Shown: in pieces, positions 1 through 64,000 of the stretch | Layout: every line of letters starts with the position of its first letter | Position numbering within the stretch: position 1 is the first letter of the stretch | Assembly: GCF_003627795.1 (NCBI RefSeq) | Contig: NZ_CP032687.1 | Span: 310,001 to 374,000 of the forward strand | DNA length: 64,000 nucleotides | Direction of reading: 5' to 3' | From: Rhizobium sp. CCGE531 | GTDB taxonomy: Bacteria > Pseudomonadota > Alphaproteobacteria > Rhizobiales > Rhizobiaceae | The notes under the pieces: model-generated | Told to the model about the DNA's origin: nothing | Seen by the model: the letters and a program-made list of their open reading frames with translations, nothing else | Database searches by the model: none | Translations under genes and position numbers: made by a program

Positions 1-288
1 GGTCAGTACGGCATCAGTCGCTCCCTGTTGAACCGTTGGCGCAAATCGGTTCGCCAAGGTTTGCACGGCCAGAAACAAACCGATGGTTTTGTGCCGGCGT
101 TCGTCATGCCGGAAACTTTTGTGCCAGTAAAGCAGGTCACTCCACCTGTTGCGATGGAGCATCCGGTGGCGCCTCCTTCCGGCCGCATGGAGATTGTTGC
201 GGCGAACGGCCGTCGTGTGATCGTGGACGGCAGCGTCGACGTTGAGGCGCTGCTGCGGATCATGCGGGGGCTGGAGACGTTGCGGTGA
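1..288 (+). CDS. tnpA: IS66 TnpA (OrfA), 3' part only
   Basis: C-terminal 95 codons of the small IS66 accessory protein TnpA. The frame is open from base 1 and has no start in the window; an internal Met at base 28 is not the true start. The segment holds the end of the helix-turn-helix region (SRSLLNRWR) and the typical C-terminal part ending in MRGLETLR. TnpA is thought to bind DNA and assist TnpC. The stop overlaps the tnpB start (GTGA at 285-288), the normal translational coupling in IS66. It is partial only because the window begins here. Confidence 0.85.
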
Positions 289-638
289 TCACGCTTCCTT
301 CCGGTCAAAATGTGCGGGTGTGGATTGCAACGGGCCATACGGACATGCGGTGTGGGTTTCCATCCCTTGCGTTGCGGGTGCAGGAGGTGCTGAAACTGAA
401 CCCTCTGGACGGCAATCTTTTTGTATTCCGCGGTCGCAGCGGATCGCTGATAAAAGTGATCTGGAGTGACGGCCAGGGGAGCTGCCTTTTTACAAAAAAG
501 TTAGACCGCGGGCGGTTCGTCTGGCCGTCTGCGGAAGGCGGCGCGATAGCGATATCGCCTGCGCAGCTTTCTTATTTGTTGTCCGGAATTGATTGGCGCC
601 ATCCGCAGGAAACCTCTCGTCCGACGAAGGTCGGATAG
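285..638 (+). CDS. tnpB: IS66 TnpB (OrfB, IS66 Orf2 family)
   Basis: 117-residue IS66 Orf2-like protein, full length for the family (about 115). It starts with GTG overlapping the tnpA stop. Family hallmarks are visible: an N-terminal [13 protein letters not shown] segment, the FVFRGRSG block, and the C-terminal [10 protein letters not shown] segment. TnpB is an accessory protein needed for IS66 transposition; its biochemical role is not established. It appears intact, unlike the downstream tnpC. It is clearly related to TnpB of copy 3 at 28338-28685, which has the same block order. Confidence 0.9.
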
Positions 639-683
639 CATTATTATATTGAAAATGTTGAGTGAATCTGATCAGATGGCTTC

Positions 684-995
684 ATGGTATCGAAGCCCTC
701 CGATCTTCCTGCGGACCTTACAAGCGCCTATCGGGCGCTGCTTTCCGAGCGTGCGATCCTTCAGGCCGAACGCGATGTCGTTGCCGCCGAGCGCGACATC
801 GTCACCGCCGAGCGGGACATCGCGGTGGCCCAAGCTGCCAATGCACAGGCCATGCTGTCGGACAGCGAGGCGCTGATCGTCAGTCTGGAACTGGCGATCG
901 AAAAGCTCCGGCGCGAACTGCGCGGTCAGAGGTCCGAGCGCACGGCGCGTCTGAATTACAGCTCGAAGAGCTCGGTGCGACGTGAAGTCGCTTGA
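684..995 (+). pseudogene. tnpC: IS66 TnpC, 5' exon with frameshift
   Basis: N-terminal part of the IS66 DDE transposase TnpC: a coiled-coil-like Glu/Ala-rich region followed by LRRELRGQRSERTARL. Compared with copy 3 ([15 protein letters not shown]), the residues between ARL and the next ELQLEEL are missing. The downstream part continues in another frame from base 953, which fits a deletion of about 13 bp near 951-953. The true exon ends at 974, where the group II intron begins; the rest of the open frame to 995 is intron sequence. Even with the intron removed, this deletion leaves the gene out of frame. Confidence 0.8.
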
Positions 996-1595
996 ATAAT
1001 TGTTCGAAAGGGAAAGGAGAAAATCCACGCAGAGAACCTGACGTTCCGTCGTCTGTAGCCTACCGGCACATGCGGGATTGGCAACAATCCGGTGTGAAGC
1101 TGCCGGGACAATGTAGCCGGGCCCTCGGGCCGTGCGGAAGCCGTGAGGTGGAGGCATCATCTGCGAGCATCGACGCGGATCGGGCGCTAGGCTGGGCGGT
1201 ATGACCAACTCAAGTGAACTGCTGTACTCGTCGTCATCGAGAACAAGCCAAAGATGCTGACAGGCTTGAACCAAAAGGTGCACGGTCGGATGCTTCCCGC
1301 TAGTTTGGAAGCACACGGACAACATGACCGCCGGCGAAAAGGCAGGGTCTAACCCGCTCCTGTTATTCAAGTGAAACACGGTAAGCCCGTATCCCCGCCC
1401 GGCAACGGGCAGGCCGACCGCAAGGAACGCTGTCGGAGGTGCGGGTAAAGGATGTTGGAGAAAGCGAAGGCCGTGCTGCAATGGCGCGGATAGGGGTTAT
1501 GGGCAACCAACATCACCCCGCCCGAAAGGGAGCAGACTTCCGACTGGTCTCTCATCGCGAGAGAACAGGCAGAACCCTCACAGGAGGAAAAGCAA

Positions 1596-3137
1596 ATGGC
1601 GGTCATGAAAATGACTGGTGCAGCCTCCCGCGGAACGGCGGACTGGAACCAGATTGACTGGAGCAAGGTTCGACAATCCGTGCGGCGGCTGCAAGTGCGT
1701 ATCGCGAAAGCAGTTCGGGAACGCCGCTGGGGCAAGGTAAAAGCCTTGCAACGGCTGCTGACCCACTCGTTCAGCGGCAAGGCATTGGCCGTGAAGCGAG
1801 TAACGGAAAATAGAGGAAAGAGAACACCCGGGGTGGACCGGACCATCTGGGACACACCCGGGAAATGCATCGGAGGATTATCGTCACTCAAACGGCGAGG
1901 GTATTCCCCGCTGCCGTTGAGGCGGGTTCATATATTGAAGCCGAACGGCAAATTAAGGCCGCTCGGCATACCCGCAATGAAGGATCGGGCGATGCAAGCA
2001 CTGTACTTGCTTGCACTTGAGCCCGTGGCGGAGACCACAGCAGATCCTAACTCGTACGGCTTCCGGCCGTATGGGGCCACCCGCGATGCTGCCGCGCAGT
2101 GCTTCAATACACTGAGCAGTCGGCACGCAGCGGGCTGGGTTTTGGATGCCGACATCTCCGGCTGTTTTGACGAAATCAGCAAAGACTGGATCATCACCAA
2201 CATCCCCACGGACAAGGTGGTGCTCCGGAAATGGCTGGACTCCGGCTACATGCAGGACGGTGCATGCTATGCGACGAAGGCAGGGACCCCGCAAGGTAGT
2301 CCGATCTCGCCGACGATCGCTAACATGGCTTTGGACGGAATGGAGGCGATGCTGCAAGCCCATTATGGCCCAAGGCGCCGCAACTGCCGAACCAAGGTTA
2401 ACTTGATACGCTACGCCGACGACTTCGTCATCACTGGAGCTTCAAAGGAAGTTCTGGAGGAAACGAAGTCGATGGTTGAAACCTTCCTGTCGGAACGAGG
2501 GCTATCCTTGTCCGCAGAGAAGACCCGCATCGTGCGGGTGGAAGAAGGTTTCGACTTCCTCGGCTGGACCGTGCGCAAATACGATGGGAAGCTCCTCATC
2601 AAGCCCGCCAAGAAGAATGTGGCGGCGTTCCTGCGCAAAGTCCGGGCGATCATCAAGGGCGCCGCCGGCATGACGCAGGAGTATCTGATAGCCAGGCTCA
2701 ACCCAGTTATTCGTGGCTGGGCCGGCTATCATTGCAATCAGGTGGCGAAGGAGACCTTCTGCAAGGCCAACTACCTCATCTGGGAGCAACTCTGGCGCTG
2801 GGCCTGTCGCAGACATCCGAACAAACCGCGCCGATGGGTGAAGGATCGTTACTTCGCCCTGGAAGGCACGCGCAAATGGGTGTTCCGCGCAGCTAGGAAG
2901 GACAGGGATGGAAAATGGACCTCTGTGCAGCTGCTAAACGCGGCGGACGTTCCCATCCGTCGTCATCGTAAGATACGGGCTGACGCCAATCCATTCGATC
3001 CGGCGTGGGATGGTTACTTCGCCCTACGGCGACACCAACCCTCGCCACGAGCGGATAAGCTCGATCCACGATCCCACTCCCTTTTATTATCACCGGAACC
3101 GGTGGCTCTCGTCGCTGAGGGCTTAGCAGAGGCTTGA
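1596..3137 (+). CDS. ltrA: Group II intron reverse transcriptase/maturase (LtrA-like), no HNH domain
   Basis: 513 residues. The RT domain shows RPLGIPAMKDR, YGFRPYG, GTPQGSPISP and the catalytic YADD at about residue 273. A maturase (domain X) region follows, including VIRGWAGYH (about 360-390). It acts as a ribonucleoprotein with the intron RNA for splicing and target-primed reverse transcription. It starts at an ATG with a strong AGGAGG upstream (1581-1586). The C terminus runs from DPAWDGYFALRR directly into a short tail; the cysteine/histidine HNH endonuclease domain common in related proteins is absent, apparently by deletion. Retrohoming would then depend on another primer source. The stop overlaps domain V by two bases. 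Confidence 0.93.
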   Translation: MAVMKMTGAASRGTADWNQIDWSKVRQSVRRLQVRIAKAVRERRWGKVKALQRLLTHSFSGKALAVKRVTENRGKRTPGVDRTIWDTPGKCIGGLSSLKRRGYSPLPLRRVHILKPNGKLRPLGIPAMKDRAMQALYLLALEPVAETTADPNSYGFRPYGATRDAAAQCFNTLSSRHAAGWVLDADISGCFDEISKDWIITNIPTDKVVLRKWLDSGYMQDGACYATKAGTPQGSPISPTIANMALDGMEAMLQAHYGPRRRNCRTKVNLIRYADDFVITGASKEVLEETKSMVETFLSERGLSLSAEKTRIVRVEEGFDFLGWTVRKYDGKLLIKPAKKNVAAFLRKVRAIIKGAAGMTQEYLIARLNPVIRGWAGYHCNQVAKETFCKANYLIWEQLWRWACRRHPNKPRRWVKDRYFALEGTRKWVFRAARKDRDGKWTSVQLLNAADVPIRRHRKIRADANPFDPAWDGYFALRRHQPSPRADKLDPRSHSLLLSPEPVALVAEGLAEA

Positions 3138-3169
3138 GCTGCATGCCGGGAAACTGGCACGTGCAGTTC
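3136..3169 (+). ncRNA. Group II intron domain V
   Basis: 34-nt hairpin, the length expected of domain V. It begins GAGCTGCATG and ends CGTGCAGTTC, pairing across a GAAA-type tetraloop with a small bulge; the catalytic AGC-type triad lies near its base. Domain VI follows immediately (3171-3210), with a G/C-rich stem and the CCTAC segment that should supply the branch-point adenosine. Confidence 0.8.
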
Positions 3170-3212
3170 TAAGGGGGGTGCGGCCCGGAAACGGGCCGCG
3201 CCTACCCGACTG

Positions 3213-4615
3213 ATGGCCGCGACGGAGGATGAAGTGGCGGCCCAGGCTGCTGCCCCCAGAACGTCGAGCGTGCGTTCGTTCACACGCAAACGGCCGGTGC
3301 GCAAACCCTGGCCAGAGGATGCCGAGCGCGAGCGCGTGGTGATCGATCCCCCGACCATCTGTGCTTGCTGCGGCGGGTCGCGCCTGTCGAAGCTGGGCGA
3401 GGATGTCAACGAGACACTGGAGGAGATACCGCGCCGCTTCAAGGTGATCGAGACGGTTCGGGAGAAATTTACCTGCCGCGATTGCGAGGCGATCAGCCAG
3501 GCGCCAGCACCGTTCCATGCCACGCCGCGCGGCTTCATCGGTCCGCATCTGCTGGCGACGATCGTCTTCGACAAATTTGGGATGCACAGTCCGCTGAACC
3601 GCCAGAGCACAAGGTTCAAATGTGAGGGCATAGACCTGTCGACCTCGACGTTGGCCGATCAGGTCGGATTTGGAGCGGCGGCCCTCATGCCGGTCTATGA
3701 CCTGATCGAGAAGCATGTCTTCGCGGCCGAGCGATTGCATGGTGACGACACGACCATCCCGATCCAGGCCAAGGGCAAATGCGTAACCGGGCGAATATGG
3801 ACCTACATCCGGGACGACCAGCCGTTCGGGGGAACGGCTGCGCCGGCGGCGATCTATTATGCGTCAAGTGACCGGCGCGGCGAACATCCGCAGAAGCATC
3901 TGGCCGAGTATGGCGGCATTCTACAGAGCGATTGCTACAATGGCTTCGAGCCACTCGCTGTCGCCGAGGCAAAAACGGTTCCGATCACCTTTGCCTTTTG
4001 CCACGCCCATTCGCGTCGCAAATTCTTTGCACTGGCCGATATCCAGAAGAATGCTCGGGATCACAAGCGGAAAGGCAAGCCGATCTCGCCGATCGCATTG
4101 GAAGCCGTCAAGCGCTACGACGAATTGTTCGAGATCGAGCGGCAGATCAACGGATTGAGCGCCGAAGAACGACTGGCTGTGCGGCAGCAGAAGAGCAAGC
4201 CACTGTTTGATGACATGCACGAGTGGTTGACGAAGGAACGCGCCACGCTCAGCAGATCGTCCGAGGTCATCGAGCCGATCGACTACATGCTCAAGCGCTG
4301 GGAGGGCTTTGCCCTCTTCCTCGAAGACGGAAGGGTCTGTCTTACGAACAATGCAGCGGAAAGAGCGTTGCGCGGTGTGGCGTTAGGAAGGAAAAACTGG
4401 ACCTTCGCCGGTTCCCAGCGTGGGGCGATCGTGCCGCCGTCATGCTGACCGTCATCACCACATGCCGCCTCAACGATGTCGACCCAAAGGGATGGCTTGC
4501 CGATGTCTTCGCCCGCATCGCCGATCTGCCCGTCTCCCGGCTGCACGAACTGCTCCCATGGGAGTGGAAAAGGCTGCGCCAGGCCGAAAAAGCCTCTGCT
4601 CAAATCACCGCCTGA
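3213..4615 (+). pseudogene. tnpC: IS66 TnpC, 3' exon with frameshift
   Basis: Main body of the IS66 transposase after the intron: zinc-binding CACCGGSRLSKLGEDV, then the DDE domain with HGDDTTIPIQAKGK and the CLTNNAAERALRG segment holding the last acidic residue. The frame stops at 4448 (QRGAIVPPSC). The expected end, DRAAVMLTVITTCRLNDVDP through LLPWEWKRL, continues in another frame to 4615. One missing G in the G run near 4423 explains this. It aligns along its whole length with TnpC of copy 3 (28720-30411). Two frameshifts plus the intron make it inactive. Confidence 0.85.
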
Positions 4616-4688
4616 ATCTTATCCGCAGCATACATCAGCAATGACCCGCGCACGCGACCCAGTTCCGCGGTTCCCGGAGTATGAATAC

Positions 4689-5081
4689 ATCTGGCTCGCG
4701 TCGCTGGCTGCTCAACTCTCTAAAGCTCTGTCTCCCGCCCTGCGCAGCCGCTCCAAATACCAGGCCCATAATAAGGAAGGCCGAAGGTTGCACAATTTAC
4801 CTTTACAATGAACATCAGAGCTCACGTGCGATAACTGGCTATCAAACCGAACCTTCAAATCGACGACATCGTCTTTCACTGCTGCGATGCATGGCGCAAG
4901 CTTCAACGCCAGCTTTGGCGCGTCATGTCAATGGGCCAGGGCATGGAAAGCCCTCCTGTTACGAGGATTACTCGGCTTGTTCAAGCGACCGTCGGAGGAA
5001 CAGCTCAGGGGGCAACACCTTACTACCGCAGCAGGTTTGATCTAGCAATCCCGTATGCGAGCTCGTTGCGGCTCACTGTTG
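4689..5081. other. Gene-free stretch
   Basis: About 390 bases between the IS66 right end and the cupin gene. Open frames here (for example 4681-5040) have no recognisable motif and overlap in several frames. It may hold the end of the cupin transcript; no terminator hairpin with a T run was seen. Confidence 0.4.
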
Positions 5082-6035
5082 TCAACTCACATAGCTCAGA
5101 TAGGGCCGATATAGGGGAAACGTGATAGCTTCCGGTAGGTTGCTGATTACCGCCAGCGCGGTGACCGCGTTGTAAAAAATGACCTCTTTCGGCATGCCCT
5201 TGTCTGCCTGCGTTAGCGCATCTAATACGCTGCGATTCGTGTGAAAATCGATGTTGAAGGAAATCGAGGCCGATAAGCTGCGAACGTGATGGAGCGTTCC
5301 GGGCGGCATATAAAGGATGTCACCGGGATTTACCGTGATTACGACGGGTGTCGCTCGCTTGTACTGCGGAAAGCGCACATAGTCCGGTTGCTCCGGGTCC
5401 ACATCAAACCACCGCCAACCTCGGCGTGCACAGCGGGTGGCTTGGCTGGGTGGGAGAATGGTGAACTGCTTCGCACCGAAGATTTGGAAAAATAGGTTAT
5501 GGCTAAGCAGCGTATCGAAGTGGAGGGGGGTAACGGTTCCTTCCGGACCCATGAAAAACTGCGTATAGCGCCACCAGTGCCGGCGGTAAGACGAACTGAC
5601 AAAGTTAACCGGGAAGGGCTGACAGTCCTCCGCCAAGCTCTCCACTAAGCCCAGTAGGGGGATGTCGTGGCAGTAGGGTGCCGCTCTCGCGTTCAATGAA
5701 GAGGCTCCATCGTGGCAAGATGGTGACTCCATTACAAACCGGGCGTATTTTGCTAGTTCCCAAGAAGAGACCTTAATCTCGCTGCCGTCGAGCGTTTTGG
5801 TGGGCACAATCATTGACCCGGCGACTTTCTCAAAATACTCAGGTGACCAGCGCTGACAGGCACTCCAGGCTGCACAGCCTCCACGTAGGAGAACCGGCCG
5901 CATGGGATCTCGGTAGTTCGTCGCAAATTCCCAGTCAAATAGCTCTGTCACTGTAGGAATCGATGACCAGCCAGAGTCTTCTAGCGGCGCCAATGAGGAT
6001 GCTACTGTTTCGAGTTCAACCATTTTTAATCTCAT
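5082..6035 (-). CDS. Cupin-8/JmjC-like Fe(II)/2-oxoglutarate oxygenase
   Basis: Cupin_8 (JmjC-like) fold protein. The facial metal triad is visible as HFD in TPLHFDTLLSHN plus a distal His in LYMPPGTLHHV, with a Lys in GAKQF placed to bind 2-oxoglutarate. The family hydroxylates proteins, peptides or amino acids in the cytoplasm. The longest frame begins at a GTG at 6176, but the first 47 residues do not look domain-like. I prefer the ATG at 6035; another ATG at 6023 has GAGA upstream. It shares its strand with the ATP-grasp, aminomutase and kinase genes further right, which suggests a tailoring role on an amino acid or peptide (inference). The substrate is unknown. Confidence 0.75.
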   Translation of the reverse strand: MRLKMVELETVASSLAPLEDSGWSSIPTVTELFDWEFATNYRDPMRPVLLRGGCAAWSACQRWSPEYFEKVAGSMIVPTKTLDGSEIKVSSWELAKYARFVMESPSCHDGASSLNARAAPYCHDIPLLGLVESLAEDCQPFPVNFVSSSYRRHWWRYTQFFMGPEGTVTPLHFDTLLSHNLFFQIFGAKQFTILPPSQATRCARRGWRWFDVDPEQPDYVRFPQYKRATPVVITVNPGDILYMPPGTLHHVRSLSASISFNIDFHTNRSVLDALTQADKGMPKEVIFYNAVTALAVISNLPEAITFPLYRPYLSYVS

Positions 6036-6176
6036 ATTTTGCGTGAATTCGTTGAGCGACGACTCCCATCGCGACCGTAGCGAATTGGCTAACCAGCAGC
6101 ATGCGGTATTAACCTTTTGGACGGGTAAGTAGACCTTATATTTATGCAGGCGGCGGTCGAAACGTAGACCCGGCAC

Positions 6177-6894
6177 TATCGAACCACTCGGGTCCCATTT
6201 CCGTATGCTTGCTCACATACTCACGAGCACTTGTCGCGGAAGGTGTCGTTTGCACCGAACTCTCTGAGCTTTGTAAACCGCATGGGATCACAATTCCCGC
6301 AGACGCCCGGGTGTACATTCATTCCTGTCATTTTCCTGTTAATTTCCGGATAGTAGGATATTCCGAATGTGCCCACCTGCTCAACTATTAGTCTTGGTAG
6401 TTGGTGTATATACATCTGAGCAGACCACCTCGGATGCGTACTGTCGACCGCGCGCATACAACTCGACCGCAAATGTCGGGATCTGGAACGATGCGCACGA
6501 GATAGGTGCTGGTTTCCATTGCTTTTGACGGATGGAGCGTGCTGAAACCAACGCATCAACGGCAGGGCGTTGCTTTTGCAAAGCAGGTAGAGACGTGGGG
6601 AAGTGACCTTCTCACCAGCAGCTTTGGGTTCGCACCAGTTGGCGACTTAATTGGCAATCGCGGTTTGCTGAACATCTGGCGTCGGGACGCTCGGCTGACC
6701 GTATGTCGGCGAGGAGATCTTGAAGATCGTCAATCCCATTTTCGGTCAGGCCTTTCATGGCGGCGATTTCTTGTGAGCAAGATAAAACCTCCACCTTCGG
6801 TGGAGCGTAAGCCCCGTCTGTGTCCATCGGTTCGGCTGCTTTTTGCAGCATAGGTTCGAATGCGAGAAGGTTTCCAGGCGCATATGGAAGCTGA
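6177..6894. other. Gene-poor stretch before IS66 copy 2
   Basis: About 700 bases upstream of the cupin gene and left of IS66 copy 2. Several overlapping frames (6209-6391, 6506-6853, 6730-7186) lack known motifs and credible starts. A GTAAGC sequence at 6812 resembles an IS66 terminus, but no matching right end with a direct repeat was found, so the left end of copy 2 is not fixed. The cupin promoter probably lies in the first 200 bases. Confidence 0.35.
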
Positions 6895-7279
6895 ATGATG
6901 GATGATGGATTTGTTGGTCGCTACGAGGTTGTTGAGCCGCGCCGCGGTAACCGGCGGTGGCCGGATGAAGTGAAGGCTCGAATTGTGGCGGAAAGCCTTG
7001 AGCCTGGTGTGCGAGTTGTGGATGTCGCGCGTCGTCACGGCGTAATAGCGAACCAGCTTTCCGATTGGCGGCGTCAGGCTCGCAACGGCATTCTGATACT
7101 GCCGCAATACTGCCGTCGGAGCGCAATGGTGTCGAGCCAGCGTTCGTGCCTCTGCCAATCGCTGCGGAGTCGCCTGAGCCTGTCACTCGTTTGTCGCTGC
7201 CGAAGCCGGCCTCCGACGGGCCTCAGGCGCAGGTTTTGACGTTGGAGATTGGCTCAGACATAGCGATACGGGGTCCTAA

Positions 7280-8800
7280 TCTTACTGAGTCACAAAAAAC
7301 GGGAGATTCGCAGTTTGCGATGATGTGCTAGCGTGGCGATTCGTGGTCAGCAGGAGCAAGCTGAGATGAATGGCCTGAGCGGAAGAAGTGAATCAGACTT
7401 TGCGGATTATGTCGAGAGGCTTGTCGATGTGATCGGCCATGCCGATCGGGCAGAGCCGCTGAAGGATTACTGCCTTGGCCTCATGCTGCCGGTGGAGCGC
7501 AAGAGTGTCGAGCCTCTGGCAGCGGTAACGGCACCGGCGAGGGTTTCGTCCAAGCATCAGTCGTTACTGCATTTCGTCGGTCAGGCGCCGTGGTCGGACG
7601 AGGCGCTTCTGCGGCGGATTGGCGATTTGGTGCTGCCGCTGATCGAGCGACATGGGCCGATCGAGGCGTGGATTGTAGATGACACCGGCTTTCCCAAGAA
7701 GGGCAGGCATTCGGTCGGGGTGGCGCGGCAATATTGTGGCCAACTCGGCAAGCAGGACAACTGCCAAGTCGCGGTCAGCTTGTCGATCGCCAACGTCGCA
7801 GCGAGCTTGCCGATTGCCTACCGGCTGTATCTACCCGAGATCTGGGCCGACGATGCCGAGCGGCGGCGCAAGGCGAAGATCCCTGACAGCGTCGCATTCC
7901 AGACCAAACCGGCCATCGCGCTGGAGCAGATCCGAGCCGCCCAGGCAGCCGGAGTGGCGCCCGGTGTGGTGTTGGCCGATGCCGGCTATGGCGTGGACGG
8001 CGCATTCCGCGCCGGCCTGTCGGCACTCGGCCTCGACTATGTCGTGGGCGTGCAGCCGACACTCAGCGTCTGGCGACCCGGCGAGGGACCATTGCCACCC
8101 GAGCCCTGGCGCGGAAAGGGGCGGCCAACCTCGCTGATGCGCCGCAGCCCCGAGCACAGCCCGATATCGGCCAAGGCGTTGGCGCAGGAACTGCCGCAAG
8201 ATGCCTGGCAGATCATCGGCTGGCGGGAAGGAACCAACACTGACCTCAACTCTCGCTTCGCCGCCGTGCGCGTCAGGCCCGCGTCCAGGGATTACAAATT
8301 GACCGAGCCCCGCGCCGAGGAATGGCTGCTGATCGAATGGCCCGAGGGTGATGCCGAACCACTCAAATACTGGCTCTCCACTCTCCCGGCCGCCGCTTCG
8401 CTCGCAAAGCTCGTCAGCACCGCCAAGCTGCGCTGGCGCATCGAGCGCGACTATCAGGAACTCAAACAGGAACTCGGGCTCGGCCACTATGAGGGACGCG
8501 GTTGGCGCGGCTTCCATCATCATGCAAGCCTCTGCATTGCCGCTTACGGATTCCTCATCTCCCAAAGGGAGACGATTCCCCCCTCAGCGCCGCCCGAAAC
8601 CAAAAACCGCCCGCAATCTGGCCTTCCCCAGGGTTATCGACCCCGCGGAGCCCCCGATCCGACCCGAGCGACACGTGTCGAATTCGATCGCCACAATCCG
8701 AAGGCACTTGACCGTCGCACTCAGTCGCAACCCCCAGCGATGTCCATGCTGCTCCCGGATGAAGGATCGATAAAATCCACAAATTTGTGACGCAGTAAGA
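7280..8800 (+). mobile_element. IS701-family insertion sequence, complete copy
   Basis: 1521 bp bounded by imperfect inverted repeats TCTTACTGAGTCACAAA (left) and the complement of TTTGTGACGCAGTAAGA (right). It is flanked by the direct repeat CTAA at 7276-7279 and 8801-8804, which matches the YTAR-type 4-bp duplication of IS701 elements. Removing the element and one repeat restores the TnpA frame of the IS66 host. It carries one transposase gene. A nearly identical inverted copy begins at 63458. Confidence 0.92.
7366..8790 (+). CDS. IS701-family DDE transposase
   Basis: About 474 residues, the usual size for this family (DDE endonuclease of the IS701 / IS4-like group). Likely catalytic regions: EAWIVDDTGFPKKG (first Asp), GVVLADAGYGVDGAF (second Asp), and RWRIERDYQELKQELGLGHYEGRGWRGFHHH (Glu in the C-terminal YREK-like block). 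The frame can be extended to a GTG at 7333, but the ATG at 7366 (MNGLSGRSE) has AGGAG at a workable distance. The gene is complete and the element has intact ends, so it may be active. It runs in the same direction as the surrounding tnpA. Confidence 0.9.
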   Translation: MNGLSGRSESDFADYVERLVDVIGHADRAEPLKDYCLGLMLPVERKSVEPLAAVTAPARVSSKHQSLLHFVGQAPWSDEALLRRIGDLVLPLIERHGPIEAWIVDDTGFPKKGRHSVGVARQYCGQLGKQDNCQVAVSLSIANVAASLPIAYRLYLPEIWADDAERRRKAKIPDSVAFQTKPAIALEQIRAAQAAGVAPGVVLADAGYGVDGAFRAGLSALGLDYVVGVQPTLSVWRPGEGPLPPEPWRGKGRPTSLMRRSPEHSPISAKALAQELPQDAWQIIGWREGTNTDLNSRFAAVRVRPASRDYKLTEPRAEEWLLIEWPEGDAEPLKYWLSTLPAAASLAKLVSTAKLRWRIERDYQELKQELGLGHYEGRGWRGFHHHASLCIAAYGFLISQRETIPPSAPPETKNRPQSGLPQGYRPRGAPDPTRATRVEFDRHNPKALDRRTQSQPPAMSMLLPDEGSIKSTNL

Positions 8801-9098
8801 CTAACGATGTGCCCGTTGAACGGATCGCCGCTCTGGTGCGAGCCATGCGAGGGACGGCATGATCGTCGCGGGCCAACGCCTGCCGATCCTGATTGCAACG
8901 CGGCCGGTTGACTTCCGCTGTGGGCATCAGGCGCTGGCTCTGATGGTGCAGACCGAGTTGAAGCTCGATCCGCATTCCGGGGTGACGGTGATCTTCCGGT
9001 CGAAGCGCGGCGATCGCCTGAAGATCCTGGTGTGGGATGGCACCGGAATGGTGCTAACCTACAACGATCTGCATTCATACTGCATCTCTCTTTCGGAT

Positions 9099-10961
9099 TC
9101 AGTTGAAGGTTTTGGCGTGTCTGGCATTTTCCTTATGGGCGGCGAGGCGATCGACGAGTTGGTTCCATCGACTGCATTGCTTTTGCGGTAAATCGCTCTT
9201 CGGAAGCTCGTACAGGTAATAGTGTCCGTTGTAGGCATGGCTGGTGACGAGGCCATGTTCAGCCCATCTGGCGAGGGTATGCTCATGGATATTGAGGTGT
9301 GCAGCCGCCTCCTTCTTTGTCAACATCCCACGATCCCGGAGTCGGTCATAGCGTGATCTCAGCTTGTATTCGCGAACAAGATAGGTGACGCGTTTGGTTG
9401 TGAAGCGGGCGTTGCGCTGGTCACGGCGCGTCACCGAGCCCGGACGGTATCCCTGATTGTTGAGAATGTCGGCGATCTCGGAAAAAATATGATCGTCGAG
9501 GAGTTTATCGATCAGTTGGATGACGTCGGGGCTCGTCTTGACCTGCTGGCTGGGCGATTTTGGGCTGATGGTGACGAGTGTCTGGGTTTTGCCGCCTTTG
9601 AAGCGAATATGAGCCTTGGTTGTGCCTCTCTTCGGTAGTTTGAGGAGGGTGACATCCTCAATGATGTGGGCAAGCAAGCGCTTTCGTTCGCGGTTCGGGG
9701 TCTCTGAATTGGTCCAGAGCTTTTTGAAGTCCGCCGTCATTGTGACCAACCGCTCGTGGACGGCCTTATTGAGGATGAATTGATCGTGCTCCTGGGCGCG
9801 CTCGCGCTCTTCGCGGGCATTAGCCAAGATGCGGAGCTTCTCGTTCCATTCCCCTTCGAGCGTGTCGGCGACAAGGCGGTTATTGGGATCGACGAGCATG
9901 AAACGGCGCTGGGCGAGATCGGCCTCGGTTTGGGCGCGCTCGATTGCGCGACAGCGCAGCCGGTCCGCCTCTTCATGTCGCGCTTCGATTTCTTTGCGGA
10001 CTTCAATTGCCAGTTCGACGGCTGCCGGCGTCATCTGATCCGCGATCAACATGCCGATGGCTTCGTCGACGGGAGGAGCAGCGATCGCCTGGCACACGTG
10101 TTCTCCGCGATTGCTACGGGCGCGGTCACAAACGTACCAGGCTTCCTGTCGACCGCGTCGGGCAGCGTAGCGCATGTGAAAATGCCTGCCGCATTGCCCA
10201 CACACGGCCCGTCCCTGCAGCACGCGCATCGCCGTCGAAGGCGTCAGTGGCCGAAAAACAGTCTGGCTATCGTGCAGGCGGGAGGGAAAGAGAATACCTT
10301 CCTGACGAACGGCCTTGACGGTCTGGGAGGCGGATCCGACGCGAGAGAACGTCTCAAAGAAATGAGCAATCGTCTCTCTAATTTGCATGTCCGGATCGAG
10401 AGCCACATTGCCGGAATGGTCATAGACCAGTCCGGTTGGCAGGGGGCAACGGAACTCGCCGCGCCGTGCCTTGTTGAGAATACCGCCGCGCAGCCTTGCC
10501 TTGATCACATGCAGTTCGGCCTCACTCATTGTTCCCTTGAGGCCGAGCAGGAGGCGGTCGTTGAAACTTGCCGGGTCATAGACACCGTCCTCGTCGAGGA
10601 TCAGGGTGTCAGCAAGGGCGCAGATCTCCAGTAGACGCTGCCAGTCGGCATTGTTGCGCGCCAGCCGGGAGACCTCCAGACCCATGACGATCCCGGCATG
10701 CCCCATGCCGACATCGCTGACCAGCCGCTGAAATCCCTCGCGCCAGACCGCCGATGCGCCGGATTCACCCTGATCGTTATCGATGACGATAATTTGCTCC
10801 TCGCGCCAACCAAGTGCGATAGCGCGCCCGCGAAGCGCATATTGCCGCATGGCGCTCTCGGTATTGTCGATGACTTGCCGCATCGAAGATTGGCGGATGT
10901 AGAGGTAGGCGCTGCGTTCACGGTGATGGGACTGGACTTTGAGGTGTACATTCATGTTCAT
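9099..10961 (-). CDS. Large serine recombinase, internally deleted
   Basis: 620 residues. The N-terminal resolvase/invertase catalytic domain has the Ser nucleophile in YIRQSSMRQV (about residue 25), and VMGLEVSRLARNNADW and MSEAELHVIKARLRGG follow. A recombinase region comes next (GLVYDHSGNVALDPD), then a zinc ribbon (CGQCGRHF...WYVCDRAR), a coiled coil, and a C-terminal helix-turn-helix (TKKEAAAHLNIHEHTLARWAEHG). Relatives I remember have roughly 100 more residues between LTPSTAMRVL and QGRAVCG (the NPRYAGAY segment). Here the two join directly, an in-frame deletion in the DNA-binding recombinase domain. Start ATG overlaps the preceding stop (ATGA). Confidence 0.88.
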   Translation of the reverse strand: MNMNVHLKVQSHHRERSAYLYIRQSSMRQVIDNTESAMRQYALRGRAIALGWREEQIIVIDNDQGESGASAVWREGFQRLVSDVGMGHAGIVMGLEVSRLARNNADWQRLLEICALADTLILDEDGVYDPASFNDRLLLGLKGTMSEAELHVIKARLRGGILNKARRGEFRCPLPTGLVYDHSGNVALDPDMQIRETIAHFFETFSRVGSASQTVKAVRQEGILFPSRLHDSQTVFRPLTPSTAMRVLQGRAVCGQCGRHFHMRYAARRGRQEAWYVCDRARSNRGEHVCQAIAAPPVDEAIGMLIADQMTPAAVELAIEVRKEIEARHEEADRLRCRAIERAQTEADLAQRRFMLVDPNNRLVADTLEGEWNEKLRILANAREERERAQEHDQFILNKAVHERLVTMTADFKKLWTNSETPNRERKRLLAHIIEDVTLLKLPKRGTTKAHIRFKGGKTQTLVTISPKSPSQQVKTSPDVIQLIDKLLDDHIFSEIADILNNQGYRPGSVTRRDQRNARFTTKRVTYLVREYKLRSRYDRLRDRGMLTKKEAAAHLNIHEHTLARWAEHGLVTSHAYNGHYYLYELPKSDLPQKQCSRWNQLVDRLAAHKENARHAKTFN

Positions 10962-11266
10962 GGTGCTCTCCGTTGGTGGATGCTCATGGCGATGGTCGCC
11001 AGGACATGAACGACGGCGCTGAGGTCGTCGCGCGCCGGTCGGGTGGCCAATGACAGGTAAAACGGGTCTTGATCAGGGCTTGCCGCCGCAGGCAGTGCAC
11101 GGGCCCATCCCCACATGCCGCGGCGCAGAAAAAGCATGAGGCCGCTACGGGCCTTGAGCGGCAGAACTTCGCCGAGAGCTGCACTGCGCAGCATCTCGTA
11201 CTGGTCCGCGATGGCCGGCAATGAACATGCCGGTCCCGTGGCAACGTCTAGCAGATCGTTTTTTTT
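10958..11266 (-). CDS. Small linker protein of recombinase module (start unclear, possible -1 frameshift)
   Basis: About 95 codons ending ATGA-coupled to the recombinase start. Recognisable conserved text: AIADQYEMLRSAALGE, MLFLRRGMWGWARALP and VVHVLATIAMSIHQRR. Function unknown. No ATG lies before codon 20 or so. The frame is open through the run of eight A (minus strand, 11259-11266) near the end of the upstream HTH gene, so it could be made by -1 slippage as a fusion to the HTH protein, or start at an internal TTG (SLPAIAD). Kept as a gene because the sequence is conserved in the module as I remember it. Confidence 0.55.
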   Translation of the reverse strand, partial: KKNDLLDVATGPACSLPAIADQYEMLRSAALGEVLPLKARSGLMLFLRRGMWGWARALPAAASPDQDPFYLSLATRPARDDLSAVVHVLATIAMSIHQRRAP

Positions 11267-11709
11267 AACACCCGCTCGATCGTCCTGGGATGAAGCTCGA
11301 TATCGAGTTCGTTGCGGACCATCTTGGCGAGCTCGCGTGCATGAACGGGTACGCCCGGAACCAGCCTTGCCTGCAGAAATGCCAGGACTTTGTCGTCGAC
11401 CTTGTGGGGCCCGCGGGGACCCGGCTTTGCCGGCACCAGTCCAGCAATCCCACTCGTGTCGAAGTTTGCCTTGGCCTGGTAGTAGGTCGGTCTGGAAACA
11501 CCATACTCGTCGGAAGCGTCCGTTACCGAGACGTTGTCGACGGAGACGCGTCGCAGCATCTCGTATTTGACCTGGACGGCGTCGCGCGGATCGAAGAACT
11601 CGCTGCCGCGGAACTTCGGGTCGCGCACCTTCTCGGAATTTGGATTGAAGGTGCCCTCGTCGATGAGGGCATCCATCTTTGATCGCTTGCCGCCGTACTT
11701 CGCAGGCAT
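11248..11709 (-). CDS. Helix-turn-helix protein of recombinase module
   Basis: 153 residues beginning MPAKYGGKRSKMD. It contains a homeodomain-like helix-turn-helix (VTDASDEYGVSRPTYYQAK, about residues 65-85) and a second basic segment with AKMVRNELDIELHPRTIERVLKK. The family resembles transposase-associated HTH domains, and it probably binds the element's ends or regulates it (inference). The last codons run through eight A bases and stop at once (KKTIC). The next gene continues in the -1 frame from this point, which suggests a slippage-made fusion or simply tight overlap. Confidence 0.75.
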   Translation of the reverse strand: MPAKYGGKRSKMDALIDEGTFNPNSEKVRDPKFRGSEFFDPRDAVQVKYEMLRRVSVDNVSVTDASDEYGVSRPTYYQAKANFDTSGIAGLVPAKPGPRGPHKVDDKVLAFLQARLVPGVPVHARELAKMVRNELDIELHPRTIERVLKKTIC

Positions 11710-11832
11710 TGCGGGCTCCGGGTATGAGATCGAGCATTAATGTAATGCTAATTATACCGCACTTCTGATTTGTATCAAGGACATTCTCTGAGCAAATTAG
11801 GGAAATGTGCCGTACAAATCGGGATATATTGC

Positions 11833-12162
11833 TCATTGCGAGTCCTCTTGCGGCATAATCTCATTTACATTAGCGGCATAATTATCCTTACACTCCGCTC
11901 GCGACCGCGCTGCCAACCTGTCACAAAGGTGTTCCACCATGTTGGCCAATTCCATCAAGTTCGAAACCAGCAAGAGCGCCCGCCCGTTGCTCGCGGCAAC
12001 TTCCGGATCAACGCTCACAAGATCAGTCCATTGAGGGGGAAGCGGCCATATGGCGCCATCGTCGGTCTGCAACAGCAAACGGCTGCCCTGTAAGTTACTT
12101 CGCTTGCCAACGCAGGGCAGCTGCCGTGCGAATAGAGGATGAAACGGATGCGTGACCCGCAC
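11833..12162 (-). CDS. DUF5372-like small protein of recombinase module
   Basis: 109 residues from a GTG start (MRVTHPFHPLF). The VTHPFHPL motif, RLLLQTDDG, PQWTDLVSVDPEV and ELANMVEHL segments match, from memory, a small conserved protein (DUF5372) that accompanies this recombinase module in rhizobia. No catalytic motif is visible. The region 11710-11832 between it and the HTH gene is A/T-rich and may hold the module's promoter. Function unknown. Confidence 0.65.
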   Translation of the reverse strand: MRVTHPFHPLFARQLPCVGKRSNLQGSRLLLQTDDGAIWPLPPQWTDLVSVDPEVAASNGRALLLVSNLMELANMVEHLCDRLAARSRAECKDNYAANVNEIMPQEDSQ

Positions 12163-12417
12163 TAGCTGCTGATCTGCGCTGGTTGAGGCTGCATTCTCAG
12201 ATAAGGTACAAAATTCTTGAACATGGAAACTTTGCCTGGCCCAAGGTTCAGGATGGGACCATGCGTCTTTCCAGGGCTCAATATGAGGCTTTGTTCGAAG
12301 GTCTTGACTGGCGACGGGTCATGGCGCAACGGGTGACCGCGCCGTCCGCGGCGGGGTAAATATCCGGCCGCCTTTGCATTGTTTTATTTGGTTTGTGCTG
12401 CCTTGCTATAAGGCCGC

Positions 12418-14070
12418 ATGTCATCGCCCCTTGATCTCAGCCTGTTTCCGGACCTTCCGCCAGAGGTTGTCAAAGCCTTTGCGGCGATGGAGTTCGAACT
12501 GTCGGTCGAGCGTGCTGCACGTCAACATGAGCAGGCTGTGGTTGCCGAAAGGGACGCGTTCATCGCCGAGCTGAAGGAACTGGTCGAGAAGCTTGAGGGG
12601 CAGGTTCACGACTATCGGCGCACGAAGTTCGGGCCGAAATCGGAAAAGCTCGATCCGGCGCAGATGGAACTGGCGCTGGAAGACCTTGAAACGGCGATTG
12701 CCGAAACACAGGCGCGGATCGCCGCCGTCGAGAAAAAGATCGAAGCCGGCGCATCCGATCCGGACAAGGCCGCCCCTCGCAAGGAGCGTAAGGCCCGTGC
12801 ATTACCCGAACACCTGCCGCGGGTCGAGAAGGTGATCGAGCCCGACAGTATTGTCTGCCCCTGTGGTTGCGGCAACATGGTCCGGATCGGTGAAGACCGG
12901 ACGGAACGGCTCGACCGGATTCCGGCACGCTACGAGGTGATCGTCACGATCCGCCCGAAATACGCTTGCCCCAAGGGTCGAACGGGCGTCGTCCAGGCCA
13001 GAGCGCCGGCGCATCTCTTGGAAGGGAGCTGGCCGACGGAAGCCCTTCTGGCTGAGATTGCCGTCTCCAAGCATTCCGAACATATGCCGCTCAACCGGCA
13101 GGCCGAGGTCATGGCGCGACACGGCGTGCCGATAGACCGCACGGTCCTTTCCGATTGGATGGGGCGCACGGGCAGCGAAATCGCACCGGTGGTCGACTAC
13201 ATGGCAAAACGGCTGCTGTTTGAAAGCACGCGGCTCTATGTCGACGAGACCACGGCTCCGGTGTTGGATCCGGGGCGAGGCAAGACGAAGACCGGTTATC
13301 TCTGGGCCGTGTTGCGTGACGACCGCGGCTGGAACGGTTCTGCGCCGCCGGGCGTGGTGTTCCATTATCGACCCGGGCGTAAAGGCGAATATGCCGCTGA
13401 AATCCTCGACGGGTTCAACGGGACAATCCAGGTGGATGCCTACGGTGGTTACTCTCACCTCGCCACGTCGGACCGGATGGGCGGTGATCCCTTGAAGCTG
13501 GCTTTCTGTTGGGCGCACGGGCGCAGAAAGCTGATCAAGGCCGCGCCAAAGAGTGGATCGCCCATCGTCGACGAGGCGCTGGTGCGGATCGCCGCGCTCT
13601 ACAAGATCGAAGGCAGTATCCGGGGCTCAGATCCCGAACATCGCCGGGCAGTTCGACAGGACCTGTCCCTCCCGCTGGTGGACGAATTCTTCACCTGGCT
13701 GGCAGCGCAAGCCCAGCGCGTCTCACGCAAGTCCGACCTCGGAAAAGCCCTGGCCTATATGCTGACGCGGCAGGACGGATTCCGGCTGTTTCTGGACGAC
13801 GGCCACGTCGATATCGACTCCAACCTGGTGGAAAACGCGATCCGCCGACCGGCCATGAACCGCCGCAATGCGCTCTTTGCGGGGCACGATGAAGGGGGCA
13901 GCAATTGGGCTCGGTTTGCCAGCCTGATCGGCACTTGTAAAATGAATGGCGTTGAACCCTACGCCTATCTGTGCGACCTCTTCACCCGCCTCGCAAACCG
14001 CCACCTCGCCAAAGACATCGATGCCCTGATGCCGTGGGCCTATGCCGCTCGCATCAAGGCCTCACAATGA
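12418..14070 (+). CDS. tnpC: IS66 TnpC transposase (copy 2), intact
   Basis: 550 residues, full length. N-terminal coiled coil with the FGPKSEKLDP linker (about 60-80), a zinc-binding segment VCPCGCGNMVRIGEDRTERLD (about 145-165), then the IS66 DDE domain with LYVDETTAPVLDPGRGKTKTG, IQVDAYGGYSHL and, near the end, the Glu in DSNLVENAIRRP. It catalyses strand cleavage and joining at IS66 ends. Its tnpA and tnpB partners are both disrupted by other insertions, so it survives alone. It is of a different IS66 subgroup from TnpC copies 1 and 3 (it lacks their CxCC-type motif spacing). Confidence 0.93.
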   Translation: MSSPLDLSLFPDLPPEVVKAFAAMEFELSVERAARQHEQAVVAERDAFIAELKELVEKLEGQVHDYRRTKFGPKSEKLDPAQMELALEDLETAIAETQARIAAVEKKIEAGASDPDKAAPRKERKARALPEHLPRVEKVIEPDSIVCPCGCGNMVRIGEDRTERLDRIPARYEVIVTIRPKYACPKGRTGVVQARAPAHLLEGSWPTEALLAEIAVSKHSEHMPLNRQAEVMARHGVPIDRTVLSDWMGRTGSEIAPVVDYMAKRLLFESTRLYVDETTAPVLDPGRGKTKTGYLWAVLRDDRGWNGSAPPGVVFHYRPGRKGEYAAEILDGFNGTIQVDAYGGYSHLATSDRMGGDPLKLAFCWAHGRRKLIKAAPKSGSPIVDEALVRIAALYKIEGSIRGSDPEHRRAVRQDLSLPLVDEFFTWLAAQAQRVSRKSDLGKALAYMLTRQDGFRLFLDDGHVDIDSNLVENAIRRPAMNRRNALFAGHDEGGSNWARFASLIGTCKMNGVEPYAYLCDLFTRLANRHLAKDIDALMPWAYAARIKASQ

Positions 14071-14178
14071 GCTCGTCAGGTACTATCCGGTGAGCTCATA
14101 TCCGGCCTCAGGAAACACTATTGTTGAGTCGCTGAAACTGAAAAAATCAATGGGGCGTAGACGCCGCACACGGCGGAG

Positions 14179-14313
14179 CCACAATGCACCTGAGAGTCAC
14201 TAGCTGCGGGTCTTCACAAGCCACGACAGCGCCAGCCCCGCATCGTCGATATCCCTTGCGAGAGCTTATCACGAGCAAATACGAAATTAATGCGGTCCTC
14301 GCCGAATGCGTAC
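14179..14313. repeat. Chimeric remnant: IS5 transposase fragment joined to IS66 right end
   Basis: Bases 14179-14232 nearly equal 22553-22606, part of an IS5-type transposase (GHNAPESH..LRVFTS). Bases 14226-14313 match 30582-30682, the right end of IS66 copy 3 including the start of its DUF6429 gene, apart from a 15-bp gap and a few substitutions, and end exactly where copy 3 ends (GCGTAC). The two sources share the 15-mer AGCCACAACAGCGCC, which sits at the junction. It looks like two IS remnants fused by recombination at a short homology. Confidence 0.7.
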
Positions 14314-14342
14314 TGCATCTCAAAAGCTGCTCGAGCAGATGC

Positions 14343-15590
14343 TTACAATTGTTCCTGTTCGCCAATGTTCGGAAAAGGTGTAATCGACCAACTGATTAGG
14401 TTAACGGCACGCTCAAGTATGATCTCGGTCTGACTGCGACTGGGTGAGGTGGCAATGACGTGTCCAATCGAGTCTCGGTCATCGCTTTTCCTGACGAACG
14501 GCGTCTTCGGTTTAAGGTACAGTTCAATCTCGGCGACACCGGGTTCAGCGGCTGCCTGCCTATCGCCATCGATCCAATCGAGGATGCCATCGGTATCAGG
14601 AACTAGGAATCGTGCGGCCGCCGTCTGCGAACGTCTTCGGCTCAAATCCCATTTCTCGCCTATGACAAGCTTGATGTGCTGATTGATGAGATCGACACCG
14701 TACGCCAGCTGAACCAGCCGAGGAGTGGTCCAACCCGGAAGACGCGGATTGACTTCAATAGCGACTGGACCTCGCTTCGTCCACCGCAATTCAATGTTCG
14801 CTGGCCCCCAACCAAGACCGAGAGCTCGTAAGCAGCTTAGTGAAACATCGGCGATGCACTTACATTGACCATCAGTTAGGGGCGCCGGAAAGATGCTCTC
14901 ACGAACGACGAAATGCGGTGGGCTGCCAAACTTGGCGGTGCCAATTGCAACGACCTCATTCCCCATTGTGTCGACACTATAGTATGATCCTTGAGCGAAC
15001 TCTTCGATTAGTATCCCTGGCGAAGATCGCCAGATGTGCTTACCGCCCAGCAGATAAGTCGTGTGTTCAGCCACCTCCGTGATGTTGCGGCATAATCGGA
15101 CCCCGCTGCTGCCGCTGCCAGTGACTGGCTTAAGTATCACCGGCAGACCAATCTCCTCTGCAGAGCTTTCAACGTCCGTTGCATCCGTTGCCAAGCGGTA
15201 GGCAGGTATTGGAACGCCCGCCCGTGCGAGGAGTTGACGTTGAACGAATTTGTCGTAGCACTGTTCAATCGATGCTGGGTCTGGTCCGGGTAGATCGAAA
15301 TGGCGGCAGAGCCTCCCAACTGTCACATAGACCGATTCATCTCGGCCCGCGAACCCAGTGATACCCGCGATGTCATAAGTCGCACGTAGCTGGGTACACT
15401 CATGAATCATTGCATCGAGATCGCCTGTATCGACACGGATTGCTTGTACCCTTTTTGCCGAAATATAGTCGTACTGAGCTGGGTCAACCGATAGAGTAAT
15501 TGGTTGAATGCCAAGGCGCTGGGCAGCTTGAATATACAGAGGACCATTACCTCTACTACCTTCAACTAGGATGAGCGCTCTTCTTGCCAT
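14343..15590 (-). CDS. ATP-grasp ligase family protein (paralog 1)
   Basis: 415 residues. Pre-ATP-grasp N-terminal domain (RRALILVEGSRGNGP...), ATP-grasp domain with the nucleotide-binding Lys in PVILKPVTGSGSSGVRLC (about 150-170) and the metal-binding Glu/Asn in VAIEVNPRLPG (about 280), and a C-terminal domain like those of L-amino-acid ligases (SQTAAARFLVPDTDGIL). The family joins a carboxylate to an amine through an acyl phosphate; peptide bond or amide formation between amino acids is the likely chemistry. It is about two-thirds identical by eye to 31729-33012. The ATG start is shared with the paralog (MARRALIL). The C terminus is shorter and meets IS debris, so it may be slightly altered. 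Resembles y4rH of NGR234 from memory. Confidence 0.82.
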   Translation of the reverse strand: MARRALILVEGSRGNGPLYIQAAQRLGIQPITLSVDPAQYDYISAKRVQAIRVDTGDLDAMIHECTQLRATYDIAGITGFAGRDESVYVTVGRLCRHFDLPGPDPASIEQCYDKFVQRQLLARAGVPIPAYRLATDATDVESSAEEIGLPVILKPVTGSGSSGVRLCRNITEVAEHTTYLLGGKHIWRSSPGILIEEFAQGSYYSVDTMGNEVVAIGTAKFGSPPHFVVRESIFPAPLTDGQCKCIADVSLSCLRALGLGWGPANIELRWTKRGPVAIEVNPRLPGWTTPRLVQLAYGVDLINQHIKLVIGEKWDLSRRRSQTAAARFLVPDTDGILDWIDGDRQAAAEPGVAEIELYLKPKTPFVRKSDDRDSIGHVIATSPSRSQTEIILERAVNLISWSITPFPNIGEQEQL

Positions 15591-15937
15591 TTACGCGGAG
15601 CTCCGACGTTGACGCTCTGGATGATCTGAGGGCAAATTGCAAAGTCTCCCTCTCTCACTCAAGGCGTATCTTCAGTTTATGTTAGCGTATCATTGTCGGG
15701 GGGTTGCTTGTGCAAAGATTCTGTAAACTTTTGAGGGGCCTATGCAGCGTCTATTTGAAGTTGAATCTGTCAAGTTCGTCAAACGAGGCCAAGGTAGTCG
15801 GCCGCGAATTATCCGGAAGTAGTTGATGTTTCAAGTACATCGTACGCGTCCAATTAGTCGGTGTCGCAAGAAAGCTGTCGCATTGCGTCAGGAACAATGG
15901 GAGCCAACAAATGTCGAGACCTAGCGTCAGCGGGAGA
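15591..15937. other. Upstream region of ATP-grasp gene 1
   Basis: No gene seen. At 15712-15731 (plus strand) lies GCAAAGATTCTGTAAACTTT; a similar block, GTAAAGATCTTGTAAATTTT, lies at 33131-33150 upstream of the paralog, at almost the same distance from the start (about 122 bp in both). It may be a shared promoter or operator element. Confidence 0.45.
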
Positions 15938-16500
15938 CCCCCCGGCTTTGCCGGGGAGGCAGTAGCAGTTTGACAGTTCCGGCAGTCCATCGATGAAGGT
16001 TTGCAGTGTCGCCACCACGCAGACACAAGGACCAACACCGATGGACGCTTATGAAAGCCTAAGCCACAGCGTATTTGAGTGCAAATATCACGTTGTGTTC
16101 ATACCGAAATACCGGCGCAAGACGTTCTATGGAACATTGAGGCCGCACCTTGGAAAGGTATTCCGCCAACTTGCGCAGCAGAAGGAGTGCCGAGTTGAGG
16201 AAGGGCACCTGATGCCTGACCACGTGCACATGCTTTTGTCGATCCCGCCGAAATATGCGGTGAGCCAGGTTGTTGGCTACATGAAGGGCAAGAGTGCGAT
16301 CCACCTTGCCAGGACCTATGCCGAGCGCAAACGAAACTACGCCGGGCAGCACTTTTGGGCTCGGGGCTATTTTGTCTCGACCGTTGGGAGAGACGAGGAA
16401 GCGATCAGGCAATACATTCGCAACCAAGAGAAAGAGGATTTGAGGCTGGAGTGTAGATTGAACTAAGCCGCTAATCGCGGCAATTGGTGCCCGCTTTGAG
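15938..16500 (+). mobile_element. IS200-like element, left end and tnpA
   Basis: Begins near a perfect hairpin CCCCGGC-TTT-GCCGGGG at 15940-15956, the kind of subterminal structure recognised by IS200/IS605 transposases, followed by a Y1 transposase gene. A second hairpin with the same loop and a longer stem lies at 21682-21700 and probably is the element's right end, now separated by the IS91 and IS21 insertions. GCCGC-TAATC-GCGGC at 16469-16483 is a further small hairpin just after tnpA. Confidence 0.7.
16041..16466 (+). CDS. tnpA: IS200-family Y1 (HUH) transposase
   Basis: 141 residues, the normal size of IS200 TnpA. HUH metal-binding motif in LMPDHVHMLLSIPP (about 60-70), and the catalytic Tyr probably in the C-terminal helix EAIRQYIRNQEKEDLRL. 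The enzyme moves single-stranded DNA using subterminal hairpins and works as a dimer. The open frame extends upstream to 15993, but the ATG at 16041 with AAGG upstream gives the family's usual N terminus (MDAYESLSHSVFECKYHVVF). The gene is intact; the element is split downstream. Confidence 0.93.
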   Translation: MDAYESLSHSVFECKYHVVFIPKYRRKTFYGTLRPHLGKVFRQLAQQKECRVEEGHLMPDHVHMLLSIPPKYAVSQVVGYMKGKSAIHLARTYAERKRNYAGQHFWARGYFVSTVGRDEEAIRQYIRNQEKEDLRLECRLN

Positions 16501-16506
16501 AGATGC

Positions 16507-16556
16507 CTCCTGTCTGAGAGGATTTGGGTGTTGCAAACCCACCCTTCAGACAGGAG
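16507..16556. promoter_or_regulatory. Inverted repeat at left of IS91 element
   Basis: Perfect 11-bp inverted repeat (CTCCTGTCTGA / TCAGACAGGAG) with a 28-bp centre, ending directly at the ribosome binding site (AGGAG) of the recombinase gene. It could be the IS91 terminus, a recombinase site, or a hairpin that hides the ribosome binding site and limits translation when read from outside. Confidence 0.55.
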
Positions 16557-16562
16557 ATCCAG

Positions 16563-17426
16563 ATGGCCGAGATGAGCCCTCTGCGTCGCCGGATGATCGA
16601 GGACATGACTGTCCGCAATCTATCTCCGGCCACGCAGCAATCCTATCTTTATGCAGTCGCGAAGTTTAGCCGCTATTTTGGCCGATCGCCGGATCGTCTG
16701 GGCCTGGACGACATTCATGCCTTCCAGGTTCACCTCGTCTCGACGGGTATATCCTGGTCCGGATTGAACCAGATCGTCTGCGCACTCCGGTTCCTCTATG
16801 GCGTGACGCTCGGCCAGGATACAATCCCGGAGCATATTCCGTATGCGCGAGAGCCTCGCCAGTTGCCGGTTGTTCTTTCCAGCGACGAGGTCGTCGAATT
16901 TCTGCAAGCCGTCTCCAGCTTGAAGGCGCGGGTGGCTCTGACAACAGCCTATGCCGCTGGTCTCAGAGTCTCGGAGGTCTGTGGTCTTCGTGCCAACGAT
17001 ATCGACAGTTCAAGAATGGTGATCCACATTACGCGTGGCAAAGGCGGCAAAGCCCGCTACGTCATGCTGTCGCCGGAACTGCTCGGGATCCTGCGCAGCT
17101 ATTGGCGCTTGGCGCGGCCCCAGGACATTCTGTTTCCTGGGCGCGATCCTGACAAGTCGATCGAGCCGTCGGTGCTGCACGCAGCCTGCCGTTCGGCGGT
17201 TGCGGCGGCGGGTCTTTCCAAGCACGTCACCGTCCATACGCTGCGGCATTCCTTTGCCACTCACCTGCTCGAGAACGGCACCGATATCCGCATCATCCAG
17301 GTCCTGCTCGGCCACGCCAACCTCTCGACGACAGCGCGCTATACGCAGGTCTCTACCGACACGATCCGGTCGACGGCCAGTCCGCTCGATCGATTACGCC
17401 TGGAGGTGACGCCGCCGGAATCGTAA
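16563..17426 (+). CDS. Tyrosine recombinase (phage-integrase family) of IS91 element
   Basis: 287 residues. N-terminal SAM-like core-binding domain (TVRNLSPATQQSYLYAVAKFSRYF) and catalytic domain with Arg in AAGLRVSEVCGL, the HTLRHSFATHLLE block, LLGHANLSTTARYTQV with the final His and Tyr nucleophile. The family cuts and rejoins DNA through a phosphotyrosine. Genes like this commonly precede IS91 transposases in proteobacteria and may resolve or assist transposition. The start is the ATG at 16563 with AGGAG just upstream (16552-16556); the frame extends to 16524 but without a better site. Only 4 bp separate it from the transposase frame. Confidence 0.92.
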   Translation: MAEMSPLRRRMIEDMTVRNLSPATQQSYLYAVAKFSRYFGRSPDRLGLDDIHAFQVHLVSTGISWSGLNQIVCALRFLYGVTLGQDTIPEHIPYAREPRQLPVVLSSDEVVEFLQAVSSLKARVALTTAYAAGLRVSEVCGLRANDIDSSRMVIHITRGKGGKARYVMLSPELLGILRSYWRLARPQDILFPGRDPDKSIEPSVLHAACRSAVAAAGLSKHVTVHTLRHSFATHLLENGTDIRIIQVLLGHANLSTTARYTQVSTDTIRSTASPLDRLRLEVTPPES

Positions 17427-17430
17427 TCGG

Positions 17431-18618
17431 TTGCGCTCCACCTTCGAAGTCGCCGATATCTTTCGACGACATGGGAGCTCCTACAGGCGTGAGAACGCCG
17501 GTCATCTTGGCCGCGGCGAGCGACGTGTCATGGGCGCGATCGAAGCCTGCCGCACACCAAGGCTCGGCGGGCACGTCGATGCCTGCGACGATTGCGGCAG
17601 GACCCGCATCTCCTATAATTCCTGCCGCAATCGCCATTGCCCGAAGTGCCAAGGCGCGGCCCGCAAGGAGTGGGTCGATGCACGCGTCGCCGATCTCTTG
17701 CCGGTCCCGTACTTTCATGTGGTCTTCACGCTACCATCAGGCATCGCCGAGATCGCCTTTCACAACAAGGCGGTCGTCTATGCATTGCTGATGCGGATCG
17801 CAGCCCAGACGCTGCAGACGGTCGCCGCCGAGCCCAAGCGGCTGGGTGCCGAGATCGGTATCATCGCCGTGCTTCACACCTGGGGCCAGGCCATGACCCA
17901 CCATCCCCACGTCCACTGCGTCGTACCCGGCGGCGGTCTCTCACCGGATAAGTCAAAGTGGATCGCATGCCGGCCGGGCTTCTTCTTGCCTGTCCGCGTG
18001 CTGTCGCGGCTATTCCGGCGGCTCTTTCTGACGGCCCTTGCTGACGCCTTCGCTCACGGTGAACTTCGCTTTTCCAACGCGCTTGCGCACCTTGCCGACC
18101 CCGCCGCTTTCACCTGCCATCTCGCGCACGCTCGTCGCAGTGAATGGGTCGTCTACGCCAAGCCGCCTTTCGGCGGCCCCGACCAGGTGCTCGCCTATCT
18201 CGGCCGCTACACCCATCGTGTTGCCATCGCCAACAGCCGCATCGTCGAGGTCAATGACGGCCATGTTGCCTTCCGATGGAAGGATTACCGTAGCAATGGT
18301 CGCGACCGCGAGAAGATCATGCGCCTTAACCCGCACGAGTTCATCCGCCGCTTTCTTCTGCACGTGCTCCCTGACGGCTTCCACCGCATGCGCCACTTCG
18401 GCTTTCTCGCCAATAGCCACCGACGGGATCGGATCGGTCTCTGCAGGGAGCTCCTCTACACGCCATCACCAGCAGGCGAGCAACCCCAGACCGGCAAATC
18501 ACAGCACGGGCAGTCCTACGAATGCCCCGACTGCCGGCGTCCCATGCGCAGGACCGGCATCAACGTTGCGCCTGTTTCACCGCCGCAGCCGTCATCGTTC
18601 AGGTGCGATACGTCATGA
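17431..18618 (+). CDS. IS91-family HUH transposase
   Basis: 395 residues. N-terminal zinc-binding domain with CDDCGRTRISYNSCRNRHCPKCQ-type cysteines (about 50-75), the HUH motif in MTHHPHVHCVVPGGG (about 155-170), and the catalytic Tyr region in LAYLGRYTHRVAI (about 255). It nicks one strand at the element end and drives rolling-circle transposition. The frame begins with TTG at 17431 directly after the recombinase stop; the first domain residues follow soon, so the true start is near. C-terminal cysteines (YECPDCRRPM) form a second possible zinc site. Confidence 0.92.
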   Translation: MRSTFEVADIFRRHGSSYRRENAGHLGRGERRVMGAIEACRTPRLGGHVDACDDCGRTRISYNSCRNRHCPKCQGAARKEWVDARVADLLPVPYFHVVFTLPSGIAEIAFHNKAVVYALLMRIAAQTLQTVAAEPKRLGAEIGIIAVLHTWGQAMTHHPHVHCVVPGGGLSPDKSKWIACRPGFFLPVRVLSRLFRRLFLTALADAFAHGELRFSNALAHLADPAAFTCHLAHARRSEWVVYAKPPFGGPDQVLAYLGRYTHRVAIANSRIVEVNDGHVAFRWKDYRSNGRDREKIMRLNPHEFIRRFLLHVLPDGFHRMRHFGFLANSHRRDRIGLCRELLYTPSPAGEQPQTGKSQHGQSYECPDCRRPMRRTGINVAPVSPPQPSSFRCDTS

Positions 18619-18899
18619 TGTCCGGCAAGCCGAATACTGGCCAATATATTCATAAAACCAAACGCCTTTCCGGCGCGCGATACCGCTTGACCCTGGCCAC
18701 CCCGAAAGACCGACAGGGTGCATTGAGAGTGCAAAAATCGCCGCCAATCGCCCGGCAATCTGCTGGCGACGGTCGCCAGATCAAGCCAAAATTCGGTAGT
18801 GCGACCGCCGCACGCGACCAATTTGATATCGCCGTCAAACAACGTGCTCTACTATTCCCATAACAGCGCCAAACAACCCGCGCCTTACTTCAATCCGGC

Positions 18900-18950
18900 T
18901 TATGTGAGGTCGCTCGAGCTTGCCGCGACGACGGATGCGACCTCACATAA
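18900..18950. promoter_or_regulatory. Hairpin at right end of IS91 element
   Basis: Perfect 14-bp inverted repeat TTATGTGAGGTCGC / GCGACCTCACATAA with a 23-bp centre. Position at the junction of IS91 and IS21 suggests it is the IS91 replication origin or terminus; it lies just before the IS21 end. Confidence 0.6.
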
Positions 18951-19121
18951 CCCTCCAGATTCCGATGATTTACCGGACGGCGTTCCAATCAAAAACCGGA
19001 CACGATTCCGAGAATTAGCCGGACGCGATTCCGATTTGATACCGGACAGTTTTTCAACGTAAGCAGTGCCCCTGGGTCAGCAACCTTGGCATGCATTTCC
19101 TTTTGAACTTGAGGAGATGGC

Positions 19122-20657
19122 ATGTCGAAGAGACGAAGGCTGACCATGAGACAACTACGACATTTGCTTCGACTGCGATCAGACGGCGTGAGCGTTCGCG
19201 ATATTGCCGATCTGCTCGGGATTGCCCGCAGCACGGTGCAGGACGGGATCGGGCGGGCTGCGACGGCAGGGCTGTCATGGCCTTTGCCTGCCGATCTGAC
19301 TGACGACGTCCTGGAAGGCAAACTTTTCGCCCGGCAAGGCACCAAACAAGGGGTGCGGCGACTACCAGAGCCGGATTGGAGCGTCATTGCGGTCGAGCTG
19401 AAGAAGCCCGGCGTGACGCTGACGATCCTGTGGGAGGAATACCGGGCGATTCATCCGGATGGCTACGGGTTCAGCCGGTTCTGCGACCTGTTCCGCGGCT
19501 TTGAGCGACGTCTGACGCCAACGATGCGGCAGATCCATATCGCCGGCGACAAGGTGTTCGTCGACTATTCCGGCAAGAAGCTGCCGATCGTCGATCGCAA
19601 GACCGGCGAGATCCGCGAGGCGGAGATCTTTGTCGGCGTGCTTGGCGCATCGAGTTATGCGTTTGCAGAAGCAACCTGGACCCAGACCCTACCGGATTGG
19701 ATTGGCTCGCACGTGCGCATGTTCGCCTTCTTCAGCGGCGTGCCGCGCCTTATCGTTCCGGATAATTTGAAGTCCGGCGTCAACAAGGCGAGCTTCTACG
19801 ATCCAGAGATCAATCGCAGTTATGGCACCATGGCCGCCTATTACGGCGTCGGTGTCCTCCCCGCACGACCGAGGCGCCCGAAAGACAAGCCAAAGGTCGA
19901 GGCCGGCGTTCGTTTTGCCCAAAGCTGCATCCTCGGCCGGCTGCGTAATCAGACCTTCTTCTCACTGGAGGAAGCCAATGCCGCGATCCGCGGAGCCGTC
20001 GAGCGGATCAACACGCACGTAATGAAGCGGCTTGGCAAAACCCGCCAGGAGATGTTCGAGACCATGGAACGCCCGGCACTGGCGGCTCTTCCGGCGGAGG
20101 CTTACGAATACGCCGAATGGAAGCTGGCGCGGGTGTCGACTGACTATCACGTCGAGTTCGAGCACTATTTCTATTCCGTGCCCCATGCGCTCATCCGCCA
20201 GCAGGTGGATATCCGGGCCACGAGCCGCACAATCGAGGTCTTCTTCAAAGGCAAGAGGGTTGCGGCCCACCAACGCCGTTACGGCGGTTCCCGCCACGGA
20301 ACCGACCCCGACCATATGCCCAGTTCGCACCGCCGTTACGCAGAATGGTCTCCCGAACGCTTCCAGCGCTGGGGTGCATCCATCGGACCTCACACAGAGG
20401 GGCTGATCATCGCCATCCTGGCCAACCGTCCTCATCCAGAACAAGGCTTTCGAACTTGCCTCGGCGTGCTGAAGCTCTATCGGGCAATTCCCACGATGCA
20501 GGCCGAAGCGGTGTCCGCCCGTGCCGTCGAGATCGGTGGACTGACCTGCAAAAGCATCAGCGCCCTCATCAGCACCTACAAGGCACCAAGACATTCCGCC
20601 GAAACCGCCGCCGTCGGTGAGCATGCCAATCTTCGCGGCAAAGCCTACTTTCATTAG
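19122..20657 (+). CDS. istA: IS21 transposase IstA
   Basis: 511 residues, normal for IstA. N-terminal helix-turn-helix (LLRLRSDGVSVRDIADLLGIARSTVQ), DDE integrase core with FVDYSGKKLP (first Asp), LIVPDNLKSGV (second Asp) and KPKVEAGVRFAQ (Glu), then a C-terminal beta-barrel region. It cuts the element ends together with the IstB ATPase. ATG at 19122 has GAGGAGA upstream at 19110-19116. The gene appears intact, and istB follows after 13 bp. Confidence 0.95.
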   Translation: MSKRRRLTMRQLRHLLRLRSDGVSVRDIADLLGIARSTVQDGIGRAATAGLSWPLPADLTDDVLEGKLFARQGTKQGVRRLPEPDWSVIAVELKKPGVTLTILWEEYRAIHPDGYGFSRFCDLFRGFERRLTPTMRQIHIAGDKVFVDYSGKKLPIVDRKTGEIREAEIFVGVLGASSYAFAEATWTQTLPDWIGSHVRMFAFFSGVPRLIVPDNLKSGVNKASFYDPEINRSYGTMAAYYGVGVLPARPRRPKDKPKVEAGVRFAQSCILGRLRNQTFFSLEEANAAIRGAVERINTHVMKRLGKTRQEMFETMERPALAALPAEAYEYAEWKLARVSTDYHVEFEHYFYSVPHALIRQQVDIRATSRTIEVFFKGKRVAAHQRRYGGSRHGTDPDHMPSSHRRYAEWSPERFQRWGASIGPHTEGLIIAILANRPHPEQGFRTCLGVLKLYRAIPTMQAEAVSARAVEIGGLTCKSISALISTYKAPRHSAETAAVGEHANLRGKAYFH

Positions 20658-20670
20658 GAGACAATCAAAA

Positions 20671-21426
20671 ATGCTGACCAATCCCACCGTCGATACTCTG
20701 TACCAACTCGGCCTTTCCGGCATGGCCACCGCTTTCCAGGACCTGGAGAAGCAACCGGAAGCGAGAAGCCTTCAGCATGGCGAATGGCTCGCGATCTTGC
20801 TCGAACGCGAGCAGACCACGCGCCGCCAGAAACGCTTCGAGGCACGAGCCCGCGCGGCCAGGCTCCGTCATGACGCCCAGGTCGAGAATGTCGATTTCCG
20901 TGCAGCACGCGGTCTCGACCGTAATCTCTTCCTCAAGCTTTCGACCTGCGACTGGATCAGACAGCGGCACTCCTTGCTATTGATCGGACCAGCCGGCGTC
21001 GGCAAAAGCTGGCTGGCCTGCGCCCTCGGCCACAAGGCGTGCCGTGAGGATCTTTCCGTCGCCTATCACCGCGTGCCCCGGCTCTTTGCCGCGCTTGCCT
21101 TGGGACGAGGCGACGGTCGCTACGCAAAGGTGCTCAAGAGCTTGGCCAAAACCGATCTCCTGATCCTGGATGATTGGGGCCCCGAGAAGCTCAGCGACGA
21201 GCAACGCCGCGATCTCCTGGAGATTGTTGAGGATCGCTACGAGAAGCGCTCGACCATCGTTACCAGCCAAATCCCGGTGGACCACTGGTACGATATGATC
21301 GGAAATCCCACGATCGCCGACGCCGTGCTGGATCGCCTCGTCCACAACGCCTACCGCATCGAACTTTCCGGTGAGAGCCTGCGCAAACATCGAAACCTGT
21401 CAGCCGAGGATGCAACTCAGGCTTGA
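20671..21426 (+). CDS. istB: IS21 helper ATPase IstB
   Basis: 251 residues. AAA+ ATPase with Walker A in LLIGPAGVGKSWLACAL, Walker B in TDLLILDDWGPEK and the conserved TSQIPVDHWYD block. IstB oligomerises on target DNA and stimulates IstA. The start is the ATG at 20671 with TAGGAGA nine bases upstream; an in-frame extension to 20617 overlaps istA and is less likely. Intact. Paired with istA as in all IS21 elements. Confidence 0.95.
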   Translation: MLTNPTVDTLYQLGLSGMATAFQDLEKQPEARSLQHGEWLAILLEREQTTRRQKRFEARARAARLRHDAQVENVDFRAARGLDRNLFLKLSTCDWIRQRHSLLLIGPAGVGKSWLACALGHKACREDLSVAYHRVPRLFAALALGRGDGRYAKVLKSLAKTDLLILDDWGPEKLSDEQRRDLLEIVEDRYEKRSTIVTSQIPVDHWYDMIGNPTIADAVLDRLVHNAYRIELSGESLRKHRNLSAEDATQA

Positions 21427-21606
21427 CCAGCCTGATATTCGCCGACAATGATCAACTCAGACCCAGAGACGCTCTACACCGTCCGGCTTCGCCTCGGAAT
21501 CGCGTCCGGTAAAACGCTGGAATAAGCGTCCGGTCAATGATCGGAAACCCCGTCCGGTTTCATTGGAATACACAGCTGGAGCAACTTGAAATGTGGAAAT
21601 GATCCG

Positions 21607-21705
21607 CCTTTAGGCGGTTCCAGCCCGTCGGGACGCAATTGCGTTCCGCTCAAGCCGCTTTGAGCGGCTCATATCCTAAAGCCCCCGGCTTTGCCGGGGG
21701 ATATT
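21607..21705 (+). mobile_element. Detached right end of IS200/IS605-type element
   Basis: Three hairpins in a row: CCGCC-TTTA-GGCGG (about 21608-21621), AGCCGC-TTTGA-GCGGCT (21654-21670) and CCCCCGGC-TTT-GCCGGGGG (21682-21700), then ATATTTAC. The last has the same GGC-TTT-GCC loop as the left hairpin at 15940-15956. I interpret this as the right end of the IS200-like element whose tnpA ends at 16466. Confidence 0.6.
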
Positions 21706-21714
21706 TACTGAACG

Positions 21715-22830
21715 GCGCGAGACGGGAGCAGGATCCGTTCCGGTCTCGTCTTGATCAGATCATTGATCTGAAGCACGAACTTATCTGGTTGGCGCAGACA
21801 ATCGATTGGCCGTTCTAGAAGAACGATATGGTGAGATTTATTCGGATGGAGCCGGTATGCCGCCACTACCTCGACAGCCTCTCCAGTATTTCTGCGGCGG
21901 GACATTCTTCCAACACACATTGCCGTTCGATCGTTCGTCGCTGATGGCAGCGCAAATGCAGTTTGTCGCATGGCTGGCGCCAACGCATGGGCGAGTAGCG
22001 GATAAAGGCGCTTCTGCAGGACAGCTCTTGGTGGCGTCAAGACCGGTGCGATGAAGCCGTCGGACACGCGGCAGGCGATCGTCGATACAATAGTCCAAGA
22101 ACATGATGTTTCCGACCGCCGCCAAGCTCATTGACCGGGCACGGAGCGGCTCGTGTGGCTGGCTCGCAGGGTGGCGCTCGATCTGCGCCAGACGGCTGGG
22201 CAAATTCGCCCTGATCCAGCACCAGCGGTGTGCCCATGCCAAACAGTTCAGGCGGGCTGGGGGTGCTGCGCAAGCTAAGGACCTATCTCGGGCGAACGAT
22301 CCGCGACATCTCACGCCGACGAAGTCGAATGCATCCGTAAAGGCAAGGCGCACAAGCCTTACGAGTTTGGCGTCAAGTCTCGGTGGCCTCGATACTGAAC
22401 CGCTCTCCAAAGGCGGCCAGTTCGCCCTCCATGCCATGGCACCGCCAGGCAACCCCTATTATGGGCGCACCCTCGAGACCATCATCCCCGACATGGAGGA
22501 GACGATCGGCAACGAGTTGTCCGCATCCTGGCTGATGCCGGATATCGCGGCCACAATGCACCTGAGAGTCACAAGCTGCGGGTCTTCACAAGCCACAACA
22601 GCGCCGCGTGACGCCGGCCATCAAACGACAGATGCGACGAGAGCCAGCCGTCGAGCCCGTCATCGGCCACATCAAGAACGAGCATCGGATGGATCGCAAT
22701 TATCTCGCCGGACAAAAGGAGATGCCGTCGATGCCGTTCTGGCTGCCGTTGGCTACAACTTCTTGCTCCTGCTCAGGTGATTCAGAGACCTGCCTGCTCA
22801 CCGTCATGCTTTTGGCGTCTCTGCACCAGC
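21715..22830 (+). pseudogene. IS5-family transposase, multiply frameshifted
   Basis: Pieces of one transposase appear in order but in different frames: LDQIIDLKHELIWLAQTIDW (about 21750-21810), YFCGGTFFQHTLPFDRSSL (about 21885-21945), GKFALIQHQRCAHAKQF (about 22200), GKAHKPYEFGVK (about 22340), GHNAPESHKLRVFTS (about 22550), RRVTPAIK and PVIGHIKNEHRMDRNYLAG (22610-22710), VLAAVGYNFLLLLR (about 22740-22780). These match, as I remember it, a common rhizobial IS5-type transposase. Internal stops and shifts make it dead. The terminal repeats were not identified. Confidence 0.75.
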
Positions 22831-22956
22831 GGCGCATGCTTCCTGAAGATCTCAACGTAAAAACTGGTTCTGCCGCACGGCGGGAGAGTTCATCATCGCC
22901 GTCCACGGCACTTCCACAGGGAATGATTTGGTAGTTTGCATTGGCGCCCACAGATC

Positions 22957-24102
22957 TCATCCTTCGGGCAGATCGTCCAACCAACAGGCGCCTTCGAGGT
23001 TCGGCCGGGAAAAGATCTTTCCGATCTTTTCTGAAGCCTTGTTTTGGTGATATCGCATATAGACGCGGCCATCAGTTCCAAAGTCGAGAATCTCGATCTT
23101 ACCTGTGTAATGCGACATGATGTATTTAAATGTCTTTTGAATGCCGCTCAGGCGTTGGTTGATGCCATGCGAAATCTCCAGGCCGCGGCGCAGTGGAACC
23201 TGAAAATGCGATGCACCTTTCACCGGCCTGCCTTGAAATAGGTAATATGGGCGGACACCCATATGGTGACACTTGGCGAAGGTCGCGGCCAAAATGTCGG
23301 GGTCATCGTTGACTTTCGCGAGAAGCACGCACTGGTTTAGGAACTGCGTACCACGCGCCCGCAATGACCGAATGCTTCGCTCCGCGTCGGCCGAAATTTC
23401 GCCGATATGGTCAAAATGCGTAACGATCACTGCGGATTTTCCAGCTACATGGATCCGTTCGAACAAGGCCACTAGAGCAGGATCCTCAAACCTTTGGGGC
23501 GTGTAGGCGAGCATTTTTGTGCCAAAACGAATGGAATTCAGATGTGGGAATGGCAGCAGATGATCAAGAATTTCATGGAGGCTGGCGGTGTTGAGCACGA
23601 ACGGGTCACCTCCTGATATCAGGACGTTCGTCATCTCAGGATGAGCTCCAATGTATCGCGCAATCTGCCCTAGGTCAGCTGCGATTTCATCTGAGTCCTT
23701 GCCAACAATGCGTTTGCGGAAGCAATAACGGCAGTATGAAGCGCAGCGGTCCGTTGCAAGCAACAATCCTGTTTGCGCGTACTTGTGCTGAAACCCGGGC
23801 GCGACCGTGTTTTCGTGCTCTCCGCTGGTATCCAGAGTGCCGGGACCGTTGAACTCTTCGAATGAGGGCTCGACGATGAATTTAAGCTGATCATAATGAC
23901 CACTGTTGATGATCTGTTCACGATAGAATTTTGTAACACGATAACGCGTGATGCTGTTTGCTTCCACCTCGGCGGGGGTGACTGCGCGTGCCCCCTCAAT
24001 GAAATTTATGATCTTGGACGACAACAGCGGGTCCGAACTGATGAGCGGAGCCACTTTTAATTGTTTTGTCGTCTTACCTTGGATAGTTCGAGTGGTCTTC
24101 AT
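22957..24102 (-). CDS. Radical SAM lysine 2,3-aminomutase-like enzyme (KamA family)
   Basis: 381 residues. Radical SAM cluster motif CxxxCxxC in DRCASYCRYCFRKR (Cys 120, 124, 127) and the family blocks TNVLISGGDPFVL, RFGTKMLAYTPQRF, GTQFLNQCVLLAKVNDD and GVRPYYLFQGRPVKG, with a possible PLP Lys in SHYTGKIEIL near residue 325. KamA enzymes move an alpha-amino group to the beta position (lysine, glutamate or arginine) using 4Fe-4S, SAM and PLP. The C-terminal cysteine cluster of clostridial KamA is not evident. The start is the ATG at 24102. It stands alone between IS5 debris and an IS3 element, on the same strand as the ATP-grasp and kinase genes. The substrate cannot be told from sequence. 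Confidence 0.85.
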   Translation of the reverse strand: MKTTRTIQGKTTKQLKVAPLISSDPLLSSKIINFIEGARAVTPAEVEANSITRYRVTKFYREQIINSGHYDQLKFIVEPSFEEFNGPGTLDTSGEHENTVAPGFQHKYAQTGLLLATDRCASYCRYCFRKRIVGKDSDEIAADLGQIARYIGAHPEMTNVLISGGDPFVLNTASLHEILDHLLPFPHLNSIRFGTKMLAYTPQRFEDPALVALFERIHVAGKSAVIVTHFDHIGEISADAERSIRSLRARGTQFLNQCVLLAKVNDDPDILAATFAKCHHMGVRPYYLFQGRPVKGASHFQVPLRRGLEISHGINQRLSGIQKTFKYIMSHYTGKIEILDFGTDGRVYMRYHQNKASEKIGKIFSRPNLEGACWLDDLPEG

Positions 24103-24467
24103 CTAGAGCCCTTAATTAAAGAAGGCGAGAGGCAATTGTCGTACGGTTCTTCGTTATGCACCTGCAATCAATGTGCCGTCGACGATCTGATTGCTGTCAA
24201 AGTGACGCAAAGTCAGGTTACGCAGGCGTCCACAGAATACGAGGGTCTTCAGGGTGTCAGGGCCAGAACAGAAATGGACCCAATTTGACACGGCCAATGT
24301 AAGGAATGATTGAGCCGTTGTTTTTCGAAGCACCATCTGATGTTGTTGCCGCCGCGCATGTCATGCGCTTGTCTTGCGGCGTGCTGATTTTTTGGCGCGC
24401 GTGGCTGGGGCTTGGCTGGACGCGCTTCTCGCTCTTTCCATAGACGTAGACGCCTGCGTAGAAAGTT
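24103..24467. other. Upstream region of aminomutase gene
   Basis: About 365 bases with no convincing gene, ending at the left terminus of the IS3 element. Short frames on both strands lack motifs. The natural promoter of the aminomutase gene, or the upstream gene of its operon, would lie here before the IS3 insertion. Confidence 0.4.
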
Positions 24468-24506
24468 TGAACCGCGCCGGGTTTGCCGGAGGCCGTTTGG
24501 TTTAAG

Positions 24507-24614
24507 TTATGCGGCCATGGCTGGCGCGTCCAGCATGGCATAGTAACGTTCTTCGGCTTCGGCAGGCGGAATGTTTCCTATGGGCTCCAGAAGACGCCGG
24601 TTGTTGAACATGGG
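24507..24614 (-). pseudogene. IS3 OrfB, detached C-terminal fragment
   Basis: Encodes FNNRRLLEPIGNIPPAEAEE through MLDAPAMAA and a stop, the usual end of OrfB in this IS3 group. It belongs to the orfB body at 25972-26826, whose own frame breaks off at WVDWLFN. The IS110 element lies between the two pieces. Confidence 0.85.
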
Positions 24615-26010
24615 GTAATCGCGGTGCGATCCCCTCTGACAACCAAGTTCATTGCGGGGTGGTTGCCCCCCGATAAGATGGAAAAACGGGCTCACGATCT
24701 GCACCAGGCCCAAGCATCGAATGGAGAGCAACCATGGAACAGTATATCGGCCTTGATGTTTCGCAGAAAGAGACCGCGATTTCGATTCGGCAAGGCGGCT
24801 CGCGGATTTGGCGAGGCAAGTGCGCATCAGATCCCACAGTCCTGGCAGCAATTATTCGCAAGCAAGCACCCAATGTGAAGCGCGTGGTTTTCGAGACGGG
24901 TCCACTCTCGACATGGTTCTACCACGCGCTATCGTCTGAGGGATTGCCTGTGATTTGTATCGAAGCGCGCCACGCGCAGAAAATTTTGAACGAAACGCTA
25001 AACAAGACCGATGCCAATGACGCGGATGGATTAGCGCAATTGGCCGAGGCCGGCTTTTACAAGGCTGTTCGCGTGAAGGGCTTCGATGCCATGCTGACCC
25101 GCACTTTGATCGGCGTTCGCAAGCAGGTCGCGGGCATGTCGATCCAGCTCAGCAACCAAATCCGTGGTGTGATGAAGACGTTTGGCCTCATCGTGCCAAG
25201 GAGCAAAGGCCAGGTATTCGAGGGCACGTTCGAGAACTGCTCGCCGGCAACGACAATCTGGCCAAGGTGATATTACCTCTGGTCGATGCATGGCGCGACA
25301 TCCGCAAGCATGTTGCCAACTTGGACCGGCAGTTGCTGGCAGCGGCGCGCAACAGCAAGGCAGCCAAATTACTGATGACAATCCCGGGTATCGGCGCCAT
25401 CACCTCGCTGTCGTTCTCATCCGCGATTGAAGATCCGGACAACTTCAAGCGATCTCGCTCTGTCGGCGCCTGGCTCGGATTGACCACGAGACGATATCAA
25501 TCCGGAGAAATCGATTACGACGGCCACATCTCCCGTCGTGGAGATAGCCACTTGCGAAGCCTTCTCTACGAAGCGGCGATGGTGATGCTCACGCGAACCA
25601 AGTCCCGAAATGACAGTAGCCTCAAGGATTGGGGCTCAGGCTTCGAGAGCGTCTCGGTATCAAGCGTGCCGCCGTTGCAGTGGCGCGTAAGTTGGCCGTC
25701 ATCATGCACAGGATGCTGAAGATGGGAGAGCCATTCAACCGGTTGGTTGTCGTTCCCGCATAATCCGAGGCCCTAAAAGTCAGAAATTCTGCGCGTCACG
25801 ATCGTCGCGTGAGAGGTCCCTGCCGCGGACGTGGGTCTGGTCATTCCGTTTAGATTGGATGCAGTTCCTAAAACTGCGTGTTGAACATAGGAAGGCCATT
25901 CCTGCGAAGACCATGATGCGGCGGCTCCTGCCGACCGCGGAAACAACCCCGCTCCCGGCCGGTGATTATCCTCACACAAAATCTGGACGAACGGGCTTGA
26001 CCTGTGCGAT
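24615..26010 (+). mobile_element. IS110-family element inside IS3 orfB
   Basis: The 1.4-kb insert separates the two parts of IS3 orfB (...GTTGTTGAACA at 24614 and AAACAACCAATCC at about 26011). It carries an IS110-type DEDD transposase gene with two frameshifts. IS110 elements have no terminal inverted repeats, and the ends are set here only by where the IS3 sequence stops and resumes. Bases 25764-26010 are non-coding and would hold the 3' end and bridge-type RNA region that IS110 elements can carry; no fold was tested. Confidence 0.75.
24734..25763 (+). pseudogene. IS110-family transposase, two frameshifts
   Basis: N-terminal DEDD RuvC-like domain: YIGLDVSQKETAISI, FETGPLSTW, KTDANDADGLAQLAEAG. 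The frame should read TFRELLAGNDNLAKVILPL but is shifted near 25234 by one missing base. The C-terminal domain (transposase_20 type) follows at 25267 with LLMTIPGIGAITSLSF and FKRSRSVGAWLGLTTRRYQSG, including the Ser nucleophile region. A second missing base near 25634 shifts the end (LKDWGLRLRERLG expected), and the final codons LVVVPA stop at 25763. Length restored would be about 340 residues, normal for the family. Confidence 0.85.
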
Positions 26011-26826
26011 GCGATTAAACAACCAATCCACCCATTCGAGTGTGGCGAACTCCACGGCTTCGAAATTGCGCCATGGTCCCCGCCGATGGATGACCTCGGC
26101 CTTGTAGAGGCCGTTGATCGTTTCGGCGAGAGCGTTGTCGTAACTGTCGCCGACGCTTCCAACGGAAGGCTCGATGCCTGCCTCCGCCAGCCGTTCGGAA
26201 TACTTGATCGATACGTATTGAACACCCCTGTCGGAGTGGTGGATGAGACCACCGCGATGGACTGGCCGCCGGTCATGGAGTGCCTGGTCCAGGGCATCGA
26301 GGACGAAACCCGCATGAGCGGTTCGGCTCGCCCGCCAGCCGACGATGCGGCGGGCGAACGCGTCGATCACGAAAGCGACGTAAACGAAGCCTTGCCAAGT
26401 GGCTACATACGTGAAATCGGAAAGCCACAACATGTTCGGCGCGGGAGCGCAGAACTGGCGGTTCACGCGGTCGAGCGGACATAGAGCGGCCTTGTCAGAC
26501 ACGGTCGTTTTGACGGGCTTTCCACGGATAATGCCCTGAAGACCCATCATTCTCATAAGCCGAGAAACAGTGCATCGAGCTATGTCGAAGCCTTCCCGCT
26601 GCAACTGCCGCCATACTTTCCGCACGCCGTAGACTTGGAAATTCTCATTGAACACTCGGCGTATCTCGACCTTCATGGCCGCGTCGCGACGAGCGCGGGC
26701 CGACAGGCGGTCCACGTCCGTGCGCTTGGCGATGGCGTCATAGTAAGTGGACGGGGCAATCGGCAGCAGCCTGCAGATCGGCTCGACCCCGAACTTTGAG
26801 CGGTGTTCGTCGATGAAGGAAATCAT
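25972..26826 (-). pseudogene. IS3 OrfB transposase, 3' end cut by IS110
   Basis: DDE integrase of the IS3 family: an HTH_21-type N-terminal segment (NFQVYGVRKVWRQLQREG), then PNMLWLSDFTYVATW (first Asp), GLIHHSDRGVQYVS (second Asp) and DNALAETINGLYKAE (Glu). The coding sequence is intact to WVDWLFN at about 26008; beyond that the frame runs into IS110 and ends as IAQVKPVRPDFV. The true C terminus is at 24507-24614. It starts at 26826, overlapping the orfA stop by 4 bp, which fits IS3 translational frameshifting or coupling. Confidence 0.88.
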
Positions 26827-27149
26827 CGCTTCAGTGGGCGGTCGAGCTCCGCCTGGGCAAAATAAGCCGACGCCTTGCGCAAAATCTCATTGGCCTGTCG
26901 AAGCTCGCGGTTCTCCCGCTCAAGGGCCTTCATCTTCTCGGCGACGTCGCTTGGAAGGCCTGCTCGTTTGCCGCTGTCAACATCGGCCTTCTTCACCCAC
27001 TCATGCAGCGTATGTGCCGAGCAGCCAATCTTGGCGGCTATGGATGAAACTGCCGCCCACCGGGATGGATGCTCGGCCTCATGGTCCAAAACCATGCGGA
27101 TGGCTCGGTCACGAACTTCAGGTGAAAATTTGTTGGTCGTCTTGCTCAT
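26823..27149 (-). CDS. IS3 OrfA (helix-turn-helix)
   Basis: 108 residues. HTH_Tnp_1 domain ([19 protein letters not shown]...[18 protein letters not shown]) and a C-terminal leucine-zipper helix ([27 protein letters not shown]), the standard build of IS3 OrfA. It binds the terminal repeats and regulates or joins OrfB in the OrfAB transposase. Full length. It begins at an ATG near the right terminal repeat and overlaps the start of orfB. Confidence 0.92.
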
Positions 27150-27202
27150 ATCGGCTCCACTTTCTCACGAGTTGGAGCCTCCGGCAAACCCGGCGCGGTT
27201 CA

Positions 27203-27639
27203 GTTCTTGAGGATGCCGATCACATTGCGATAACGGACTCATGTCCAGACGAAACTGGTCATACGCCCTTCGTCCGACGGCCGTGGGAAGTGAATCTGAT
27301 CTTTCGTCGTAGACAGCAGCACCTGGCGTGCGTTGCCGTGTTAGTGGAAGCGGGCGAAGATGGATCGGATCACATTTTGCAGACGCAACTCGGGATCAAG
27401 CCCAAGCCCCGCCTCTCGACGCAAAATGTAGCCGAACGGCACAGAAAGGCGCAATTCGCCGCACCGCGCTTTCGATCTGGCGGCATCGAGCATTCGAGTT
27501 CTTAGCACGCCCAATTCGAACTCGCCTGCTGCCGTTCAACTTCGCCAGAACCGAGGCCGCCTGACACGATACGGTTCCAAACGTTGAGCCGATACCAATC
27601 AGCGTGTTGGCGTCAACATGCAGCGAAAGTCACGCTTAC
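27203..27639. other. IS debris without intact genes
   Basis: About 440 bases right of the IS3 element. A short in-frame end LLPFNFARTEAA with a stop near 27563 resembles the C terminus of IS66 TnpC proteins, so some of this is old IS66 sequence. Nothing else was recognised. Confidence 0.4.
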
Positions 27640-27963
27640 GACGAAGGCAGGATGCCGATCGGCAACAATTTGCTGGAACGTGATATCAGAATCTTCGCCA
27701 CTGGAAGAGAGTTGGCTCGTCTGTCTAGCGACACGGTCCAGGGTGCCAAGGCCAGCGACGTCATTTATAGCCTGATACTGACCTGTCGTGCCTGCCGTGT
27801 CGGACCTTCGCCTGGTTGCGGCACGTCCTCACCGCTGCTGCGGCGCCCCGACGATGCCAATATCGTATCCCCACGCCGAGGACCGCCTTGCTTTGTCACG
27901 GTGATAGCGATGTTTTGCTGAGGTGAGCGGTATCGCCACGTTGCTAACAACGAGGATAACGAC

Positions 27964-28341
27964 GTGTCTATCCATCAGCTTGAGATTTTGGCGGGCAGTA
28001 TGCGGCGCCGGAAGTTCACACGAACTTCCAAGGAATCGATCGTTTCGGAGACGCTGACTGGCGAGATGACGGTGACGGAGGTTGCGCGACGTCACGACGT
28101 TGATCGGTCACTGGTTTATCGGTGGCGTCGTGAGCTTGGTGTTGCAGAGAGAGCGGAAGAGCCGCGCGCCTTCGTTCCGGTGAAGGTACAACAGGCGCCG
28201 GACTCGGCAATGGGAATGCCGGCTGCGACGGCGTCTTCTGCGATCGAAATCCATGTTGGCCGGGGCCGGTCGGTGCGGGTCACTCGTGACTTTGATGCCT
28301 CGACGTTGTCGCGCGTGCTTGATGTGCTGGAGGGACGATGA
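27964..28341 (+). CDS. tnpA: IS66 TnpA (copy 3)
   Basis: 125 residues. N-terminal helix-turn-helix region (RTSKESIVSETLTGEMTVTEVARRHDVDRSLVYRWRRELG, shown here in part) and the conserved end IEIHVGRGRSVRVTRDFDASTLSRVLDVLEGR. The frame starts at a GTG (27964); an ATG at 28000 (MRRRKFTR) is an alternative. The stop overlaps the tnpB ATG (ATGA at 28338). Accessory DNA-binding protein of the element. Confidence 0.9.
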   Translation: MSIHQLEILAGSMRRRKFTRTSKESIVSETLTGEMTVTEVARRHDVDRSLVYRWRRELGVAERAEEPRAFVPVKVQQAPDSAMGMPAATASSAIEIHVGRGRSVRVTRDFDASTLSRVLDVLEGR

Positions 28342-28685
28342 TCCCGATCAGTTCGAACGTCAGAGTGTGGATTGCCAGCGGTCACTGCGATATGCGCAAG
28401 GGTATGCAGGGGTTGGCTCTCATCGTGCAAGAGGGGCTTAGCCGCAATCCGTTCCAGGGCGACGTTTTTGTTTTCCGCGGGAGAAATGGTCGATTGATCA
28501 AGGCCCTATGGCATGACGGTGTCGGACTATCGCTTTATGCCAAACGGCTCGACCGAGGCCACTTTATTTGGCCGGCGACAGTGGACGGAGCCATTGCCCT
28601 TACAGCCGGGCAGATGTCCTACCTTCTTGAGGGAATAGACTGGCGAAATCCGCAACAGACATGGCGTCCGACGAGCGCCGGATAG
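28338..28685 (+). CDS. tnpB: IS66 TnpB (copy 3)
   Basis: 115 residues, full length, with the family blocks VRVWIASGHCDMRKGMQGLAL, GDVFVFRGRNGRLIKALWHDG and LLEGIDWRNPQQTWRPTSAG. It starts at the ATG of the ATGA overlap with tnpA. Accessory protein required for IS66 transposition; mechanism unknown. It is close to TnpB of copy 1 (285-638). Confidence 0.93.
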   Translation: MIPISSNVRVWIASGHCDMRKGMQGLALIVQEGLSRNPFQGDVFVFRGRNGRLIKALWHDGVGLSLYAKRLDRGHFIWPATVDGAIALTAGQMSYLLEGIDWRNPQQTWRPTSAG

Positions 28686-28719
28686 GTGCATTTTGCGGCT
28701 CGAACCTTGAAGAAAAGCT

Positions 28720-30411
28720 ATGCAAATCAGTGGTTTGTGGTTTGATCCGGACATGGAAAACGGCCTGGAAAACCACTCCGATTATGCCGCTGCACTTGAA
28801 GCAGAGCTGGTCGTGGCGCGTGCGGAGCGCGCCGTTGCCTTAGCCGAACTTGCCGTCGCCAAAGCCAAGGAAGCGGACGATCAAGCCACCATTCTGCGTC
28901 AGAAGGTCCATATCGAAAAGCTGCAAAGGCAATTGCGTGGTCAGAAATCGGAGCGGACTGCCAGGCTGATCGCTCAAATGGAGCTGATGCTCGAGGATGC
29001 CGAGGCGGCGGCCACCGAGGATGAACTTGCCGCTGAAATGGCCATTGCTGCGGCCGCCCCCATTGCTGTCGCCGGCTTCACACGCAAACGCCCCGTTAAG
29101 AAGCCATTCCCCGATCACCTGCCGCGCGAGCGTGTCGTTGTGCCCGGTCCGGTCGCCTGCAGCTGCTGCGGTAGTGACCGGCTGCGCAAGCTGGGCGAAG
29201 ATGTCACCGAGACGATGGAGAGCATTCCACGCTCCTGGAAAGTCATTCAGACGGTGCGCGAGAAGTTCACCTGCCGCGACTGCGAGAAGATCAGCCAGGC
29301 ACCGGCCCCATTCCACGTCATTCCCAGAGGCTGGGCAGGTCCAAGCCTTCTGGCGATGATCCTCTACGACAAATTCGGCCAACACATTCCCCTTAATCGT
29401 CAGGTGGAACGATTTGCGCTTGAGGGCGTGTCAATCAGCCTGTCGACGGCAGCCGATGCTATCGGTTCTTGTTGCCATGCCCTTGATCCAATCCTGAGGC
29501 GGATCGAGGCTCACACCTTTGCAGCCGAGCGGATTCACGGCGACGATACCACGGTTCCGGTTCTCGCAGCCGGCAAGACCGATACTGCTCGGATCTGGAC
29601 ATATGTGCACGATGATGCCGCGTTCGGTGGCACGGCGCCGCCGTCGGCGATGTTCTATTATTCCCGCGACCGCAGCGGTGACCATCCGCAGGCGCATCTG
29701 GCCGGCTATTGCGGCATCCTGCAAGCAGATGCCTATGGCGGTTATACCAAGCTCTATCTTCCTGATCGCAGTCCATGTCCGATCTATGAGGCAGCGTGCT
29801 GGGCGCACGCAAGGCGACCATTCTTCATCATGGCCGATCTCGAGGCCAATGCCCGGCGCAAGGCTCAGGGCAAACCCGCTGCCGTCATCTCACCAATCGC
29901 CATCGAGATGGTGCGCCGGATCGATGCGCTGTTCGAGATCGAACGTCAGATCAATGGCCAGACGGCCGATGAGCGCAAGGCGACGCGTCAGCAGCATAGC
30001 AAGCCACTGATCGCCAACATGGAGCGGTGGGTGCGCGAGCAACGTGCCAAGCTGTCTCGCGACAATGATCTGGCCAAAGCGTTCGACTACATGTTGAACC
30101 GCTGGGTATCGTTTACTCGTTTCCTCGACGATGGCCGGATCTGCCTGTCGAACAACGCGGCAGAGCGTTCGCTGCGCGGAATTGCATTGGGAAGAAAGGC
30201 TTGGCTATTCGCCGGCTCCGACCGTGGTGGTCAACGAGCTGCCGCCATGTACAGTTTGATCGTCACCGCAAAGATGAACCATGTCGATCCGCAGGCCTGG
30301 CTTGCCGATGTGCTTGCCCGTATCGCCGACCACCCGGCAAACAGGATCGACGAGTTGTTGCCGTGGGCTTGGAAGGCCGAAAAGGCGGCACCTATTGCGG
30401 CGGCCGCGTAA
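28720..30411 (+). CDS. tnpC: IS66 TnpC transposase (copy 3)
   Basis: 563 residues, intact. N-terminal coiled coil, [12 protein letters not shown], a zinc-binding domain ([16 protein letters not shown]...[12 protein letters not shown], about 145-190), the DDE core with [29 protein letters not shown] and the Glu in [13 protein letters not shown], and the C-terminal end [12 protein letters not shown]. Catalyses cut-and-paste or copy movement of IS66. The ATG at 28720 is used; another at 28756 is possible. Its 3' end overlaps the DUF6429 gene on the other strand by 20 bp. It serves as reference for the broken copy 1. Confidence 0.95.
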
Positions 30412-30625
30412 ACAGTTCCCGAAACAGCTCCTCTGACCGTTGCAGGCCTTCATCCGTTAAGATCAACGACTTCGACTTGTTCACCGGATCGGCGATCAGC
30501 CCCTTCTTGAACAAACGATCCGTCGTCTCCCAGTCCAAACCCTTCCAGGCTCGATACCCGTCATGCAGCGTCAGCCACAACAGCGCCAGCACCGCATCGT
30601 CGATCTTGTCTTCGTCGATATCCAT
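30392..30625 (-). CDS. DUF6429-family passenger protein of IS66
   Basis: 77 residues: [40 protein letters not shown] and [17 protein letters not shown]. Small acidic, helical protein matching DUF6429 from memory; it is often found at the end of IS66 elements in Rhizobiales. Function unknown. It converges on tnpC with a 20-bp overlap and lies inside the IS66 ends, so it moves with the element. A truncated copy of its first codons survives at about 14230-14260. Confidence 0.8.
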
Positions 30626-30804
30626 TGCGAGAGCTTATCACGTGCAAATACGAAATTAATGCGGTACTCGCCGAATGCGTACCCAATATCGAGGATCTGC
30701 TGCCCTTCAACTTCAAAAGCCAGCCAGCATAAGCCGCCGCTCTTCAAAACGATTTACGACGTGCACTGAAAAGAGCGCTACCAATAATCAGCAATGCAGG
30801 ACGA

Positions 30805-31650
30805 TTATTGAGCCTGCGGTAGGTTGTTGCCACAAGTGTGGCGGTCGCTCCTATCCCTTGCAAACGGGACAAACCAGGTTGATGGGCCACCGTTCTCGAT
30901 GGCCGACAGCGGGTAAGATTTGTTTCCCTTCGCGATGATCATGTTACACCCGGCATCCATGGCGATCCTTGCTGCCATCAACTTCGTCAGCATGCCACCC
31001 GAACTATGACGAGAGACGGAATGACCGGCCATGGCCTCTATTTGGGGGGTAATGCGTCGCACCTCTGTGATCAAACGGGCCGACGGGTTGTCGTGTGGAT
31101 CTTCCGTGAAGAGGCCATCTATGTTGGAAAGCAAAATAATTATGTCAGCCTGCACCAACTCTGCGAGCTGGGCCGCCAAACGATCATTGTCGCCAAAACG
31201 GGTTTCGGCAGTTGCGGTTGTGTCGTTCTCATTGATAACGGGAACGGCGCCAACTTTGAGGATTTGTCGAACAGTTGACAGAACATTGAGTCGGCGATGC
31301 GGGTTGCGTAGATCTTCGCCCATCAATAGTATTTGTCCGAGTCCAAATCCAAACCGTTTTAAGCTCTGTTCGAAGGCAAGCATGAGTCGAACTTGACCGA
31401 TGGCTGCAGCCGCTTGTCGCTCTTCACTTCTCAGAGGAACGTCAAACTCATTGAAGTGACGTGACCCAACCGCGACAGCACCGGAGGTCACGATGATCAC
31501 CTGCTGCCCACGTGAGAAAAATCGGACCACATCTTCTATCATCGTTTCAAGCCAAGAACCGCGAATGTCTCCGGTTTCTCCGTCGGCAATTAGTGCAGAG
31601 CCAATCTTCACGATTATTCGATGAGCGGAAATTAATTGCGCCGTGGTCAT
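30805..31650 (-). CDS. proB: Glutamate 5-kinase-like protein without PUA domain
   Basis: Amino-acid kinase fold. Visible motifs: IIVKIGSALI (substrate/ATP loop), VIIVTSGAVAVGSRH, VPVINENDTTATAETRFGDNDRLAA (glutamate binding) and IILLSNIDGLFTEDP, GGMLTKLMAARIAMDAGC. ProB phosphorylates glutamate to gamma-glutamyl phosphate. This protein ends just after the kinase domain (TWFVPFARDR) and lacks the C-terminal PUA domain of long ProB proteins. I choose the ATG at 31650, with GCGAGG upstream; the frame extends to 31689. The gap to the ATP-grasp gene is under 80 bp, so the two are probably one operon. No proA gene is near, so proline synthesis is not the obvious role. Confidence 0.82.
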   Translation of the reverse strand: MTTAQLISAHRIIVKIGSALIADGETGDIRGSWLETMIEDVVRFFSRGQQVIIVTSGAVAVGSRHFNEFDVPLRSEERQAAAAIGQVRLMLAFEQSLKRFGFGLGQILLMGEDLRNPHRRLNVLSTVRQILKVGAVPVINENDTTATAETRFGDNDRLAAQLAELVQADIIILLSNIDGLFTEDPHDNPSARLITEVRRITPQIEAMAGHSVSRHSSGGMLTKLMAARIAMDAGCNMIIAKGNKSYPLSAIENGGPSTWFVPFARDRSDRHTCGNNLPQAQ

Positions 31651-31728
31651 CAAGTGTTGCCTCGCTAAAAGGAACGCACGTCTCTGCAATCTACACTGGG
31701 CAACTCAATATTCATTGCGAATTGCCCT

Positions 31729-33012
31729 TTACCTAGAGCCTTTGAGGCTGCTGGAGGAGTTTAACGGCACGGCGTGTTCTTCTTCGCCAGAGGTAGAGAA
31801 TGGCGTGATCGACCAATCGATTAGACCGACCGCATGCTGAAGTATGGCCTTGGTCTGTGCAAAGCTGGATGAAGCGGCGATCACATGTCCTATGCGGTCC
31901 CGGTAGTCACCTTTCCTGACTATCTGCGTCTTAGGCTTAACATAAAATTTGACCTCTACAACGCCCGACACGGCAGCCGCCCGACTGTCGCCGTCGATCC
32001 AACTGAGGGTGCCATCGCGATCAGGGAGTAGGAATCGCACGGCTGCAGTCTGGAGATACGTGGTGCGTAAGTCACATTCCACGCCGGTGGCAAGCTTAAT
32101 GTGCTCGGTTACGAGATCGACACCATAAGCAAGATGAGCCCGCCGAGGATAGGTTCCGCCCGCAATACGCGGATTGACTTCTATTACAACTGGGCCACGC
32201 GTCGTCCACCGCAATTCAATGTTGGTTGGCCCCCACCCAAGTCCCAGAGCTCCCAAACAGCGCAGCGCCACGTCGGAGATTCGCTCGTGCTCGTCGTTAG
32301 TCAGCAGGGCCGGAAAGATGCTCTCACGAAAGAGAAAATGTGGTGGATGATCGAAATCGGCGGCGCTAATCCCAATGACCTCATTTCCCATCGTGTCGGC
32401 TTCATAGAACGGGCCCTGTGCGAATTCTTCGACCAGGATCTTCGGTGAAGACCGCCATGTATGCTTCCCACCTAAAAGATGGGCCGTATGTTCGGCCAAC
32501 TCGGCGACGTTTCGGCACAGTCGAACACCGATGCCGCCGATACCCCCGATCGCAGGCTTGACCACCACTGGCAGGCCGATTTCCGCGGCACAGCTTTCAA
32601 CCTCCGCCGCGTTAGTGGCCAGGCGATAAGCAGGTATCGGAACGCCTCCATCAGCGAGCAGGCGACGTTGAATGAATTTGTCGCAACATTGTTCGACCGA
32701 AGCGGGGTTTGGTCCCGGTAAATCGAATTGCTGGCAGAGCTTTCCGGCGGTCGCGTAGACCTTCTCCTCGGCGCTTGTAATGCCAACAATTTCGTAGGTC
32801 TTACCCAGCCGAGAGCATTCGTTGATCAGCGCATGGAGATTGTCTGTATCGACTTGGATTGCTTCAACACCTCCCGCTGCGAGATAGGGGTACTGAGCTG
32901 GATCGGTCGATAGGGTAATTGGATGAAGGCCAAAACTCTTGGCAGCTTGGACATATTGCTCACCAGTACCATGTCCGTTGCCTTCAAGCAGGATGAGCGC
33001 TCTTCTTGCCAT
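31729..33012 (-). CDS. ATP-grasp ligase family protein (paralog 2)
   Basis: 427 residues with the same build as 14343-15590: N-terminal RRALILLEGNGHGTGEQYVQ, ATP-grasp loop LPVVVKPAIGGIGGIGVRLC, metal ligands in VVIEVNPRIAGG, and an amino-acid-ligase-like C-terminal domain (LLPDRDGTLSWIDGD...). Expected to activate a carboxylate with ATP and join it to an amine. It starts with ATG, as the paralog does. The C-terminal tail is longer than in paralog 1 (SGEEEHAVPLNSSSS). It is the first gene of the probable operon with the kinase. Two related ligases could add two different residues, or one may be a spare copy. Confidence 0.85.
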   Translation of the reverse strand: MARRALILLEGNGHGTGEQYVQAAKSFGLHPITLSTDPAQYPYLAAGGVEAIQVDTDNLHALINECSRLGKTYEIVGITSAEEKVYATAGKLCQQFDLPGPNPASVEQCCDKFIQRRLLADGGVPIPAYRLATNAAEVESCAAEIGLPVVVKPAIGGIGGIGVRLCRNVAELAEHTAHLLGGKHTWRSSPKILVEEFAQGPFYEADTMGNEVIGISAADFDHPPHFLFRESIFPALLTNDEHERISDVALRCLGALGLGWGPTNIELRWTTRGPVVIEVNPRIAGGTYPRRAHLAYGVDLVTEHIKLATGVECDLRTTYLQTAAVRFLLPDRDGTLSWIDGDSRAAAVSGVVEVKFYVKPKTQIVRKGDYRDRIGHVIAASSSFAQTKAILQHAVGLIDWSITPFSTSGEEEHAVPLNSSSSLKGSR

Positions 33013-33625
33013 TGACTGCTGACCCTCCGTTGCGGGATTTGCGGCGGTCCGAGCGTATCCGCATCAACCTTGCTAGCTACGCCCGGCCACAGATCTGCAG
33101 TGAACGTACCATCCTCAGCGAATTGCGGACGTAAAGATCTTGTAAATTTTTTGTTTGACGGATCTAGGTGTGCGATGTTTTGATCGGCGCACGGTGGAAT
33201 GGAGCATCACCCAGCCTACTGGCGATATCGGTAATCACGCGGTCCGAAGAATACTCGTGTACTACCGTCACAATAACGACCGCTCAGACCTTTGCACCCT
33301 TGAGTGATCGTAATTGCTTCAGGGATCCTCTCGTTGCCTTGGCTGGCCGGGGTATTGCATCAGCGATCTAGCAAGAGCGCCGTAGAGCCGGGGGCCGACA
33401 CAGCTTTTCAGTCGGAGAATGAAGCAATTGACTCATAAAGCATTAATTTGTATCAAATGATTTATGCAGGATACTTAGCCTCGACGCGCCGCAATGAATT
33501 TGGCTGAGCGGCCTGGCAGCGGAAGGGGAGCCACGACCTGAAAACCAAACGCTCTCCCACTTCTGACGACAGCGCCAGCAGTCTCTCCGAAACATACCGA
33601 CAGTAAGCGGAAAGCAGAGAACTCA
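33013..33625. promoter_or_regulatory. Divergent intergenic region
   Basis: About 610 bases between the ATP-grasp gene (minus) and the C45 hydrolase gene (plus). No gene was recognised; the frame 33168-33371 has no motif. The block at 33131-33150 (GTAAAGATCTTGTAAATTTT) matches the one at 15712-15731 upstream of the paralog, about 120 bp from each start. Promoters for both directions should lie here. Confidence 0.5.
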
Positions 33626-33648
33626 ATGACAAAAACCTCATAACCAGT

Positions 33649-34671
33649 GTGCACGCCAAGGGCGACGCCTTCTCGATTGGTTGTGCGCTCGGGAAGGCCA
33701 ATGCCACAAGCTTCCTCGAGTATCGGCTTGGCACGGAGCAATTTCGCGCTCTAGATGCTCGATGGCGCGGATCGGAATATTTGAAGAATTTGGAAGCTGC
33801 AGCCCGCGCGGCATATCCCCGCTACGTGCGCGAAATCGAGGGTATCGCAGAAGGTGCCGGCAAGGATTTCGAGACCATCTTCCTATTGAATTGCCAGACT
33901 GATCTGCAGATTCCAGACGCCGCCTCCGCGGCAAAAGCTGTTGCCGGAATGGGCTGCACGACTGTCCTAATACCAGCTGAATGCAATGGGCCGGCGGTTA
34001 TCGCCCACAATGAGGACGGCGAGCCCGAATCGCTGGGTGCCAATTTCTGGGTGGAGATTGAGCCCGATGTGGGGCCGGCGTGGAGCAGCTTTATGACCGC
34101 GGGCATGCTGCCGGGCGGTACCTTCCGCCTGAACGAGACCGGCCTGGTCCAGACGATCAACGCGATCACCCCGAACGACCAAAAACCTGGCGTGCCCCGA
34201 CAGGTTCTTTGCCGCGCCATTCTTGATGCTAAAAGTTTGGACGAAGCGGTCGGCATTTTGAAGCGCAATGACCGCTCGTGTGGATTCCATCACACTCTTG
34301 GCGATGCGAAGACCCGCAAGGTACTCTCTGTCGAAGCGCCGGCCTCAGGCTGCGTCGTGGTAGAGGTTGCTGAACCGCGAGCGCATGCCAACCATCTGCT
34401 CTCCAGCGAGTTCAGTGGGGTGAAGCAGACCATCGGCGCTTCCTCCCGTGACCGACAAGCAGCGGCGGATCGAATGATCGGCGAAGGCGCGTTGGCGGGT
34501 GGAGCAGAAGCGGTGCTGTTTGACGAGACCACTCTAATCTTCAAGGATTGGAAAGACTCCCGGACCCTCGCGACGAGTGTTTTCGAGCTTTTTCCAGACC
34601 GCATCGAGTGGCGGATACATGCGGCTCGTGACGAGCGAGCTGCACTAAGCGGAACAATGCGCGTCGTCTAA
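33649..34671 (+). CDS. C45-type Ntn hydrolase, copy 1, with shifted start
   Basis: 340 residues from a GTG; acyl-CoA:6-aminopenicillanate acyltransferase-like (peptidase C45) fold. Self-cleavage is expected before the Cys in GMGCTTVLIP (about residue 105), giving the N-terminal nucleophile. Other blocks: REIEGIAEGAGKDFE, VIAHNEDGEPE, NETGLVQTIN and HANHLL. The family hydrolyses or transfers acyl groups on amines. It is closely related to 54372-55427. There the protein begins MSKNPISRVRAKGDAF; here the matching ATG at 33626 meets a stop after five codons because one base is missing before 33655. Expression from the GTG is uncertain and it may be a new pseudogene. Confidence 0.75.
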   Translation: MHAKGDAFSIGCALGKANATSFLEYRLGTEQFRALDARWRGSEYLKNLEAAARAAYPRYVREIEGIAEGAGKDFETIFLLNCQTDLQIPDAASAAKAVAGMGCTTVLIPAECNGPAVIAHNEDGEPESLGANFWVEIEPDVGPAWSSFMTAGMLPGGTFRLNETGLVQTINAITPNDQKPGVPRQVLCRAILDAKSLDEAVGILKRNDRSCGFHHTLGDAKTRKVLSVEAPASGCVVVEVAEPRAHANHLLSSEFSGVKQTIGASSRDRQAAADRMIGEGALAGGAEAVLFDETTLIFKDWKDSRTLATSVFELFPDRIEWRIHAARDERAALSGTMRVV

Positions 34672-34835
34672 TGCGGCCTCAAGTCGCCGAGCGGTGCGAC
34701 GTCGTCGTCCGGGGACCGAACCCACGGGTGCGTCGGGCAGCGATCAGCCACGTCAAAAAAACTGCAGCCGGTCTGTTCAAGGCCCGGCCAGGTGAAAAAT
34801 CCCACAAACCCCATTGCGAAGTTGCAAGGAAAGAT

Positions 34836-35329
34836 ATGAGCTATCATCTCAGAGACGATCAGTATCAACGGCTCGTCGTATTTCACGAGCGCGCCGGCCG
34901 CCTGTCGGATTCCGAAGCCTTAATGGCATTGGCAGACAACGCTTTCCAGGAGGAATTTGGCCACAAGCTCTTTACCCTCCTCAAGGTTGATAGAGCCGCA
35001 GGCGTTATGCGGCGGATCTACTCGACCGACCTCATTACAGTCCCCTCGGAGGAACGAAGCCCCTCGCCGATGACGAGTGGAGTAGGCGTGTCGGCGCTGG
35101 TCGGCACTTTCTGGGCAAAGATTGCGAAGACATGAAGCGCTACTTTGCCGACCACGAAACATTGATCAAAATGGGCCTCGTGGGTGTATTGAATACCGCA
35201 GTCGTTTGGCGGAACGAGGTCATTGGTTGGATCAACCTCTTGGATGCTGCCGAACATTATACCCTCGAGATGTGCGATCTCGCAGGCCTATACGCGCAGG
35301 CTCTCGCGCCTTCTTTCCTTGCTAACTGA
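34836..35329 (+). pseudogene. GAF-domain protein, frameshifted
   Basis: Begins MSYHLRDDQYQRL at 34836. The GAF-like part reads ALADNAFQEEFGHKLFTLLKVD, RIYSTD, then, in another frame, TKPLADDEWSRRVGAGRHFLG, YFADHETLIKMGLVGVLNTAVV, EVIGWINLLDAAEHYT and LAPSFLAN with a stop at 35329. One missing G near 35051 (TCGGAGGAACG for TCGGGAGGAACG) explains the shift. Single-GAF proteins of this size sense small molecules; the ligand is unknown. It follows the C45 gene on the same strand and may have been its partner. The frame upstream of 34836 is not needed. Confidence 0.72.
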
Positions 35330-35602
35330 AATGCACGGCTCGAAACGCGTCGATGTATGCCAGACGCTCAGCATGATCTACATTGACGGCCGGTCGGTTT
35401 GGGTCCGCATTCTGTATCGGCGCGGACTTTTGTAGGTAGTTCGCCCGACGGCGCTCCACCCGCACGAGAGTGAATTCTAAAGCTCTCCGCGGCGCTTCGA
35501 GCGAAGATGAGACTATCCCAAGTCGGGTCGGAAACTATCACTTTGCTGGAGGCGACGCCGAATTAACGACGCCGCTCTCTTTATGGGAGATGAAGACTGC
35601 CC
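35330..35602. other. Gene-free stretch
   Basis: About 270 bases between two converging damaged genes. The short frames (35223-35435, 35470-35661) show no motif. A GCGACGCCG-AATTAA-CGACGCCG segment near 35553-35575 is a small direct repeat. No terminator with a T run was seen. Confidence 0.35.
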
Positions 35603-37381
35603 TCACCGTTCAACAACGGGTAAATCGATGTAGCAACCGTGAGGACCGCGATGCAACTTGAGCTGCGGCGGTTCTCCGTCAGCGGGTACATTGGCGAAAC
35701 TCGTGCTCTCGCTTCCCGCTAGACACACCCTCAAGCTATAGTCCGCTGGTATGAGCGCCGAAATCGGTAACAGTGTAAACGCCAATCTGGTCGGTTCTCC
35801 TGGTGTGAGCGGCTCGGCGTCGCTTTCCAAATAGCTTTGTTGTGGTCCGAGCGCGCCGAAAGGCGAGGCAGTCCATACTTTCCGATGACGCGCACGCAAC
35901 TGGCCTTCTGTAAGGTAGCAGGAGGTCCCATCAGGTTTAACTGCTTCCAAATAGACGAAGAAAATACCGTCTTCACGGGTTGAGGTTATGTTCAGATCCA
36001 CAACTGGATGCCCGGTGATCTCCAAATCATTCTGCAGCGGTTCGCTCGTATAGGCCAGTCGAGCCGCATCGAACTGTCGCCGATCTCTATAATCGATTTC
36101 CCATGTTCCAATGCCACCATTGGTGTCCCATCTGTTGAGAGGACGTCCCCCAGTTCACGGTCAACCTGCAGAGTGTCGTAGCCCGTGTCACTCGGCGATG
36201 AGCTCAGGCGCGAGCCACTTGCCATATGCCATCGTTGTCGGACGGCCGGGACTGGCCATGAGCGCGTTGACTTCCAGGATCCCTCGCCGCACGTGTAGTA
36301 GTGAATGACTTTATCGGCCTGCAGAGCAGCCTCGCCCGTGAAACAAGCATCAATGAATCGAATATCATTTGCGTGTTGCGCCGCCATGATCGGAGCGCAG
36401 TCCTGAACATCAGCACGCAGTGGGTCATATGGTTTGCGGCCGCCATGGTTCCACGGACCAAGAATGATGTTCATGGGTTCGACTGGAGTAGAAATCGCCG
36501 GATAGACCCGAGGGGCGACCCAGAATCGAACCAACTGCCCCAATTTTGAATCGGAACCCCCGATTGCGAGATAAGGTCAGCCGACGCCTCGTGGAGAGAA
36601 ATCGAACCCAGAACGTTTGCTGAGCCAATCGTCAAGGACGTGGTTTGCTCGACCGGCTGGAATGACGGCGCGCGGCCGTGTTCTTGCAGCGCGGTCGTCA
36701 ACTCCGCTTGGCTTCCCACCGGACGAATTCCCGCACGGAGAGTTGAGGCGCGATCAGCATTGATCTCGCTATTTTTCGTCTCTGTTCAACGATTCAACCG
36801 TTGACTCCACCTGTCGAGGTAAGGTTCGGAACACCTCCTGGATAGGTTTCGAAAAAGATATCGTAGTCGACATAGCGCGGCACGATGCCTTTCAGGGCGG
36901 GATGATTTCTCGAAGCAATAAGGTCTGCAGAGTTGGCGGTGTAGGACACGCCGTACGCAAGCACATTGCCCGTCGACCAAGGCTGTGCAGCGATCCAGTC
37001 TAACACGTAACTAAAGTCGAGGATTTCTTCGCGCGAGCGGTGACCTGGCCAAACGCCGAACGAGGCGCCGGTACCGCGAACATCTCCAACCACCACCGCA
37101 TAGCCTTCTGGAACGAACAAATCCGCATATTGATTGGACGGCTCGCCCTTCTTTCCGCGCCCATAACAGGTCATAACCAAGATGGTGTTGCGCTTATGAT
37201 CCGCGCTATCGCCCATCGGACGAACCACGTCCAAAGCGAGCCTGACACCTTCGTGCGCATACACATACGTCGATTCCAATGGGCCGAGTTTCTCTCTGCC
37301 TGCAGCTTTGGCACTGAGATCAAGGCGGTATACTGGATTTTCGTTCGGCTCGGCCTGGGCCTGAAAGCGAGAATCGGTCAT
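35603..37381 (-). pseudogene. CocE/NonD-family (S15) hydrolase, several frameshifts
   Basis: Starts MTDSRFQAQAEPNENP at 37381 and runs intact to about 36794: VRLALDVVRPMGD, VVVGDVRGTGASFG and the nucleophile elbow LAYGVSYTANSADL (Ser in GxSY). Later pieces lie in other frames: GSQAELTTALQEHGRAPS (36719 down), PMNIILGPWNHGG (with the catalytic His), IRFIDACFTGE, and the C-terminal beta-sandwich EDGIFFVYLEAVKPDG through GCYIDLPVVER at 35603. The family cleaves esters and amides (X-Pro dipeptidyl peptidase/cocaine esterase type). At least three shifts make it inactive. The first frame stops at 36794 (TSTGGVNG). Confidence 0.82.
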
Positions 37382-37632
37382 GCAAACGCTCCTGTGAGTG
37401 TGCGACATATGGTTCAGTACGTAGTGTTTTGCGGCATTTGTCTTACCAGTGCAGGGGCGCCGGCCTGGAGGGTGCGGATTGCGGGGCGCGACCGTGTTAG
37501 CCAAGCGATCCCACTAGCAGCTTTATGGTAGGCCGTTCGCGGCTCTGGGCGTGCCACCGCTCCACCGGAGCGATGACCAAAGGGCAAAGCGGCAAAATCG
37601 CGATCGCGACTAGATTCTGTCGGGACGAAGTG

Positions 37633-38823
37633 TCACAGAACAGTCTGGCTTCTTAGATCCTTAGACGCCCGTGTCAGCACTTCAGGCTTTTCCCCGATGA
37701 CGACCGTATCGTCTTGTCGGAAGCCGCCGAGTCCATAAACATACAATCCGGGCTCGACCGAATAAACTTCGTTTTCGAGCAAGGCACGGTGATTGAATGC
37801 CATGTCTCCGGGGTACTCGTGGCACAACAAGCCCATGCCGTGTCCTGTCCGGTGCATGATGTAGTTTCCAAAACCCGCTTTTTCGATGATTGCCTGCGCT
37901 GCTGCATCAATTCCCGACACCGGTCGACCCGCCACAGCGGCTTCAATTCCAGCTTCATTTGCAGCGAGCGCGACCTCGAAGAAGCGTTCCTGCCGGGTAT
38001 CCGGCTTGCCACAGAACCAGGTCCGCTCATTCTCCACGACCACTCCATTAATGCGGGGGATAATCAAGTTGATCATCACGTGTCCTTTTTCGAGGATCGC
38101 ACCGGATCGCTTGCCGTCCCCGTGTGGAGCTGCCGACGGTGGACCCGAGATCGACCACAGGTCGAGCAAGGCAACATCCTGCGCTGGAAAGCGTCGTGCG
38201 GCCTCCTGCGCTAACTCGGCTCCCATCATCATATCCAATTCCATCAGGAGCCGACCCGGACGGATACTCTCCCGGTAGCGATCCTGTAACCAGTCGGTCA
38301 AGCTCGCTATCTCGCGCATGAGTGCGATCTCTTCGGGATGCTTGACCCAACGAAGCGCTCGAAACTCTTGCGTCTTCATTAGAGGACGGGCCTCAGGTAG
38401 CAGCGCGAACGCCTTCTGCAATGGACCGCCACCAACATCGGTCCCGATGCGAGCTCTCCCGAGACCTGCACTTCGTAGTTTTTCGGCAACCATCTCCGGC
38501 CATTCATGCACAAGATGCATTCGATTGGAGAGGACTGGATGCTCCGCATAAAAGCTTGTGTCGGATACCCAAAGACGCCCGTCTTCGTGCGCATATCGCC
38601 AATTGTTTGTCGAAAGCTCATTGAGGACAACAAACGGCGCGCCGTTCCTCGGGACGACACAGAGAATTGGCCGCTCCCAGGTGGTGACATCCGTCTGGAA
38701 GTTGGTCGCGAACTGAAAGAACTCTGTGCTTGCGAAAGCGACAGCATCCAGGTTCTCGCGATCCATCAGTTCATTTAGTAGCTTGTACCGATACTCACGC
38801 ACATTATTGCCCAAGTATGCCAT
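37633..38823 (-). CDS. M24-family (creatinase/prolidase-like) protein 1
   Basis: 396 residues. Creatinase N-terminal domain followed by the pita-bread domain with IMHRTGHGMGLLCHEYPG (catalytic His), YSVEPGLYVYGLGGFRQDD. The two Asp that bind metal in true aminopeptidases are not seen: the expected DxG...Y..D segment reads VMINLIIPRINGVVVENERT. It may therefore be a metal-independent hydrolase like creatinase or ectoine hydrolase. It is divergent from the transporter operon at 39371 and probably shares its intergenic control region. It is more distant from the other two M24 proteins (47045, 53072) than those are from each other. ATG start at 38823. Confidence 0.83.
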   Translation of the reverse strand: MAYLGNNVREYRYKLLNELMDRENLDAVAFASTEFFQFATNFQTDVTTWERPILCVVPRNGAPFVVLNELSTNNWRYAHEDGRLWVSDTSFYAEHPVLSNRMHLVHEWPEMVAEKLRSAGLGRARIGTDVGGGPLQKAFALLPEARPLMKTQEFRALRWVKHPEEIALMREIASLTDWLQDRYRESIRPGRLLMELDMMMGAELAQEAARRFPAQDVALLDLWSISGPPSAAPHGDGKRSGAILEKGHVMINLIIPRINGVVVENERTWFCGKPDTRQERFFEVALAANEAGIEAAVAGRPVSGIDAAAQAIIEKAGFGNYIMHRTGHGMGLLCHEYPGDMAFNHRALLENEVYSVEPGLYVYGLGGFRQDDTVVIGEKPEVLTRASKDLRSQTVL

Positions 38824-39370
38824 CTGACCTCTTCTCTTTTCCTGAAAGCTTACCTGGTGTCTTCGACCGGCGGTTCGCAGAGTGAAATGATGCCGATCAG
38901 CGACCGCGCTTACGCGGATGAATCGGCCTCTTTGGAACCGAATGAAACATATGAGTCGCTATTGTGTCAATGATCCATTTGAATCAGGTACGGTTAAAAA
39001 CCACGTCCCGGAAGTCCAGAGCCTGCAGGCGCTCCCGTAGGGCTGGCGTCGGCAGCAGTGTTCGGCAGATGGTAAACTGAGGCGACCAAAGGCTCAGATA
39101 TCAATAATACGCTTGATGCATATTGAGCGTTATAAAACATTTGTTGCATTCCTTATCGTGTTGCGTTAGGACATAGATGGTAGCGGTCGAGGAGGCTGCT
39201 GCCTGAACACTGCAATCGTTTATGCGCCACCGTCTTGGTGAATGCGGGACCGAGTGGAAACGCAGGAACCGCGTGCGTTGGTCTGACATCGCCGGCGTCG
39301 TGTTCGCCGTACACTGATGAAGTGAGATCCCCGTGCGCCATGAGCAAGGAATTAACAGAGGGAGAACGAA
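38824..39370. promoter_or_regulatory. Divergent control region of M24 protein 1 and ABC operon
   Basis: About 550 bases, no gene. Contains the dyad at 39132-39149 shared with the RpiR/aminotransferase region. AGAGGGAGAACGAA (39357-39370) gives a good ribosome binding site for the binding-protein gene. Confidence 0.6.
39132..39149 (+). promoter_or_regulatory. Putative RpiR operator 1
   Basis: ATAAAACATTTGTTGCAT. Half-sites AACA and TGTT are symmetric about two central bases, and the outer AT bases also pair. The same 18-mer, with different central bases, occurs at 44908-44925. Located about 220 bp before the transporter operon. Confidence 0.6.
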
Positions 39371-40474
39371 ATGAGCATTCTGATAAATCGCCGGCGGTTC
39401 ATGCAGGCTACTTCGACCGCAATTGCGGTAGGCGCGTTGGCTTCCGCGGCCGGCCGTGCAACGGCCGCCTCCACCGGCGAGCTCAAAGTCAACATGAGCG
39501 GCGGCAACTGGGGCGATGCGGTGATGAAGGCTTACGTCGAGTCCTTTGAGGCCGAGACCGGAGTCAAGGTGACGCGCGTCAATGCGGACTTCTCATCGAC
39601 ACAGATTGCGATGATGGTCGATACCAAAAACGTTTCGGCCGACGTCGTCAACCTTGGTCAAACCAATGTCGATCCGCTTACTGCCAAGGGCTACCTCGAA
39701 AAGATCGATTATTCCATCTGGAAGAAGGAAGACCTGGAAGCAATCGCAGAAAACTGGAGGCAACCGAACGGCTTTGCTTCGTACGTATACTCGGTGAATA
39801 TGGTCTGGAACACGAAGAAGTTCCCGGCAGGAAAGCCCCGGCCGACCACCTGGGCGGAATTCTGGGACGTCAAGAAGTTCCCTGGCGTTCGCTCCATCAA
39901 TACCGGCGAATACGGAAGTGGGCCTTGGGAAGAAGCATTGCTCGCGGATGGCGTTCCGATGGACAAGCTCTACCCGATGGATATCGACCGCGTGTTTGCA
40001 AGCTTGGACAAGATCAAGCCGCACATTCGCAAATGGTGGACGAGCGGGTCGGAAATTCTTCAGATCATGCGAGACAACATCGCCGACATCGTGCAGTCCT
40101 ATGACGCGCGCGCACTTACCCTTATTGATGAAGGTGGGCCAATCGAGATCAACCGCAACCAGGCGAAACTGACAACGGACTATTGGTGCATCCCGAAGGG
40201 CAGTCCGAATGCCGAAAATGCTCAAAAATTTATTGCGCTGACAAGCCGCCCGGACCGACAGGCCGAGTTTGCAAAGCTTATCGCGCAGGGCCCAACGAAC
40301 AAGAACGCCTTCAAATTGATTCCTGACGATGTCGCCCGAAAACTTGCGTCGCATCCCGACTACGAGGCGATCAGCTTCGCTATGAACGCCAAATGGTATG
40401 CCGAGGTTGGATCGGACGGAAAGTCGAACAAGGAGCGGCTTGTGCAGCGTTGGAATGAGTGGATTCTTCAGTAA
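39371..40474 (+). CDS. ABC transporter periplasmic binding protein (PotD/PotF-like)
   Basis: 367 residues. Twin-arginine-type signal at the N terminus (NRRRFMQATSTAIAVG, cleavage after about residue 33). Mature family-1 solute-binding protein of the polyamine/spermidine type: VNMSGGNWGDAVMKAYVESFE, VVNLGQTNVDPLTAKG, YSVNMVWNTKKF, TWAEFWDVKKFPG, YWCIPKGSPN. It binds the substrate in the periplasm and passes it to the fused permease at 41725. A strong ribosome binding site precedes the ATG. First gene of a three-gene operon (gaps of 137 and 18 bp). The ligand is probably a small cationic or amino compound; sequence alone does not decide. Confidence 0.9.
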   Translation: MSILINRRRFMQATSTAIAVGALASAAGRATAASTGELKVNMSGGNWGDAVMKAYVESFEAETGVKVTRVNADFSSTQIAMMVDTKNVSADVVNLGQTNVDPLTAKGYLEKIDYSIWKKEDLEAIAENWRQPNGFASYVYSVNMVWNTKKFPAGKPRPTTWAEFWDVKKFPGVRSINTGEYGSGPWEEALLADGVPMDKLYPMDIDRVFASLDKIKPHIRKWWTSGSEILQIMRDNIADIVQSYDARALTLIDEGGPIEINRNQAKLTTDYWCIPKGSPNAENAQKFIALTSRPDRQAEFAKLIAQGPTNKNAFKLIPDDVARKLASHPDYEAISFAMNAKWYAEVGSDGKSNKERLVQRWNEWILQ

Positions 40475-40611
40475 TCCTCTGTCCCCAACGATCTATCGGT
40501 GGCGCTCGTCCAGTCGGCGCGGGCCGTCAAAGGTTAGCGCCACCTCTTCCCACTACCTGCCTTACGGGACTGCATGCCAAAGTTGCTCATCAGTCCTGCT
40601 GGAGTATCGTA

Positions 40612-41706
40612 ATGAACTTGAATCTGAAAAATCATCTTCCTGCCGAGGACGAAGTGTTGCAGAAGCTTCCGGATACCGCTCAAATCGAATTTCGCAATGT
40701 TTCCAAGATCTATGGGGCCGTTGCTGCGGTTAAGGATATCTCCCTTTCTGTTTCGCGCGGCGAGTTCCTTACGATTCTTGGACCGAGCGGTTCTGGCAAA
40801 ACGACAGCATTGATGCTGCTCGCCGGCTTCACGACCCCTACCGGAGGAGACATCCTCATTTCCGGCAAGTCCGTGTCCGAAGTCCCGTCTTACCGCCGCG
40901 ACCAAGGCATTGTCTTCCAGAGCTATGCACTTTTCCCGCACCTTACGGTGCATCACAACTTGGAGTTCCCGCTCGAAATGCGCGGCATCAAGGCCTCTGA
41001 CAGAGCGTCGCGGGTCAAAAGAATGCTTGAGCGTGTTCGCCTGGGTGAGTTTGGCGAGCGCATGCCATCACAATTGAGTGGGGGCCAGCAACAACGCGTG
41101 GCCGTCGCGCGCGCCTTGATTGCAGATCCACCGATTTTGCTGCTGGACGAACCGCTGGGCGCGCTCGATCGAAATCTGCGCGAGCAGATGCAAGTGGAAA
41201 TCAAAGAGCTGCACAAGGAGTTTGGGAAAACGACCATCTGCGTCACCCACGATCAAGAAGAAGCACTCACGCTTTCGGACCGCATCGTTGTCATGCGCGC
41301 CGGTCAAATCGAGCAGATCGATACACCGGAGGCCTTGTACGATCGCCCCAAAACGCGCTTTGTCGCCAACTTCCTGGGTGAAGCAAATATCCTCGAAAGC
41401 GTTGATTTCAAGATTGAATCGGACGTTGTTCCTTCTTCCGGTATGGTATCGATGCTTCGGCCGGAGCGCATTTGCGTCAGTGTGCCTTCAGCAGCAAGGC
41501 GCGCAGATGCGGACCACAGACAGTCCGTCTCGGGGATCGTGGACGATATGATCTATGCTGGACCCTTGAGGAAGTACCGGGTGCGGGTTGGGAATGCGAC
41601 GCTGATCGCGCGCGAACATGTGGCATCGGGCCAGCAAGTCTTCCGTCCGGGCGAAGAGGTTCGCCTTGATTGGCTTCGATCCGACATCCGGTTTGTCGCT
41701 GCGTAA
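40612..41706 (+). CDS. ABC transporter ATP-binding protein (PotA-like)
   Basis: 364 residues. Walker A LGPSGSGKTTALM (about 63-75), Q-loop FQSYALFPHLTV, signature LSGGQQQRVAVARAL, Walker B PILLLDEPLGALD, H-loop CVTHDQEEAL, and a C-terminal TOBE domain (VSMLRPERICVSV). It powers uptake through the permease at 41725. I choose the ATG at 40612 because the family domain starts soon after (IEFRNVSKIYG); the frame extends to 40459 with no function. A slightly long N-terminal leader of about 25 residues is present. Confidence 0.93.
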   Translation: MNLNLKNHLPAEDEVLQKLPDTAQIEFRNVSKIYGAVAAVKDISLSVSRGEFLTILGPSGSGKTTALMLLAGFTTPTGGDILISGKSVSEVPSYRRDQGIVFQSYALFPHLTVHHNLEFPLEMRGIKASDRASRVKRMLERVRLGEFGERMPSQLSGGQQQRVAVARALIADPPILLLDEPLGALDRNLREQMQVEIKELHKEFGKTTICVTHDQEEALTLSDRIVVMRAGQIEQIDTPEALYDRPKTRFVANFLGEANILESVDFKIESDVVPSSGMVSMLRPERICVSVPSAARRADADHRQSVSGIVDDMIYAGPLRKYRVRVGNATLIAREHVASGQQVFRPGEEVRLDWLRSDIRFVAA

Positions 41707-41724
41707 AGCGGAAGGACAGCATCC

Positions 41725-43497
41725 ATGACAACACTTCAGAGAATCCGGTCCACGCCGATGTTGCTAACTTTGCCAGCGTTCGCTGTGCTGTTTGCGATTT
41801 TCGGCATACCCATGCTCCTTCTTTTCGCGACCAGCCTCAATGCGCCAAATCTGTCTTTTGCGAATTATATCGCTTTTTTCGAACAGCGCTCATTTGTCCT
41901 GATCCTGATTCAGACCTTCAAGATCAGCTTCATAGCCACGGCACTTTGTTTGATCATCGGCTACCCGACGGCTTATTTGATTACGATCGCCGGCCGTGCA
42001 AGACCAATCCTCCTGGTGCTTGTCTTCCTACCTTGGCTGACGAGTGCTCTGGTTCGGACCTACGCATGGACTGTCGTCTTGGGTGATAGTGGATTGATCA
42101 ACCGCGTGTTGCTCAATTCGGGCATAATCGATAGCCCTTTGTCTCTCATCTATAATCGTTTCGCTGTTTATGTTGGCATGGTGCATATCATGTTGCCCAT
42201 GATGATTTTGCCGATTGTCAGCGTGATGATGAGCATTGATACTTCCTTGATGGCAGCCGCTCGCAGCATGGGCGCAAAGCCGTTCACCGCCTTTCTCCGG
42301 GTCTTCGTACCTCTTAGTGTCCCGGGCGTTCGAAGCGGCTGCATATTGGTTTTTGTTGTTTGCCTGGGCTTTTACATCACGCCACAAGCATTGGGCGGCT
42401 TGGGCGACACCATGCTTTCAACCCTCATCAATTCGCAGCTTACAACATCGTTGAACATTGCGGCGACCGCCGCGGCAGCCTTTATATTGTTGGCGATGGC
42501 GCTCGCGGTTCTTTCCGTAGCGGGCGTCAATCTCGCCGGCGCGCATGGACAGCCTGCTTCAAGCGAGCAGAACGCCCGACGACGTAAACTGCCTTCATTC
42601 GACAAGGCATCCCGCTATCTCAACGAGTTTCTCGTCCCGTATCGGGCGCGACGCTGGGCAGCAAAGCTCCATCAAGCGCAGCGGGAAACCCCGTGGTCCA
42701 AGATTGCGGGGGCAGCATTCCTTGCCGTCGTTGTCATCTATCTATTGGCGCCCGGTTTCATCGTGATCATCGTCTCGTTCAATGCAGGGGAGTTCCTCGA
42801 GTTCCCACCTAAGGCTGTTTCGCTCAGATGGTACTATTCGTTCTTCAACGACCCCTCGTGGATCGGCGCATTGTGGAACAGCTTCCAATTCGGCGTAATT
42901 GTCAGCGTGGTATCGACCATAGTCGGCACATTGGCAGCGTTTGGCCTCAGCCGGTGCTCGTCGCGCTTGCGCTCGGGTCTAACCATGGTGATCCTGACGC
43001 CGATTACCTTCCCAATCATTGTTGTTGGTGTTGCTGTCTATACCGGGCTGGCCAAACTAGGATTGGTTGGAACGAACACCGGGATCATCCTGGGCCAGAC
43101 GATCGGAGCCATCGGCTATGTCGTTGTCATCGTCCTTGCGACACTCGCAGGATTCGACAGGAGGCTGGAACAGGCGGCAATGAGCATGCGCGCCGGGCCG
43201 ACCCAGACGTTCATGCGGGTTACTCTCCCGTTAATCCGCTCTGGTATCATCGGCGGCGCGCTCTTCGCGTTCTTGGCTTCCTTCGACGAGGTCATCATCA
43301 CGTCGTTTGTCAGTGGCTATGCGATCCCGACATTGCCATTGAAAATGCTGGAAAACCTGAAGCAGCAACTTGACCCGACGATCGCTGCCGTTGGCGCTTT
43401 GCTGACAATGTTGCCAATCGTCTGGCTGGTTGCGCTTTATTTCACGCTTTGGCGCGGAAGAGGGGCGTTGAAGAGTGCTCCGGTCGCCGCGACCTGA
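41725..43497 (+). CDS. ABC transporter permease, PotB-PotC fusion
   Basis: 590 residues holding two complete permease units of the binding-protein-dependent type. The first has about six membrane segments in 15-270 (LTLPAFAVLFAIFGIPMLLL...), with the EAA-like loop MAAARSMGAKPFTAFLRVFVPLS. A hydrophilic linker (about 275-325) follows, and the second unit spans 330-580 with EAA-like loop LEQAAMSMRAGPTQTFMRVTLPL. In most systems these are separate PotB and PotC proteins. The fusion gives a one-chain channel for the ATPase at 40612. ATG start with GGAAGGAC upstream. Last gene of the operon; a hairpin at 43552-43569 follows. Confidence 0.93.
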   Translation: MTTLQRIRSTPMLLTLPAFAVLFAIFGIPMLLLFATSLNAPNLSFANYIAFFEQRSFVLILIQTFKISFIATALCLIIGYPTAYLITIAGRARPILLVLVFLPWLTSALVRTYAWTVVLGDSGLINRVLLNSGIIDSPLSLIYNRFAVYVGMVHIMLPMMILPIVSVMMSIDTSLMAAARSMGAKPFTAFLRVFVPLSVPGVRSGCILVFVVCLGFYITPQALGGLGDTMLSTLINSQLTTSLNIAATAAAAFILLAMALAVLSVAGVNLAGAHGQPASSEQNARRRKLPSFDKASRYLNEFLVPYRARRWAAKLHQAQRETPWSKIAGAAFLAVVVIYLLAPGFIVIIVSFNAGEFLEFPPKAVSLRWYYSFFNDPSWIGALWNSFQFGVIVSVVSTIVGTLAAFGLSRCSSRLRSGLTMVILTPITFPIIVVGVAVYTGLAKLGLVGTNTGIILGQTIGAIGYVVVIVLATLAGFDRRLEQAAMSMRAGPTQTFMRVTLPLIRSGIIGGALFAFLASFDEVIITSFVSGYAIPTLPLKMLENLKQQLDPTIAAVGALLTMLPIVWLVALYFTLWRGRGALKSAPVAAT

Positions 43498-43878
43498 GTC
43501 ATCATACTCATGCCGGCTCCGTAACTCGCAGCCGTGAAACTGACTGCCTGTCCCAGAGCGAACTCTGGGGCGGGCTCCTGGCTCGAAGACTGCCCGGCGC
43601 ATTTACTGCGCAATGGAGCTCATCAATCGCTTGTGCTCAAAGCCGAAGCCGGTCACGACGGACTTTCTAGGCAAGCTCTGGTTTCATTGACGCATTAGAC
43701 GGTCATCCCTCGGGTGACGGCGCGTTCCCTATTTGCTGTCAGTCCGTTCTTTGCGGGACAATTCCGCGGCAACCATCAGGTCCACTCATCGGACATCGAC
43801 TGATGTGCGAATAACTTCAATTCCGGTTGCAAGGTCAGGAGGCGCCGTTGGCGCGAGTAGCCGGCCTCGTAAACGTCG
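43498..43878. other. Intergenic region after ABC operon
   Basis: No gene seen; the frame 43827-44114 is the complement of the RpiR gene end. CCCAGAG-CGAA-CTCTGGG at 43552-43569 is a perfect 7-bp hairpin without a T tract and may stabilise or end the transcript. Confidence 0.45.
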
Positions 43879-44784
43879 CTAAATCTTTCGTCGCGGAATG
43901 GACGTCGCATACGTGTTCATTGCAGAAAGATGGCGATCGGCTAGCTTCAACTCTTTCAAGGCCGCCGCACGATCTCGGCTCGCCAGTAGACCACATAGAA
44001 CTTCAGAGACGGCCAGCGCTGGCGCCAGCGTGTGAAAGAATGTTTGGCTTTCAGTCGGAAAGAAGACAACGTGCTCTGCGATCGTCACCAGGGGAGACAC
44101 TTCGCTGTCGGTGATCGCCAGGATGGACAGTCCCTTCTCACGGGCGGCCTCGGCAAGCTCAAGCGTCTGAAGCGAATAGGGGTTGATGGAAATCGCCAAA
44201 AGCACGTCCTCATGAGTTGCGCGGATGAGGGGGTCGCCGCTTGTTCCAGCCGGACCATCCAAGTGGACAGTCTTTTCGCCGAGCAATGTCATGACGTAGT
44301 GGAAATGCCACGCGACCGAGTGGCACGAACGCAAGCCGAGCACGAAAATCCGCCTCGCTTTTGCCAGGTGCTCCGCCATTGTATCCAAACGCGAAATCGT
44401 ATCAGGGTCGCGGAGCCGATCGATCTGCGCGGAGAGACCTTGGAGCATCCTATAAGCCAAGCCCTCACCATTCGCCGCCCCTTCTTCTCTTTGTAAAGCC
44501 CTGGCCGCAAATCCGTCGGCGCTCACCCTGATGACGTCGGCGTGTTGCTCTCGGAAATCTTCATACCCGGAGAATTCAAGAAACTTCGCCAGCCTCGTCA
44601 TTGTCGATGGCTGAACACCGGCATTCCGCGCGAGTTCGCGCATCGAAACGAGCGCCACCTCCTGCGGATGTTCCAATATGTGTCGAGCCGCTTGCTGCAA
44701 CTGCTCGGACATGTCGTCGAATCGCTCGATGATCCGAGCGTGTAATGGGCCTTTTTGCAACATTTGCCTCACATACGATGTCAT
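43879..44784 (-). CDS. RpiR-family transcriptional regulator (HTH + SIS)
   Basis: 301 residues. N-terminal RpiR helix-turn-helix (EVALVSMRELARNAGVQPSTMTRLAKFLEFSGYEDFRE, quoted in parts) and C-terminal SIS domain (about 120-270: RIFVLGLRSCHSVAWHF, LLAISINPYSLQTLELAEAA, ILAITDSEVSPL). SIS domains usually bind phosphosugars, but RpiR regulators also control amino-acid and opine catabolism. It is divergent from the aminotransferase gene at 44992, and the intergenic region carries a dyad also found before the transporter operon. It is likely to regulate both (inference). Confidence 0.92.
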   Translation of the reverse strand: MTSYVRQMLQKGPLHARIIERFDDMSEQLQQAARHILEHPQEVALVSMRELARNAGVQPSTMTRLAKFLEFSGYEDFREQHADVIRVSADGFAARALQREEGAANGEGLAYRMLQGLSAQIDRLRDPDTISRLDTMAEHLAKARRIFVLGLRSCHSVAWHFHYVMTLLGEKTVHLDGPAGTSGDPLIRATHEDVLLAISINPYSLQTLELAEAAREKGLSILAITDSEVSPLVTIAEHVVFFPTESQTFFHTLAPALAVSEVLCGLLASRDRAAALKELKLADRHLSAMNTYATSIPRRKI

Positions 44785-44907
44785 AATTCACCTGGACCAT
44801 CTCTCTCGGGAACTAAAAAGTCAAACAGCCGTCGGCTATCTCACATCACAACCGCTCCAAAAATTCTGACTTGAGAGCGGGAAAACAAATGCATCAAAAC
44901 GTAATTT

Positions 44908-44925
44908 ATAAAACAGTTGTTGCAT
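44908..44925 (+). promoter_or_regulatory. Putative RpiR operator 2
   Basis: ATAAAACAGTTGTTGCAT, the same dyad as at 39132-39149 (AACA-NN-TGTT core with matching flanks). It lies 124 bp from the RpiR start and 67 bp before the aminotransferase start, suited to control of both. Confidence 0.65.
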
Positions 44926-44991
44926 ATTTCGCCAAAACCTGCAAATCAATGGATGGAAACGTTCGAAAGCCGGACGGATAAGCACCCCGAG

Positions 44992-46323
44992 ATGACCATG
45001 ACAAAAATTCTCCATCGAACGATCGGAACAACTCTGCCAACCGCGGTCGCGGGGGAGGGCATCTACGTCGTGGATAGCGAGGGCAGGAGCTACCTGGATG
45101 GGTCGGGGGGCGCCGCCGTCAGTTGCCTCGGGCACAATCATCCAGAAGTTCTTGACGCAATGAAGCTACAGATGGGTCGGATCAGCTACGCCCATACGTC
45201 GTTCTTCACGACCGACGTCGCCGAGCGGCTTGCCGAGCAATTGGTTGAACTTGCGCCCGAAGGCCTCGATTATGTCTATCTGGTGTCTGGCGGTTCGGAA
45301 GCTGTCGAGGCCGCTCTCAAAATGGCGCGCCAGTATTTTGTCGAAGTCGGGCAGCCGCAGCGGCGCCACATCATCGCACGTCGGCAAAGCTATCACGGCA
45401 ATACGATCGGTGCCTTGGCAACAGGCGGCAATGCCTGGCGCCGTGCCCAGTTCAAGCCGATCTTGCCTGAAACGCATCATGTTTCTCCTTGCTATGCCTA
45501 CCGCGACCTGCAGGTGGGCGAAACGCCGGAGGCTTATGCCGAGCGTCTTGCTGCGGAACTGGAAGACAAGGTTCTTGAACTTGGCGCGGACAAGGTCATG
45601 GCCTTCGTCGCCGAGCCGGTGGTCGGTGCGACGCTGGGTGCCGTTGGCCCGGTTTCGGACTATTTCAAGCGGGTTCGGCAGGTGTGCGACAAGTATGGCA
45701 TCTTGCTGATCCTCGACGAGGTCATGTGCGGAATGGGGCGTACCGGCACAATCTTCGCTATGGAGCAGGAGGGCATTGTCGCGGATCTGGTCACGATTGC
45801 GAAGGGACTGGGCGGCGGCTTTCAGCCGATCGGAGCGGTATTGCTCTCCGAAAAGATCTACCGTGCGTTCGCCGACGGGTCGGGTCTGTTTCAGCATGGA
45901 CATACCTATATCGGACATCCGATCGCAGCAGCGGCAGCCAGTAAGGTGGTTGAAATAATCACGCGCCCGGACATGATGGCAAACGTCATCCGGATGGGCA
46001 AGCGCCTCCAGGCCGGGCTCGATGAGGCACTTGGACAATCACCCTATGTCGGCGACATCCGCGGTCGTGGTCTTTTCCGCGGCGTCGAGATCGTGGCCGA
46101 CAAAGACACCAAGCAACCTTTCGATCCGGCCCGCAAGATGCATTCCCGCATCAAGAAGGAAGCCATGCGCAGAGGCCTTATGTGCTACCCAATGGGCGGT
46201 ACGATCGACGGCGCGCAGGGCGACCACGTGCTGCTAGCACCACCCTACATCATTCAGCCTGAAGAAATCGATTTGATTGTCGAACGGCTTTCCGACGCCA
46301 TCCGCGCCGCAGTAGTAGACTGA
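44992..46323 (+). CDS. Class III PLP aminotransferase (DoeD/omega-aminotransferase type)
   Basis: 443 residues from the ATG at 44992. Class III aminotransferase: GSGGAAVSCLGHNHPEV, the PLP phosphate-binding GGSEAVEAALKMAR, HGNTIGALATGG, LILDEVMCGMGRTG (Asp to the PLP nitrogen) and the Schiff-base Lys in VTIAKGLGGGFQPIG. It moves a terminal or gamma-amino group to an oxo acid. Earlier starts (44917, 44953) are possible, but homologous sequence begins near TKILHRTIG. First gene after the RpiR site, followed 12 bp later by the CMD-like gene. In ectoine breakdown a similar enzyme transaminates diaminobutyrate; here the substrate is open. Confidence 0.88.
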   Translation: MTMTKILHRTIGTTLPTAVAGEGIYVVDSEGRSYLDGSGGAAVSCLGHNHPEVLDAMKLQMGRISYAHTSFFTTDVAERLAEQLVELAPEGLDYVYLVSGGSEAVEAALKMARQYFVEVGQPQRRHIIARRQSYHGNTIGALATGGNAWRRAQFKPILPETHHVSPCYAYRDLQVGETPEAYAERLAAELEDKVLELGADKVMAFVAEPVVGATLGAVGPVSDYFKRVRQVCDKYGILLILDEVMCGMGRTGTIFAMEQEGIVADLVTIAKGLGGGFQPIGAVLLSEKIYRAFADGSGLFQHGHTYIGHPIAAAAASKVVEIITRPDMMANVIRMGKRLQAGLDEALGQSPYVGDIRGRGLFRGVEIVADKDTKQPFDPARKMHSRIKKEAMRRGLMCYPMGGTIDGAQGDHVLLAPPYIIQPEEIDLIVERLSDAIRAAVVD

Positions 46324-46335
46324 GGTTCTCGCGAA

Positions 46336-46872
46336 ATGACAACATCGTCCTGTCCGCCTATCGCTGATGAAAACTGGCCCGCGGAAATCGCGGACATGAA
46401 AACGGGCTTCGCCAGCGCGCTGAACGTCTATCGCACCATGGCTCATCATCCCGCGCTGCTGAGAGCGTGGGCTCCGCTGCGGCAGCATATCGTAAAAGAT
46501 AGTGCGTTAGGTCCGGTCCGGTCCGAGCTCGTGATTTTGCGCGCGGCACATCGTATGGGCTCCGCCTATGAGTGGTCCCACCATGTAAGCCGCGCTCGCG
46601 CTCTTGGTATTTCCGATGCGCGAATCCGGAGTATGGCTGGAACTCCCGATGGCGAAGACGGCGTACTTGCCGGTGCTGTCGACGCGCTATTTGACGGCGC
46701 ACGTCTGCCTTCGCATCTCGAGCAAGCTATTGCTGCGAGCATAGGTCGGCAAGCCGTGTTCGACCTTATGGCGACCGTCGGCTTCTATTCGGTGCTCGGT
46801 TTCATATTGATGACTTTCGACACGCCGATCGACCAAGACGTTGTCGACGAGATGGCTGAACACCCAATCTGA
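46336..46872 (+). CDS. Carboxymuconolactone decarboxylase-like protein
   Basis: 178 residues of the CMD/AhpD-like fold: LVILRAAHRMGSAYEWSHHVSRARALGI. The Cys pair that gives AhpD peroxidase activity (CxxC) is absent: the place reads GSAYEWSHH, as in many CMD-like proteins of unknown role with a conserved EWxxH. It starts 12 bp after the aminotransferase stop, in the same operon. Its function in the pathway is unknown; decarboxylation or redox protection are the family alternatives. Confidence 0.8.
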   Translation: MTTSSCPPIADENWPAEIADMKTGFASALNVYRTMAHHPALLRAWAPLRQHIVKDSALGPVRSELVILRAAHRMGSAYEWSHHVSRARALGISDARIRSMAGTPDGEDGVLAGAVDALFDGARLPSHLEQAIAASIGRQAVFDLMATVGFYSVLGFILMTFDTPIDQDVVDEMAEHPI

Positions 46873-47044
46873 TGGAGCAAAAAACGAGAGTTCGGCCTTC
46901 CGATCCAGCCGTGCCCTTAGGCTGCAGGTTCAAGCGTGGAGCCGATCAGGAGCCGATCAATACAGGGATAACGACGGCCCGCTTTGCCCCCTGACAGACG
47001 GGGAAATATTGGCGCGGCAGCCGCGGCCGAATGGGAGATCAAGA

Positions 47045-48223
47045 ATGATAAAAGAATTGCACTTCGCACTGGGAGAATTCCAGACCCGTCTAGCAGCCGT
47101 TAAAAAGGAAATGGCGAAGAGAGAGATTGACATCCTCCTCCTCTCAGAACCGCCGAACCAGAACTACCTTACCGGCTATAATGCGTATTCCTTCTACACA
47201 CCGCAAATGGTGATTGTGGCGCAAGACCACGCAGAACCGATTTGGATCGGCCGTTTCATGGACCGTGTTTCGGCTTCCATGACCACCTATCTGGCCGAGG
47301 ACAATATCCGAGCCTATCCCGACACCTATGTTCAATCGGCAACGCTGTCGGCCTATACTTTCATGGCCGATATCGTGAAGGAGCTCGGAGGGGAAAAGGC
47401 GCGTATCGGCGTCGAGATGGGGGGATATTACTATCCGGCCCGCGGCCACGCAGATCTCACGCGAGCCTTGCCGAATGCAGAGTTCGTCGACGCCGATCTT
47501 CTTGTTGGATGGATCCGGCTCGTAAAGAGCCCAGCCGAGGTGGCCATTATGCATCAAGCTGGCCAGCTTGCGGATGCCGCCATGACGCGCGTCATCGATA
47601 TGGTGCAAGCCGGGGTCCGTGAGTGCGATATTGCTGCTGCGATCTATCACCAGCAGATTTCGGGCACGCCCGAGTTCGGTGGCGACTATCCTTGTTGCCC
47701 CCCCGATTTGTGCATTGGCGAACGCTCAATCGCGCCGCATGCCGCCTGGACGGACGACCCCCTGCCGGAGTCCACCGTTGTCAACCTGGAACTGAACGGT
47801 TGCCGGCATCGCTACCAGGTCAACCTGGCGCGCACGATCGTCGTCGGCCAGCCTTCATCCGCTTTCCTGAACCTGTCGGAAATCGCTGTTGAGGCCTTGA
47901 ATGCCGGGCTGGAAGCAGTTCGGCCCGGTCGCACCTGCTCGCAGGTCGATGCCGACTTCCGCAAGGCGCTTGCCCGCCACGGGATCGAGAAAGAGTCTCG
48001 CATTGGTTATCCGACCGGCATTGGGTTCCCTCCGGCCTCAGGCGAACGAACGGCAAGCATTCGCAAGGGCGACGAAACCGTACTCAAGCCGGGTATGGTG
48101 TTCCACATGATGCCTGGCCTGTGGCTCGACAATGTCGGGATCACGATCACACAGAGCTTTGCGGTCTCCGAAACGGGTTACGAGCCCCTGACGAAGACGC
48201 CGCGCAAGCTCTTCGTCAAATAG
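47045..48223 (+). CDS. M24-family protein 2 (ectoine-hydrolase/DoeA-like)
   Basis: 392 residues, the length of DoeA/EutD-type proteins. N-terminal creatinase domain (EPPNQNYLTGYNAYSFYTPQ) and pita-bread domain (GGDYPCCPPDLCIG..., YPTGIGFPP, PGMVFHMMPGLW, ITITQSF). The aminopeptidase metal site is changed: the two Asp positions read E and N in VVNLELNGCRHRYQVNLART, which fits a metal-free creatinase-like hydrolase. Ectoine hydrolase opens the cyclic amidine of ectoine; another ring or amide substrate is possible. I choose the ATG at 47045 with GGGAGAT before it over the GTG/TTG extension to 46841. It resembles y4tL/y4tM of NGR234 from memory. Confidence 0.85.
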   Translation: MIKELHFALGEFQTRLAAVKKEMAKREIDILLLSEPPNQNYLTGYNAYSFYTPQMVIVAQDHAEPIWIGRFMDRVSASMTTYLAEDNIRAYPDTYVQSATLSAYTFMADIVKELGGEKARIGVEMGGYYYPARGHADLTRALPNAEFVDADLLVGWIRLVKSPAEVAIMHQAGQLADAAMTRVIDMVQAGVRECDIAAAIYHQQISGTPEFGGDYPCCPPDLCIGERSIAPHAAWTDDPLPESTVVNLELNGCRHRYQVNLARTIVVGQPSSAFLNLSEIAVEALNAGLEAVRPGRTCSQVDADFRKALARHGIEKESRIGYPTGIGFPPASGERTASIRKGDETVLKPGMVFHMMPGLWLDNVGITITQSFAVSETGYEPLTKTPRKLFVK

Positions 48224-48404
48224 AGACTGTATCCGGTGCATACTCGTCTGGTTCCAGCATGTCTGCTTCGTTTCCGAAATGGCCTAACCAGTTCGGACGA
48301 GTATCTGCGCCGGGAACGTCGAAGCAACCGGCCTATGCCAGGTCGCATCGGCGCTGCAGGGCTCCGCGCGGGCTCCCCAGGTTCTTGTTTCGGGGAGGTA
48401 GGTG

Positions 48405-48872
48405 ATGGTTGAACTCGATCGCGCCGACATTGCGCTTCTCCAAGCCGTTCAGAAAAACAACCGGCTGACCTCTGAAGAACTCGCGGGGATGGTCCACCTC
48501 TCGCCGACGGCGTGCCAACGGCGTTTGAGAAGGTTGCGCAACGAGGGCGTCATCGAGGGAGACGTTTCCATCGTCTCGCCCAAAGCAGTCGGACGACACA
48601 TCACCATGATCGTCATGGTGTCCCTTGAACGGGAAAGGGCCGACATCGTCGATCGATTCAAGGCTGCGATACGAAATACGCGTGAGGTGATGATGGGTTT
48701 CTACGTAACGGGAGATGCCGACTTCATGCTCGTGATTACCGCGAAAGATATGCAGGACTACGAGCACTTCACGCGCCGGTTTTTCTATGAAAACGCAGAT
48801 ATCAAAGGCTTCAAGACCATGGTTGTGATGGACCGTCTCAAGGCCAGCTTCGCTATCCCGCTCGAGGTGTAG
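48405..48872 (+). CDS. Lrp/AsnC-family transcriptional regulator
   Basis: 155 residues. AsnC-type helix-turn-helix (LDRADIALLQAVQKNNRLTSEELA...LSPTACQRRLRRLRNEGVI, given in parts) and a RAM ligand-binding domain (VTGDADFMLVITAKDMQDYEHF). Such regulators sense amino acids and commonly control the neighbouring catabolic genes. A GGGAGG ribosome site lies before the ATG at 48405; a GTG three bases earlier is equally readable. It lies between the M24 and M20 genes on the same strand and is the likely local regulator of 49014-55427, in addition to RpiR. AsnC/Lrp proteins also sit beside eut and doe clusters. Confidence 0.92.
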   Translation: MVELDRADIALLQAVQKNNRLTSEELAGMVHLSPTACQRRLRRLRNEGVIEGDVSIVSPKAVGRHITMIVMVSLERERADIVDRFKAAIRNTREVMMGFYVTGDADFMLVITAKDMQDYEHFTRRFFYENADIKGFKTMVVMDRLKASFAIPLEV

Positions 48873-49013
48873 TGATGATGTCGCAGCGACGGATCCAGTG
48901 TCACCTCCATTTATGCAGGGACCCTGCGTGATGTGCATTCGAATCGACGGGCCGCGCAGCTCCGCTGCTAGGTGCAACAACAGACACCATGACGACTAGA
49001 CCAGGAGACCACC

Positions 49014-50198
49014 ATGAACATGCCTACCAACAACTTCCTCTCCGAGGTCGAGCGTAACGCAGTCGTCGAGATGCGGCACGCCATGCATCGCGAGCCCGAA
49101 CTTTCCAACAACGAGTGGAAGACCCAGAAGCGGATTATCGAGACCTTGGCCGCCTTCGGCCTGACCGAAGCAAAGACGTTTCACAAGACCGGTGTCTATG
49201 TCGATATCCAGGGCTTGGCCCCAGGCGCAAATCGTTCGATCGCGATGCGCGGAGACATCGACGCGCTTCCCATTCAGGAAGCCCGCGACGACCTGCCGTA
49301 TCGGTCGCAAGTGCCAGGCGTCATGCATGCGTGCGGTCATGACATGCATGGCTCAATCGCCTTGGGAACGGCGCTCGCTTTCCATCGCATGCGCGAAAAT
49401 TTCTCAGGCAGGCTGCGAGTGTTCTTTCAACCCGCTGAAGAAGCAGAACCACTTGGCGGCCGGACTGTCGTTGAAGAAAACTTGCTAGACGGGTTCGACG
49501 CCGCAGTGGGATTTCATGTCCGCACTGACATTCCAGCCGGCTCCTATGGCGCCCGTGCGGGCGCCGTAACAAAGTCAGCGGATCAGTTCTCGCTCGAAGC
49601 TATCGGGACGATGGCACACGGCGCCAAGCCTCACTTGGGCGTGGACGCGATCGCGATAGCAGGCGCCTTCATCAACGAAGTTCAGAAGGTGGTGTCGCGC
49701 GAAATGCCGGTTGACGATGGCGCTGTCGTTACGATCGGCACGATCCACGGCGGGGAAGCGACGAACATAATCTGCCCTTCGGTCACAATGACCGGAACGA
49801 TCCGGACGAGCAGTCCCGAGAGGAGAAAGTTGCTGGTTCAACGGGTGCGCGAAATTGCCGAGGGCGTTGCTGCGATCCATCGAGGCCGGGCCGAATTTAG
49901 CTCACACGCGGGCGAGCCTCCTGTGGTCAACGACAACTCAATGGTCGAGCGATTCAAGCAGATCGTCGTGCAGTCCGATGGCGAGGACAAATATATCGAG
50001 GGTTCGGCAAGCTCCGGCAGCGATGACTTTGGTTTTTACTCCGGCTGCATCCCGTCAATCTATTTCTGGTTCGGCAGCAAGGAGCCGGGAAACGAATCCG
50101 GCGTCCATACGCCGACGTTCGGGGTGTCCGACCAGACTCTCGTCCCGACAACCGAGCTGGCGATCCGCTACTGCTGGGAACTCTTTCAAAGCGCGTAA
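49014..50198 (+). CDS. M20-family amidohydrolase (hippurate hydrolase/aminoacylase type)
   Basis: 394 residues. Peptidase M20D features: RGDIDALPIQE (first metal Asp region), MHACGHDMHGSIALG with metal Cys and His, FQPAEEAEPLGGR with the catalytic Glu pair, GFHVRTD, a dimerisation domain (about 185-300, SLEAIGTMAHGAKPHLGVDAI) and the last His in GVHTPTFGVSD. It removes acyl groups from N-acyl amino acids or related amides. Starts ATG with AGGAGACC upstream. In a typical ectoine pathway the N-acetyl-diaminobutyrate deacetylase is a different (AstE-like) enzyme; this one could take its place. Similar to y4tI of NGR234 from memory. Confidence 0.9.
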   Translation: MNMPTNNFLSEVERNAVVEMRHAMHREPELSNNEWKTQKRIIETLAAFGLTEAKTFHKTGVYVDIQGLAPGANRSIAMRGDIDALPIQEARDDLPYRSQVPGVMHACGHDMHGSIALGTALAFHRMRENFSGRLRVFFQPAEEAEPLGGRTVVEENLLDGFDAAVGFHVRTDIPAGSYGARAGAVTKSADQFSLEAIGTMAHGAKPHLGVDAIAIAGAFINEVQKVVSREMPVDDGAVVTIGTIHGGEATNIICPSVTMTGTIRTSSPERRKLLVQRVREIAEGVAAIHRGRAEFSSHAGEPPVVNDNSMVERFKQIVVQSDGEDKYIEGSASSGSDDFGFYSGCIPSIYFWFGSKEPGNESGVHTPTFGVSDQTLVPTTELAIRYCWELFQSA

Positions 50199-50227
50199 CG
50201 CGCGGCTGGTGCGGAGGGAGGACCTTG

Positions 50228-51217
50228 ATGATTGACCTCGACGACATTGAAGGCGCAAAACGGCGCATCAAAGATCACATACTCACTACGCCGCTCGCGC
50301 ATTCTCCGTCTCTGTCGAACTGTTGCGCTGTGCCCGTATATCTAAAGCTGGAGCACCATCAGACGACAGGCAGTTTCAAGCTGCGCGGCGCCTTCAATGC
50401 CATTCTTCAACTGTCCGCGGACGAGCGGGCACGCGGCGTTGTGGCCGCGTCGACGGGCAATCACGGTCGTGCTCTGTCGTTCGCAGCCAACACGTGTGGT
50501 GTGACGGCCACGATCTGCATGTCGAACCTGGTCCCCGAAAACAAGGTCTCGGAAATTCGCCGGTTAGGTGCCGAGGTCCGTATCGTCGGAAAATCCCAGG
50601 ATGACGCTCAGGAAGAGGCCGAGAGGTTGGCGGGCGAGGGACGGTGCCTCGTCCCGCCGTTCGATCACCCGGCAATCATTGCCGGTCAAGGAACGCTAGG
50701 GCTAGAAATCGTCGAAGCGTTGCCGGACGTGGCGACTGTGCTCATCCAGCTCTCGGGGGGCGGTTTGGCTTCTGGGGTGGCGGCAGCCGTGAAAAGCCAG
50801 CGGCCGGATGTGCGTATCATTGGGCTCACGATGGATCGCGGCGCTGCGATGAAGGCAAGCCTTGATGCAGGTCGCCCGGTGCAGGTCGATGAGTTTGAAA
50901 GTCTGGCGGATTCGCTCGGCGGCGGGATTGGCCTCGCCAATCAATGGACTTTTCCCATGTGCCGCGACCTCTTGGACGATGTCATTTTGTTGAGCGAAGC
51001 CGAAATAGCGGCTGGCATCCGACATGCATACCTCCAGGAGCGCGAGATCGTCGAAGGCGCAGGGGCGATTGGCATCGCGGCGCTCCTGGCGAACAAAGTG
51101 CGCAACCTTCATGGACCCGTCGTGACTGTGCTGTCGGGCCGCAACATCGATATGAATTTACATCGTCGCGTCGTGAGCGATGAGACAGCAGATATTATTG
51201 CGAGGACCACGTCATGA
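50228..51217 (+). CDS. eutB: EutB-like threonine/serine dehydratase family enzyme
   Basis: 329 residues. Fold-type II PLP enzyme: Schiff-base Lys in TGSFKLRGAFNAI (about 57), VAASTGNHGRALSFAA, VLIQLSGGGLASGVAAAVKS (phosphate cup) and GAGAIGIAALLANKV. The family removes ammonia or water from hydroxy-amino acids. In hydroxyectoine use, EutB is proposed to dehydrate or isomerise a hydroxy-diaminobutyrate intermediate. I start at the ATG 50228 with GGAGGGAGG upstream. The stop overlaps the EutC start by 4 bp (ATGA), so both are translated together. Confidence 0.82.
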   Translation: MIDLDDIEGAKRRIKDHILTTPLAHSPSLSNCCAVPVYLKLEHHQTTGSFKLRGAFNAILQLSADERARGVVAASTGNHGRALSFAANTCGVTATICMSNLVPENKVSEIRRLGAEVRIVGKSQDDAQEEAERLAGEGRCLVPPFDHPAIIAGQGTLGLEIVEALPDVATVLIQLSGGGLASGVAAAVKSQRPDVRIIGLTMDRGAAMKASLDAGRPVQVDEFESLADSLGGGIGLANQWTFPMCRDLLDDVILLSEAEIAAGIRHAYLQEREIVEGAGAIGIAALLANKVRNLHGPVVTVLSGRNIDMNLHRRVVSDETADIIARTTS

Positions 51218-52203
51218 GATCGATGACCATTTTGACTGAACGGCAACTGAGAGATCTGGTGACTCTTGATCTGGAGGCTGTGCGTTGCGTGGAAGAGGCA
51301 TTTCGCACGCTTGCAACAAAAAAAGTGGTGATGCCGCCAATTCTTCGCCTCGATATTTTGGAGCATCGCGGTGAGGTTGACGTCAAGACGGCCTACGTAC
51401 CTGGTCTCGATGGCTTCGCCATCAAGATCAGCCCCGGCTTTTTCGGCAATCCCGAAATTGGCTTGCCCAGTACAAACGGCCTTATGGTTTTGCTGTCAAG
51501 CAAGACCGGTTTGGTTCAAGCATTGTTGCTGGATAATGGTTATCTCACCGATGTTCGGACGGCCGCAGCAGGTGCCGTGGCTGCAATGCACCTCGCTCGC
51601 AAAGACGCGTCGGTGGCTGCTGTCTTTGGCGCTGGTATGCAGGCGCGCCTACAGTTGCAGGCGCTCATGCTGGTCCGACAAATTCGTGAGGCGCGGATTT
51701 GGGCGCGTGACGCTGCCAAAGCCAACAAGACGGCCCGAGAACTGTCTGACCAATTGGGCATCAGCGTCATCGCTTCCGATAGCCGGGAAGCAGCCGTTGC
51801 CGGTGCGCATGTGATCATCACCACAACGCCGGCTGATCAGCCGATCCTGGAAGCTCGATGGCTCGAACAAGGACAGCACATCACGGCGATGGGCTCCGAT
51901 GCCGAACACAAGAACGAAGTAGAGGCCGAGGCTATTGCGCGCGCCGATCTCTACGTGGCTGACAGCCTCGCTCAGACGCGACGCCTCGGTGAGTTGCATC
52001 ACGCGATTGAGGCGGGGGCTGTCGCGGAAGATCGTGCCCTTCGAGAACTCGGCCAGATTGTTGCCGGTGCTGTGGCTGGACGCACCGACGATCGCCAGAT
52101 CACGATCGCCGATCTGACCGGGACGGGTATTCAAGACACTGCCATTGCAAATCTTGCTTTCGCAAGAGCGCTGGCCGTCAAAGCCGGAACAACAATAGAC
52201 TGA
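51214..52203 (+). CDS. eutC: EutC-like ornithine cyclodeaminase/mu-crystallin family enzyme
   Basis: 329 residues. OCD/mu-crystallin fold: substrate-side PPILRLDI, DVKTAYVPGLDGFAIKISPGFF, the Rossmann motif VAAVFGAGMQARLQLQAL, ITTTPADQPIL and HITAMGSDAEHKNEV, NAD-linked. Members deaminate ornithine, reduce cyclic imines or act as amino-acid dehydrogenases. It forms a coupled pair with EutB (4-bp overlap), as in ectoine clusters where EutC is thought to act after EutB. The exact reaction is not shown by sequence. Confidence 0.82.
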   Translation: MRSMTILTERQLRDLVTLDLEAVRCVEEAFRTLATKKVVMPPILRLDILEHRGEVDVKTAYVPGLDGFAIKISPGFFGNPEIGLPSTNGLMVLLSSKTGLVQALLLDNGYLTDVRTAAAGAVAAMHLARKDASVAAVFGAGMQARLQLQALMLVRQIREARIWARDAAKANKTARELSDQLGISVIASDSREAAVAGAHVIITTTPADQPILEARWLEQGQHITAMGSDAEHKNEVEAEAIARADLYVADSLAQTRRLGELHHAIEAGAVAEDRALRELGQIVAGAVAGRTDDRQITIADLTGTGIQDTAIANLAFARALAVKAGTTID

Positions 52204-52324
52204 TGACGTGCCTGGGCCGGCACTGAAGTCGGTGGCCGCCTGGGCGTGAGGCGCAGTCGAGCAAGTTCACACGTCTTACGATACTCGCATTGACCAAACC
52301 CGTCCGAAATCGAGGAACTTCATC

Positions 52325-53041
52325 ATGACTTCGCAAAGCAGCACTGTTCTTGGACTACTTGAGCTGGATGAAGGCGTGTCACCAGACAGTCCGCTTCTTA
52401 GCCCGCGCGAAGGATCCCTATTGCACCCGGCAACGTTTGGCGGGCCTGTGATCACGGAAATGGTGGAAGGCGCCTTTGCAGATGTTGTCATTCGAGGTGA
52501 TGCTTCGCTGGAACACGCCTGCATTGCGGCTGCACAGCGATTGGTCGATCGAGGTGCCAACGTTGTTGCCGCTGACTGCGGCTTCCTTATCCGCCACCAG
52601 TCTGCAATCTCTGCAGCAGTCAATGTACCCGTCATAACCTCAAGCCTTCTACTCATTCCGACTTTGTTACGTCAGCTATCGCCCGCGAAAAAGCTCGCGG
52701 TATTAACAGCGGATTCGCGACATTGCACCGAAGACCTGTTGGGCATCCAGCACCCGGCGGATCGGAAGCGCGTGGTCGTCGGAGGCATCGAAGGTGGCGT
52801 ATACGTGCGCAATGCCGTGGCGCGGCCGTTCGTGCGGACAGCGCTGGATCAGATCCAGCAGGAGGTCGGTGCCCGTATCGATCAACTGCGCTCCGACCAC
52901 CCCGAGATTGCGATGATACTCTTCGAGTGCACTGGCTTCCCTGTCGTTGCAAATGCCCTTCGGCTGAAGACAGAACTGCCCATCTACGACATTACCGACC
53001 TCTGCAAACTGACGCTTGCGACTGTGACCGCCCGCGTCTGA
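52325..53041 (+). CDS. Asp/Glu racemase superfamily protein (EutA-like position)
   Basis: 238 residues. Asp/Glu racemase-like fold with both expected catalytic Cys: VVAADCGFLIRHQ (about residue 88) and MILFECTGFPVVANAL (about 200). Relatives include hydantoin racemase, maleate isomerase and arylmalonate decarboxylase; EutA of ectoine clusters belongs to this superfamily. It lies 121 bp after EutC and 30 bp before the next M24 gene, on the same strand. It could epimerise an intermediate. ATG start at 52325; the ribosome binding site is weak. Confidence 0.78.
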   Translation: MTSQSSTVLGLLELDEGVSPDSPLLSPREGSLLHPATFGGPVITEMVEGAFADVVIRGDASLEHACIAAAQRLVDRGANVVAADCGFLIRHQSAISAAVNVPVITSSLLLIPTLLRQLSPAKKLAVLTADSRHCTEDLLGIQHPADRKRVVVGGIEGGVYVRNAVARPFVRTALDQIQQEVGARIDQLRSDHPEIAMILFECTGFPVVANALRLKTELPIYDITDLCKLTLATVTARV

Positions 53042-53071
53042 CTTAGCGCATCCAAATCTAAAGGAACTGAA

Positions 53072-54253
53072 ATGTCTGACGAGAAACTACGGTTCGAACT
53101 TTCTGAATACAGAACACGCCTCGAGAAGGCGCGCAGCGCCATGGAGCGAGCTGGCATAGACGTACTGGTCGTTACCGATCCCGCTAACATGGGCTGGCTT
53201 ACCGGTTACGAGGGCAACTCGTTCTACGTGCCACAATGTGTTGTTGTGTCAAAGGACAAGGATCCCCTCTGGTTCGGCCGTGGTCAGGATGCCAATGGAT
53301 GCCGTCGCACGGCATATATCGGCGAGGATCGGATCAGGTGGTACGAGGACCACTACGTTCAGTCAGACACCTTGCACCCCATGACCGTTCTTGGCCAGTT
53401 CCTCACGGATGAGGGGCACGGTTCAGCCATAATCGGTCTGGAGAAGGACAGCTACTATTTCTCACCGGCCGGTTTCGAAGCCCTTACAGCCGCACTTCCC
53501 AACGCGCGCTTCAAAAACGCCATGCGCATGATCAACTGGGAACGCATCGTCAAATCCCCTCGTGAAATCGAATATATGCGCGGCGCCGGCAAGATTGTCG
53601 AAGCGATGTATGAGCGCATCACAGAGGTGCTGCGGCCGGGAGTAAAACAGTCGGACATAATCGCTGAAATTTCCTATGTTGGCACCCGTGGTGTGGGCGA
53701 CTACTGGGGAGATTATCCGTCAGCCGTACCCAACCTTGGCGCCGGTGCCGATGCCTCAGCTCCTCATCTGACGTGGACTGATAAGCCCATTCGCGCGAAC
53801 GAAAGCATCTTCTTTGAACTTGCTGGTGTACACAAACGGTACCACTGCCCGCTCTCTCGGTCGTACTATCTCGGTAAGCCGAGCCAGCAAATGCTGGATG
53901 CTGAGAAGGCCGTTTTGGAAGGCATGAGCGCCGGCCTTGAGAAGGCTGTGGTGGGAAATTACTGCGAAGATATCGCTCTGGCCTACGGAAATGCCCTTGC
54001 GAAATACGGTCTGAAGAAGGCAAGCCGCGCCGGCTACTCCATTGGCATGGGATACCCGCCGGCGTGGGGCGAGAACTCCGCCAGCTTCCGCGACGGTGAT
54101 AAGACCGAGCTGCGCCCAGGCATGACATTTCATTTCATGTCCGGGCTTTGGTACGACGACTGGGGTATCGAAATTACCGAAAGTTTCTTGATCACGGAGG
54201 GCGAAGTCGAATTCCTGTCCAATGTCCCCCGCAAGTTGCTCGTTATCGAGTGA
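53072..54253 (+). CDS. M24-family protein 3 (ectoine-hydrolase/DoeA-like)
   Basis: 393 residues, related to 47045-48223 along its length (LVVTDPANMGWLTGYEGNSFYVPQ, GIDRNMARKYGL-type middle, GDYWGDYPSAVPNLG, YSIGMGYPPAWGENSASF, PGMTFHFMSGLW, IEITESFL). The metal Asp positions are replaced (FFELAGVHKRYHCPLSRS reads E and P), so a metal-independent creatinase-like mechanism is likely. It sits where EutD lies in eutABCD clusters. With proteins 1 and 2 there are three M24 members in 17 kb, possibly for stereo- or ring-variants of a substrate. AAGGAACTGAA precedes the ATG. Confidence 0.86.
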   Translation: MSDEKLRFELSEYRTRLEKARSAMERAGIDVLVVTDPANMGWLTGYEGNSFYVPQCVVVSKDKDPLWFGRGQDANGCRRTAYIGEDRIRWYEDHYVQSDTLHPMTVLGQFLTDEGHGSAIIGLEKDSYYFSPAGFEALTAALPNARFKNAMRMINWERIVKSPREIEYMRGAGKIVEAMYERITEVLRPGVKQSDIIAEISYVGTRGVGDYWGDYPSAVPNLGAGADASAPHLTWTDKPIRANESIFFELAGVHKRYHCPLSRSYYLGKPSQQMLDAEKAVLEGMSAGLEKAVVGNYCEDIALAYGNALAKYGLKKASRAGYSIGMGYPPAWGENSASFRDGDKTELRPGMTFHFMSGLWYDDWGIEITESFLITEGEVEFLSNVPRKLLVIE

Positions 54254-54371
54254 GTCCAATCCCCGGGCGAAATCGTGATCCACAATGCGCCCGGTGACGC
54301 CTTGCCACAAGGAGGCGTGGCTTCCTTGAATTGGACACCTCAAGTGCGAAAGAAACGATGAGGAAAGTCGC

Positions 54372-55427
54372 ATGTCCAAAAATCCCATTTCGCGCGTCCG
54401 TGCCAAGGGCGATGCCTTCTCGATCGGCGTGACACTCGGACGAGCAAGCGCTTCTGCTTTCCGAGAGCGCGTCTTGCACACTGAAGAATATCGGGCGTTG
54501 GATACCCGGTGGCGCCGATCTGCATATTTGAAGGCTCTCGAAGCTGCGGCGCGCGCAACCTATCCCCGCTTTGTGCGCGAAATCGAGGGCATCGCCGAAG
54601 GCGCCGGTCAAGATTTCGATTCGATCTTCCTCTGGAATTGCCGCGGAGACCTTCGGCTTCCCGAGGATGTCTCCCCGGCAACAGGGTCGGTTGCTGCCAA
54701 TGGATGCACGACACTCCTGCTGCCGGCGCAGGACGACCGCCCCGCAATAATTGCCCATAACGAGGACGGTGACCAAGCGCTCCTCGGCGCCTGCTTTTGG
54801 GTTGAAGTCGAGCCGGACGAGGGACCAGCCTGGGCCAGCTTCATGTACCCTGGCATGCTGCCCGGCCACACGTTTGGCTTCAATGAGATGGGGCTCGTGC
54901 AGACGATAAATAACATCACCGCGCATGATCTTCAGCCTGGAGTACCCCGACACATCATCTGCCGCGCGATCCTCGACTCAAGGTCGTTATGCGATGCGGT
55001 AGAAATCCTCAAGCGCAAGGACCGTGCCAGCGGATTCCATCATAATCTCGGCGAGACGAAAACGCGCCGGCTCGTCTCAATCGAGGCTCCCGCTTCAGGC
55101 TGCGCCATTCGGGAGGCCGTCACCCCCCAAGGCCATGCGAACCATTTGATCTTCGAAGAATTCGCCCAGTTGGAGCAGACCATCAGCGCCTCTTCCCGCG
55201 ATCGTCAGGCGGCAGTGGACCGGGTTACTGCCGGACAAAGGCTCGCTGAAGACGCAGAAGTCGCTCTATTCGATGAGACGGTGCCGATCTACAAGAACGG
55301 AACAATCGATGGGTCGCAAACTCTGGCGATGGGCGTGTTCGCGCTATCCGCTGACCGGGTTGATTGGAGCGTCCATGCTGCCCCCAACGAGTGCGATGTC
55401 CTGGGAGGAACGGTGCTAGTCAAGTAG
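54372..55427 (+). CDS. C45-type Ntn hydrolase, copy 2
   Basis: 351 residues, intact. Acyl-CoA:6-APA acyltransferase-like family; the nucleophile Cys follows the self-cleavage site in ANGCTTLLLP (about residue 117). FVREIEGIAEGAGQDFDSIF, IIAHNEDGDQA, FNEMGLVQTINNIT and HANHLIF are shared with copy 1 at 33649. It probably hydrolyses an N-acyl or lactam-like amide bond in the cytoplasm. It starts at an ATG (MSKNPISRVRAKGDAF). Last gene of the M20-Eut-M24 cluster, 118 bp after the M24 gene. Confidence 0.88.
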   Translation: MSKNPISRVRAKGDAFSIGVTLGRASASAFRERVLHTEEYRALDTRWRRSAYLKALEAAARATYPRFVREIEGIAEGAGQDFDSIFLWNCRGDLRLPEDVSPATGSVAANGCTTLLLPAQDDRPAIIAHNEDGDQALLGACFWVEVEPDEGPAWASFMYPGMLPGHTFGFNEMGLVQTINNITAHDLQPGVPRHIICRAILDSRSLCDAVEILKRKDRASGFHHNLGETKTRRLVSIEAPASGCAIREAVTPQGHANHLIFEEFAQLEQTISASSRDRQAAVDRVTAGQRLAEDAEVALFDETVPIYKNGTIDGSQTLAMGVFALSADRVDWSVHAAPNECDVLGGTVLVK

Positions 55428-55836
55428 GCTGGTGATGTTTTGAGGCTGCGCGGACGCTTGCGATGGGTGGAGAGTGTGGCCTGACATTCCAATCTCACTG
55501 AGGTGGGCCGGTCCTCAAGCACCCTCGATCCTCGCTTTGTTCTTCAACCTATGTCTCCGCGGTCGATCCAACCCAATGAGCCGACCGCACGGGTCAAATC
55601 AGCAAAGCCTCCACCGATAGCGAATTCCTGCAAAAAGCGAGGAAGATTGCAGGAACCCGGCGTCACCCCGGAGCGAAATGGTGCGATGAAGCTAGCACCT
55701 ACAGGCAATATCATCTGAGCGGGTCGGGCAAGCGAAAGCTGTCCTCAAGTCGAGGTTTTGCTCCTCGCACTTGATCAGGCCCAGGTTCACAGGAAGAAAA
55801 GCGCGCAGCTGAAAAGCGGCGACCGAAGGGGTTAAA
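55428..55836. promoter_or_regulatory. Upstream region of aminotransferase 2
   Basis: About 410 bases without a gene. The block at about 55741-55790 (TCGAGG-TTTTGC-TCCTCG-like) can fold: TCGAGGTTTTGCTCCTCGCA forms a short hairpin. GAAGGGG lies just before the start of 55837. The second operon promoter should be here; no sigma-54 site was found. Confidence 0.45.
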
Positions 55837-57240
55837 ATGACCATCAACATCAAAGACATCGCTGAGAAAGATCGTAACTCGGTCCTGCATCCCTTCACCC
55901 AGTTGAAGGACTTTGCGACCGGCAAGCTCGGCGAACCGACGATCGTGGAGACCGGCAAGGGAATCCGCATCCAGGATGCGCACGGCAACCAGCTGATCGA
56001 CGGTTTTGCCGGTCTCTACTGCGTCAATGTCGGCTATGGCCGCACCGAGGTTGCCGAGGCGATCTCTCGTCAGGCCTATCGCCTGGCCTATTATCATTCC
56101 TATGCCGCGCACACGACCGATGAGTTGGCTATCCTCTCCGACCGCCTCGTCAAGATGGCGCCCGGCAAGATGAGCAAGGTGTTCTACGGCATGTCCGGTT
56201 CGGACGCCAACGAGACCCAGGCCAAGCTCGTCTGGTACTACAACAATCTGCGTGGCAAGCCGACGAAGAAGAAGATCATTTCGCGTGAACGCGGCTATCA
56301 TGGCTGTAGCGTCGTCTCCGGCTCGATGACCGGCATGAGCTTCTATCACGACCATATGGATCTGCCGCTCCCGCAGATCGATCACGCCGGTGTTCCGCAT
56401 CACTATTGGGGCGCCAACCCCGGCGAGACCGAACGCGAATTCTCGGCCCGTCGCGCCGCCGAGCTCGACGAGATGATCGAGACGCTTGGACCGGACAATG
56501 TCGGCGCTTTCATCGCCGAGCCGGTGCTTGGCACCGGTGGCATCACGCCACCGCCGGAAGGCTATTGGGAAGCAATCCAGGCGGTGCTGAAGAAGCACGA
56601 CGTGCTGCTGATCGCCGACGAGGTGATCACCGGCTTCGGCCGCACCGGCTCGATGTTCGGTTCGCAGCACTACGGCATCGAACCCGACCTGATCACGGTC
56701 GCCAAGGGCCTGACCTCGGCCTACTTTCCGCTATCGGCTTCGATCGTGGGCGAGAAGGTCTACAAGGTCATGGAAGAGGGAGCTGACAAGGTCGGCGCCT
56801 TCTCGCATGGCTATACCTATTCCGGGCACCCGATCGGTGCGGCCGCCGCAAACGCGGTGCTCGACATTGTCGAGAAAGAAAACCTGCCGGGAAATGCCCG
56901 CGAGGTCGGTGCCTATTTCCAGGCGCAGCTCAAGGAGAAGTTCGCGCAGCTGCCGATCGTCGGTGAAGTGCGTGGTGTTGGCCTGATGGGCGCGATTGAA
57001 TTCGTTGCCGACCGTGAGAACAAGACCAGGTTTGATCCGTCGCTGAAGGTCGGTGCCCGCGTCTCCAAGGCTGCTCGAGACCGGGGCCTCATCGCCCGCG
57101 CCATGCCGCATGGCGACATCCTCGGCTTCGCGCCGCCGCTCGTCACCACCAAGGCGGAGATCGACGAGATCGTCTCGATCGCGGAAAAGGCAGTACGCTG
57201 CGTCATCGATGACCTGGTTCTGAACGGTCAGAAAATCTGA
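55837..57240 (+). CDS. Class III PLP aminotransferase (y4uB-like)
   Basis: 467 residues. NVGYGRTEVAEAI, PLP-binding GMSGSDANETQAKLVWYY, RGYHGCSVVSGSMTG, LLIADEVITGFGRTGSMFG (Asp to PLP) and the Lys in ITVAKGLTSAYFPLSASIV. The Trp/Tyr-rich active site and length fit the omega-amino acid:pyruvate or GABA:pyruvate group; it transfers an omega-amino group, giving a semialdehyde. The aldehyde dehydrogenase gene follows, fitting that order. It resembles y4uB of NGR234 from memory. Two strong hairpins follow the stop. Confidence 0.92.
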   Translation: MTINIKDIAEKDRNSVLHPFTQLKDFATGKLGEPTIVETGKGIRIQDAHGNQLIDGFAGLYCVNVGYGRTEVAEAISRQAYRLAYYHSYAAHTTDELAILSDRLVKMAPGKMSKVFYGMSGSDANETQAKLVWYYNNLRGKPTKKKIISRERGYHGCSVVSGSMTGMSFYHDHMDLPLPQIDHAGVPHHYWGANPGETEREFSARRAAELDEMIETLGPDNVGAFIAEPVLGTGGITPPPEGYWEAIQAVLKKHDVLLIADEVITGFGRTGSMFGSQHYGIEPDLITVAKGLTSAYFPLSASIVGEKVYKVMEEGADKVGAFSHGYTYSGHPIGAAAANAVLDIVEKENLPGNAREVGAYFQAQLKEKFAQLPIVGEVRGVGLMGAIEFVADRENKTRFDPSLKVGARVSKAARDRGLIARAMPHGDILGFAPPLVTTKAEIDEIVSIAEKAVRCVIDDLVLNGQKI

Positions 57241-57247
57241 CCGCCAA

Positions 57248-57320
57248 GCGGTCGGTCGCTCCGACCGCAACCAATGCAGTCATGGAAACGAGAACAGGGC
57301 AGGGACCTCTCCTTGCCCTG
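57248..57320 (+). terminator. Two hairpins between aminotransferase and aldehyde dehydrogenase
   Basis: GCGGTCGG-TCGCT-CCGACCGC at 57248-57268 (8 bp, perfect) and CAGGGCA...TGCCCTG at 57295-57320 (7 bp plus an inner GGA/TCC). Neither has a T tract. They may lower readthrough into the dehydrogenase or protect the upstream message. Confidence 0.5.
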
Positions 57321-57378
57321 ACCGACCAACTCAGCCGCCGCGCAGGTGGCGCATCATCACGCAAGAGGAAGCCGGCCT

Positions 57379-58788
57379 ATGACCGTTGCCAAACTTCATA
57401 TCACCACCAGTCTGGCGCCGATCACTGTTTACAGCCCTTATGACGGGTCTGTCCTCGGGACGATTGACGCCACGGATGCGAGCGAAATTAACGAACTTCT
57501 GGCCCGCGCCCGTCGCGGCGCAGAGCTTTCAGCCAGGCTGCCGAGACATGAGCGCGCGCGCATCCTCGAAGGAGCTGCGCGGATCATCGAGAGCCGCCGT
57601 GAAGCATTTGCCGAAACCATCGTGCGCGAAGCCGGCAAGACGATCGTCCAGGCGCGCAAGGAAGTGCTTCGTTGCGTCAATACGTTAAAGCTCTCTGCCG
57701 AGGAGGCAAAGCGCAATGCCGGTGAGATCGTACCGTTCGATGCCTATGTCGGCTCGGAACAGCGTCAGGGCTGGTTCACCCGCGAGCCGCTCGGGATCAT
57801 CACCGCCATTACACCTTACAACGATCCGCTGAACCTGGTCGCGCACAAGCTCGGTCCGGCGATTGCCGGCGGCAATGCGGTTCTGCTGAAACCGTCAAAC
57901 CTGACGCCGTTCTCCTCGATCAAGCTTGTCGAAGCCTTGGTGGAAGCGGGCTTGCCACCCGAGATCATCACCGTCGTTCACGGCGATCGCGAGATCGTCT
58001 CGGCTCTCGTCTCCGCGCGTGAGGTTCGCATGGTGTCGTTTACCGGCGGCTTCGCTACCGGAGAAGCGATCAGCCGCAAGGCGGGCCTTAAGAAACTCGC
58101 GATGGAGCTTGGCGGCAATGCGCCGGTCATCGTCATGAACGACTGCGACTTCGACAAGGCGGTTGAAGGATGCGTCTCCGGCGCCTTCTGGGCAGCCGGT
58201 CAGAATTGCATCGGCGCCCAGCGTGTTCTTGTCCAGGCCGAGCTTTATGAGCGCTTCCGCGATGCTTTCGTGGCGGCGACGAACAAACTCAAGGCCGGCG
58301 ATCCGCTGAAGGAGGACACAGATGTCGGTCCGATGATCTCCAAGGAGGTCGCCCAACGCACCGAAGCAGCCGTCAACGACGCCATCGCCGCCGGCGCGAA
58401 GTTGCTCTGCGGCCACAAACGCGAAGGGTCGCTCTATCACCCGACGGTGCTGGAAGGTACGCCGGTGACCTGCCGCCTGTGGCACGAAGAAGTGTTTGCG
58501 CCCGTGGTCATGCTTGCACCGTTCGAGACGCTCGATGAAGCGGTCGAGCTGGCCAATGAACCCGAATACAGCCTGCACGCCGGCATCTTCACCAGCAACC
58601 TCAATGTCGCACTTGACGCCGCAGCCAGGATCGAAGCTGGCGGCGTGATGATCAACGACTCCTCAGACTACCGCTTCGATGCCATGCCATTCGGCGGCTC
58701 CAAATACGGCAGCATGGGCCGGGAAGGCGTGCGCTTCGCCTATGAAGAGATGACCCAGCCAAAGGTCGTTTGTATCAACCGTGGGTAA
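57379..58788 (+). CDS. NAD(P)-dependent aldehyde dehydrogenase (y4uC-like)
   Basis: 469 residues. ALDH fold: [21 protein letters not shown] (catalytic Asn), [42 protein letters not shown] (catalytic Glu), [16 protein letters not shown] (catalytic Cys, about residue 278) and [13 protein letters not shown]. It oxidises a semialdehyde to the acid, likely the product of the aminotransferase at 55837. The ATG at 57379 with AGAGGAAG upstream is preferred over the in-frame extension to 57346. About 140 bp of hairpin-rich DNA separate it from the aminotransferase. Confidence 0.92.
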
Positions 58789-58892
58789 AGGGACCTAGCA
58801 GCCGTTTGATACCGCTGCCGGACTTTCGAACCCAAGTGAATGAATCCAGGCGGCGCCTCGGCGCCGCAACAGCCGAACCTGATGGGGGGAGA

Positions 58893-59591
58893 ATGAACAA
58901 AATCTTCGACAATCCGACGTCAGCACTTGAGGGCTTGCTGTTCGACGGCATGTTCATCGCGGCGGGTGGCTTTGGCCTTTGCGGCATTCCGGAGCTGTTG
59001 ATCGATGCGATCCGCAAAGCTGGCACCAAGGACCTGACAATCGCGTCGAACAATTGCGGTGTTGACGACTTCGGCCTTGGCGTGCTGCTGACGACCAGGC
59101 AGATCCGGAAGATGATCTCGTCCTATGTCGGTGAGAACGCCGAGTTCATGCGGCAATATCTGAGCGGTGAACTCGAGCTCGAGTTCAACCCCCAGGGAAC
59201 ACTTGCCGAGCGCATGCGCGCCGGCGGCGCCGGCATTGCCGGCTTCTACACCAAGACCGGCGTCGGCACCGTCGTCGCGAAAGGAAAAGAACTCAAGGTC
59301 TTTGATGGAGAGGTCTTCGTTCTCGAGACTGGAATCGTCGCCGACCTGTCGATCGTCAAGGCCTGGAAGGCGGATACCTCGGGCAATCTCGTCTTCCGCA
59401 AGACGGCCCGCAACTTCAATCCGCCGGCCGCCACATGCGGCAAGATCTGTGTCGCTGAAGTCGAGGAAATCGTCCCGGTCGGCAGCCTGGATCCCGATCA
59501 CATCCATGTGCCGGGGATCTACGTGCATCGCCTGATCCAGGGTCAGCACGGGAAACGCATCGAACAGCGCACCACGCGCGCGGCGGCTTGA
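58893..59591 (+). CDS. scoA: 3-oxoacid CoA-transferase subunit A
   Basis: 232 residues: [22 protein letters not shown] (CoA glycine loop), [37 protein letters not shown] and [17 protein letters not shown], with the usual AtoD/ScoA fold. With ScoB it moves CoA from succinyl-CoA to a 3-oxoacid such as acetoacetate. The ATG at 58893 follows GGGGGAG; the frame upstream to 58770 is not part of the protein. It is followed by subunit B after 16 bp. Confidence 0.93.
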
Positions 59592-59607
59592 GGCTGGGGA
59601 GAAACAC

Positions 59608-60237
59608 ATGGCCTGGGACAGAAACCAGATGGCGGCGCGCGCTGCACGCGAACTTCAAGACGGCACCTACGTCAATCTCGGCATCGGCATCCCGACGCTG
59701 GTCGCCAACTACATCCCTGACGGCGTCCACGTGACGCTGCAGTCGGAGAATGGCCTGCTCGGCATCGGTCCCTTTCCGTCCGAGGGTGAGATCGATGCCG
59801 ATCTGATCAATGCCGGCAAGCAGACGGTGACGGCACTGCCGCATTCCGCCTTCTTCGATTCAGCGCAGAGCTTCGCGATGATCCGCGGCGGCAAGATCGC
59901 GATGGCGATCCTGGGCGCGATGGAGGTAGCCGAGAACGGTGACCTCGCCAACTGGATGATCCCCGGCAAGCTCGTCAAGGGCATGGGTGGCGCGATGGAT
60001 CTGGTTGCTGGTGTGAAGCGGGTGGTAGTCGTCATGGACCACACCAACAAATCAGGCGAATCTAAGGTGCTGAAGGCCTGCACCCTGCCGCTGACCGGAC
60101 AAAGCGTCGTCGATCGGATCATCACCAATCTCGGTGTGCTCGACGTCGTCGATGGCGGACTGAAGCTGGTCGAGCTTGCCGAGGGCGTCACCGACGGCGA
60201 GATCCGCAGCGCCACCGAGGCGACCATCGTCAACTAG
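59608..60237 (+). CDS. scoB: 3-oxoacid CoA-transferase subunit B
   Basis: 209 residues. Catalytic Glu in [16 protein letters not shown] (about residue 51), then [31 protein letters not shown] (quoted only in part here: [17 protein letters not shown]) and LTDGEI-type end. Forms a heterotetramer with subunit A; the Glu makes the acyl-CoA thioester intermediate. GGGGAGAAAC precedes the ATG. The pair plus thiolase makes acetoacetyl-CoA convertible to acetyl-CoA. Confidence 0.93.
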
Positions 60238-60307
60238 GCCTGAGCCTTTTGCCGAGTAGCTGGAGCCGGCCTGTGCCGGCTTCGCGAGGACCATAGAGGA
60301 GACCACC

Positions 60308-61441
60308 ATGAGCATCCCATCGATCGTCATCGCCAGTGCTGGCCGCACCGCGGTCGGATCCTTCAACGGCGCCTTCGGCAACACGCCGGCGCATGAGCTC
60401 GGTGCTGCCGTCATCAAGGGCGTACTTGAGCGCGCGGGCGTCGAAGCGGGTGAAGTCGACGAGGTGATCCTCGGCCAGGTGCTGCAGGCTGGCGAGGGCC
60501 AGAATCCGGCGCGCCAGGCAGCGATGAAGGCGGGTGTCCCACAGGAAAAGACCGCCTGGGGCATGAACCAGCTCTGTGGCTCGGGCCTTCGCGCCGTCGC
60601 GCTCGGCATGCAGCAGATTGCAACCGGTGATGCGGATATCATCGTCGCTGGCGGCATGAAGATGGGCGACTTCAAGATGATCGACACGATGATCAAGGAC
60701 GGCCTGACCGACGCCTTCTACGGTTATCATATGGGCATCACCGCCGAGAACGTCGCCCGTCAGTGGCAGCTCAGCCGCGAGGAGCAGGATGCGTTCGCAC
60801 TCGCCTCGCAGAACCAGGCCGAGGCCGCACAGAAGGCTGGGCGTTTCGCCGACGAGATCATTCCCTTCATCGTCAATGGCCGCAAGGGCGACGTCACCGT
60901 CGACCAGGACGAATATATCCGCCACGGCGCAACGCTCGACCAGATGACCAAGCTGCGTCCGGCCTTCGACAAGGAAGGCACGGTCACCGCCGGCAACGCC
61001 TCCGGCCTCAATGACGGCGCCGCCGCCACCCTGCTGATGAGCGAAGCGCAGGCTTCCAAGCGCGGCATCCAGCCGCTCGCCCGGATCGTCTCCTGGGCAA
61101 CGGCCGGCGTCGATCCGCAGGTCATGGGCACCGGCCCTATCCCGGCTTCGCGCAAGGCGCTGGCCAGAGCCGGCTGGGCGATCGGCGATGTCGAGCTGGT
61201 CGAGGCCAACGAGGCTTTCGCGGCGCAGGCCTGCGCGGTCAACAAGGACCTCGGCTGGGATCCTGGCATCGTCAATGTCAATGGTGGCGCCATCGCCATC
61301 GGCCATCCGATCGGTGCCTCCGGCGCCCGCGTGCTCAACACGCTGCTCTTCGAAATGAAGCGCCGCGGCGCCAGGAAACGTCTGGCAACGCTCTGCATCG
61401 GCGGCGGCATGGGTGTCGCCATGTGCGTGGAAGCGATGTGA
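60308..61441 (+). CDS. Acetyl-CoA acetyltransferase (thiolase) with internal deletion
   Basis: 377 residues against about 393 in relatives. Thiolase hallmarks: catalytic Cys in [16 protein letters not shown] (about 88), [12 protein letters not shown], and [19 protein letters not shown] with His, and the last Cys in [15 protein letters not shown]. Between DIIVAGG and [11 protein letters not shown] about 17 residues normally containing the GGxESMSxxPH loop are missing: here [11 protein letters not shown] is continuous at about 60650-60665. The frame is kept. The lost loop is near the active site entrance, so activity may be reduced. It splits acetoacetyl-CoA to two acetyl-CoA. Confidence 0.9.
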
Positions 61442-61453
61442 GGAGGCAGGGCC

Positions 61454-61951
61454 ATGGCCTCCGCCGAGTACCGTCTCTGCGACGTATCGCTCGACCGGTC
61501 GTTCGCTGGCCGGGACGCGAGAATTGAGCGGGAGCAAGCGCTCGCGGTTATCGACCTCTTGGAATCCAACACCTTCATTCCGGTCGGTCACGATGGCGGG
61601 CCATACCGCCTCACGATTGCGGCGGCCGACGGGCGCCTCGCGTTACATGTCGCCGATGCCCATGGCGAGCATGTCGTCAGTCACTACCTGTCGCTGACGC
61701 CGTTCCGCCGATTGCTGAAAGACTACACCCGCATCTGTGAGAGCTACTACGACGCCATCCGCCACCCAGGCCCTGAACGGCTTGAGGCGATCGATATGGG
61801 CCGGCGCGGCGTCCATAACGAGGCAGCCGAACTGCTGAAAAGCCGGCTGTCAGCGAAAGTGAACATCGACAACGACACCGCCCGCCGGCTGTTCACACTG
61901 ATCTACGCCCTGCTCGTGCGCAATGCCGACCGTCGAGTTCTGCTGAGCTGA
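61454..61951 (+). CDS. UPF0262-family protein
   Basis: 165 residues. Conserved text [82 protein letters not shown] and [13 protein letters not shown] matches the alphaproteobacterial UPF0262 family from memory. No function is known and no catalytic motif is visible. It starts at the ATG 61454 with GGAGGCAGG upstream, 12 bp after the thiolase, within the same operon. In most genomes this gene is chromosomal beside histidine-synthesis genes, so a plasmid copy here is unusual. Confidence 0.85.
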
Positions 61952-61995
61952 CACAGCTTCGGCCCGAAACTTTCCCACCAAGGAGGAACACCCCA

Positions 61996-63441
61996 GTGAA
62001 CGCAATACCACAACGCAACGTGCAAGCCGGAGAAACCAGCTCCGCAGGCTTCCTGGATAGCGTTGACCAAAACTTCCGTCATGCCATGACATTCCTCGAC
62101 CTGCCGGAAGGCCTGTCGGAGCGGATCATGCAGTGCAACTCGACCTACACGGTTCGGTTCGGCGTCCGCCTGCGGGGTCGCATGTACAGCTTTATCGGCT
62201 GGCGCTCGGTCCATAGCGAGCACTGCGAGCCGGTGAAGGGCGGCATTCGCTATGCGTCGAATGCCGATGCTGAAGAGGTCGAGGCCCTGGCAGCGCTGAT
62301 GACGCTCAAATGCTCGCTGGTCGATGTGCCGTTCGGCGGCTCGAAGGGCGCGCTAAAGATCGATCCGCGCGAATGGACGCCGCAGGAGCTCGAGCGCATC
62401 ACCCGCCGCTTCACCCAGGAACTCAACAAGCGCGGCCTGATCGGCCCCGGCGTCAACGTCCCGGCACCCGACATCGGCACCGGCGAGCGGGAAATGGCCT
62501 GGATGATGGACGAGTTCCGCCGCGCCAATCCGACCGATGTCATCAACGCGCGCGCCTGCGTCACCGGCAAGCCGCTGTCGAAGGGCGGTATTGCCGGCCG
62601 CACCGAGGCAACCGGCCGAGGCGTGCAGTTCGCCATCCAGAGCTATCTCCGCGATCCGCGCACTGCCGGCCTGAACGGCAAGCGCGATCTGAAGGGTGCT
62701 GCAATCATCGTCCAGGGCTTCGGCAATGTCGGCTACCATGCGGCAAAGTTCGTCTCTGAAGAAGACGGTGCCCGGGTGACGATTGTTGCCGAACGCGACG
62801 GCTATGTCGCCAACGCCGATGGTCTTGCGATCGAGGCGCTGAAGCAGCATCATATCAAGACCGGCAGCATTCTCGGCTTCGAAGGCGCCACCTCGTTTGC
62901 CGGCGATATGACGGGCATTGCGCAGCCATGCGACGTCCTCATTCCGGCGGCCATGGAGAATGCCATCCATGCGGGCAATGCAGACCGCATCAAGGCAAAT
63001 CTGGTCGTCGAGGCGGCCAACGGCCCGATCACCTTCGAGGCTGACAAGGTGCTTCGCACCCGAGGGATCACCGTTCTTCCCGATCTTTACGTCAATGCCG
63101 GCGGTGTCGTCGTCAGCTACTTCGAGTGGGTAAAGAACCTGACGCATATTCCCTTCGGTCTGATGGAACGGCGCCGGCGCGAGCGGCGCAACCAGACCAT
63201 CGCAATGGCGCTGGAACGCATGACCGGCAAGGAATTCCCCGCCGATATCCGCGATGAATTCCTCGAAGGCGGCGCCGAGATCGACCTCGTCCGGTCCGGC
63301 CTCGAAGACGTCATGCGCAGCACCTGGACACGGATCGCCGACCTCATCGAACAGCAACCGGAACTCGGTGACTACCGGACCGCCGCCTATGTCGCGTCGA
63401 TCCGGCAGATCGCCGATGCTTATGAAGCGATAGGAATCTGA
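61996..63441 (+). CDS. gdhA: Glu/Leu/Phe/Val dehydrogenase (glutamate dehydrogenase)
   Basis: 481 residues from a GTG with AAGGAGG (61980-61986). Glutamate binding: PVKGGIRYASNADAEEVEAL and the catalytic Lys in MTLKCSLVDVPFGGSKGAL; ARG and PDIGTGEREMAWM, RTEATGRGVQFAI, then the Rossmann motif IIVQGFGNVGYHAA and VVEAANGPITFEAD. It interconverts glutamate and 2-oxoglutarate with ammonia. At the end of an aminotransferase operon it can regenerate 2-oxoglutarate and release ammonia. The long form and VDVPFGGSKG motif fit the catabolic, NAD-linked type; cofactor choice is inference. Confidence 0.92.
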   Translation: MNAIPQRNVQAGETSSAGFLDSVDQNFRHAMTFLDLPEGLSERIMQCNSTYTVRFGVRLRGRMYSFIGWRSVHSEHCEPVKGGIRYASNADAEEVEALAALMTLKCSLVDVPFGGSKGALKIDPREWTPQELERITRRFTQELNKRGLIGPGVNVPAPDIGTGEREMAWMMDEFRRANPTDVINARACVTGKPLSKGGIAGRTEATGRGVQFAIQSYLRDPRTAGLNGKRDLKGAAIIVQGFGNVGYHAAKFVSEEDGARVTIVAERDGYVANADGLAIEALKQHHIKTGSILGFEGATSFAGDMTGIAQPCDVLIPAAMENAIHAGNADRIKANLVVEAANGPITFEADKVLRTRGITVLPDLYVNAGGVVVSYFEWVKNLTHIPFGLMERRRRERRNQTIAMALERMTGKEFPADIRDEFLEGGAEIDLVRSGLEDVMRSTWTRIADLIEQQPELGDYRTAAYVASIRQIADAYEAIGI

Positions 63442-63457
63442 TCAATTGCCTGCCTAG

Positions 63458-64000
63458 TCTTACTGCGTCACAAATTTGTGGATTTTATCGATCCTTCATC
63501 CGGGAGCAGCATGGACATCGCTGGAGGTTGCGACTGAGTGCGACGGTCAAGTGCCTTCGGATTGTGGCGATCGAATTCGACACGTGTCGCTCGGGTCGGA
63601 TCGGGGGCTCCGCGGGGTCGATAACCCTGGGGAAGGCCAGATTGCGGGCGGTTTTTGGTTTCGGGCGGCGCTGAGGGGGGAATCGTCTCCCTTTGGGAGA
63701 TGAGGAATCCGTAAGCGGCAATGCAGAGGCTTGCATGATGATGGAAGCCGCGCCAACCGCGTCCCTCATAGTGGCCGAGCCCGAGTTCCTGTTTGAGTTC
63801 CTGATAGTCGCGCTCGATGCGCCAGCGCAGCTTGGCGGTGCTGACGAGCTTTGCGAGCGAAGCGGCGGCCGGGAGAGTGGAGAGCCAGTATTTGAGTGGT
63901 TCGGCATCACCCTCGGGCCATTCGATCAGCAGCCATTCCTCGGCGCGGGGCTCGGTCAATTTGTAATCCCTGGACGCGGGCCTGACGCGCACGGCGGCGA
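63458..64000 (-). mobile_element. IS701-family element, second copy, cut by window end
   Basis: The end sequence TCTTACTGCGTCACAAATTT at 63458 is the right end of the copy at 7280-8800, inverted, and the following 540 bp match it with one base changed. Flanking CTAG at 63454-63457 fits the YTAR target type; the other side is outside the window. It lies 17 bp after the gdh stop. Confidence 0.93.
63468..64000 (-). CDS. IS701 transposase, C-terminal part (second copy)
   Basis: The last 177 or so residues of the IS701 transposase, identical in reading to the first copy (VRPASRDYKLTEPRAEEW through DEGSIKSTNL) apart from one change (rc of GAGGTTGCG versus GGGGTTGCG near 63524). Includes the C-terminal Glu block RWRIERDYQELKQE. 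The gene continues beyond the window to its start, so it is partial only by the cut. Confidence 0.9.
   Translation of the reverse strand, partial: AAVRVRPASRDYKLTEPRAEEWLLIEWPEGDAEPLKYWLSTLPAAASLAKLVSTAKLRWRIERDYQELKQELGLGHYEGRGWRGFHHHASLCIAAYGFLISQRETIPPSAPPETKNRPQSGLPQGYRPRGAPDPTRATRVEFDRHNPKALDRRTQSQPPAMSMLLPDEGSIKSTNL

Follow-up and report, generated by a model that had tools for sequence, protein, structure and literature searches.

Five minus-strand genes in a 64-kb window of Rhizobium sp. CCGE531 (the whole stretch of DNA analysed, 64,000 nucleotides) appear to be an insertion-sequence-scattered form of a recurring symbiotic-plasmid locus whose proposed product, made in nodules during nitrogen fixation, is a small non-protein amino-acid compound with an amide link. 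We put the probability of this joint reading at about 0.6. It draws on the observed gene families, their recurrence, a promoter and a link to nifH.

The gene set recurs on related plasmids

The five genes encode a cupin oxygenase, two ATP-grasp ligases, a KamA-type protein and a ProB-like kinase (Table 1). A sequence-only reading had named these families, their strand and their positions, and all five ORFs are there, open from start to stop. The gap of less than 80 bp it gave for the last two genes fits a later ATG start of ProB; to the mechanical TTG start it is 39 bp. Insertion sequences do lie in the spacers as proposed, but they are not the only separators, as a region with a 620-aa serine recombinase and a neighbour of no assigned family is also present. 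The flanks of the block inserted between the KamA promoter region and ProB are only 27 bp apart in R. tropici CIAT 899 and R. lusitanum.

Table 1. Features of the 64-kb window
Feature	Position	Strand	Evidence or remark
Cupin_8/JmjC-like oxygenase	5082..6176	-	PF13621 119.8 bits
Serine recombinase (620 aa) and neighbour	9099..11836		Non-IS part of spacers
ATP-grasp ligase 1, L-amino-acid-ligase type	14343..15590	-	LAL_C2 52.0 bits; ATP-grasp_4 46.9
KamA-type radical SAM aminomutase	22957..24102	-	TIGR00238 183.3 bits, below cut-off 199.2
-24/-12 (sigma-54) type box CGGCACATTGATTGC	24164..24178	-	Upstream of KamA, 2 mismatches
NifA upstream activator-like site TGT-N10-ACA	24255..24270		About 90 bp from box, start to start
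Inserted block	24421..30683		IS110-, rve- and IS66-type transposase ORFs
Short glutamate 5-kinase-like protein (ProB)	30805..31689	-	AA_kinase 141.9 bits; proB TIGR01027 254.2, cut-off 186
ATP-grasp ligase 2, L-amino-acid-ligase type	31729..33012	-	LAL_C2 61.3 bits
Candidate weak sigma-54-like box	33097..33111	-	Upstream of ATP-grasp 2, 2 mismatches
C45/AAT family hydrolase or acyltransferase 1	33649..34671	+	NF040521 219.6 bits
M24 peptidase	37633..38823	-	PF00557
ABC uptake system: binding protein, ATPase, permease	39371..43497	+	PF13416, PF00005, PF00528
Class III aminotransferase, CMD protein, M24 peptidase (EutD-like)	44917..48223	+
M20 amidohydrolase, EutB, EutC, racemase-like, M24 (EutD-like)	49014..54253	+
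Second C45 protein, second class III aminotransferase	54372..57240	+
Aldehyde dehydrogenase, two CoA-transferase subunits, Glu/Leu/Phe/Val dehydrogenase	57346..63441	+

Rhizobium sp. CCGE532 (L061) packs KamA, ATP-grasp 1, ProB and ATP-grasp 2 into 5.4 kb, too tightly for an insertion sequence to fit between them. The same four genes fall within 6.7 kb in CB3090 (L062), where a single rve-type transposase ORF separates ATP-grasp 1 from ProB. ATP-grasp 1 adjoins KamA in both strains, and ProB adjoins ATP-grasp 2 in both and at locus L051. In NXC14 (L063) the cupin stands with KamA, ATP-grasp 1 and RpiR, and transposase ORFs lie inside the locus here as in CB3090. The association goes beyond chance: on related plasmids four of the five genes sit near one another, and one such plasmid leaves no space for an IS. 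An uninterrupted cluster was found for four genes. The sequence-only reading would have failed had no genome held the genes together; these three strains do hold them together, which supports one recurring locus, best understood as serving to make a modified amino acid or a short amide. A single ancestral operon, also proposed, is rejected, since the ProB-ATP-grasp 2 pair runs opposite to KamA in CB3090, CCGE532 and NXC24 and KamA has its own predicted promoter in many relatives. The shared gene set occurs in varied arrangements on plasmids of Rhizobium, Sinorhizobium and Mesorhizobium. Of 40 KamA genome loci, 26 have an ATP-grasp gene of some type in the flanks fetched; at the other 14 none was found there, several contigs being short.

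Both ligases exceed the LAL_C2 cut-off of 29.4 bits, and the solved chain closest to ATP-grasp 2 is the L-amino acid ligase 4wd3 (47.6 bits). Their relatives are often multicopy on a plasmid (208 places in 100 records). ProB consists of the kinase catalytic domain only, residues 24-275 of 294 matching positions 2-253 of the 363 in TIGR01027. Cupin relatives were found in four rhizobial plasmid records (coverage at least 86%, identity 73-99%), with one more partial relative (70%); the cupin is a sporadic accessory of the locus.

KamA has an altered substrate-binding position

The best solved-structure match of KamA is 2a5h (134 bits). The three cysteines of the radical SAM motif CX3CX2C, Arg292 and the PLP lysine Lys335 are kept in all 44 aligned KamA proteins; by pattern in a wider set, the motif is present in 120/120 and the PLP lysine in 118/120. 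In lysine 2,3-aminomutase, Asp293 and Asp330 bind the lysine amine. The position of Asp293 is occupied by Arg292 in 44/44 aligned proteins (119/120 by pattern in the wider set), and that of Asp330 by Ile in 43 and Ala in one. Lysine is an unlikely substrate of this subfamily because arginine stands at the Asp293 position throughout the alignment, and the beta-lysine building block suggested earlier is accordingly unlikely. Since an arginine replaces an amine-binding aspartate, the substrate side chain is probably acidic, with beta-glutamate the simplest guess for the product. KamA scored below the cut-offs of the AblA (161 bits, cut-off 525), EpmB (EF-P lysylation; 176, cut-off 369) and glutamate 2,3-aminomutase (164, cut-off 650) models. 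A KamA subfamily with an apparently altered substrate pocket is now named.

A NifA-type promoter motif and nifH accompany many KamA genes

With at most one mismatch, a -24/-12 box was found on the coding strand of 27 of 49 KamA upstream regions, compared with 0/49 on the opposite strand and a chance expectation of 0.024 per region; the other 22 regions had no such box. Applying this rule to six further loci yielded one more (28/55 versus 0/55). Eighteen of the 27 boxed regions also carry TGT-N10-ACA 40-200 bp upstream of the box, a pair counted without a separate control, and this motif alone is no commoner than chance within the window. Boxed members occur in 10 of 12 KamA sequence clusters, and the longest invariant run in an alignment of 12 promoters is the ATTGC of the box. 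This suggests that KamA has its own NifA/sigma-54-type promoter in many relatives, a new observation here. The compact relative CCGE532 has no KamA box even at two mismatches, only the activator site. The weak candidate box before ATP-grasp 2 has the same letters in CB3090. At up to two mismatches, no box was found before ectB, ATP-grasp 1, ProB, the cupin, M20 or the tested first catabolic-side genes, the exception on that side being a distant box before the first C45 gene.

In the two sampled genera, KamA nearly always occurs in genomes with nifH: 15 of 16 in Rhizobium and 33 of 33 in Bradyrhizobium (Fisher p 3.9e-8). The sequence-only reading was silent on the nodule promoter, the nifH restriction, the ectB gene close by and the right half's catabolic genes.

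A diaminobutyrate gene lies nearby

A gene for EctB (diaminobutyrate) lies 9 kb outside the window. EctB stands beside KamA in relatives, some of which also have Asp-semialdehyde dehydrogenase and aspartate-kinase-like genes. One report describes that deletion of dat, the diaminobutyrate aminotransferase gene of a pea strain, left pea nodules without diaminobutyrate and lowered competitiveness (PMC10228743). We take dat itself to be the one ectB relative that pRlvC of R. leguminosarum UPM791 carries, 74% identical to CB3090 EctB. Upstream of dat, the pea-strain authors found no NifA site. The 50 proteins most detected in pea bacteroids include one named lysine 2,3-aminomutase (PMC7950203); we take it to be the pRlvC KamA RLV_1884, which lies beside an ATP-grasp gene and belongs to another subfamily. 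In a further report, ectB transcript and diaminobutanoate were reduced in nodules of a P. phymatum nifA mutant (PMC8305402). Disruption of the M. loti diaminobutyrate transaminase gene msi260 left symbiosis fully effective (PMC3538637).

The right half resembles an uptake and catabolic gene set

In its right half (39-63 kb) the window holds genes that look suited to uptake and to Eut-like catabolism with amide hydrolases. One minus-strand ORF without a family assignment sits within the last gene run there. The first C45 gene is linked to the locus in CCGE532, CB3090 and NXC14. EutB (533 bits, cut-off 413) and EutC (555, cut-off 472) satisfy their models, while the M24 proteins (562 and 407) fall below the 613 of the EutD/DoeA ectoine hydrolase model and M20 (211) below the 550 of the DoeB2 deacetylase model. 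The racemase-like protein scores below its family cut-off.

M20 occurs in 15 of 16 KamA-bearing Rhizobium genomes and on 23 of 27 KamA plasmids, 18 of the 23 having it within 50 kb of KamA compared with 5.3 expected if uniform. Since the locus is mosaic, linkage could reflect shared plasmid history. Among Bradyrhizobium nifH genomes M20 is at background level (7/33 with KamA versus 17/90 without, p 0.48), and outside the R. tropici group just 11 of 36 KamA genomes have it.

Discussion

We propose that NifA with sigma-54 would switch on kamA in bacteroids. EctB would provide 2,4-diaminobutyrate, KamA would shift the amino group of an amino acid, probably with an acidic side chain, from C2 to C3, and the ProB-like kinase would activate a carboxylate. 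The ATP-grasp ligases may then couple two amino acids, and the cupin may hydroxylate the product in some strains only. The compound would exit the nodule, and relatives with the ABC transporter, M20/M24/C45 hydrolases and EutBC could import and degrade it.

A rhizopine-like purpose is the likeliest, though tentative and less certain than the synthesis itself. Known rhizopines are inositol-derived. The locus might represent a second, amino-acid-based class: strain-specific amide-linked beta-amino-acid/diaminobutyrate conjugates, NifA-controlled, using the new KamA subfamily and harvested by free-living kin. Accessory variation (ProB, PanD, EctC, cupin, condensation domain, gamma-glutamyltransferase) would give each lineage a private compound. 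We regard this wider reading as a whole as doubtful. If the main reading is right, many nodule bacteria switch on nitrogenase and, with it, a so far uncharacterised metabolite pathway. This would open a way to test why some strains outcompete others for nodules, which matters in practice for inoculants (R. tropici CIAT 899 is one), and could connect the diaminobutyrate with the KamA-type proteins described from bacteroids.

Antimetabolite pathways commonly include ATP-grasp ligases, aminomutases and oxygenases. The product could be a rhizobitoxine- or phaseolotoxin-like antimetabolite or plant-directed effector made in the nodule and not a food, the hydrolases serving self-protection or being unrelated. 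The MATE or MFS transporters and LuxR/RpiR regulators at some loci, and a gene composition that differs between strains and hosts, fit this idea. However, none of the five proteins reached the cut-off of any curated toxin-pathway model, and the adjoining uptake system and catabolic genes suggest import and use, making a toxin unlikely.

We consider an ectoine-type osmolyte, made from EctB-derived diaminobutyrate and recycled as ectoine/hydroxyectoine by the right half, very unlikely. The EctB equivalog scores, the EutB and EutC equivalogs, Ehu-annotated transporters beside an M20 relative in NGR234, and, in R. etli NXC12, a gene of the ectoine synthase family (135 bits, cut-off 128) next to KamA and an ATP-grasp all point towards it. 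Against it, established ectoine synthesis uses neither an aminomutase nor ATP-grasp ligases, the M24 and M20 proteins miss the ectoine cut-offs, and two GNAT genes of the locus match no NCBIfam model, EctA included. EctC was not found in the strain's own genome, a weak point as control genomes gave no match either. Abundant IS elements, recombinases and rearrangements, the KamA loci lacking ATP-grasp in their fetched flanks and the M20 pairing absent in Bradyrhizobium would suit unrelated genes gathered on an IS-rich symbiotic plasmid with no common pathway, but the recurrence of the set in three genera, the ATP-grasp neighbours at the other KamA loci and the conserved kamA promoter make this similarly improbable.

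The window KamA shares the radical SAM motif and PLP lysine with the lysine 2,3-aminomutase family (LAM/AblA, EpmB, glutamate and arginine 2,3-aminomutases) but scores far below the curated equivalog cut-offs and differs by Asp293 to Arg and Asp330 to Ile. ATP-grasp and LAL_C2 are common to the window ligases and the L-amino acid ligases (4wd3, BL00235, BacD, dapdiamide synthase DdaF), although the window proteins, predicted ligases of a kind often present in several copies per plasmid, are weakly similar. The eut/doe systems for ectoine/hydroxyectoine utilisation share EutB and EutC with the window, which has in addition aldehyde dehydrogenase, CoA-transferase and C45 genes. R. leguminosarum UPM791 likewise has an ectB relative (Dat) on pRlvC and KamA with ATP-grasp beside fix/nif genes, and Dat and RLV_1884 are both abundant in bacteroids; RLV_1884 differs in being 29.5% identical to the window KamA and scoring 464 bits with AblA. 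Rhizopine producers usually also carry catabolism genes, and synthesis is tied to NifA in nodules, as one account states (PMC10107442). Set against the mos/moc system (3-O-methyl-scyllo-inosamine), the locus has a predicted NifA-type promoter and putative uptake and catabolic genes nearby, the catabolic link being seen in Rhizobium, not in Bradyrhizobium. The mos/moc chemistry is that of inositol, whereas the locus has amino-acid enzyme families.

The locus recurs on related plasmids

The five genes proposed earlier as one biosynthetic locus (cupin, ATP-grasp 1, KamA, ProB and ATP-grasp 2) were confirmed in the window with open reading frames. The replicon that carries them has 577,596 bases, of which the window covers 310001-374000, in a genome of 7.14 Mb. 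The positions of the genes are listed below with those of other features.

Features of the window and of its plasmid; positions count from the start of the window unless the plasmid is named.
Feature	Position	Strand	Remark
Group II intron reverse transcriptase	1596-3137	+	immediately left of an IS66 transposase ORF
Cupin	5082-6176	-	
Serine recombinase (620 aa) and adjoining 292-aa protein without Pfam family	9099-11836	-	relatives of the recombinase turn up near KamA at other loci too
ATP-grasp 1	14343-15590	-	
KamA	22957-24102	-	
Inserted block	24421-30683		transposase ORFs
Segment shared with Rhizobium tropici CIAT 899	30683-50334		99.8% identity to the CIAT 899 symbiotic plasmid
ProB	30805-31689	-	
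ATP-grasp 2	31729-33012	-	
CocE/NonD (S15) hydrolase gene	35603-37504	-	fragmented here, a single 1782-base gene in the CIAT 899 listing
Perfect promoter box	55015-55029	-	antisense within the second C45 gene; probably chance
nifH	285434 of the plasmid		
EctB	~299.6-300.8 kb of the plasmid, outside the window		77-80% identity to S. meliloti EctB; followed by an RpiR-type gene
Third ATP-grasp	382.7-383.9 kb of the plasmid, outside the window		

That the genes form a real locus was borne out by their recurrence together in strains CCGE532, CB3090 and NXC14. The CCGE532 order is LuxR, EctB, RpiR, KamA and ATP-grasp 1; ProB and ATP-grasp 2 come next, encoded on the other strand, and GNAT and C45 complete the set. 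The four genes it has in common with the window span 5.4 kb with gaps below 0.5 kb, too short for an insertion sequence. CB3090 has the CCGE532 gene order plus an ABC binding protein, and was ruled out as an IS-free relative by an rve-type transposase ORF between ATP-grasp 1 and ProB. NXC14 has KamA, RpiR and the cupin ahead of ATP-grasp 1; an ISL3-type transposase ORF separates the latter from ATP-grasp 2, which is followed by an IS66 element and C45. Since CB3090 and NXC14 carry transposase ORFs (the rve-type and ISL3-type ORFs are absent from the plasmid gene table, which is incomplete), CCGE532 is the only relative left with four genes and no IS.

Partial versions of this set were found more widely among the loci compared, which were 40 KamA loci from the genome scan (41 less L043, a distant 35% match) and those with annotated context on 15 of the 27 plasmids with a close KamA. 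ATP-grasp 2, ProB and KamA are consecutive in R. lusitanum, R. leucaenae and R. freirei (loci L003-L006), with 468 bp between ProB and KamA. Sinorhizobium meliloti accessory plasmids carry EctB, aspartate-semialdehyde dehydrogenase, an aspartate-kinase-like gene (reduced to a remnant in pHRC017), ATP-grasp, KamA and ATP-grasp. In Bradyrhizobium (L018:1309-4960, L045), the genes after KamA encode gamma-glutamyltransferase, a 7TM protein and an ATP-grasp of Ddl-like type. Within the fetched flanks, an ATP-grasp of some type was present at 26/40 genome loci and EctB (46-82% identity) at 9/40. By Pfam, a condensation domain lies immediately upstream of KamA, sometimes fused to it, in 12 of the 40; the domain is of NRPS type in Mesorhizobium and other genera (L013:8270-11083, L044 and others). 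An ectoine-synthase-family gene lies between KamA and ATP-grasp in R. etli NXC12 (L053:18466-18855).

A sigma-54-type promoter box recurs before kamA

The region upstream of KamA was scanned with the -24/-12 consensus and the NifA-site consensus, TGT-N10-ACA, from -500 to +150 because start codons were mechanical; some contigs begin closer. Requiring GG/GC and allowing one mismatch at most, the scan found a box on the coding strand of 27/49 regions and on the opposite strand of 0/49, where the 49 include one place twice (L019 = L050) and the four near-identical R. tropici-group loci L003-L006. The background expectation, from all loci fetched at that stage, was 0.024 per region. Nine of the 15 context-annotated plasmid loci are among the 49; under the identical rule the other six added one box (L045), giving 28/55 and 0/55. 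An activator site lies 40-200 bp above the box in 18 of the 27 boxed regions, a pairing counted without a separate control. When KamA was clustered at 85% identity, 10/12 clusters had a boxed member, the other two being the R. tropici group, with a two-mismatch box, and L031/L039/L040. Across 12 aligned promoters the longest invariant run was ATTGC, and in six of them the corresponding position carries an activator site without mismatch.

The window, CIAT 899 and CB3090 each have a two-mismatch box before KamA, accompanied by an activator site in the window and CB3090. CCGE532 has the activator site only, and in NXC14 a one-mismatch box precedes a condensation-like ORF upstream of KamA. The inserted block stops upstream of the window's kamA promoter, which is thus intact. 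No box was found, as tested, before ectB, ATP-grasp 1, ProB, the cupin or M20; a weak box lies upstream of ATP-grasp 2, as in CB3090. Motif counts inside the window were dropped as evidence, since they are close to chance (TGT-N10-ACA, 9 seen against 8.4 expected; TGGCAC-N5-TTGC with one mismatch, 5 against 5.7); weight is given solely to the position-specific comparison of the loci. The single ancestral operon of the sequence-only reading did not hold: in relatives ProB and ATP-grasp 2 run opposite to KamA, and KamA has a separate promoter.

The KamA pocket argues against lysine

All 44 aligned KamA proteins retain the PLP lysine and the cysteines of the radical SAM motif. The position of Asp293 in lysine 2,3-aminomutase, a number countable in the alignment, is arginine in 44/44, and the Asp330-equivalent position is isoleucine in 43/44 and alanine in 1/44. 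The residue roles and the numbers Asp330 and Lys337 are those we take to apply to lysine 2,3-aminomutase. Judged from these residues, lysine is unlikely to be the KamA substrate, and we infer that the substrate carries an acidic side chain. Beta-lysylation of EF-P and a lysine 2,3-aminomutase role were both dropped as readings, as the curated models and the pocket residues fail.

KamA tracks nifH, and M20 follows it in some genera

An order-wide sample (KamA in 1/297 genomes) was too thin in symbionts, and genus samples were used instead. Among 148 Rhizobium genomes, KamA was found in 16 and nifH in 57, and 15 of the 16 KamA genomes have nifH (the exception is the single genome G377). ATP-grasp 2 relatives occur in 33 genomes of this sample, 31 of them nifH-positive. 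Among 195 Bradyrhizobium genomes, all 33 with KamA have nifH, compared to 123/195 overall. Among the best 120 of 2743 proteins from a 5.8-billion-protein search, all with an organism name are rhizobial.

To the right of ATP-grasp 2 lie, in order, C45, M24, an ABC uptake system, an aminotransferase, M24, M20, EutB, EutC, a racemase-like gene, M24, C45, an aminotransferase, an aldehyde dehydrogenase, two CoA-transferase subunits and a Glu/Leu/Phe/Val dehydrogenase. M20 (E <= 1e-100) was found in 48 plasmid records, every genus concerned including root-nodule bacteria, and in 23 of the 27 plasmids with a close KamA (at least 73% identity). Taking the best place per plasmid, KamA and M20 lie within 50 kb in 18/23 (5.3 expected) and within 30 kb in 8/23 (3.2 expected), under uniform positions, a null that is too generous because symbiosis genes cluster on these plasmids.

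In Rhizobium, M20 is present in 15/16 KamA genomes and in five more without this KamA subfamily, all five nifH-positive and one of them (G400) with another KamA subfamily. Among Rhizobium nifH genomes minus five near-identical R. tropici-group members (the window's kept), M20 occurs in 9/10 with KamA compared to 5/42 without, the Fisher tests making no correction for relatedness. In contrast, Bradyrhizobium nifH genomes showed no association (7/33 with KamA, 17/90 others, p 0.48). Outside the R. tropici group, 11/36 genomes with KamA have M20. The pairing was therefore dropped as a general rule, and it is only for plasmids of Rhizobium and Sinorhizobium that the data suggest a functional link.

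The locus is best read as nodule-switched biosynthesis of a small non-protein amino-acid amide. A rhizopine-like purpose for the product is plausible, though less likely than not, and is the boldest of the remaining readings.

Comparison with published symbiotic systems

No paper on this locus was found in the searches made of the open-licence PMC literature, and a term search of an NGR234 bacteroid paper gave no match (PMC3732241). The B. diazoefficiens genes bll8232 (KamA-named) and bll8231 (gamma-glutamyltranspeptidase) are listed with genes changing over nodule development (PMC8632152); from its neighbour gene, bll8232 likely belongs to this KamA subfamily. In M. loti, msi260 (diaminobutyrate transaminase) is poorly expressed without nifA2, and its disruption leaves symbiosis fully effective (PMC3538637).

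The R. leguminosarum UPM791 plasmid locus (L049:15960-21071) comprises glutamate dehydrogenase, a protein of no assigned family, ATP-grasp and an AblA-like KamA, with fixABCX-nifA adjoining. This KamA, of a subfamily different from the window's, adjoins the ATP-grasp and, from its size and neighbours, is probably RLV_1884. RLV_1884 (named lysine 2,3-aminomutase) and RLV_1844 (diaminobutyrate aminotransferase) are within the 50 most detected proteins of UPM791 pea bacteroids and were undetected in vegetative cells (PMC7950203). When dat was deleted, pea nodules no longer contained diaminobutyrate and the strain became less competitive; the authors ascribe the effect to homoserine and pantothenate metabolism and report finding no NifA site before dat (PMC10228743). 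In nodules of a P. phymatum nifA mutant, both diaminobutanoate and the ectB transcript were lower (PMC8305402).
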